Assembly: GCA_028713415.1 (NCBI GenBank)
Contig: JAQTOI010000010.1
Coordinates: 1-33,659 of the forward strand
Length of the DNA: 33,659 bases
Origin: Candidatus Omnitrophota bacterium
Lineage (GTDB): Bacteria > Omnitrophota > Gorgyraeia > Duberdicusellales > 4484-171
Direction of reading: 5' to 3'
How positions within the stretch are numbered: position 1 is the first letter of the stretch; each line of letters starts with the position of its first letter. The notes under the pieces were generated by a model. The model saw only the letters and a program-made list of their open reading frames with translations. It was not told where the DNA came from and did not search any database. The position numbers were made by a program, and so were the translations under genes. Of this stretch, positions 1 through 33,659 are shown one piece after another.

Positions 1-60
1 AAAAAAAACGATAAACTGGAAAATAATTCTCAAAGTCAGACGCAATCGCCGGAGCAATAA
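1..60 (+). CDS. C-terminal end of a CDS truncated by the window edge (reads ...KKNDKLENNSQSQTQSPEQ*)
   Basis: Open frame 1 from base 1 ending in TAA at 58-60; too short to identify. Confidence 0.4.
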   Translation, partial: KKNDKLENNSQSQTQSPEQ

Positions 61-124
61 CAAAAAGCGCCCCACACTTAATAAAAAATTGCTGAGTGAA
101 TAGCAAATTAAAGTATGCCTTATT

Positions 125-250
125 GACACCGCAAAATCCCGCAAAGCCGCAAAAAGACAAATAAAGAATAATGTTGCGGCTATTTTTAGAGCTATTTTTC
201 TCCATCTCCCTTTTGCGCTTTTGCGCACCCTTTGTGTCTTTGCGGTGTAA
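125..250. repeat. Word-repeat palindromic element 1 (word CGCAAA)
   Basis: ACACCGCAAA at 126-135 is the exact reverse complement of TTTGCGGTGT at 239-248. Left arm has CGCAAA at 130, 140 and 148; right arm has several TTTGCG/TTTTGCGC copies at 208-245. Confidence 0.7.
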
Positions 251-288
251 AAATGCTATTCTCTTCGAAAGTTAAATAACTACCAATT

Positions 289-1125
289 ATGGAAGAAAAT
301 TCTATTAAGAAATGCGACCTGCATATACATTCGACTTTTTCTGACAGCGACGCAACCATAGAAGAAATTTTTAAAGAGGCAGGCGAAAGGCAGCTTTCCT
401 GTATCGCTATAACCGATCACGATACTACTGGCGGTTTAGAGAAGGCTCGCGAGGCAAGCGCACATTACGGCATAGAACTCATTGACGGAATCGAGATCAG
501 CGCTCAAAAAAAAGACTTCGAGGTACATGTTCTTGGATACTACATTAACCCCAAAAATACCGCATTTTGCGAAGCATTAGTGCAAATGAAAAAATTGCGC
601 CGCGAGCGTTACTTCGCCATGGTCAACAAGCTCCACGCATTGGGAGTGAGTATCGATAGTGAAAGAATAGTTTCCAACATCGCCAATTCTATACCCACGA
701 GGTTGCATCTAGGTTTATATTTGGTGCAAAAGGGAGTGGTAAAGTCTTTACGCGACGCTTTCAGGAAATACCTTTCTCCCGGAAAACCCGCCTACATCTC
801 GCGTTTTAAATATTCAGTGGAAGAAGCCATTGCTCTGATTCATTCTTGCGGAGGCTTAGCCTTCCTGGCTCACCCACAGTTGATACCTGATCAGTCCTGG
901 ATAGAAGAATTTGTCGCTTGCGGCCTTGACGGCCTTGAAGTGGTTTATCCTAAATTTTCGCAAACAAAAATCTCTCTCTATACAAACATGGCTGATAAAC
1001 TCGGGTTGCTTAAAAGCGGAGGTTCTGACGCTCATGGCAGTTATAAAGAATATACTGAAGTAGGTAACGTAACTATACCTTACGCGTGGGTGGAGAAGAT
1101 GAAAGAGAGGCGAAGGATCCTATAA
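289..1125 (+). CDS. PHP-domain metal-dependent phosphoesterase
   Basis: N-terminal CDLHIHSTFSDS and ITDHDT, plus later LAHPQ and GGSDAH, typical of PHP-domain proteins. Confidence 0.9.
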   Translation: MEENSIKKCDLHIHSTFSDSDATIEEIFKEAGERQLSCIAITDHDTTGGLEKAREASAHYGIELIDGIEISAQKKDFEVHVLGYYINPKNTAFCEALVQMKKLRRERYFAMVNKLHALGVSIDSERIVSNIANSIPTRLHLGLYLVQKGVVKSLRDAFRKYLSPGKPAYISRFKYSVEEAIALIHSCGGLAFLAHPQLIPDQSWIEEFVACGLDGLEVVYPKFSQTKISLYTNMADKLGLLKSGGSDAHGSYKEYTEVGNVTIPYAWVEKMKERRRIL

Positions 1126-1131
1126 ATTTTA

Positions 1132-1228
1132 GGTTACGAAAGTTACGAAGGTTACGCAGGTTGCGATAATTGAAAATATTTTAAAGGCAACTTTCGTAAC
1201 TCACGTAACATCCGTAACCTACGTAACC
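1132..1228. repeat. Word-repeat palindromic element 2 (word RGTTACGNA, period 9)
   Basis: Left arm: ggttacgaa agttacgaa ggttacgca ggttgcgat (1132-1167). Reverse complement of right arm: GGTTACGTA GGTTACGGA TGTTACGTG AGTTACGAA AGTTGCC (1228 down to 1186). Both arms have an exact 9-bp period. Confidence 0.88.
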
Positions 1229-1270
1229 TTTATTTTAAAATTGTGCGTTACGGTTAGAATAAAAATAACC

Positions 1271-2368
1271 ATGCCTTCTACTGATAAAGATACTTATTTT
1301 TTGCGTAAAACCTTTGCTTTGGCGAGGAAGGCTCAAGGGTTTACCTCGCCTAACCCCATGGTAGGCGCAGTTATAGTTAAAAATGGCCGGATAATAGCTT
1401 CCGGATACCATAAAAAGGCCGGCAAGCAGCATGCGGAAATCGAAGCCATAAGAAAAAATAAAAAGAACTTAAAAGGAGCAACGTTATATATCAATCTTGA
1501 ACCTTGTTGTCATTTCGGAAAGACACCTCCTTGCGTGGATGAAGTTATCAAACAGGGCATAAAAAGAGTTGTTATCGCCGTGAGAGATCCTAACCCGCGT
1601 GTTTGTGGAAAATCCATAAAAAAATTAAAAGCCGCGAAGGTAGAGGTTTACGAAGGTTTACTGGCAGACTCGGCTCGCCAGCTGAATGAAATTTTCTTTA
1701 AAAATATGAAGATGCACTTGCCTTTTGTTGCGGCAAAAGTTGCACAGAGCTTAGACGGTAAGATCGCTACTTCTGGCGGCGCATCGCAATGGATTACACA
1801 AAAAAATAGCCGCCAATACGCCAAAAGTTTAAGAGATAACTATGATGCGGTATTGGTTGGGGTAAAGACAGTCATTGCCGACAATCCTCGTCTCGACGGT
1901 ATCAAAAAAATACCTTTTAAGATTGTCATTGATCCGCATTTGCGCATTCCTTTATATTCGTATCTGGCCACAAGGTATGCTGAAAAATTAATTATCCTGG
2001 CTTCTTGTAAGAATAAGAATGTATCCGCTAAAATTACTTCTGGAGCAAAAATTATCTTCGTAAAAGAAGAGAAAGGGGTTTTAAATTTACGAGATGCTTT
2101 AAAAAGCCTTTATCAGGCAGGGATAATGTCAGTTTTTGTCGAAGGCGGCTCTGAAACCTTAGGCCGGTTTTTTGACTCCCGTCTTGTAGATAAAGTTTAT
2201 TTTTTCATTGCTCCAAAGGTTATCGGCGGACGCCTGTCTCTTAGCTCGATTGGCGGCCGGGGAGCAGAAAAATTAGACAACTACGCGCAGATAAAAGATA
2301 TGCGCATTAAAAGAATAGGCAAAGATATTTTATTTTCTGGTTATCCCTCATATGTAAAACGTTCTTAA
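1271..2368 (+). CDS. ribD: Riboflavin biosynthesis bifunctional deaminase/reductase RibD
   Basis: SPNPMVGAVIV, HAEIEAI and EPCCHFGKTPPC (zinc deaminase) followed by a reductase domain (VAAKVAQSLDGKIA, EGGSETLG). ATG at 1271 preferred over the called start at 1241. Confidence 0.95.
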   Translation: MPSTDKDTYFLRKTFALARKAQGFTSPNPMVGAVIVKNGRIIASGYHKKAGKQHAEIEAIRKNKKNLKGATLYINLEPCCHFGKTPPCVDEVIKQGIKRVVIAVRDPNPRVCGKSIKKLKAAKVEVYEGLLADSARQLNEIFFKNMKMHLPFVAAKVAQSLDGKIATSGGASQWITQKNSRQYAKSLRDNYDAVLVGVKTVIADNPRLDGIKKIPFKIVIDPHLRIPLYSYLATRYAEKLIILASCKNKNVSAKITSGAKIIFVKEEKGVLNLRDALKSLYQAGIMSVFVEGGSETLGRFFDSRLVDKVYFFIAPKVIGGRLSLSSIGGRGAEKLDNYAQIKDMRIKRIGKDILFSGYPSYVKRS

Positions 2369-2398
2369 AGGTTGCGTAACTTTATTTAGGAGTTTTTT

Positions 2399-3025
2399 AT
2401 GACAGAGTCGCAAAGTTTATATAATTTAATAATTTCCCGCCGCTCGATACGTTTTTTTCAACAGAAAGAAATACCAATAGAGATAGTTAAATCAGCTATT
2501 AATGCCGGCAGGCTCGCTCCTTCTGCGGCAAACCTGCAATTTCTCGAGTACCTGGTTATTGACCAAAAATCTTTGCGGGATAAAGTATTCTCCTGCGCGC
2601 GCTGGGCAGGGTATCTGGCTCCAAAACATAACCCGCCCGCAAACATGCGCCCCGCGCTTTATATTATTCTGCTGGTTAATAAGAAAAAAGCAGATAATCC
2701 GGATAGCCGCGATATTGGAGCGGCTGCCGAAAATATTCTACTCTCCTTACTTACCTTTGGAGTAGGCGCTTGCTGGCTTGCCAATATTGATAAAAAGTTA
2801 TTGCGCCGCATACTAAAAATCCCTTCGTTTCTTGAAGTCGATTCTTTGATTGCAGCCGGATTTCCGGCACAAGCCCCTTGCCTTGAGACCGACTCAAAAT
2901 CTGTGCGGTATTGGCTTGATGAATCCGGACGTTTGCATGTGCCCAAAAGGCCTCTGGGCGATATTATGCATTATAATAAAATAGGACTGAAGATGTACGA
3001 CCGCGAAGCACCCGCGCAACTCTAA
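2399..3025 (+). CDS. Nitroreductase family protein
   Basis: ISRRSIRFFQQKEIP, ApSAANLQ and GAAAENILLSLLTFGVGACWLA motifs of FMN nitroreductases. Confidence 0.9.
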   Translation: MTESQSLYNLIISRRSIRFFQQKEIPIEIVKSAINAGRLAPSAANLQFLEYLVIDQKSLRDKVFSCARWAGYLAPKHNPPANMRPALYIILLVNKKKADNPDSRDIGAAAENILLSLLTFGVGACWLANIDKKLLRRILKIPSFLEVDSLIAAGFPAQAPCLETDSKSVRYWLDESGRLHVPKRPLGDIMHYNKIGLKMYDREAPAQL

Positions 3026-3036
3026 TTGCTGTCTTT

Positions 3037-3714
3037 ATGAAAGAATTTGATAATTTAGTAAAAACCGTTAGACTTTTGCGTTCTCCGGGCGGTTGCCCCT
3101 GGGATAGGGCGCAGCGCCTGCGCGATTATAAAAAATACCTGCTGGAAGAAACATACGAGTTAATTGAAGAACTTAACGAAAATAAATATGAAGCAGTTAA
3201 AGAGGAGCTGGGAGATCTTTTCCTTATTCTCATAATAATGAGTGAGATGTTGCGAGAAAAAAGAAAGTATACCCTGCAGGAAGTCCTCTTAGGCATAAAC
3301 AATAAATTAGTCCAGCGCCACCCTCATGTTTTCTCAACTGTGCAGCTAAAAAATAAAGAAGCAGTTTTGAGATATTGGATAAAGCATAAAGCTAAGGCAA
3401 AGAAGCGCAAAACTGTTAAAGAGCGCCTTCCTAAAACCGCTCCGGCACTTTTTTTGGCGGATCTTTTCTTAAAGGAGTACGAGAAGATACACAGCGAAAA
3501 AGCCGCCAATACCGGAGTAGAAGATCTAATCTCAGCGATTACGCATGATTTAAAAAATTTTAATAAACGCAGGGGCAAAGAAACAAACCTTGGTAGTGCA
3601 CTTTTTTCGTTAAGCAAGTTAGCCAGATTATATCGACTTGATTTAGAAAACATTTTGCGCAAAAAAATTTTCCGCCTGGCTCGTAAGACAACCTACCAAT
3701 CAAAAGCTGAATAA
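3037..3714 (+). CDS. mazG: MazG family nucleotide pyrophosphohydrolase
   Basis: LRSPGGCPWDRAQ, LLEETYELIEEL and EELGDLFLILI motifs. Confidence 0.92.
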   Translation: MKEFDNLVKTVRLLRSPGGCPWDRAQRLRDYKKYLLEETYELIEELNENKYEAVKEELGDLFLILIIMSEMLREKRKYTLQEVLLGINNKLVQRHPHVFSTVQLKNKEAVLRYWIKHKAKAKKRKTVKERLPKTAPALFLADLFLKEYEKIHSEKAANTGVEDLISAITHDLKNFNKRRGKETNLGSALFSLSKLARLYRLDLENILRKKIFRLARKTTYQSKAE

Positions 3715-3742
3715 AAGTATAGATATTTTAGGCATTTTCTAA

Positions 3743-3812
3743 TATAATTGAAGGGTCGGGGATTTCTAAACTATGCCGACCCTTCATCCTGAAGCCCGAA
3801 AGGCTGAAGGAT
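3743..3812 (+). promoter_or_regulatory. Candidate promoter -10 followed by two hairpins upstream of the PilZ gene
   Basis: TATAAT at 3743-3748; perfect 9-bp inverted repeat AAGGGTCGG (3751-3759)/CCGACCCTT (3776-3784); second hairpin ATCCTgAAGCCcgaaaGGCTgaAGGAT (about 3786-3812). Confidence 0.4.
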
Positions 3813-3861
3813 CTGACCCCAGCTAATCGAAAAAACTACCCTCAAGGGTCAATTAAGAGCT

Positions 3862-4203
3862 ATGGAAAACAATAAAAGAAGAATCTTGCGGCTTGATGTA
3901 AGTGATTTTCTGGAAATGCGCCCTTTAAATGAAGTAGGCAAATCATTTAAGGGACAATCTCGAAACATAAGCCCTATGGGTATATGTTTTTCTTCCGGGG
4001 TGGAATGGCGCAAAGGCGACGTCCTTTTGATTAATTACTTTATTCCCGATGATTTTGAATCGGTAAAATTAAAGACAGTTGTTATCTGGTCGGAATTTAT
4101 TGATCCTGATAAAGGTTATTTCTGCGGCGCGCAAATAATTGAGGTAGAAAAAGAGAAAGAAGAGAAATTTAATAATTACTACGCGCAGAAACTAAGAAGC
4201 TAA
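3862..4203 (+). CDS. PilZ domain-containing protein
   Basis: SRNISPMGICFSSG and the following beta-rich layout fit PilZ (D/NxSxxG) domains. Confidence 0.75.
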   Translation: MENNKRRILRLDVSDFLEMRPLNEVGKSFKGQSRNISPMGICFSSGVEWRKGDVLLINYFIPDDFESVKLKTVVIWSEFIDPDKGYFCGAQIIEVEKEKEEKFNNYYAQKLRS

Positions 4204-4215
4204 CTCGTTAATATC

Positions 4216-5268
4216 ATGCCGGAAGTTTTCTTAAAAAGAATAACCTATGAAGAGCTTCTTAAAAAACCTGATATAATTGTTGAGTGCATAAAGCAAACTA
4301 AGCTTGCCAAATTTTTTCAAAAGGGCAGTTTTACCGCCTTAAAAATCCATTTCGGAGAAAAAGGTAACACTTCATATATCAACCCCAATTTTCTTCTGCC
4401 GCTTGTAAAATTCATAAAAAAAGAGGGCGCAAAACCTTATCTTTTTGAGACAAATACCCTTTACCGCGGAGAAAGGATGAATACTATAGACCACATCAAT
4501 CTTGCCCTGGGCCACGGTTTTGGTAAATTGAACATTCCCATTATTATAGGTGATGGCTTAAAGGGTGAGGATTATAGCGAAGTGGCGATTAATGGTAAGC
4601 ATTTTAAGAGTTGTTTTTTAGCACAAGCCCTGAAGGATGCCGATTCCCTGCTTGTTTTATCGCATCTGACCGGCCATATGCTTACCGGTTTTGGCGCCAG
4701 CATAAAAAACTTAGGCATGGGTTGCGCAAGCCGCCGGGGAAAACTAGCCCAGCATTGCCAGGTAAGCCCGCAGATAAATGAGGCGCGTTGCCGCGCCTGC
4801 GGCCTGTGCGCAGAAAATTGTGCAGCAAGAGCTATAGAGAAAAAAGGAGAGAAATACTCTATCGTAATAGATAGATGCGTAGGCTGCGCTCAGTGTTTAA
4901 GCGTTTGTAACCAGGGGGCAGTAGATATTGTTTGGTCGAATGAGTATAATCTTATAGGCGAGAAAGTCGCCGAATACGCCTATGCAGCAACAAGAACTAA
5001 AAAATGCGCGTATATTAATTTCTGCCTTTATATTACCAAAGAGTGTGATTGCATGAACAAGGAAAAGTCCGGATTTGTCAAAGACTTAGGCGTTCTTTTA
5101 AGCGATGATCCGGTAAGCATCGATAAAGCAAGCATTGACATGGTGATAAAGCAGGAAGCAAAAGATGCCATACAAGAAGCTCATCCCCAGATAGATTATC
5201 TCCATCACCTCAAATATGCTCAGGATATCGGTTTAGGCTCTTTTGAGTATAAGCTCACTGAGATTTAG
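4216..5268 (+). CDS. DUF362 domain-containing protein with two 4Fe-4S ferredoxin motifs
   Basis: N-terminal DUF362-like region (LKIHFGEKGNTSYINP, HLTGHMLTGFGASIKNLGMGCASRRGK); CRACGLCAENC and CVGCAQCLSVC. Confidence 0.88.
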   Translation: MPEVFLKRITYEELLKKPDIIVECIKQTKLAKFFQKGSFTALKIHFGEKGNTSYINPNFLLPLVKFIKKEGAKPYLFETNTLYRGERMNTIDHINLALGHGFGKLNIPIIIGDGLKGEDYSEVAINGKHFKSCFLAQALKDADSLLVLSHLTGHMLTGFGASIKNLGMGCASRRGKLAQHCQVSPQINEARCRACGLCAENCAARAIEKKGEKYSIVIDRCVGCAQCLSVCNQGAVDIVWSNEYNLIGEKVAEYAYAATRTKKCAYINFCLYITKECDCMNKEKSGFVKDLGVLLSDDPVSIDKASIDMVIKQEAKDAIQEAHPQIDYLHHLKYAQDIGLGSFEYKLTEI

Positions 5269-5303
5269 TAATCCGTATTTTTAGCGCTTCTTTGGAGTTG
5301 ACC

Positions 5304-8300
5304 ATGGATAATAAAGATCCCGCCTCGCATATATCAGAAATAATTTTTGTTGAGGCTTCCGCCGGCAGCGGCAAGACTTTTGCTTTAGCAAAAAGATATT
5401 TAGAACTGCTCATAAATTCGCAAACTGCCCCAGAACACATCCCTTTGCGCAACATCCTTGCCATTACTTTTACCAACAAAGCAACAGTTGAGATGAAAGA
5501 GCGTATTTTAGAGTTTTTAAAACGGATCGCTTTTAATCTCTTTAATAATCCCGACCAGGAAAGAGAGATTTTTTCCTCACTCGCGCTTGAGAAAAGTTTT
5601 GCTCAAGACAGGGCCCGGCGCATCATGGATAAGCTCATTGAGCATTACAATTTTTTCCAGGTTCAAACCATCGATAGCTTCGTTAATGCCATCCTTTTGG
5701 GGAGCGCTTTGAACATTGATCGTTCCTCAAGCTTTCAAATCAAAACCAGTTATTCCCGGTACCTGGCTTATTGCCTTGATTTGGTTATCGAAGAGGCTTC
5801 CAGGAATGATCAAGTATATGATTTTTTTGAAGAATTTCTGGAACACTACCTTCTTGTGCAGAATGCAACTGGCTGGTTTCCAAAGGAAGATATCTTAAAA
5901 CTCATAGAGTCTCTATTCAGGTTAACCAATAAATATGGCTGGTTTTTTTTAATACAGCCCGGAAAAGGTTCTGATGTTATTGCGCAAAAAAAACATATCT
6001 ACGCGCAAATAGAAAATTTGAGCCAAAATTTTCCCGAGGGCTTAAACGCAGCCAGGGCTAACAGCATACTTTCATTTCTCAAAAAAAACGTTCCTATCTT
6101 TGATACCGCGGATATACCCTCGTCTTTTGCCTCAAGCAATATCCCCATGAACAAGAAAAAGGATGCCCCCGATAGAATTTCTAAGCAATGGGCGAAGATC
6201 AACAAAGAGCTGCGTGAGATGTTAGAAATGGATGCGAAAATTTTCTATAATCCCTACCTCAAGCTCCTGACCCTTATTTTTAGTTTTTTTCAGATGGTTT
6301 CAAAGAAAGAAGATATTCTGTTCTTAGAGGAACTGAACCATAAGGCGCGTCTGCTTTTTGACGAGGAGCATGTTACGGTCGCTGAACTATATTATCGCCT
6401 CGCTACCCGTTTCCGTCATTACCTTATTGATGAATTCCAGGATACAAGCGTTTTGCAATGGCATAATTTAGAAACGATGGTTGCCGAAGCTCTCGCTAAT
6501 GGGGGTACGTTGTTCTGCGTAGGCGATAAGAAGCAAGCTATATACCGTTTTAGAGGAGGCGAGGCAGAACTGTTTGAGCAAGTAAAAAAGAGCTTCAGCC
6601 ATTATTATGTTAAACCACGTTATCTTTGCGAAAATTGGCGCAGCCAGAAAACTATCGTTGATTTCAATAATAGAATATTTTCGCGAGAGAACCTGAAAAT
6701 AGCCCTAAGCGTTCCCGATGTCAGCGAAAAATTGGGAGAGTCTTCCTCCAGGCTTGAGCAGATTCTTGATGTTTTTAAAGATACGGCTCAACGCAGCAGG
6801 GAAGAAAACACAGGCGGCTATGTCTATGTGGAACGCATTGATGCAAAAAATAAAGAAGAACGCGATAAAATCATGCAACCTAAGATTTTGAATTTATTGA
6901 ACTCCCTTATCCAAGATAGCCGCTTCAAATACGAGGACATCGCTTTGTTGGCTAAGGATAATGAAGAAGTAGAGCTGATTACTTCTTGGCTACTGTCCGC
7001 AGGCCTCCCTGTTGAGTCAGAGAAAACCCTGAATGTCCTGGAAAACCCTCTTATAAAAGAAGTTACCTCTTTTTTGAGGTTTTTGCATAAACCTGTCGAC
7101 GATTTAAGCTTTGCTTCTTTCATAATGGGTGAAATTTTCAGCAAAGCCTCAAATATTTCAACAACAGAAATTACCGATTTTATTTTTAAACTACATAAGG
7201 AAAAAAAAGTTAGAGCAGATTTTTCTTTATATCGGATTTTTCGCGAGCATTACAAAGAGATATGGGAAAAATATATAGAAGAATTTTTCAAAAACGTAGG
7301 GTTTATATCACATTATGAATTAACAGCGAGCTTTTTTGAACGTTTCTCGGTATATGAAAAATTTCCCCGCGCTCAAGGCTTCTTTATGAAATTTTTAGAG
7401 CTGATCAAAAAAGCTGAAGATGAATATCCGGGGCTGGGTGAGTTTTTGGCTTATCTTAAGGACGCAAGGCCTGAGGATTTATATGTGAGCGTAACCGCGC
7501 CTCTTAGCCTAAAGGTGCTGACAATACATAAGGCAAAAGGGTTGGAATTTCCGGTGGTGATTATTCCGTTCTTGCGCATGGAAGTTGAGCCGGAAACTGT
7601 GGGAAAAGGTACGAGTTCCTACGTGGTTGAGGCCCCCAGGAGCCTGGTGCGTATTACCAAGAAACATCGCGAATTTTCTCAAGAACTTGCGCAAATTTAT
7701 TATGATAATTACCGCAAAGCCTGCATTGACGAGTTAAACGCGCTTTACGTCGCCCTAACCCGGCCCAAATATGAACTGTATGTATTCATTCCCGAGAGAA
7801 GCGATAACGAAAAAAATAATGTTCGGTTTATAATACCTGAAGAAATAAAAGAGTTAGGACAAAAAATAACTTACGCGCAAAAAACTAAAGCGGATAATCC
7901 GCTAATGCAGATCAGCCCTTCGACCTATAAAGATTGGATAAATTCCATTAAAGAAGAATTTGGAAGTATAAACACGATCAGCAATCGAAAAGAAATTATA
8001 GACGGCATCGTTTTGCATGCAATTCTTTCAAAAATTACAAACTGCATCGATGGAGATTTCGAGGAGATATTCAAGGGCGCCCTTGTGTTTGCAAAAAACA
8101 AATTTACGAATATAGACAAATGGCCTGCTTATCAGGCAGAAGTCCTGGCTTCACTGCATAAAGAAGAGATGCATGATATCTTTTATGTAAAGGATGGCCA
8201 GGTATTTTGCGAAAAAGAGCTGGTGAATAATTTTGGAGACTTAAAACGTATTGATAGGCTTATCGTCAAAAATTCGCAAGTCTGGATAGTCGATTACAAA

Positions 8301-8447
8301 AGTTCGGCTAAAGAGAAAGAAGCCTCTCTAGCCCAGGTTATCGAATATATGCGCATTATTGGGGAGATTTATCCTGGAAAGAAGGCAAGAGGTTTTCTGG
8401 TGTATCTGGATGAGGCAAAAATAGAAGAGGTCAAGGACAATGGATAA
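5304..8447 (+). CDS. AddA/RecB-type UvrD-family helicase with C-terminal PD-(D/E)XK nuclease motif
   Basis: Walker A ASAGSGKT, HYLIDEFQDTS, VGDKKQAIYRFRGG, LTIHKAKGLEFPVVI, LYVALTRPK; C-terminal WIVDYKSS nuclease motif. ATG at 5304 preferred. Confidence 0.88.
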   Translation: MDNKDPASHISEIIFVEASAGSGKTFALAKRYLELLINSQTAPEHIPLRNILAITFTNKATVEMKERILEFLKRIAFNLFNNPDQEREIFSSLALEKSFAQDRARRIMDKLIEHYNFFQVQTIDSFVNAILLGSALNIDRSSSFQIKTSYSRYLAYCLDLVIEEASRNDQVYDFFEEFLEHYLLVQNATGWFPKEDILKLIESLFRLTNKYGWFFLIQPGKGSDVIAQKKHIYAQIENLSQNFPEGLNAARANSILSFLKKNVPIFDTADIPSSFASSNIPMNKKKDAPDRISKQWAKINKELREMLEMDAKIFYNPYLKLLTLIFSFFQMVSKKEDILFLEELNHKARLLFDEEHVTVAELYYRLATRFRHYLIDEFQDTSVLQWHNLETMVAEALANGGTLFCVGDKKQAIYRFRGGEAELFEQVKKSFSHYYVKPRYLCENWRSQKTIVDFNNRIFSRENLKIALSVPDVSEKLGESSSRLEQILDVFKDTAQRSREENTGGYVYVERIDAKNKEERDKIMQPKILNLLNSLIQDSRFKYEDIALLAKDNEEVELITSWLLSAGLPVESEKTLNVLENPLIKEVTSFLRFLHKPVDDLSFASFIMGEIFSKASNISTTEITDFIFKLHKEKKVRADFSLYRIFREHYKEIWEKYIEEFFKNVGFISHYELTASFFERFSVYEKFPRAQGFFMKFLELIKKAEDEYPGLGEFLAYLKDARPEDLYVSVTAPLSLKVLTIHKAKGLEFPVVIIPFLRMEVEPETVGKGTSSYVVEAPRSLVRITKKHREFSQELAQIYYDNYRKACIDELNALYVALTRPKYELYVFIPERSDNEKNNVRFIIPEEIKELGQKITYAQKTKADNPLMQISPSTYKDWINSIKEEFGSINTISNRKEIIDGIVLHAILSKITNCIDGDFEEIFKGALVFAKNKFTNIDKWPAYQAEVLASLHKEEMHDIFYVKDGQVFCEKELVNNFGDLKRIDRLIVKNSQVWIVDYKSSAKEKEASLAQVIEYMRIIGEIYPGKKARGFLVYLDEAKIEEVKDNG

Positions 8448-11265
8448 GGTAATAAGCTATAGCTTCAATGATAATTTTATTGAAAAATTGGCCGATTTTA
8501 TTCTAAATAATTTTAATGCTGCAGGCTGTGATTTTAGCCGCTTAGCTTGTGTTTTTGGCGGAAGGCGCCCGGCCATATTTCTGCATCGCGAACTTTCTAA
8601 ACGCATAAATAAAAGTTTTATTCCGCCTCGCTTTTTTTCAATTGACGATTTCGTGGATTATCTTGCCGCATCAGGCACGGATTTGCGCGCGCTGGGTGAA
8701 CTTGACGCCGCTTTTCTTATCTACACAATCGCAAAAAAAGAAATCCCGGCTTTATTAGAGGGCAGAGAATCTTTTGCCTCTTTCCTGCCCTGGGCCAGAG
8801 AAATTGTATCATTCATTGAGCAGTTGGACCTGGAAGACATAAAAAATGAGTCTTTAGTTAATATCGAAAAAAGCGCCCAGATAGGCTATGAGATTCCAGA
8901 AAACATTAATCATCTTCTGGGGCACATTATTCGCTTAAGAGGGGCCTACCATTCTCACTGCAAGGCTACCAACCGAGCGTCAAGAGGCATGCGTTACCTT
9001 AAAGTCTCCGAAAGCATAAATAATGTTGCGCTAAATGAATTCGATACTGTTCTGTTCTGCAATTTTTTTTATCTTCACGCAAGCGAGAAGAAAATAATCA
9101 AAAATATCCTTGAGAGAGGAAAGGGTATCTGTATTTTTCAGGGTTCGCAGGATGACTGGTCGGTACTTAAGAATTCCGCTAAAGAATTTGGCTGCCATAT
9201 TCGTCCAAAAACACAGTGGCAGGAGAAACTGGATTTTTCGTTATACCAGGGATTCGACATCCATTCGCAGTGCTGTATTGTGCGTACAATTTTAAAGGAG
9301 AAAATTAAAGAGAAAGATGCGACAGTTATTGTTCTGCCCAGGCCGCATACCCTTATCCCGTTACTTACAGAAATTTCTCCACTCTTAGATGAGTTTAACG
9401 TTTCTATGGGGTATCCTTTAAAGCGCAGCCCTCTCTATGCCCTTTTTGAAGCTTTATATAAAGCACAGGAAACAAAAAAAGACGGCAGGTATTACACTAA
9501 AGATTACCTTGGGGTTTTACAGCATGCGTTTGTGAAAAACCTAAAAATTTCAACGGATCCTTCTGTTACCCGAGTCCTGATTCATAAACTTGAAGAAGTA
9601 TTGCAAGGCGAGATTGATAGCTCTATAGGCGGAAGCCTCTTTTTAAGTTTGCAAGAAATAGAAGATGAAGAAACCATTTATCGCGCGAGCATGGAGACCT
9701 TGCGAAATATGGGTATTAACGCAACAATTGATGATTGCAAAAAAATACTGCTGTCGCTTCATAAACTTTTTTTTACTATCTGGGAAGATTTGAGCGATTT
9801 TGAAAATTTTTCCTCCTGCCTTGAGAAATTACTTGAAGTTTTGATAGAGAAAGCGGGCGTAAGCTTTTATCCTTTTAATGTGAAAGTTATCGAGAAACTA
9901 CAATCTGTCAAAGAAGAACTCCAGAGTTTATCTTTTGCCAAAGAAAATTTTGCGCGCAGCGAAATATGGGAAATTTTTAAGGAAAGGCTCCAAGGAGAGA
10001 TAATTTCTTTTTCAGGCTCTCCGTTGCGCGGCATGCAGATACTGGGGCTGCTTGAAACGCGCTCGCTTAATTTCAAAAACGTCATCATTATGGATTCAAA
10101 TGAATCAGTGTTTCCCAAATTAAAGATCTATGAGCCTCTGATACCGCGTGAAGTAATGCTAAATCTTGGCTTAAACCGCCTGGAAAAAGAAGAGGAAATA
10201 CAGCGCTACCAGTTTATGCGGCTTATCTCATCAGCGACAAACGTTCATCTTATTTATGAAGAAAATCAGGAAAAAGAAAAAAGCCGATTTATCGAAGAAT
10301 TGCTCTGGAAAAAGCAAAAGCAAGCCCAAAAAATAGAAATTGTTACTACGCCGAAAGCAAGTTTTTCGTTAGATATATCATTTAAAGAAACAGTTGTCAA
10401 TAAAACCCAAGGCATGGTTGAATTCCTAAAAGAAGAACGGTATTCCGCAAGCCGCATCAATACTTACCTTAGGTGTCCGTTGCAGTTTTATTTTAAATAT
10501 GTTTTGGGGCTAGAAATGCGTGAAGACCTGCTTGATGAGCCGGATGCCTCAGGTATAGGCACGTTTCTTCACGAGCTTCTGGAAGATGCCTTTAAGGTAT
10601 TTAAAGGTAAACAGCCAATAATTGATCATAATTTTGAGAAATTTTTCTTAAAGCGCATGAAAGAAAAATTCAAACTGGACTTAGGCCGCAGGATGAAGTC
10701 AGATTCATTCCTCTTGGAACACATAATGGAGGACCGTCTAAAGAAATTCCTTATAGCCGAGAGTAAGCGCGCGATTGCCAAGATTATCTGCCTGGAGGAA
10801 AAACGCGACGGTTTTATCACTCTCGCTGGGCGTCCGGTTAATTTTCGCTACACCGTAGATAGAATTGACCAGCTTCTCGAAGGAGATATACTTATAATAG
10901 ATTATAAAAGCGGCAGCGTTTCTGACGCCGCGCCTTCTAGGTTGTCATCTCTTACGGCCATGGAGATGACGCGCCCGGCAATTAAGAAAAGCCTTAAGTC
11001 GTTTCAGCTTCCTATCTATTATTATTTTATTTCAAAGGAATTTCCTGATGTTAATGTTAACGCAGCGCTTTATAGCTTGCGTACTCTCGAACAGAAAGAG
11101 TTCATATCTAGCAAAGAGTACCCCGATAAAGAAAAAATTATGGATATTTGCATGAAAAGCCTTGAATACATTTTCTCGGAAATCACCAATCCCGACATCC
11201 CGTTTATTGCGGATAAAGAGGAAAGAAAATGCGAGTATTGTGATTTTGGAGCATTATGCAGGTAG
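8440..11265 (+). CDS. AddB-like PD-(D/E)XK nuclease subunit with Fe-S cysteine staple
   Basis: Overlaps the AddA-like gene by 8 bp. C-terminal YLRCPLQFYFKYVLG, LIIDYKSG and KCEYCDFGALCR match the AddB Fe-S nuclease domain layout. Confidence 0.85.
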   Translation: MDKVISYSFNDNFIEKLADFILNNFNAAGCDFSRLACVFGGRRPAIFLHRELSKRINKSFIPPRFFSIDDFVDYLAASGTDLRALGELDAAFLIYTIAKKEIPALLEGRESFASFLPWAREIVSFIEQLDLEDIKNESLVNIEKSAQIGYEIPENINHLLGHIIRLRGAYHSHCKATNRASRGMRYLKVSESINNVALNEFDTVLFCNFFYLHASEKKIIKNILERGKGICIFQGSQDDWSVLKNSAKEFGCHIRPKTQWQEKLDFSLYQGFDIHSQCCIVRTILKEKIKEKDATVIVLPRPHTLIPLLTEISPLLDEFNVSMGYPLKRSPLYALFEALYKAQETKKDGRYYTKDYLGVLQHAFVKNLKISTDPSVTRVLIHKLEEVLQGEIDSSIGGSLFLSLQEIEDEETIYRASMETLRNMGINATIDDCKKILLSLHKLFFTIWEDLSDFENFSSCLEKLLEVLIEKAGVSFYPFNVKVIEKLQSVKEELQSLSFAKENFARSEIWEIFKERLQGEIISFSGSPLRGMQILGLLETRSLNFKNVIIMDSNESVFPKLKIYEPLIPREVMLNLGLNRLEKEEEIQRYQFMRLISSATNVHLIYEENQEKEKSRFIEELLWKKQKQAQKIEIVTTPKASFSLDISFKETVVNKTQGMVEFLKEERYSASRINTYLRCPLQFYFKYVLGLEMREDLLDEPDASGIGTFLHELLEDAFKVFKGKQPIIDHNFEKFFLKRMKEKFKLDLGRRMKSDSFLLEHIMEDRLKKFLIAESKRAIAKIICLEEKRDGFITLAGRPVNFRYTVDRIDQLLEGDILIIDYKSGSVSDAAPSRLSSLTAMEMTRPAIKKSLKSFQLPIYYYFISKEFPDVNVNAALYSLRTLEQKEFISSKEYPDKEKIMDICMKSLEYIFSEITNPDIPFIADKEERKCEYCDFGALCR

Positions 11266-11390
11266 AGCCAAAAAACGCATTTATTTTCTCTCACGCAGGT
11301 ATTCAATTTAAATCCAAGTCGTGGAGGTATCTGGTAAAATTTTGCGCGCGCAGCCGTAAACTGTTTGCATGTTTTTAGTCTAAAATGTAG

Positions 11391-11396
11391 TATAAT
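11391..11396 (+). promoter_or_regulatory. Candidate -10 (TATAAT) upstream of the hairpin array and cNMP-binding gene
   Basis: TATAAT 13 nt before the first hairpin; weak TTGCAT at 11365-11370 with a 20-nt spacer. Confidence 0.35.
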
Positions 11397-11408
11397 CGAA
11401 TGAGACTT

Positions 11409-11581
11409 GGGCTTTTGAAGCTCCTTTAGAGGAGCGTACAAAAGCCCTTAGCCGAATTTGTCCCGTTTTTGCACCAGATGGTTTCTCTCTCAATTTTGCA
11501 AAGCAAAATTGAGAAAATAATCAAAGGAGGCAAAAACGGGATAATTCGCACTATTTTTTCTTAAGCGCCTGTGGCGCTTAA
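11409..11581 (+). other. Multi-hairpin leader or candidate structured RNA upstream of the cNMP-binding gene
   Basis: GGGCTTTTG (11409-11417)/CAAAAGCCC (11439-11447) with inner CTCCT/AGGAG; CCCGTTTTTGC (11462-11472)/GCAAAAACGGG (11530-11540); nested TCTCAATTTTGC aaa GCAAAATTGAGA (11488-11514); TTAAGCGCC tgt GGCGCTTAA (11561-11581). Confidence 0.6.
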
Positions 11582-11613
11582 AAGAATAATGTGCTCATTA
11601 AAGGAGGATAAAT

Positions 11614-12075
11614 ATGGAAACATTAAGACCTATTTTAGCGGCTCATCCATTTTTTAAAGATTTAAAAGAAGAATATCTTGATTTTATCGTTGGTTGCGCT
11701 TTAAATGTGCGTTTTAAAGAAGGCGAAACAATCCTAAAGGAAAATGATCCGGCCGATAAGTTCTTTCTTATCAGAGAAGGAAAGGCTGCCATAGATATAA
11801 ACGCCGGCTCAAGCCGCCTCATTACAATCCAGACAATCCATGAGGGGGATATTCTCGGCTGGTCCTGGCTCATCCCTCCGCATAGGAACCGGTTTGACGC
11901 CCGCGCCGTCACGGATATCCGCGCCATTGCCCTAGACGGAAAATGCCTGCGTAAGAAATGCGAAGATAATCATGATTTAGGGTACGAATTATTAAAAAGG
12001 CTTACGGTAGTGTTTACCGAGCGCCTTGAAGTTACCAGAAAGCAATTAATAAATATTTACGATATTAATTCTTAA
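11614..12075 (+). CDS. Cyclic nucleotide-binding (CAP_ED) domain protein without DNA-binding domain
   Basis: [27 protein letters not shown] and [10 protein letters not shown]; the protein ends soon after the cNMP domain. Strong RBS AAAGGAGG upstream. Confidence 0.85.
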
Positions 12076-12085
12076 AAACAGTAAC

Positions 12086-12622
12086 GTGCCTGTCGGTAAA
12101 ACAAAAATAGAGCTTATAAAAGGGGACATCACTCAAACTAATGTTGATGCGATTGTGAATGCAGCCAACACCACGCTTTTAGGCGGCGGTGGTGTGGACG
12201 GAGCAATTCATCGTGCAGCCGGGCCCAAGCTGCTTGAGGCTTGCCGCAAACTTTCCGGATGCCTGACTGGCCAGGCTAAAATCACTAAAGGCTACAACCT
12301 GGCCGCCCGTTTCGTTATTCATGCGGTAGGGCCCGTATGGCGCGGCGGGAACAACAATGAGAAAGAGTTTTTAAATTCTTGCTATCGCGTTTCACTGGCT
12401 CTCGCGAAAGAGTATAATCTTAAATCTATAGCTTTTCCTTGTATTTCATGCGGAGCGTACCGCTTTCCCATTGAATTAGCTGCGGCCTGCGCCATTGAAA
12501 CTGTTAAGATTTTCATAGAAGATAATCTGCAGGCTTTAGAGAAAATCGTGTTTGTAGTTTTTTCCGATAGGGGCTTCGAAGTTTACAATAACCTTTTGAA
12601 AAAAGAGAGTGAAGAACACTGA
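12086..12622 (+). CDS. Macro domain protein (O-acetyl-ADP-ribose deacetylase type)
   Basis: [39 protein letters not shown] and the later GAYRFP; GTG start. Confidence 0.93.
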
Positions 12623-12639
12623 TATAAGAGAAGAGTAAA

Positions 12640-13392
12640 ATGTTTAAAATTATATATTTTTTTATTATAGGCTTGTTTTTAATAGGAAACATTTACGCAG
12701 AATCTTCCGAAGTCACTGTAATTTACGTTAGTGGCTCAGTAGATATCTGCAGCGGCGATGAATCTTATCCTTGCAGCAAGGCCATAGAAGATATGACTGT
12801 TACAGCAGGTGACAAGATAATAACAGCGCAAGATTCCTCAATAGAGCTTGCCTTTGATGAAAATAAAAAAAATATTTTGCGCGTGAACCCTGAAAGTGAG
12901 GTTGTTATTTCCCTTAAAGACAACGAAAAAGTTGAGCTGACCAAGGGGGAAGTTTTTACGACAATCGAAGAATTGCCAAGCGGTTCATCATTTGAAATCC
13001 GCACGCCCACTGCAATTGCCGGAGTGCGCGGCACTGAATGGTTGACTAAGGTTGATGAGGAGGGTACCGACATTGAAGCATTTCAGGGAACGCCGTACGC
13101 AAAGACAATATACGAAAATGGTAAAGTAGCTCCCCAGGAAACTATTGTTTTATCAGGGCACATGACCAGAGTTAAACGCTTTAAGCCACCTAGCGCATTG
13201 ATGCCTTTACCGGGTAGAAATCAGAAACGCTTGAGGATAATGCAATCGCAAGTGCGCAATCACAGAGCTCAAGCCATTTTGCGAAAACCACCAAAGGCTA
13301 TGTCGCCTAAGCCGGGAATGGGCGCGCAAGGCAATAAAAAGCCGCAACTGCGAAAGCCGCCAATACCGCAAAGGCGCCAGCCGCAACTTTAA
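12640..13392 (+). CDS. FecR domain protein with N-terminal signal peptide and basic proline-rich tail
   Basis: Hydrophobic N-terminus, SFEIRTPTAIAGVRGTEWLTKV (FecR core), tail rich in R/K/P/Q. Confidence 0.85.
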   Translation: MFKIIYFFIIGLFLIGNIYAESSEVTVIYVSGSVDICSGDESYPCSKAIEDMTVTAGDKIITAQDSSIELAFDENKKNILRVNPESEVVISLKDNEKVELTKGEVFTTIEELPSGSSFEIRTPTAIAGVRGTEWLTKVDEEGTDIEAFQGTPYAKTIYENGKVAPQETIVLSGHMTRVKRFKPPSALMPLPGRNQKRLRIMQSQVRNHRAQAILRKPPKAMSPKPGMGAQGNKKPQLRKPPIPQRRQPQL

Positions 13393-13452
13393 ATATAAGC
13401 GCGTATAATCGGCTGTTGCTCAATCAGTGAGCCATAAAAATAAGGGGGTAAT

Positions 13453-14202
13453 ATGTCAGGGATAACAGGACTGAAAAATGTGCAGATAATAGTTTTAGGT
13501 TTATGTATCGCCGCTGGCACTATTTTTTCAACTTTTATTTTATCCAAAGGGCTTATGCAGATGAAAAAATTCAGCAGCGAGGTGATTGACGTTACAGGCT
13601 CAGCGGAGAATAAAATTGTATCCGATTATATCGTCTGGAAAGCAAGATTTTCCAGGCGCGATACACAGCTGCCCCAAGCGTACAATAGTTTAAAAGAGGA
13701 TTTAAAAAAAGTAAAAAGTTATCTTATTGCTAAAGGCATAAAAGAAGAAGAAATCATTGTCTCGCAGGTTTCTACGGCAACGCTTTATAAGAAAAACGAT
13801 AAAGGAAACGATACTAATGACATCGAAGCTTATATCTTAAGCCAGGCCGTAGAGGTGCGCTCCGCTCAGGTTTCATTGGTAGATGAGGTATCCCGTCAGT
13901 CAACAGAGCTTATTAATAGCGATATCGCTTTTATCTCCGAAGCCCCCGAATATTTTTATACTAAACTTGCCCAATTAAAGCTTGAGATGCTGGCAAAAGC
14001 GACGGAAAACGCAAAAGCCAGGGCAGAAAATATGGCGCAGGCTACCGGCAATAAAATAGGCCTGATGCGTTCGGCGCGCATGGGAGTTTTCCAGATTACA
14101 CCCGCCAATTCCACGGAAGTTTCCGATTGGGGCGTAAACGATACTACCTCGCTTGAAAAGAAAGTAACTGCGGTTGTCTGGGTGAGTTTCGCTATCGCTT
14201 AA
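13453..14202 (+). CDS. SIMPL domain-containing protein (DUF541)
   Basis: VIDVTGSAENKIVSDYIVWKARF, KARAENMAQATGNKIG and VWVSFAI fit SIMPL/DUF541. Confidence 0.85.
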   Translation: MSGITGLKNVQIIVLGLCIAAGTIFSTFILSKGLMQMKKFSSEVIDVTGSAENKIVSDYIVWKARFSRRDTQLPQAYNSLKEDLKKVKSYLIAKGIKEEEIIVSQVSTATLYKKNDKGNDTNDIEAYILSQAVEVRSAQVSLVDEVSRQSTELINSDIAFISEAPEYFYTKLAQLKLEMLAKATENAKARAENMAQATGNKIGLMRSARMGVFQITPANSTEVSDWGVNDTTSLEKKVTAVVWVSFAIA

Positions 14203-14204
14203 CC

Positions 14205-14423
14205 CAGAAAATGCACGCTTCGCAGGCATTTTCTGCCCGAATCCCTTTGCAGGGAGGTTTCACTCGGGCCGCCGCAAAAATTTCCTTTGGAAATTTTGGA
14301 TAACGGCGGGGTATACCAGAAAAATTTGGTGCGTTGTGGCTTAAACCCTGACGAAATACGTTTTATACGGTTGTAAAGCTTGTTGACCGGCACCGGTTTT
14401 TCGGTTAATTGCTTTATACCGTA
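14205..14423. other. Intergenic array of four stem-loops
   Basis: CAGAAAATGC (14205-14214)/GCATTTTCTG (14226-14235); GCCCGA (14235-14240)/TCGGGC (14264-14269) with inner CCCT/AGGG; CCGCCG (14269-14274)/CGGCGG (14304-14309) with inner AAAATTTCC ttt GGAAATTTT (14277-14297); TACGGTTGTAAAGC (14366-14379)/GCTTTATACCGTA (14411-14423). Confidence 0.6.
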
Positions 14424-14438
14424 AAGCTTTACTAAATT

Positions 14439-14645
14439 ATGAAAATAATTTATATCCTTTTGCACCTTGCGCTGTTTTTTCTTTTCCTGTATCTTATTTT
14501 TAGATTTATTATCTTTATTGCGCTGTTATTTTTGCGCCGTTTCTTCCTCAAGGCTGCCATTAAACCAAAGAAAAAGGCTGATGAGCAACTCAATTCATTC
14601 TACGATAAAGAGACAGTTGACGCTCAGTTCAAAGAAATAAAATAA
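14439..14645 (+). CDS. Small single-TM hypothetical protein
   Basis: 68 aa, strongly hydrophobic N-terminal half, charged C-terminus, ATG start. Confidence 0.55.
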   Translation: MKIIYILLHLALFFLFLYLIFRFIIFIALLFLRRFFLKAAIKPKKKADEQLNSFYDKETVDAQFKEIK

Positions 14646-14670
14646 TTCTCGTTATTTAACCATTATTAAC

Positions 14671-15951
14671 ATGCCTGACACTCGCTATATCGCGCACATT
14701 GATATGGATGCTTTCTTTGCTTCGATAGAGCAGCGTGATTGCGCGCGCCTGGCGGGGCTGCCGGTTGTCGTAGGCGCAGACCCTAAGGGAGGAAGGGGTA
14801 GAGGGGTAGTTTCGACCTGCTCTTATGAGGCAAGAAAGTTTGGAATACACTCGGCAATGCCGATATCTTTCGCCTACCAGAGGTGCCCTAACGCGGTTTT
14901 TTTACCCGTTAATATGGAAAAATACGTAAAAGTTTCAAAAGAAATTTATGCTATTTTCGAAAGTTTCACGCCCCTGGTTGAGCCGCTCGGCCTTGACGAG
15001 GCTTTTTTAGACATAACGGGAAGTTATCATATTTTCAAAACTCCCATAGCAGCCTGCCGCTTGCTTAAAGAAAGGATAAAAAAAGAAACCCGGCTTACCG
15101 CATCGATTGGCCTTGCACCCACTAAAATGGCGGCAAAAATTGCTTCTGATTTAGGCAAGCCCGACGGGCTTCTGGAAATAACGGAAGATAAACTTCTGGA
15201 ATTCTTATGGCCCCTAGCCGTAGATAAAATTCCCGGTTTAGGTAAAAAGTCTAAAGCGACATTAAGCGATTATGGGATAAGCACCATAGGAGACCTGGCG
15301 CGTCGTCCTTTACGGGAAATAATCTCGCTTTTTGGCAAAAATGGCGAGTACTTCTGGAATTTGGCTCACGGCAGAGATGACCGGTTAATTGAGGAGGAAG
15401 CAGAGGCAAAATCAATCAGTAACGAAGTGACCTTTGAACGCGACACAAACGAACAAGAAGCCATTATGCAAGCTTTTCTTGTGCTTTGTGAAAAAGTATC
15501 CAAGCGCCTGCGTTCAAGCGCCCTTAAGGCAAGGACAATTACGCTTAAATTGCGCCTTAAAGGATTCGATACCTATACCCGGGCAACAACTTTGCACAAA
15601 GCCACTAATTTTGACGACATCATCTATAGAGAGATAAAAAAGCTATACGAGGATTTTGGGAAAACCGGTCCTTCGGAGCGGACCACGACCTTAGACTGTG
15701 GTCCTTGCTCAGGATTCCGCCCGAATGGTAAAAAAACAAGTACCACATGTATATCTGCAGGGCTCCATAAAAAAATAAGGCTCATCGGCGTAAAAGTTTC
15801 TAATTTTATACCCGCAGATACCCGTGATAGTATTTTTGTCGACTCCCGCGACGATAAAAAAGAAAAAATCTATAGCGCTATCGATAAAATTAAAGAAAAA
15901 TTCGGTAATAAAATTATTCATCGCGCCTCAAGCATGTCTGATATAATATAA
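14671..15951 (+). CDS. dinB: DNA polymerase IV (Y-family)
   Basis: YIAHIDMDAFFASIEQRD, VVSTCSYEARKFGIHSAMP, LDEAFLDITGS, SIGLAPTKMAAKIASDLGKPDG, DKIPGLGKKS. Confidence 0.95.
   Translation: MPDTRYIAHIDMDAFFASIEQRDCARLAGLPVVVGADPKGGRGRGVVSTCSYEARKFGIHSAMPISFAYQRCPNAVFLPVNMEKYVKVSKEIYAIFESFTPLVEPLGLDEAFLDITGSYHIFKTPIAACRLLKERIKKETRLTASIGLAPTKMAAKIASDLGKPDGLLEITEDKLLEFLWPLAVDKIPGLGKKSKATLSDYGISTIGDLARRPLREIISLFGKNGEYFWNLAHGRDDRLIEEEAEAKSISNEVTFERDTNEQEAIMQAFLVLCEKVSKRLRSSALKARTITLKLRLKGFDTYTRATTLHKATNFDDIIYREIKKLYEDFGKTGPSERTTTLDCGPCSGFRPNGKKTSTTCISAGLHKKIRLIGVKVSNFIPADTRDSIFVDSRDDKKEKIYSAIDKIKEKFGNKIIHRASSMSDII
15664..15768 (+). repeat. In-frame palindrome-bearing insertion within dinB (about 35 aa)
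   Basis: TGPSERTTTLDCGPCSGFRPNGKKTSTTCISAGLH lies between YEDFGK and KKIRLIGVKVSNF, which are normally near-contiguous. DNA contains GGACCAC (15680-15686)/GTGGTCC (15698-15704) and GGTCC (15667-15671). Confidence 0.55.
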
Positions 15952-15988
15952 CCCTCACAAGTGCCTTTTTTAATAATATGGAGCTTAG

Positions 15989-17023
15989 ATGAGATCTAAA
16001 GTAAAAATTATCGCAACATTGGGGCCGGCAACCGATAGCGAAGGAATCTTGCGAAAAATGACATTTTCCGGGCTTGATGTTGTGCGGCTAAATTTTTCGC
16101 ATGGAACGCTTTCAGCGCACAAAAAGCGCCTAGATTTGGTGAGAAAAATTAATAAAAAATACCGCCGGGCCTTGAAAGTTATACAGGATTTAGAAGGATA
16201 CCGCATACGCATAGGAAGGTTAAAAAAAGAAATAATGTTACGTAAACACTCTATTTTACATCTTACCCAGGAGGATATTGTCGCAGATGCGAAAGTTATC
16301 CCATTTGATTATCTGGGCAGCTTATCGGGAATTGCAAAAGGAAATTCTGTCTATATTGATGACGGTAAGATTACGCTCAAAGTCCTGGCTAAAGAAAAAA
16401 AGAGGCTTAAAGTCCAGGTTATTATTGGCGGCATTTTGAAAGAGCATAAAGGCGTAAATATACCCGAAGCTTATTTGGATTTTGAAGCATTGACAGAAAA
16501 AGACAGGACGGATATAGGTTTTGCCTGTGAGGAAAAAATAGAGTTTCTTGCGCAGTCTTTCGTGCGCAGCGCAAAAGATATAGAATTATTGCGTTCCCTG
16601 CTCCAAAAACGGCACCCCTCATGTAAAATAATCGCTAAAATAGAAAGCAGGGAATCGGTGGTGAATATTGATGAAATTATCGCGCGCTGCGACGCAATTA
16701 TGATTGCCAGGGGCGACATGGGTGTTTGTTTCCCTATATATAAGGTTCCCGTACTGCAAAAAGAGATTATAAAAAAATGCAAGCTTGCGAGGCGGCCTGT
16801 AATAGTTGCAACCCAAATGCTTGACAGTATGACCGAAGAAATTCTTCCTACAAGAGCTGAAGCCAGTGACGTTGCGAATGCCGTAATAGACGGCGCAGAC
16901 TTTCTGATGCTTTCTTCGGAAACGGCCGTAGGAAAATATCCCGATAAAGCCGTGGAAATGATGGATAAGATAATTAAAAACACTGAAGCATATCAAAGAA
17001 ATCTGGCGGGAATAATCGCTTAA
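15989..17023 (+). CDS. pyk: Pyruvate kinase lacking the C-terminal domain
   Basis: KIIATLGPATDSEGILRKM, DVVRLNFSHG, KIIAKIESRESVVNIDEII, MIARGDMGV, IVATQMLDSM, TRAEASDVANAVIDGADFLMLSSETAVGKYP. Only 344 aa. Confidence 0.92.
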   Translation: MRSKVKIIATLGPATDSEGILRKMTFSGLDVVRLNFSHGTLSAHKKRLDLVRKINKKYRRALKVIQDLEGYRIRIGRLKKEIMLRKHSILHLTQEDIVADAKVIPFDYLGSLSGIAKGNSVYIDDGKITLKVLAKEKKRLKVQVIIGGILKEHKGVNIPEAYLDFEALTEKDRTDIGFACEEKIEFLAQSFVRSAKDIELLRSLLQKRHPSCKIIAKIESRESVVNIDEIIARCDAIMIARGDMGVCFPIYKVPVLQKEIIKKCKLARRPVIVATQMLDSMTEEILPTRAEASDVANAVIDGADFLMLSSETAVGKYPDKAVEMMDKIIKNTEAYQRNLAGIIA

Positions 17024-17024
17024 T

Positions 17025-17807
17025 ATGAGTTTAATAGCCTTATTAACTGATTTTGGGCTACAAGACAATTATGCCGGGGTTTTAAAGGCTGTTATAGCCA
17101 ATATTAACCCTGAAGCCGGCTTTGTAGATATCTCGCATGCGGTTAGGAAACATGACATAGTCCAAGCGGCATTTCTTCTCAAATATAGTTTTAATTATTT
17201 TCCCAAAAATACGATTTTTCTTTGCATTGTAGACCCGGGCGTTGGCTCAAACAGAAAGGGGATTGTCATTGAGACAAAGAATTATTTCTTTGTTTGTCCT
17301 AATAACGGTATCGCGAGCCTCGCAGCCAAAGATGACGGGATTAAAAAAATAACGCTATTAGAAAATAATGAATATTTTCTTAAAAACATTTCAAACACTT
17401 TTCATGCCAGGGATATCTTTGCGCCTGTAGCAGCTCACATTTCTCAAGGCGTGGTAACCCGCGATTTTGGCAAGAATATATCGCACATAGAAGAAATAAG
17501 TTTACCTCGCCCGTGCATTCACCCTAATTATATTGAAGGACAGATAATTTATAGCGATGCGTTTGGAAATCTCATCACCAATATAAGCCTGGAAGAATTT
17601 AAGCGTTTTTGCGGCACAAAGAAGTTTTCTGCATATCTAAAGCGGAAAAAAATTAATAAATTACACACTTCATATGCGCAGGCAAAAGATAACGAACCAT
17701 TTTTAATAGAAGGAAGTTTTTCTTTGCTTGAGGTAGCGTTGAAAAATGCAAGCGCCAAAGATTTTTTTGGCGCGGGTGAATACGAACCACTAAGAATAAA
17801 AAAATAG
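17025..17807 (+). CDS. SAM hydrolase (adenosine-forming)/DUF62 family protein
   Basis: ALLTDFGLQDNYAGVLKAVI, CIVDPGVGSNRKGI, YFVCPNNGI-like, YSDAFGNLITNI. Confidence 0.93.
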   Translation: MSLIALLTDFGLQDNYAGVLKAVIANINPEAGFVDISHAVRKHDIVQAAFLLKYSFNYFPKNTIFLCIVDPGVGSNRKGIVIETKNYFFVCPNNGIASLAAKDDGIKKITLLENNEYFLKNISNTFHARDIFAPVAAHISQGVVTRDFGKNISHIEEISLPRPCIHPNYIEGQIIYSDAFGNLITNISLEEFKRFCGTKKFSAYLKRKKINKLHTSYAQAKDNEPFLIEGSFSLLEVALKNASAKDFFGAGEYEPLRIKK

Positions 17808-17811
17808 AGGG

Positions 17812-18555
17812 GTGGTGGCATTCATAATGACAACAGCAATGAAAGAAAAAATAGAATTTAAAGGGCCGGTGCGCTACGTCTATAAAAAGATGGGTAGAGC
17901 CATCGCTGATTACTCCATGCTTTCGGCTGGAGATAAGGTCCTGGTTGGTGTTTCCGGAGCGCCGGATAGTTTAGCGCTTCTAGAGTTATTTAGGATGAGA
18001 AAACAGCGCATACCTATTCATTTCGATTTTATCGCTTGTTTTATTGAAACAGACTTCGTTAAAGCCGACAAAGAGGCTTTACGTACACATTTTGAGGACG
18101 CAGGGTTTTCTTACGTTTTTAAGACTCTGGCAGACGCAGGCGAAGGGGATAATTGTTTTTGGTGCACTATAGGCGCTAGAAAAATACTTTTTGAGGTAGC
18201 AAGAGAGCATGGTTGTAATAAGATTGCTCTTGCGCATAATCTGGACACAATCGCCGAAACTACCCTAAAGAACCTTTTCTTTAAGGGAGAAATAGGCACC
18301 ATGAAGCCAAAAATAGAGCTTTTTGACGGCAGCTTAAGCATTATACGGCCTCTGTGCTATTTAAACAGGGAAGAAATCGCGCAGTTTATTTCCTATTTTA
18401 TTTTTCCTGACACCAAATACTGCTGCCTTTGCGGTAAAGATTTGCAACGCGAGAAAGTAATGGAGATGATAAAGGATTTATCTCTTCAGTATCCTTTTTT
18501 AAAGAAAAATATTTTCGGAGCGCTGGGAAGGATACGCAAAGACTATCTTTTATGA
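17812..18555 (+). CDS. TtcA-like PP-loop ATPase (tRNA 2-thiolation family)
   Basis: VLVGVSGAPDSLALLELF (PP-loop variant), CFWCTIGARK, ALAHNLDTIAETTLKNLFFKGEIGTMKP, CCLCG. Start codon uncertain. Confidence 0.82.
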   Translation: MVAFIMTTAMKEKIEFKGPVRYVYKKMGRAIADYSMLSAGDKVLVGVSGAPDSLALLELFRMRKQRIPIHFDFIACFIETDFVKADKEALRTHFEDAGFSYVFKTLADAGEGDNCFWCTIGARKILFEVAREHGCNKIALAHNLDTIAETTLKNLFFKGEIGTMKPKIELFDGSLSIIRPLCYLNREEIAQFISYFIFPDTKYCCLCGKDLQREKVMEMIKDLSLQYPFLKKNIFGALGRIRKDYLL

Positions 18556-18574
18556 TATATCCATTGTTGAATAA

Positions 18575-18970
18575 ATGATTACAACGATGAAGAAATACGA
18601 TTACAGCGATAGGGATCCGCTCACCGCGCAAATAATTGCATGTTGCTATCAGGTCCATAATGAATTAGGACCAGGTTTTGTTGAACGTATATATTTAAAT
18701 GCACTCAAAGTTGCTTTAAAGAAATCAGAGGTAAACTATCGAGAAGAGAAAGAGTTTTCTGTATTGTTTGATAAAGAGATAGTTGGTAAGTTTAGAGTCG
18801 ATCTTATTATCGAAGATAAAGTAGTTGTAGAATTGAAAGCAATAGAAAGCAAGATGCCAAAGATTTTTGAATCGCAAGTTATTTCTTATTTAAAGGCTTC
18901 TGGAATAAAGGTGGGATTATTGGTTAATTTTGGTAATCGACGGTGTGAGATTCGCCGATTAATGCTATAA
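18575..18970 (+). CDS. GxxExxY protein (PDDEXK_3-like predicted nuclease)
   Basis: CYQVHNELGPGFVERIYLNAL (GxxExxY), FRVDLIIEDKVVVELKAIE (D...ExK), SYLKASGIKVGLLVNFGN. Alternative start ATG at 18587. Confidence 0.92.
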   Translation: MITTMKKYDYSDRDPLTAQIIACCYQVHNELGPGFVERIYLNALKVALKKSEVNYREEKEFSVLFDKEIVGKFRVDLIIEDKVVVELKAIESKMPKIFESQVISYLKASGIKVGLLVNFGNRRCEIRRLML

Positions 18971-19003
18971 TCGTTGTAATCATTCCCTAATCGCCGTAAT
19001 CAT
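18575..19003. repeat. Word-repeat palindromic element 3 (word GATTACRNCGAT) enclosing the GxxExxY ORF
   Basis: Left arm GATTACAACGAT (18577-18588) and GATTACAGCGAT (18599-18610). Right arm ATCGTTGTAATC (18970-18981) and ATCGCCGTAATC (18990-19001). 12-bp perfect inverted repeat GATTACAACGAT/ATCGTTGTAATC. Confidence 0.85.
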
Positions 19004-19009
19004 TTATAA

Positions 19010-19633
19010 ATGAAAATACTTATCACTGCTGGTTCTACTTGGGTTAAAATTGATGAGGTGAGGGTGTTAGCCACCATCTTTACCGGCCGAACAGGCGCCT
19101 ATCTGGCCAATGAGTTTAAAAAGAAAGGCTCTGATGTAACTATTTTGATAAACCTTCATGGCTTGGGAGCGCAGAAAAAGGTTTTTGCTAAAGGCATAAA
19201 AGTTATCCCTTTTCGTTATTTAGAGGAGTTTTCTTCAGCGCTGATAAAAGAACTTAAAAAAACGCGCTATGATATGATTATACATAGCGCCGCCGTCAGC
19301 GATTATAAATTAAAAAAAACCTTTAAAGGCAAAATTCCTTCCGGAAAAAATGAGCTTAATCTTAACTTTAAATCTGCCCAAAAAATGATAGGCGCAATAC
19401 GCACCTTGGCTAAAAACTCAATATTGGTTCAGTTTAAATTAGAAATCAAGCGCGCAGGCCTTCTCAATAGGGCTTATAAAAGCTTAGTTGCCAATAAAAG
19501 CGACTTTTGTGTTGCTAATGCGCTGGAAGATTTGCGTCTAGGCTATAAAGCTTTTTTACTTGATAAGGAAAAACAGGTGAAGGTTATTCATTCTAAAAAA
19601 GAGCTTCTTCGGTCTCTTTACCACCTGCTTTAA
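19010..19633 (+). CDS. coaB: CoaB-like phosphopantothenate-cysteine ligase domain
   Basis: MKILITAGSTWVKIDEVRVLATIFTGRTGAYLANEFKKKGSDVTIL, DMIIHSAAVSDYK, FKLE. Confidence 0.82.
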   Translation: MKILITAGSTWVKIDEVRVLATIFTGRTGAYLANEFKKKGSDVTILINLHGLGAQKKVFAKGIKVIPFRYLEEFSSALIKELKKTRYDMIIHSAAVSDYKLKKTFKGKIPSGKNELNLNFKSAQKMIGAIRTLAKNSILVQFKLEIKRAGLLNRAYKSLVANKSDFCVANALEDLRLGYKAFLLDKEKQVKVIHSKKELLRSLYHLL

Positions 19634-19739
19634 ACGGTTATTTGCTAAAAAACCGCGCCTGATAGCGCATTTTCTGGTTAAAATAATAGGTTTACAATAT
19701 TAGCCCATAGGCTTAAAATAACTCTTCATAGGAGGTTTG

Positions 19740-20288
19740 AACATGAAAAAGAATATTTTAGTCGGCGTCTGCGGCGGCATCGCTTCTTATAAAACCTGCG
19801 AATTAATACGCCTGCTGGTCAAGGATGCCTTTAATGTAAAGGTTGTTATGACGGAGTCGGCCACCAGATTTGTTTCGCCGCTGGTATTTCAGACACTTTG
19901 CGATAATCCGGTTTATCTGGATATGTTTGCGTTATTTAAAGAAGATAGGCCGCAGCATATTGATATCGCCCAGTGGGCCTCTTGTGCTGTAATCGCCCCT
20001 CTTTCTGCCAATACTCTTTCAAAAATTGCTTCAGGCATTTGCGATAATCTCTTAACTACGGTAATTTGCGCCTTGCCCGGCAATACAAAATTAATATTGG
20101 CTCCTGCGATGAATAATTGCATGTGGGAAAACCCGCTCATCCAGAAAAACATTCAAACTCTTAAAAACCTGAAAAAATATATTATTATGCCTGCGGAAAA
20201 AGGGGAACTTGCTTGCGGAACCTACGGCCAGGGCAGGATGCCCAGCCCTGAGGACATCTACTCAAAAATCAAAAGCGCGTTGCGTTAG
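19740..20288 (+). CDS. coaC: CoaC-like phosphopantothenoylcysteine decarboxylase flavoprotein
   Basis: NILVGVCGGIASYKTCELIRLL, HIDIAQWA, ApLSANTLSKIASGICDNLLTT, LAPAMNNCMWENP. Confidence 0.9.
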   Translation, partial: NMKKNILVGVCGGIASYKTCELIRLLVKDAFNVKVVMTESATRFVSPLVFQTLCDNPVYLDMFALFKEDRPQHIDIAQWASCAVIAPLSANTLSKIASGICDNLLTTVICALPGNTKLILAPAMNNCMWENPLIQKNIQTLKNLKKYIIMPAEKGELACGTYGQGRMPSPEDIYSKIKSALR

Positions 20289-20313
20289 GCTCGAATAAAG
20301 CGTATATATCATT

Positions 20314-21249
20314 ATGTTAACCTACGTACTATTAGCCATTCTTTTTATCCTTTCGCTGGCCATTGTTATTCTTATTATTAAACTAACCAGAGGACAGAAC
20401 GGCCTCTTGCTTAATCAGAAAATAGATTCCCTTAAAGATGATTTCACTAAAAACATATTACAGGCGCAAAGTAATTCACTCCAGGTTTCCAAAGACCTTT
20501 TAGCCGAACTTTCTAAACTATACGAAAAAATAGGCGGGCTCGATATAGAAACTGGAGAGATATTAAGCCTCACAAAATCATTTCATGATATTTTAAAACC
20601 CACAAAAGCACGAGGAGTTTTAGGTGAAAGCATTTTAGAGGTATTGCTTTATGATGCGCTCCCCGCGGATGTTATTTTTCGGCAATACGCCTTTAGAAAC
20701 GGGAAAAAAGTTGATTTTGCCATAAAGCTTCCCCAGGGCCTTGTTCCCGTTGATGCAAAGTTTTCTCTGGAGACATTTAAAAGCTATGTTGATAGCCCAC
20801 CTGCTGCTGCGGAGCATGAGCGCCATAAGAAAATATTTACGGACAGCGTTAAGAAAAGGATAGAAGAAACCGCCGGATATATATTTTCCGACGAAGGAAC
20901 CACCGATTTTGCCCTCATGTATGTGCCGTCAGAAGCCGTTTATTATTCTATTATTACTGAAACTTCGCTTCTTGATTTTGCTCACCAAAAACGCGTTTTT
21001 TTAGTCGGGCCGCATACTCTTTATGTATATTTGCGGACTATACTGATAGGTTTTCATGCGCTTACCATTGAGAAGCGCGCAAAAGAAATTTATAACAAGT
21101 TGCAGCAGCTTAATGCAGACGTGAAATTGTTAACCGAGGATTACGCCGTGCTAGGCACTCATTTAAGAAACGCCTCTCTCAAATATGACGACACCAGAAA
21201 GAAACTGGAAGGCGTTGGCGATAAAATAGCCAACATGGGCAAAGATTAG
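20314..21249 (+). CDS. rmuC: RmuC family DNA recombination protein
   Basis: N-terminal TM, coiled region, RGVLGESILEVLLYDALPAD, VPVDAKFSLETFKSY, FALMYVPSEAVYYSI. Confidence 0.9.
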   Translation: MLTYVLLAILFILSLAIVILIIKLTRGQNGLLLNQKIDSLKDDFTKNILQAQSNSLQVSKDLLAELSKLYEKIGGLDIETGEILSLTKSFHDILKPTKARGVLGESILEVLLYDALPADVIFRQYAFRNGKKVDFAIKLPQGLVPVDAKFSLETFKSYVDSPPAAAEHERHKKIFTDSVKKRIEETAGYIFSDEGTTDFALMYVPSEAVYYSIITETSLLDFAHQKRVFLVGPHTLYVYLRTILIGFHALTIEKRAKEIYNKLQQLNADVKLLTEDYAVLGTHLRNASLKYDDTRKKLEGVGDKIANMGKD

Positions 21250-21272
21250 TCAAACTGCGTAAAACCGTAAGA

Positions 21273-21497
21273 ATGCAGGTAAAAGTAAAAGTAATTACTA
21301 ACGCTAAAAAAGAAAAGATTGAAGAAACTCAAGACGGTTTAAAAGTTTATATTACTGTTCCTGCCATCGCCGGCCGCGCAAATAAAAAGCTTATAGAAGT
21401 ACTAGCAGAGCATTTTAAGGCTAAAAAATACAATATTGAGATTGTAGCCGGAGAAAAAGCAAGGAAAAAAATTGTCGAGATACGTGAAGCTCACTGA
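21273..21497 (+). CDS. DUF167/YggU family protein
   Basis: VKVITNAKKEKIEETQDGLKVYITVPAIAGRANKKLIEVLAEHFK. Confidence 0.88.
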   Translation: MQVKVKVITNAKKEKIEETQDGLKVYITVPAIAGRANKKLIEVLAEHFKAKKYNIEIVAGEKARKKIVEIREAH

Positions 21498-22140
21498 GAG
21501 AAATAATTGTTATACAATAGATGATTTTTTCGGTCCTTCAGTTATCGCAGGGTTTACTAAGCCAAATCTTTCAGGTAACCCTCAAAAGGATATCCGCGCC
21601 GCCCTTGCCTTTTTAGAATCCGATTTAGCAATCAGTTATCTTAAGCAAGTGCATTCTTCGCTCGTTTGTAACGTGGAAAGAGGAGGCCTTTATACCGGCG
21701 ATGGTTTGTTTACCTCACAAAAATCTCTTGCGTTGGTCGTAAAAACCGCAGATTGCCTGCCTATTTTTTTTGCTAAGCGCGATTCAAGTATGGTTGGCAT
21801 GGTGCATATGGGTTGGAGAGGCGCCCGCGCCGACATATTAGGAAATATTCCAGTTGATTCTTATAAGGTAATCGCAGGTGTGGGCTTGCGCAAGTGTTGT
21901 TATCAGGTGGGAGAGGAATTCCTCGGCTATCCGCAATTTTCTCCCTTTGTCGAAAAGCGGCAGGTAAAATTATATTTTGACGTAATTGCTTTTACAAAAG
22001 AGAGGCTCGCATTAGGCGGAGTTGACGAAAATAATTTTATTGATCTTAAAATATGCAGCCGGTGTCATGACCAGAATTTTTTTTCAAATCGCAGAGATGC
22101 CACGGCCTCTCGTACACTTTCGTTCATTATTAAGAATTAA
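21472..22140 (+). CDS. Laccase-domain protein (PgeF/YfiH family)
   Basis: LKQVHSS, VVKTADCLPIFF, VGMVHMGWRGARADIL, CSRCHDQNFFSNRRD. Confidence 0.9.
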   Translation: MSRYVKLTERNNCYTIDDFFGPSVIAGFTKPNLSGNPQKDIRAALAFLESDLAISYLKQVHSSLVCNVERGGLYTGDGLFTSQKSLALVVKTADCLPIFFAKRDSSMVGMVHMGWRGARADILGNIPVDSYKVIAGVGLRKCCYQVGEEFLGYPQFSPFVEKRQVKLYFDVIAFTKERLALGGVDENNFIDLKICSRCHDQNFFSNRRDATASRTLSFIIKN

Positions 22141-22200
22141 AAATAAGTAACAAAAATTAAAATCTACAATTTATACTATACAAATAATTGTTTTAATCTA

Positions 22201-22290
22201 ATTACGGATGCAGACAGATGCTTACGGATGTCGCGGATTTATTGATATATTCATCCGCCACATCCGCAATAATCCGTGACATCTGTCCTT
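22201..22290. repeat. Word-repeat palindromic element 4 (word CGGATG, period about 10)
   Basis: Left arm attacggatg/cagacagatg/cttacggatg/tcgcggattt (22201-22240). Reverse complement of right arm: aaggacagat/gtcacggatt/attgcggatg/tggcggatga (22290-22251). Spacer of 10 nt. Confidence 0.85.
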
Positions 22291-22452
22291 ATGTATAAAA
22301 ATGTGGAAATTCCTGACAAATTACCCTTACATTTATAAAATTATGTGGTAAAATTATGCCTTATTATTGCGTAAAATATTCTGTTTGGATTTTATTCAAG
22401 GTGCCCCTTAAGAGCGAGACTCTGCTAAAGACGCGAAATCTATACTTGTCAT

Positions 22453-25011
22453 ATGAACGTAAATCTTAAACTGCAAAACTGGGATTTTGATTATATTGGC
22501 TGTTCTCAAGATGTTCTTTTCGCAAAGCTTAACACTTCTCTAAAAGGTTTACACGAACAAGAAGCCGAGAATAGATTGGAAGAATACGGCTACAACGAGC
22601 CCGCCAAGAAGAAAAAAAGAACCATCCTTTTTCAAATCCTCTTAAAATTTTTTAACCCTCTGGTTATCGTCCTTTTGATTATCGCCGGTTTTTCTCTCTT
22701 CTTCGGTGAAAAGATAAGCGCAATTTTAGTTATTGCAATGGCGTTTATCAGCGTATTCTTGTCGTTTATTCAGGAACATCGTGCCGGAAAAGAAGCGGAG
22801 CGTTTGAGCGAAATGGTACGCACAACTACCACTGTCTATCGTAATGGCATCCACAAAGAGGTCGATATTCGAGAAATCGTTCCGGGAGACATTATTGATT
22901 TGTTTGCCGGAGATATGATACCCGCTGATTTAAGGATTATTTCCTGCAAAGATCTTTTTATAAATCAGGCATCTTTAACCGGAGAATCATTTCCCGTTGA
23001 AAAAACACCTGAGGCCGCTAACTCACAAAAGCGTTCTCCCGCAGATTTAACCAATATTGCTTTTATGGGCTCAAACGTAATAAGCGGAACTGGATTGGGC
23101 GTAGCAGTAAAAACCGGCTTGGTAACACAGTTTGGCGAACTTTCGCGAAAGTTAGCCACCATAACCGTTGAGAGTAGCTTTGATAAAGGCATGCATGAAT
23201 TCACGTGGCTTATGATTCGTGCTATGTTTGTGCTGGTGGCGGTTATCTTTGCCATAAATGCTTTCTTGAAAGGAAATGCCATTCAGGCGTTTCTGTTTGC
23301 TCTATCAGTAGCAGTTGGGCTTACCCCCGAGATGCTTCCTATGTTGGTAGCAATTAACCTTTCCAAGGGTGCAATCGCCATGTCCAAGAAGGACGTTATT
23401 GTGAAGCGTTTGAATGCCATTCAAAACTTCGGAGCTATGGATGTGCTTTGCACGGACAAGACAGGGACTTTAACTTTGGACAAAATCGTCTTGGAAAAAC
23501 ACTGCGACGTAGTGCGTAAAGAAAATGATGAGGTGCTGTATTTTGCATATATAAATAGCTATTATCAGACCGGCTTAAAAAATATTTTGGATAGAGCGAT
23601 CCTTAGGCATGAGAGGCTTATAGTAAAACAGTATAAGAAGGTTGACGAGATTCCTTTTGATTTTTCCAGAAAATTAATGTCGGTGGTGATTGAGAATGAG
23701 GGAAAGCACAGGCTTATCGCTAAGGGCGCTCCTGAAGAGATATATAAAAGATGCACAAAATTCGAACTTGAAGGCGATATAATTGATTTAGACGCCGGTA
23801 ATTTAGTGCTTCGGGAGTTGAAAGAAGAATATGACAACTTGAGTGCTGAAGGTTTTAGGGTTTTAGCTATTGCGTATAAGGATTTTGACCAGCCAAAAGA
23901 TAAATATATAAAAGACGATGAACAGGAGTTGATTCTTAAGGGGTATATCGCTTTTCTTGATCCTCCAAAACCTACCGCTAAGAAGACCATCGAAACACTG
24001 AAGAATCTTGGAATAGATTTTAAGGTTTTAACCGGCGACAATGAACTGGTTACTAAAAAAATATGCGGCGAAGTCGGATTAGACGCAAAAGGTCTCGCTA
24101 CCGGTGAAGAGGTCGAAAAATCGAGCGATGAACAATTACGGGTGATGGCTAAGACAACAACGGTCTTCGCCCGGCTTTCGCCACTTCAAAAAGAGCGGGT
24201 AATCCGCGCGTTGCATGCAAATAAGCGTATCGTAGGGTATCTTGGAGACGGTATTAACGATGCACCTGCATTAAAAGCTGCTGATGTCGGTATTTCCGTC
24301 AATAACGCCGTAGACATAGCCAAAGAATCAGCCGATATTATCCTTTTAAAGAAAAGTCTTTTAGTTCTTGAAGATGGGGTTATGGAGGGGAGAAAGACAT
24401 TCGGAAATATTCTCAAATACATCAAGATGGGCTCAAGCTCTAATTTCGGCAATATGTTAAGTATGACAGGGGCAAGTTTATTTTTGCCATTCCTGCCGAT
24501 GCTGCCCATCCAGATACTTTTGAATAACCTGCTTTATGATATTTCGCAGATCGCCATACCATCCGATGATATTGATAAGGAATATTTGTTAAAGTCAAGG
24601 CCATGGAACGTGAATTACATTAAGAAATTCATGTTTACGCTTGGTCCCGTAAGCTCGCTGTTTGATTTTATAACTTTTGGTGTGCTGCTGTGGATATTTC
24701 GTGCCCCGCAGGAACTTTTTCATACCGGTTGGTTTCTGGAATCGCTTTGCACGCAGACTTTAGTAATACATATTATACGTACGGGTAAGATCCCTTTTGT
24801 TGAAAGTAAACCGAGTCAATTCCTGATATTTACTTCTATTTACATTGTTACGATTGGATTAATAATACCATTTATACCTTTGGGGAAGTATTTCGGTTTT
24901 GTCCCACCGCCTCCAACTTATTTTATTACTTTAATTATGATTGTTGCGCTATATCTATTTATGGTGCAAAGAGTGAAAAGATGGTTTATCAGGAAATACG
25001 GATACGAATAA
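22453..25011 (+). CDS. mgtA: Mg2+-importing-type P-type ATPase (MgtA-like)
   Basis: DKTGTLT, SLTGESFPVEK, LTGDN, VGYLGDGINDAPALKAADVGISVNNAVDIAKESADIILLKKSL, 852 aa with C-terminal TM helices. Confidence 0.92.
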   Translation: MNVNLKLQNWDFDYIGCSQDVLFAKLNTSLKGLHEQEAENRLEEYGYNEPAKKKKRTILFQILLKFFNPLVIVLLIIAGFSLFFGEKISAILVIAMAFISVFLSFIQEHRAGKEAERLSEMVRTTTTVYRNGIHKEVDIREIVPGDIIDLFAGDMIPADLRIISCKDLFINQASLTGESFPVEKTPEAANSQKRSPADLTNIAFMGSNVISGTGLGVAVKTGLVTQFGELSRKLATITVESSFDKGMHEFTWLMIRAMFVLVAVIFAINAFLKGNAIQAFLFALSVAVGLTPEMLPMLVAINLSKGAIAMSKKDVIVKRLNAIQNFGAMDVLCTDKTGTLTLDKIVLEKHCDVVRKENDEVLYFAYINSYYQTGLKNILDRAILRHERLIVKQYKKVDEIPFDFSRKLMSVVIENEGKHRLIAKGAPEEIYKRCTKFELEGDIIDLDAGNLVLRELKEEYDNLSAEGFRVLAIAYKDFDQPKDKYIKDDEQELILKGYIAFLDPPKPTAKKTIETLKNLGIDFKVLTGDNELVTKKICGEVGLDAKGLATGEEVEKSSDEQLRVMAKTTTVFARLSPLQKERVIRALHANKRIVGYLGDGINDAPALKAADVGISVNNAVDIAKESADIILLKKSLLVLEDGVMEGRKTFGNILKYIKMGSSSNFGNMLSMTGASLFLPFLPMLPIQILLNNLLYDISQIAIPSDDIDKEYLLKSRPWNVNYIKKFMFTLGPVSSLFDFITFGVLLWIFRAPQELFHTGWFLESLCTQTLVIHIIRTGKIPFVESKPSQFLIFTSIYIVTIGLIIPFIPLGKYFGFVPPPPTYFITLIMIVALYLFMVQRVKRWFIRKYGYE

Positions 25012-25122
25012 AAAAGTTTATTTAATAAATTTGAGCTGGCCGAGATGCTCGGCAGGCAGGTAATAAAATATCAGTGGCGGGAAATTGGCATTCTTTCAAA
25101 TTAACGGTAATTAACCTTTACA

Positions 25123-26205
25123 ATGGAATTAAAAAAAACACCTCTTTATCAGAAACATATAGAGAGTAAGGCAAAAATAGTTGATTTCGGCGGCTGGGCC
25201 TTACCGATTGAATACGAAAGCATTCTAAAAGAAACAAGGGAAGCGCGTAAATCTTGCGGGCTTTTTGACGCTTCGCATATGGGCGAAATAAGAATAGAAG
25301 GTAAAGGCGCGTTAGCCTTCCTGCAGCAGTTAACCTGCAACGATATTTCAATAACAAAAAAAGGTCAGCTTCAATACAATCTTCTCCTTAACGATTCTGC
25401 CGGCGTAATCGACGATTTGATGATTTATAATGTAGGCGATAGTTTTCTCTGCGTTGTAAATGCTTCAAATATCGATAAAGATTATACCTGGCTTAAAGCA
25501 CACCAAACAGCGGAAGTTAAGATTACTGATGAGAGCCCTCAAACAGCCCTTCTTTCTTTACAAGGCCCTACCGCGGTGAATGTTTTAGGAAAAATAGCAA
25601 AATCTGCTTTCGTGAGCGGGCTTAAATATATGCATTCTATTGAAGAGGAAATTGCCGGAAAAAAAATGCTTATTTCACGAAGCGGCTATACTGGAAGCGA
25701 TGGTTTTGAAATCTATTGCGCCAATAGCGATGCTGTTGTATTATGGGACGAAATTACAAAGGCCGGAAAAGAATATGGTTTGGCGCTTTGTGGGCTGGGA
25801 GCGCGCGACATTTTACGCATAGAGGCAGGATACCCGCTCTATGGCCACGAATTAAGCGATTCGATTTCTCCGCTTGAAGCTTCTTTAAACTGGGTAGTTA
25901 AATTTGAAAAAGATTTTATCGGCAAAGATATTTTGCTTAAAGCTAAAGCAAAAGGTATAGCAAAAAAACGGGTTGGCTTTATCATGGAGGAAAGAGCCGT
26001 CGCGCGCCAGGGCTACGCAATCTATGCCGGAGATAAGAATATAGGAGAGGTGACTAGCGGAACATTTTCTCCGAATCTTGATAAATTTTTAGGAATGGCT
26101 TACGTTGATTGTGCTTCGAGCGCTCCGCAAACGCCGGTTACCATAAAAATACGCGATAAATTTTATAAAGCGAAAATAGCAAAGTTTGATTTTATAAAAA
26201 AATGA
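25123..26205 (+). CDS. gcvT: Glycine cleavage system aminomethyltransferase GcvT
   Basis: TPLYQKHIESKAKIVDFGGWALPIEYES, FDASHMGEIRIEG, GYTGSDGFEIYC, GLGARDILRIEAGYPLYGHE. Confidence 0.96.
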   Translation: MELKKTPLYQKHIESKAKIVDFGGWALPIEYESILKETREARKSCGLFDASHMGEIRIEGKGALAFLQQLTCNDISITKKGQLQYNLLLNDSAGVIDDLMIYNVGDSFLCVVNASNIDKDYTWLKAHQTAEVKITDESPQTALLSLQGPTAVNVLGKIAKSAFVSGLKYMHSIEEEIAGKKMLISRSGYTGSDGFEIYCANSDAVVLWDEITKAGKEYGLALCGLGARDILRIEAGYPLYGHELSDSISPLEASLNWVVKFEKDFIGKDILLKAKAKGIAKKRVGFIMEERAVARQGYAIYAGDKNIGEVTSGTFSPNLDKFLGMAYVDCASSAPQTPVTIKIRDKFYKAKIAKFDFIKK

Positions 26206-26292
26206 TTACACAGATTTAGAAAAGATTGCACAGATGGAGGAACGAGATCCTTACACATTAATCTGCGTAATCATATTTTAATCGGTGTAATC
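26204..26292. repeat. Word-repeat palindromic element 5 (word GATTACACAGAT, period 20)
   Basis: Left arm GATTACACAGAT (26204-26215) and GATTGCACAGAT (26224-26235). Right arm ATCTGCGTAATC (26261-26272) and ATCGGTGTAATC (26281-26292). 20-bp spacing in both arms. Confidence 0.85.
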
Positions 26293-26312
26293 TTTCTAAA
26301 AGGGAGGCAATA

Positions 26313-26693
26313 ATGAGTGTTTTAAAATTCTCTAAAACTCATGAGTGGGCGCAGGTAGAAAACAATTTAGCAACAATCGGAATTACTGATTATGCGCAGA
26401 AATCTCTCGGAGATATCGTATTTATCGAGTTACCTGCGCTAGGTTCAAAGGTAAAACAGGGCTTGCAATTCGGGACTATCGAATCTACCAAAGCCGCCAG
26501 TGAATTGTTTAGCCCTTTAAGCGGAGTAGTTTCAGAGATCAACAAAGAGCTTATTAACAATCCGCAGTGGGTGAATGAAGAGCCTTTCGTAAGAGGCTGG
26601 ATGATGAAAATCAAATTCGAAAACAACAATGAATTAAACAGCCTTATGGATGAAGCGGCGTATAAGGAGTTTGTGAAAAAAGAAGCCCATTAA
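26313..26693 (+). CDS. gcvH: Glycine cleavage system H protein
   Basis: KTHEWAQVENNLATIGITDYAQKSLGDIVFIELPALG, FGTIESTKAASELFSPLSG (lipoyl-lysine). Confidence 0.96.
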   Translation: MSVLKFSKTHEWAQVENNLATIGITDYAQKSLGDIVFIELPALGSKVKQGLQFGTIESTKAASELFSPLSGVVSEINKELINNPQWVNEEPFVRGWMMKIKFENNNELNSLMDEAAYKEFVKKEAH

Positions 26694-26698
26694 AAGAT

Positions 26699-26784
26699 AG
26701 AAGCGGAACAACGCGGAACAATACGCGGATAAACGCGGAGCTTTTGGCGTGTTTCCGCGTAAATATCCGCGTGTATCCGCATCT
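26699..26784. repeat. Word-repeat palindromic element 6 (word GCGGAWNAAC, spacing 10-12-10)
   Basis: Left GCGGA starts at 26703, 26713, 26725, 26735. Right arm in reverse complement has starts at 26780, 26770, 26758 and a degenerate GCC at 26748. Both arms have the 10-12-10 spacing. Confidence 0.87.
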
Positions 26785-26793
26785 ACAAAGTAT

Positions 26794-28140
26794 ATGCCTT
26801 ATATATTAAACACCGAAAAAGATATTAAAGAGATGCTGGAGGCAATCGGAGCCGCCAATTTTGAGGATTTATTCAAGCATCTACCGCGGGAAATTTTATT
26901 GAAAGAGCCGCTGCGCATCTCGAGTGGCAAAGATGAGCAGGAGACAAGGAAGATAGTTGAGTCGCTTGCCCGTAAAAACTTACCCCTAGGCCGCTTTAAT
27001 TCCTTTTTAGGCGCCGGCTGCTACGACCATTATATTCCGGCAGCGCTTTCCTACCTCATTGGCCGCGCTGAATTCCTAACCGCCTACACCCCTTATCAGG
27101 CAGAGAGTTCCCAGGGATCCCTGCAGACAATTTATGAGTACCAAAGTTATATGTGCCTTTTAACAGGTATGGATGTTTCAAACGCGTCTCTTTTTGACGG
27201 AGCTTCAGCATTAGCGGAAAGCGCGCTTATGTCTTTGCGTATTACAAAAAAGAAAAAAGTCATAGTCTCAAGTAGCATGCATCCAGAATATCTCCGGGTT
27301 TTGGAAACATATTTAAGCGGTTTAGATTTCATCATTAAAGAAATTCCTTTTGATGCGGCAGGTTTGATAGATATAGAGGCTTTTAAGCGTGCACTTAGTG
27401 ATGATACGGCCTGCCTGGCTTTGCAAAGCCCTAATTTTTTTGGCTTGGTTGAAGATGTAAAGATGCTTTCTGCGCTTACCAAGCAAAAAAATGCGCTTGT
27501 AATTATGGTTACTAATCCTATGTCGTTGGCGATTCTTAAGGAGCCTTACAAATGCGGGGTTGATATTGTTTGCGGAGACGGCCAGGCCTTAGGGGGAAAT
27601 GTGAATTTTGGCGGGCCATCGTTCGGCTTTTTGGCCACCAGAAATGAATTCATGCGCCAGATGCCGGGTAGAATCGTGGGAAAAACAGTAGATTGCCAGG
27701 GAAAACCCGCATATTGCTTAACGCTTTGCGCCCGCGAGCAGCATATCAGAAGGGAAAAAGCAACCAGTAATATTTGTTCCAATCAATCTTTAAATGCCAT
27801 GGCTGCTGCGATATATCTTGCCCTGATGGGTAAAGAAGGCATAAAGGAAGCAGCTCTACATTCAATGAATCTGGCGCATTATCTCTACGAAAGCCTTTCT
27901 AAAATTAATGGAGTAAAAGTTATTTTTTCTAACACTTTTTTTAATGAGTTCATCTGGCAGGTCGAAGATGCAAAAAAAATAATAAGGAAACTTCGCAAGA
28001 AAAATATTATTGCCGGTTTTTATATGGGAGATGCTTATCGTGAATTCCGCGATTGTATTTTAAGCTGTTGCACAGAGAAAAAAAGCAAAGAAGATATCGA
28101 TGATTTTATCGCGGCCTTGAAAGGTGTATTAAACGGATAA
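26794..28140 (+). CDS. gcvPA: Glycine dehydrogenase (decarboxylating) subunit 1
   Basis: MPYILNTEKDIKEMLEAIG, FLGAGCYDHYIPAALSYL, YTPYQAESSQGSLQTIYEYQSYMCLLTGMDVSNASLFDGASALAE. Called start at 26749 lies inside repeat element 6. Confidence 0.95.
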   Translation: MPYILNTEKDIKEMLEAIGAANFEDLFKHLPREILLKEPLRISSGKDEQETRKIVESLARKNLPLGRFNSFLGAGCYDHYIPAALSYLIGRAEFLTAYTPYQAESSQGSLQTIYEYQSYMCLLTGMDVSNASLFDGASALAESALMSLRITKKKKVIVSSSMHPEYLRVLETYLSGLDFIIKEIPFDAAGLIDIEAFKRALSDDTACLALQSPNFFGLVEDVKMLSALTKQKNALVIMVTNPMSLAILKEPYKCGVDIVCGDGQALGGNVNFGGPSFGFLATRNEFMRQMPGRIVGKTVDCQGKPAYCLTLCAREQHIRREKATSNICSNQSLNAMAAAIYLALMGKEGIKEAALHSMNLAHYLYESLSKINGVKVIFSNTFFNEFIWQVEDAKKIIRKLRKKNIIAGFYMGDAYREFRDCILSCCTEKKSKEDIDDFIAALKGVLNG

Positions 28141-28142
28141 TC

Positions 28143-29600
28143 ATGGAAAATAAGGTTATATTCGAGAAAGGAAAAGAAGGCAGAAGGACCAGATATCTGA
28201 CAAAGCCAGAAATACCGTTGAAGCGCGCAGATGAACTCTTGCCGAAACAATTCTTAAGAGAAAATTTGAATTTACCGTCGCTGGGCGAGCTGGACGTTGT
28301 GCGGCATTACACCAATTTATCCCGCCTTAATTTTTCGGTCGACACAAATTTTTATCCTCTGGGTTCCTGCACCATGAAATATAACCCTAAGGTTAATGAA
28401 GCCCTTGCCAGTATGGAAGAATTTACCCATGTTCATCCCTATCAGCCTTCAACCGACGTTCAGGGGGCTTTGGAGCTCATTTTTAATTTAGAACAAATTT
28501 TATGCGAAATTACCGGGATGAATCGTTTTACCTTCCAAGCTTCCAGCGGCGCTGCCGGAGAGCTCACAGGCATGCTTATGATACGCAAATACCATGCAAT
28601 CAAGAAAAATAAGAAAACCAAAGTTATTGTCCCCGATTCTGCGCACGGCACCAATCCCGCAACCAGTTCGATGTGCGGATACCAGACGGTGATTATAGAA
28701 AGTAAAGAGAATGGGCTAATTGATCTTGATAAATTGGCTAAAAGTTGTGATAGCGAAGTTGCCGCAATTATGCTTACAAACCCCAACACTTTGGGACTGT
28801 TTGAAGAAAATATCCTTAAAATAAGTGAGATTGCGCATAAAATAGACGCGCTTCTTTATTATGACGGCGCTAATTTTAATCCACTCTTAGGTATCACTAA
28901 GCCTATAACTATGGGCTTTGACGCGATTCACCTTAATTTGCATAAAACATTTTCTACGCCTCATGGCTGCGGCGGGCCGGGTGCAGGAGCAGTAGGTGTA
29001 TCGCTTGCAATGAGTGATTTTCTGCCCGCTCCCTTAGTGGATAAAAGAGGCGAAGACTTTTATTTGAATTATAAAATCAAGCATTCCATAGGCAGAGTGC
29101 GCAGTTTTTACGGAAATTTTAACGTACTTATAAGAGCCTACGCTTATTTAACCAGCTTAGGAGCTGACGGGTTGAAGCGGGTTGCGCAAAACGCTGTGCT
29201 TAACGCCGCCTATATAAGGGAAAAATTAAAACAATATTACGAGCCTTGTTCTATTCTACCCTCCATGCATGAAGTAGTATTTTCATGCTCCAGGCAAAAA
29301 GCCAGGGGCGCTTCTGCCTTAGAAATTGCCAAGCGCCTTCTTGATTACGGCATGCACCCGCCCACCATGTATTTTCCTTTAATTGTCAATGAAGCTCTTA
29401 TGGTTGAACCTACGGAAACCGAAAGCAAAGAAACATTGGATAATTTTATTGAGGCAATGATAAATATCGACAAAGAAATCAGCGAGGAAATAGAAAAAGT
29501 TAAAAATGCACCCCATACCATGCCTGTAAAGCGAGTCGATGAAGTTTACGCGGCGAGGAACCTTAATTTACGATGGCAAAGTCCTGGCGCCTCATTCTAG
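28143..29600 (+). CDS. gcvPB: Glycine dehydrogenase (decarboxylating) subunit 2
   Basis: TNFYPLGSCTMKYNPK, FQASSGAAGELTGMLMIR, DSAHGTNPATSSMCGY, HLNLHKTFSTPHGCGGPGAGAVGV (PLP lysine). Confidence 0.96.
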   Translation: MENKVIFEKGKEGRRTRYLTKPEIPLKRADELLPKQFLRENLNLPSLGELDVVRHYTNLSRLNFSVDTNFYPLGSCTMKYNPKVNEALASMEEFTHVHPYQPSTDVQGALELIFNLEQILCEITGMNRFTFQASSGAAGELTGMLMIRKYHAIKKNKKTKVIVPDSAHGTNPATSSMCGYQTVIIESKENGLIDLDKLAKSCDSEVAAIMLTNPNTLGLFEENILKISEIAHKIDALLYYDGANFNPLLGITKPITMGFDAIHLNLHKTFSTPHGCGGPGAGAVGVSLAMSDFLPAPLVDKRGEDFYLNYKIKHSIGRVRSFYGNFNVLIRAYAYLTSLGADGLKRVAQNAVLNAAYIREKLKQYYEPCSILPSMHEVVFSCSRQKARGASALEIAKRLLDYGMHPPTMYFPLIVNEALMVEPTETESKETLDNFIEAMINIDKEISEEIEKVKNAPHTMPVKRVDEVYAARNLNLRWQSPGASF

Positions 29601-30415
29601 ATGAACATCACCAAGGCCCTTACAACATGGCAACCGATGAAGCAATTCTTGCCTGTTACAGCCTAAAAAAAATACCTACATTAAGAATTTACGGATGGCA
29701 CCCGCCCTGCATTTCTTTAGGGTATAATCAACAAGCTAAAGATGTTCTATTTTGCGAGGAAGCTTTTCCTTTTGTTCGGCGCATTACCGGCGGAGCAGGT
29801 ATCCTGCACGATAAAGAGCTGACTTACAGCATTACCTGCTCATTGGCTGACATAAAGTTGCCCAAAGGGGTAAAGGAATCTTTTCGGGTTCTTTGCTCAT
29901 TTCTTATAGATTTCTATGCACAGCTTAATCTTAAGGCTCAATTTGCCAGAGAAGCAGTAGCTACCAGAACTGGCCATTACGGAAACTTCTGTTTTTCTTC
30001 CTGCGAAGAATTTGACTTGGTTATCGCAGGGAAAAAAATAGGCGGGAATGCGCAACGGAGAAAAAAAGATATTATTTTTCAACATGGCAGCATACCCTTA
30101 GAAATAGATTTTACCTTAATAAAAGGCTTGATACGTGGAAGCGAAGCTGCCTGTGACCGTGCCACAGCGCTTATTCCGCTTCTTCATCAGAAAAAGGATT
30201 TTTACTCATTGCGGAGTTTACTTGCTAAGAGTTTTACGAGAAGCTTTAATCTTGAATTAGCTTCAGGAGGGCTTTACCCCGAAGAAGAAACAATAAGAGA
30301 TTCCCTAATCTCCGAAAAATATAAAATGCGCCGCTGGAACGTATCGCGTATATATCAAAAAGCGCATTCATGCGAACAAACCAGCAATATCGATGAAGAA
30401 ACCTCTCTGGCTTAA
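29573..30415 (+). CDS. lplA: Lipoate-protein ligase A family protein
   Basis: GPYNMATDEAILAC, RIYGWHPPCISLGYNQ, VRRITGGAGILHDKELTYSI, IAGKKIGGNAQRRKKDIIFQHGSI. Confidence 0.88.
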   Translation: MAKSWRLILDEHHQGPYNMATDEAILACYSLKKIPTLRIYGWHPPCISLGYNQQAKDVLFCEEAFPFVRRITGGAGILHDKELTYSITCSLADIKLPKGVKESFRVLCSFLIDFYAQLNLKAQFAREAVATRTGHYGNFCFSSCEEFDLVIAGKKIGGNAQRRKKDIIFQHGSIPLEIDFTLIKGLIRGSEAACDRATALIPLLHQKKDFYSLRSLLAKSFTRSFNLELASGGLYPEEETIRDSLISEKYKMRRWNVSRIYQKAHSCEQTSNIDEETSLA

Positions 30416-31244
30416 TAAGAAGATCAGCTTGGTTGCCTGTCGCAAGCTAAAAGGTTTGTTACGGGAATTAGACCTCCATACCGTATGCGAAGAATCGCTT
30501 TGCCCTAACATTTCCGAGTGTTTTCATGCAAAAGTTGCGACTTTTATGATATTGGGAGATATTTGCACAAGAAACTGCCGTTTTTGCAATCTGGCGACAG
30601 GGGCTCCCGCGAGCGTTGATTACAAAGAACCACAAAGGCTGCGGTTGGCAGTGGAAAAGCTGTCTTTACGCTATGTCGTGCTTACTTCTCCTACCAGGGA
30701 TGATTTGGAGGACGGCGGAGCGGGTATTTTCTGTGCATGCGTTCAGGAGATTAAAAAACTCTCTTTTTCGCCAAGAGTAGAAATACTTATTCCCGATTTT
30801 ATGGGTAAACGCAAAAGCATAGAAAAAGTGGCGCATTCAGGAGCTGAGGTAATTGCGCATAACCTGGAAACAGTACCTTCCCTATATATAAAGGTAAGGC
30901 AGCAAGCTTTATATAAGCGTTCTCTTGAGGTTTTGAAGCTCTTAAAAGCTGAAAACCCCAGTATTATCACCAAAAGCGGCCTTATGCTTGGCTTAGGAGA
31001 AGGTCAGGATGAGGTTTTTGAAGTATTCGCTGATTTACGCAAGGTATCCTGCGATTTCCTGACCCTTGGGCAATACCTTCCGCCCTCAAGCAGCCATTTT
31101 CCGCTGAAAGAATATATTTTGCCGGAGAAGTTCGCCTTTTTAGAAAAAAAAGCCTTGGAATACGGCTTTAAAGCCGTAAAAAGTTCACCCTACACACGCT
31201 CCTCTTATTTTGCTTCCGCATTATTTGAAAATTCAGCCGTTTAA
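30393..31244 (+). CDS. lipA: Lipoyl synthase
   Basis: CEESLCPNISEC, FMILGDICTRNCRFCNL, VLTSPTRDDLEDGGAG, HNLETVPSLY, KSGLMLGLGE, SSPYTRSSY. Confidence 0.95.
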   Translation: MKKPLWLNKKISLVACRKLKGLLRELDLHTVCEESLCPNISECFHAKVATFMILGDICTRNCRFCNLATGAPASVDYKEPQRLRLAVEKLSLRYVVLTSPTRDDLEDGGAGIFCACVQEIKKLSFSPRVEILIPDFMGKRKSIEKVAHSGAEVIAHNLETVPSLYIKVRQQALYKRSLEVLKLLKAENPSIITKSGLMLGLGEGQDEVFEVFADLRKVSCDFLTLGQYLPPSSSHFPLKEYILPEKFAFLEKKALEYGFKAVKSSPYTRSSYFASALFENSAV

Positions 31245-31403
31245 GCTAAATCCTGATTCTATTAACAAGAAACAATTCTACGGTAATCCACCTATTTTAT
31301 GAAAAATTATGCTTTTTATGCTTATTTTATACACAACATATAGTAGTATGATAAAAACGATACAATATATTGAAAGATTATGACAAATTATAGTAAATTA
31401 TTC

Positions 31404-31432
31404 TTGACGCGGGATAATAATGATATTTAAAT
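31404..31432 (+). promoter_or_regulatory. Candidate sigma70-like promoter for the HTH-pilM operon
   Basis: TTGACG (31404-31409), 17-nt spacer, TTAAAT (31427-31432), 31 nt before the ATG at 31463. Confidence 0.35.
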
Positions 31433-31462
31433 AGAGATACAATCATTTCTCAAAAGGCAAAA

Positions 31463-31657
31463 ATGAAGCGTCAAAGAATACCAAGATTAATGAGCGTGGA
31501 TGAGTTAGCTGAATATCTGGGGCTGCAGAAGCAGACCATTTACAATTGGCTTACCAAGAAAAAGATTTCAGGATTGAAAATCGGCAAAGTCTGGCGGTTT
31601 GACCGAAAATATATTGATGAATGGCTGAAAAAATGCACTAAGGTTAACAATGGCTAA
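31463..31657 (+). CDS. Excisionase/MerR-type helix-turn-helix protein
   Basis: LMSVDELAEYLGLQKQTIYNWLTKKKISGLKIGKVWRFDRKYIDEWL. Confidence 0.88.
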   Translation: MKRQRIPRLMSVDELAEYLGLQKQTIYNWLTKKKISGLKIGKVWRFDRKYIDEWLKKCTKVNNG

Positions 31658-33128
31658 AAGAAACGTCGGTTTATATCTTGGGGTAAATTCGGTAGCAGGC
31701 GTAGTTGTTGAGAATAGAAGAATCGTATCTTACGCCAAATTCGATTTATCTGCGGTGGAGGAAGAGGCCAAAATTGAACGCCTAAGCGAAGATATACGCC
31801 TAGAAGCGTTAATTAACAAAACATTACGTGATATCGGCGCGACTGAAAAGAACGTTTATGTATCTCTGGCAGATAAAGATTTTATTTTCAGGTTCCTTGA
31901 TATGCCGCTCATGAAAAAGAAAGAGATAGAAGTTTCTTTGATGTATGAGGTGGTAAAGTATATACCTTTTAAGATGGAGGAACTGCGCTGGGGCTACGGC
32001 TATACTACTTTTGCCAGGGATAAAAAGATTAACCTTTCTTTCGTAGGCATAAAAGACAGCAATCTTACTAAAATTAAAGATATTTTAAGCCGTCTTGGAT
32101 TGAATCCTGTGGCGATTGAGCCTTCTTCGTTATCTCTTATAAGAGTATTAAAATCATTGAAAAAGCATGCTGTCGTTAAGAATTTCGCCCTTCTGGACTA
32201 CACAGATTCTGAAGCATACCTTACGTTATTCTATCATAATCTACCGATATTTAACCGTTACCTGGTTATACCCAAAAAAGACGGGACAATCGATTTTGAT
32301 AAATTTATCGATTCCGTGAGGCTTTCTTTCCAATATTTTAAGCGCGAATTCGATTTTTATGATTTAGAGAAATTTATCATCATGGGCGCTTCCGGCGCAG
32401 AGAACCTCGTTTCATTTTTTAAAGAAGAATTGCAAACGACGGCCGATATTATTCTGCCTTCCGATGTAACCGGCAAGCCCGACGGCGAAGTAGAACACGT
32501 AAAAGCTCTGGGCGTATCGGGTATTGACTATTACCCTTATCAATTTAAGCCCATTCTAACCAAAAAGGAAGAATTGGGCGAAAGGCCGCAAGCGCCGGCA
32601 ATAACCCCCTTAAATATCGGGTTATTACTTGTACTCGTAGGCATAGGGTTGTTAACTGCTTTTATTTTTGCCATTTTTACCGGCAACAGCACATCTACCG
32701 AAAAGGCGCTTCTGGATAGGGAGGAAGCAGCCGTTTCAATACCGAACCAGCTCAAAGGTTTAGCCTGGGATACAATAGAAACAACGGTTAAGGATAAAGA
32801 GGATAAGTCGGCAGCCCTTGCTAAGCTAGAAGCTTCGCTTTCAAGATGTCAACCCACCCTGGAACGCATAGCTGCCTTGCTTCCGCAGGGTTTTTGGTTG
32901 GAAAGCCTTGAGTTTAATCCGGCCGCAATAGGATATAATGTGGATATTAGAGGCTACGCTTTCCTTTCCGACGCCAATAAGGAAAGTTTAGCGCTTGATG
33001 GATTAATTGCCAGTTTAAAAAAAGAACCGGCAATAAAAAGTGCATATCGCAATATTGACTTGACTTCTTCCGAGAAAAGGGAAATCAGAAAATATCAGGT
33101 AACGTCTTTCAGCATAAGAATGGAGTGA
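31650..33128 (+). CDS. PilM-PilN fusion (type IV pilus/T2SS inner-membrane assembly)
   Basis: Actin-like PilM N-terminus (LYLGVNSVAGVVVE, KDFIFRFLDMPLMKKKEIEVSLMYEVVKYIPF), a TM helix near aa 325-345, then a PilN/GspL-like periplasmic region. Confidence 0.8.
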   Translation: MAKRNVGLYLGVNSVAGVVVENRRIVSYAKFDLSAVEEEAKIERLSEDIRLEALINKTLRDIGATEKNVYVSLADKDFIFRFLDMPLMKKKEIEVSLMYEVVKYIPFKMEELRWGYGYTTFARDKKINLSFVGIKDSNLTKIKDILSRLGLNPVAIEPSSLSLIRVLKSLKKHAVVKNFALLDYTDSEAYLTLFYHNLPIFNRYLVIPKKDGTIDFDKFIDSVRLSFQYFKREFDFYDLEKFIIMGASGAENLVSFFKEELQTTADIILPSDVTGKPDGEVEHVKALGVSGIDYYPYQFKPILTKKEELGERPQAPAITPLNIGLLLVLVGIGLLTAFIFAIFTGNSTSTEKALLDREEAAVSIPNQLKGLAWDTIETTVKDKEDKSAALAKLEASLSRCQPTLERIAALLPQGFWLESLEFNPAAIGYNVDIRGYAFLSDANKESLALDGLIASLKKEPAIKSAYRNIDLTSSEKREIRKYQVTSFSIRME

Positions 33129-33129
33129 T

Positions 33130-33615
33130 ATGGGGAGTTTAGGAAAATATAAAAATCTTATTATTACGATAGTGGTGATAGCCTTATTTGCCTGGGTTAT
33201 GAAGGGCCTGTACGCTGATTATATTTCAAAGAAAGCGGTCTTAGAGGAAAAAAGAGCGCAAATAGCAAAAGAAAAAGAGTTAATAGTCCGTTGGGGAGCA
33301 GCTACTGATGCCTATAATAAAGCCGCACAAAAGTTTTTCCAGAAAGACCCCGCCATATTTAAACGATTTGTGGAAGATAGCGCGCAAAATAATAATATCG
33401 TTATCAGTTCTTTAAGCACCTCCAGAAGCGATGAGGGCATATTTGTTAATGTGAGATTGAATTTAAAAGCCAGGTCTTCTTATAGAGGGTTGCTTAAATT
33501 TGTTAAAGAGCTTGAAAGTAAAAACGTAAGCATAGAACGCATATCCATACATAAAGCTCAAGGTTCGAGCATAGATGAAGATATTGTAGTTAAGGCGTAT
33601 GTGCTCAAGGAATAA
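33130..33615 (+). CDS. PilO/GspM-like protein
   Basis: Single N-terminal TM, coiled-coil, then a small alpha/beta domain; position directly after pilM(N). Confidence 0.65.
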   Translation: MGSLGKYKNLIITIVVIALFAWVMKGLYADYISKKAVLEEKRAQIAKEKELIVRWGAATDAYNKAAQKFFQKDPAIFKRFVEDSAQNNNIVISSLSTSRSDEGIFVNVRLNLKARSSYRGLLKFVKELESKNVSIERISIHKAQGSSIDEDIVVKAYVLKE

Positions 33616-33616
33616 A

Positions 33617-33659
33617 ATGAAGTTATATACCCTTATATTTTGTTTATTATTCTCTCTAA
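33617..33659 (+). CDS. Start of a secreted/membrane protein truncated by the window edge (MKLYTLIFCLLFSL...)
   Basis: ATG one base after the upstream stop; signal-peptide-like N-terminus. Confidence 0.5.
   Translation, partial: MKLYTLIFCLLFSL

Follow-up and report, generated by a model that had tools for sequence, protein, structure and literature searches.

The intergenic palindromes in a 33,659-nucleotide stretch of DNA from a Candidatus Omnitrophota bacterium (the window, meaning the whole stretch that was analysed) are best read as small mobile elements of two classes, in which each element's own protein reads the words repeated in its arms and the gene-less palindromes are non-autonomous copies. 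On the evidence of sequence comparisons, we assign this reading a probability of roughly 0.7. A preliminary description of the window had listed six palindromes, all of which are present at the coordinates it gave, and the shared architecture with differing words that it proposed is borne out across the element set. It had taken the largest, at 18575-19003, for an empty palindrome; this is refuted, as the 'loop' is a 131-aa gene that had been overlooked. This gene holds the key to understanding the family. The elements and their parts are:

18575..19003, + strand: complete gene-bearing element with GATTACNNNGAT words, comprising the arms and a GxxExxY gene; missing from the same-genus genome G001.
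18577..18610, + strand: left arm, GATTACAACGAT..GATTACAGCGAT, two words 22 bp apart (pattern match).
18575..18970, + strand: GxxExxY gene, 131 aa, predicted PD-(D/E)XK nuclease (PF13366, TIGR04256; profile scores, predicted fold), whose first codons overlap the left arm.
18970..19001, - strand: right arm, inverted GATTACGGCGAT..GATTACAACGAT (pattern match).
125..250, no strand: gene-less palindrome, CGCAAA words, 8-11 bp spacing (word-blind detector, fold z); 11 similar elements in 1.47 Mb.
1132..1228, no strand: gene-less palindrome, GTTACG words, period 9 (word-blind detector, fold z).
22201..22290, no strand: gene-less palindrome, CGGATG words, period about 10 (word-blind detector, fold z); 8 elements in 1.47 Mb.
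26203..26292, no strand: gene-less palindrome, GATTACACAGAT words, between gcvT and gcvH (fold z; empty site in relatives).
26698..26785, no strand: gene-less palindrome, TAGAAGCGGA..TCCGCATCTA, between gcvH and gcvPA (13-member family; empty site in relatives).

The arms were recovered by a detector that is blind to the identity of the word, requiring only that a k-mer be present n or more times in one arm, with n or more copies of its reverse complement no further than 600 bp away. With 6-mers occurring twice, five of the six palindromes were found, compared with a mean of 0.4 and a maximum of 2 matches in 40 shuffles; with 5-mers occurring three times, four were found, and none in 40 shuffles. 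There were no further matches in the 33.7 kb window. The shuffled-sequence control that the preliminary description had proposed does not reproduce the arm-word symmetry at similar frequency (0-0.4 matches on average). At 26204-26292, the palindrome that the detector missed carries no more than two degenerate 12-mers in each arm; its fold z is -5.6, and in its right arm there is a match to the dispersed GATTACNNNGAT family. Fold z for the five short elements ranges from -3.8 to -8.2. A genome-wide pattern search, also suggested at the outset, was run at the stricter of these two settings over stretches adding up to 1.47 of the 2.17 Mb of the genome, and yielded 68 hits versus 1 in shuffled sequence. 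An Rfam search of the window gave no match to known RNA families, in keeping with the expectation that consensus repeat finders would miss these elements. A chance origin of the arms was rejected on the basis of the shuffles and of the swapped-arm controls described below.

The 131-aa protein scores 128 bits against GxxExxY (TIGR04256; curated cut-off 35) and 124 bits against PDDEXK_3 (PF13366; curated cut-off 22), and D76, E86 and K88 of the catalytic D..ExK motif are invariant in 32 homologues. The predicted fold resembles Cas4/RecB nucleases, with Cas4 4ic1 as the best match (TM 0.57), and GxxExxY is predicted to be a PD-(D/E)XK nuclease. Unlike Cas4 and the RecB-family nucleases, it is 131 aa long and stands alone inside a palindrome, and the invariant or nearly invariant columns of the 32 homologues include no Cas4-type Fe-S cysteines. 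Searching solved structures by sequence returned nothing convincing for GxxExxY. A second, unrelated protein framed by word arms is the 23S rRNA intervening-sequence protein (IVP/S23), a four-helix bundle that matches the solved structure 2gsc in the same kind of search and was found in 144 of the 237 genomes searched in this phylum. To our knowledge, neither GxxExxY nor IVP is a known transposase.

In this genome, all three GxxExxY genes and at least five of the eight IVP genes lie between word arms, which for GxxExxY are inverted. The word test was passed by 51 of 75 GxxExxY loci across phyla, versus 11.4 when arms were swapped between loci, and by 22 of 37 IVP loci, versus 2.8. Outside the phylum, the IVP set consisted of plasmid loci, mostly cyanobacterial, and arms were present in all 14 that were inspected. 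Protein and word are also coupled: in 45 of 62 cases a protein and its closest relative share a word class (shuffled mean 7.4, maximum 17), and protein distance correlates with word (Mantel r 0.42, reached by 0 of 999 permutations). The coupling fades below about 55% protein identity, and plain co-inheritance of linked DNA could be its source. In many bacterial phyla, the spacing of the words goes with the protein carried. GxxExxY words have a period of about 10 bp, or take the form of a 12-mer repeated at about 21 bp, whereas IVP words, with five conserved and two freer bases, recur at 7 bp (sometimes 8). Pairs of GATTACNNNGAT are enriched in genomes that have a GxxExxY gene (p = 7e-8). Within the window the spacing is 8-12 or 20-22 bp, which upholds the initial observation of about one or two helical turns, and the palindromes fit the GxxExxY class, with the exception of the GTTACG element, whose class is unassigned.

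That the palindromes are mobile is well supported, and the mobility suspected in the preliminary description is probably correct, as the comparison of relatives that it called for revealed empty sites. The complete element is absent in G001; the gcvT/gcvH palindrome has an empty site in G030 and G034 (L116, L117), and the gcvH/gcvPA palindrome in G030 (L116) and G005 (L119). In the relative G019, a coding-dead derivative with one 152-bp internal deletion is present at four unlinked places, and similarity between the copies stops near the arms. The multiplication of this dead derivative suggests that short copies probably moved in trans. No target-site duplication was found: junction repeats among 13 members averaged 1.46 nt, versus 1.42 in mismatched pairs.

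We infer that the encoded protein may both bind and mobilise these elements, in the following way. A complete element consists of a single short gene flanked by two word arrays in inverted orientation, and its protein would bind the words in the arms of its own element. The period of the words would fit the protein's seat on nucleic acid, with the nuclease lying along one face of duplex DNA and the IVP forming a ring, perhaps with one subunit per heptad. Binding would mark both ends of the element and so enable its copying into intergenic seams, with no duplication of the target site. After loss of the gene, copies would keep their arms and be mobilised in trans, giving rise to the many short palindromes.

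Alternatively, the palindromes could be passengers of a conventional transposase (e.g., the Y1 transposase RAYT), similar to MITEs or REPINs, with GxxExxY and IVP as occasional, incidental cargo. Non-autonomous elements typically form short palindromes, give rise to internally deleted derivatives and multiply in trans, and the REPIN/RAYT system follows the same logic: its short hairpin palindromes occur in many copies and in several families per genome, each with its own protein, and multiply in trans (PMC3116915). The elements described here are likewise hairpin-forming palindromic doublets in many copies. Yet the genes within the arms are repeatedly GxxExxY or IVP, with word class and period tracking them, so that a nuclease or a four-helix bundle stands in the place of the Y1 transposase, and the gene lies inside a palindrome whose arms are periodic word arrays. 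RAYT-driven REPINs were rejected because neither Y1 transposase gene of the genome has word arms. The MITEs of DDE transposons share internal deletions, terminal inverted repeats and mobilisation in trans, but here no target-site duplication and, in a search that covered Y1 genes, no transposase with word arms were seen, and the arms are set by words rather than by fixed ends. We consider a passenger origin unlikely.

A slightly less probable alternative is that the hairpins act as RNA, serving as terminators, RNase III sites or stabilisers of operon mRNA, with the encoded proteins binding RNA arms, as in rRNA intervening sequences. The RNA folds are strong, excision of intervening-sequence RNA by RNase III provides a precedent (PMC4990558), and of the 50 strict short elements for which both neighbours were called, 42 are flanked by co-directional genes. 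However, co-directional genes also flank 597 of the 658 gaps that measure at least 40 bp, and the IVP gene at L277 is antisense to both of its neighbours. Moreover, empty sites and multiplied dead copies require movement of DNA, and a PD-(D/E)XK nuclease points to DNA. This evidence leaves room for an additional role as RNA.

The similarity within and divergence between elements that had been noted at first holds inside the window only; genome-wide, each word is a recurring, dispersed family, and words vary among elements because the elements belong to different families, each tied to a clade of the encoded protein. Concerted evolution, in which copying between arms and units, and not a dispersed consensus, would generate the words of each element, is very improbable: most words do seem private within the window alone, and local expansion of tandem heptads is probable (long arrays in L278 and L284), but every word forms a family of many dispersed copies whose period hardly varies (9 in all nine GTTACG elements in 1.47 Mb), related proteins in other phyla are found with the same words, and arms of the 13-member TAGAAGCGGA family are no closer to their own partners (identity 0.67) than to the partner arms of other members (0.73). 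A point against the main reading is that the CGCAAA, CGGAT and GTTACG families have no cognate gene in this genome, the GTTACG class having no assigned protein at all, and that G198 has 44 CGCGGA arrays yet no GxxExxY match; such genes may have been lost, have escaped assembly or be dispensable.

Two known repeat types resemble the IVP class. The 23S rRNA intervening sequence carries one IVP gene between inverted ends, is about 430 bp long, has a scattered distribution and was proposed to be mobile (PMC4990558). In contrast, the elements here are intergenic and dispersed, they include copies that lack the gene, their word arms are built of heptads, and the inspected loci lie between protein or tRNA genes, not inside 23S rRNA; those in the window carry GxxExxY, whereas IVP belongs to the genome's 7-bp class. 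Cyanobacterial heptanucleotide STRRs and Xanthomonas GGGAATC arrays also consist of 7-bp units, are intergenic and often form inverted pairs (PMC2670836, PMC4692102). The arms of IVP genes in cyanobacterial plasmids are such heptanucleotide arrays, and 7-bp tandem units occur only in the IVP class. Earlier work saw these arrays as stand-alone, with an unknown or G-quadruplex function, and did not tie them to a gene (PMC2670836, PMC4692102).

We tentatively propose, at somewhat less than even odds, that these elements constitute a superclass of bacterial mobile elements that has not been described before, in which one small protein, not a transposase, would read an evolvable, periodic word code in the arms. 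Two unrelated proteins would have converged on it, a nuclease with a 10-bp code and a four-helix ring with a 7-nt code read in a TRAP-like manner, one subunit per heptad; its parts would be the heptanucleotide STRRs, the IVP genes, the intervening sequences of rRNA and many of the intergenic palindromes that lack an explanation. The open-access literature searched, with most subscription journals and preprints outside it, held no earlier description and no link between GxxExxY, PF13366 or IVP and repeats.

Two widespread families of unknown role, GxxExxY and IVP, gain a candidate function, and an explanation may be at hand for several types of repeat that were described decades ago but had no mechanism, including the cyanobacterial heptanucleotide repeats, whose nature the findings suggest. 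The origin of rRNA intervening sequences becomes testable, and an IVP or GxxExxY gene that lies within a cas operon, or any other operon, could be an insertion instead of a functional partner. Finally, the many natural proteins paired with their own repeated word provide a data set for learning a code of sequence recognition.

All six palindromes that the preliminary description placed in the window (125-250, 1132-1228, 18575-19003, 22201-22290, 26204-26292 and 26699-26784) are present as described. A word-blind detector, which requires a k-mer a set number of times in one arm and its reverse complement as often within 600 bp, recovers 5 of the 6 with no other match in the whole window, and block-shuffled windows average only 0.4 matches when a 6-mer must occur twice in each arm and 0 when a 5-mer must occur three times. 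Compared with shuffled controls, the five short palindromes fold much more stably, with z between -3.8 and -8.2, and none of the window palindromes has a match in Rfam.

The palindrome at 18575-19003 encloses a 131-aa ORF encoding a GxxExxY protein, which in profile searches scores 128 bits against TIGR04256 (cut-off 35) and 124 bits against PF13366. Residues D76, E86 and K88 of the PD-(D/E)XK motif are invariant among 32 homologues, and Q101 and Y105 nearly so. An AlphaFold2 model (pLDDT 90) has its closest folds in the Cas4 protein SSO0001 (E 1.6e-3, TM 0.57), another Cas4, AddAB and related nucleases; these matches are modest, none having E <0.001, and unlike Cas4 the GxxExxY protein has no conserved cysteines. 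We assign it as a putative PD-(D/E)XK nuclease, mainly on family profiles and invariant residues.

The window lies on contig 10 of a 2.17-Mb genome in 160 contigs (G000), of which 1.47 Mb was read base by base. There the detector gave 151 merged hits. At the strict setting (5-mer three times) 68 hits pass, where shuffled sequence yields 1, and of the 60 short elements among the strict hits 54 are intergenic; the looser setting (6-mer twice) gives 143 hits against 12 in shuffled sequence, a real background, and therefore some of the 151 are non-elements. The window words recur as dispersed families: GTTACG (9 elements, all with period 9), CGCAAA (11, period 8 in 9) and CGGAT (8, period 10 in 7) in the 1.47 Mb, and 37 GATTACNNNGAT pairs across the whole genome. 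Therefore the earlier case against a dispersed consensus fails. The 13 members of the TAGAAGCGGA..TCCGCTTCTA family (71-103 bp) have common ends and unrelated flanks; arm-to-arm homogenisation, also proposed earlier, is not seen in them, because identity between partner arms (0.67) does not exceed that across elements (0.73). Further families lie outside the window.

Examples of G000 word families outside the window
CGCAGAT family: 14 elements
TCAGCT family: 21 elements, 21/21 with period 7
AAGCTC family: 6 elements, 6/6 with period 8
GACAGA/TCAGAGG family: 7 elements, 7/7 with period 7

Each of the three GxxExxY genes of this genome is flanked by inverted word arms, the words being GATTAC, GCGGA and CGCAGAT, and each word also forms a gene-less family. 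At L045 (G000:C104) two complete elements, with words GCGGA and CGCAGAT, stand on either side of a miaA-like gene, adjoined by an hflX-like gene. No cognate gene for the CGCAAA, CGGAT or GTTACG families was found in G000. The GTTACG family (1132-1228 and eight further elements) keeps strictly to a 9-bp period, and no copy bearing a gene was found; it may form a third class that has a protein of its own.

Relatives supplied the empty sites sought for these elements. The gcvT-gcvH gap is empty in G030 and G034, the gcvH-gcvPA gap in G030, and the tilS-DFP gap in G001, a genome of the same genus, in which 3 bp separate the stop codon from the next start codon; in other relatives (L115, L122, L124) the gcv gaps are occupied by palindromes built on other words. 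G019, a member of the same family, has a deletion series of GxxExxY remnants that share CACAGAT-type ends. One 152-bp internal deletion is common to four unlinked places, with similarity stopping near the arms; thus a copy without a working gene multiplied. No target-site duplication was seen. At three G019 loci (L220, L222, L226) a second palindrome of ~38 bp (CACCCTGTTAGAT..ATCTAACAGGGTG) is nested in the CACAGAT-element arms.

GxxExxY genes lie between inverted word arms in Nitrospirota, Desulfobacterota, Omnitrophota, Auribacterota, Patescibacteria, Bacteroidota, Verrucomicrobia and others. A two-copy word test, which misses about one third of loci and in which loci from one phylum are non-independent draws, is passed by 51 of 75 loci, compared with 11.4 (maximum 18) with swapped partner arms, 3.1 after shuffling and 9 of 94 control ORFs. 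Word similarity follows protein identity (r = 0.42; r = 0.32 below 75% identity; 0/999 permutations). Word class agrees with that of the nearest protein in 45 of 62 cases, where shuffling gives a mean of 7.4 and a maximum of 17. The nearest relatives of the window protein (~66-71% identical) come from other phyla and mostly have GATTACNNNGAT arms; one of the closest proteins to the GCGGA protein of G000 comes from Doudnabacteria (L099) and has TAGAAGCGGA arms. Among genomes with a GxxExxY gene, 20 of 33 contain GATTACNNNGAT pairs, versus 22 of 160 genomes lacking the gene (p = 7e-8, ignoring relatedness of genomes), and the reversed pattern has 0 matches in 193 genomes. One genome, G198, has 44 CGCGGA array matches and no detected GxxExxY gene: either these are orphan non-autonomous elements or the gene was lost. 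Related GATTAC elements (L054-L060; Nitrospiria, Syntrophaceae, Desulfobacteraceae) recur with the end of a histidine-kinase gene on one side and a response-regulator gene on the other, which may reflect a shared insertion, co-transfer or repeated targeting.

Longer palindromes in G000 enclose a gene for the 23S rRNA intervening-sequence protein (IVP; PF05635; solved relative 2gsc). Seven of its eight IVP genes have word arms by eye, and at least five by the detector. IVP is present in 144 of 237 genomes searched within the phylum. Of 37 IVP loci, 22 pass the word test, a number that falls to 2.8 when arms are swapped. The word period depends on the protein: the peak is at 10 bp for GxxExxY arms (411 recurrences versus 41 shuffled), with 21-22 also, and at 7 bp for IVP arms (406 versus 24), with 14 and 21. 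IVP heptads have five conserved and two variable positions (0.92-0.96 versus 0.67-0.70, a contrast inflated by post hoc choice of phase); GxxExxY arms show no excess of heptad arrays (14 versus 17 shuffled). The IVP gene at L051 (G000:C22) has an in-frame TGA and is a complete element in decay.

Every one of the 14 plasmid IVP loci inspected, 13 from cyanobacteria and one from Riemerella, has word arms, with a 7-bp period or multiples in 12 and 8 bp in 2. Cyanobacterial STRRs are usually 7-bp repeats, their function described as unknown (PMC2670836), and for Xanthomonas GGGAATC arrays 70 and 75 cases of inverted pairing were reported and attributed to G-quadruplexes (PMC4692102). We infer that many of these repeats are IVP-element arms, those of Xanthomonas as candidates. 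Three IVP elements lie within cas operons, two at cas6/cas4 and one at cas10/cmr3 (L278, L284 and L285, on plasmids of Anabaena sp. 90, Pseudanabaena galeata and Picosynechococcus sp. PCC 7003); such insertions may explain the CRISPR association reported for IVP (PMC10910872). On the Nostoc edaphicum plasmid pNe_5 (L277), a GGGAGTA-arm IVP element lies antisense between both ribonucleotide reductase subunit genes.

The sequences thus show genes placed within arms, words coupled to proteins, a period that follows the protein, insertion, and dead derivatives that multiplied, and the encoded protein probably recognises its own words, a reading to which we give odds of roughly two in three. The GxxExxY nuclease would read one face of duplex DNA, which the 10-bp period suits. 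An IVP ring would instead read single-stranded nucleic acid, one subunit per 7-base unit, as this period and its two free bases suggest. TRAP, which reads GAGNN repeats with one subunit per unit, offers a model for such reading. The solved IVP relative is reported to be a pentameric ring (PMC4990558). The hairpins may also have a role as RNA, like rRNA intervening sequences, which RNase III excises, and this may render operon insertions harmless.
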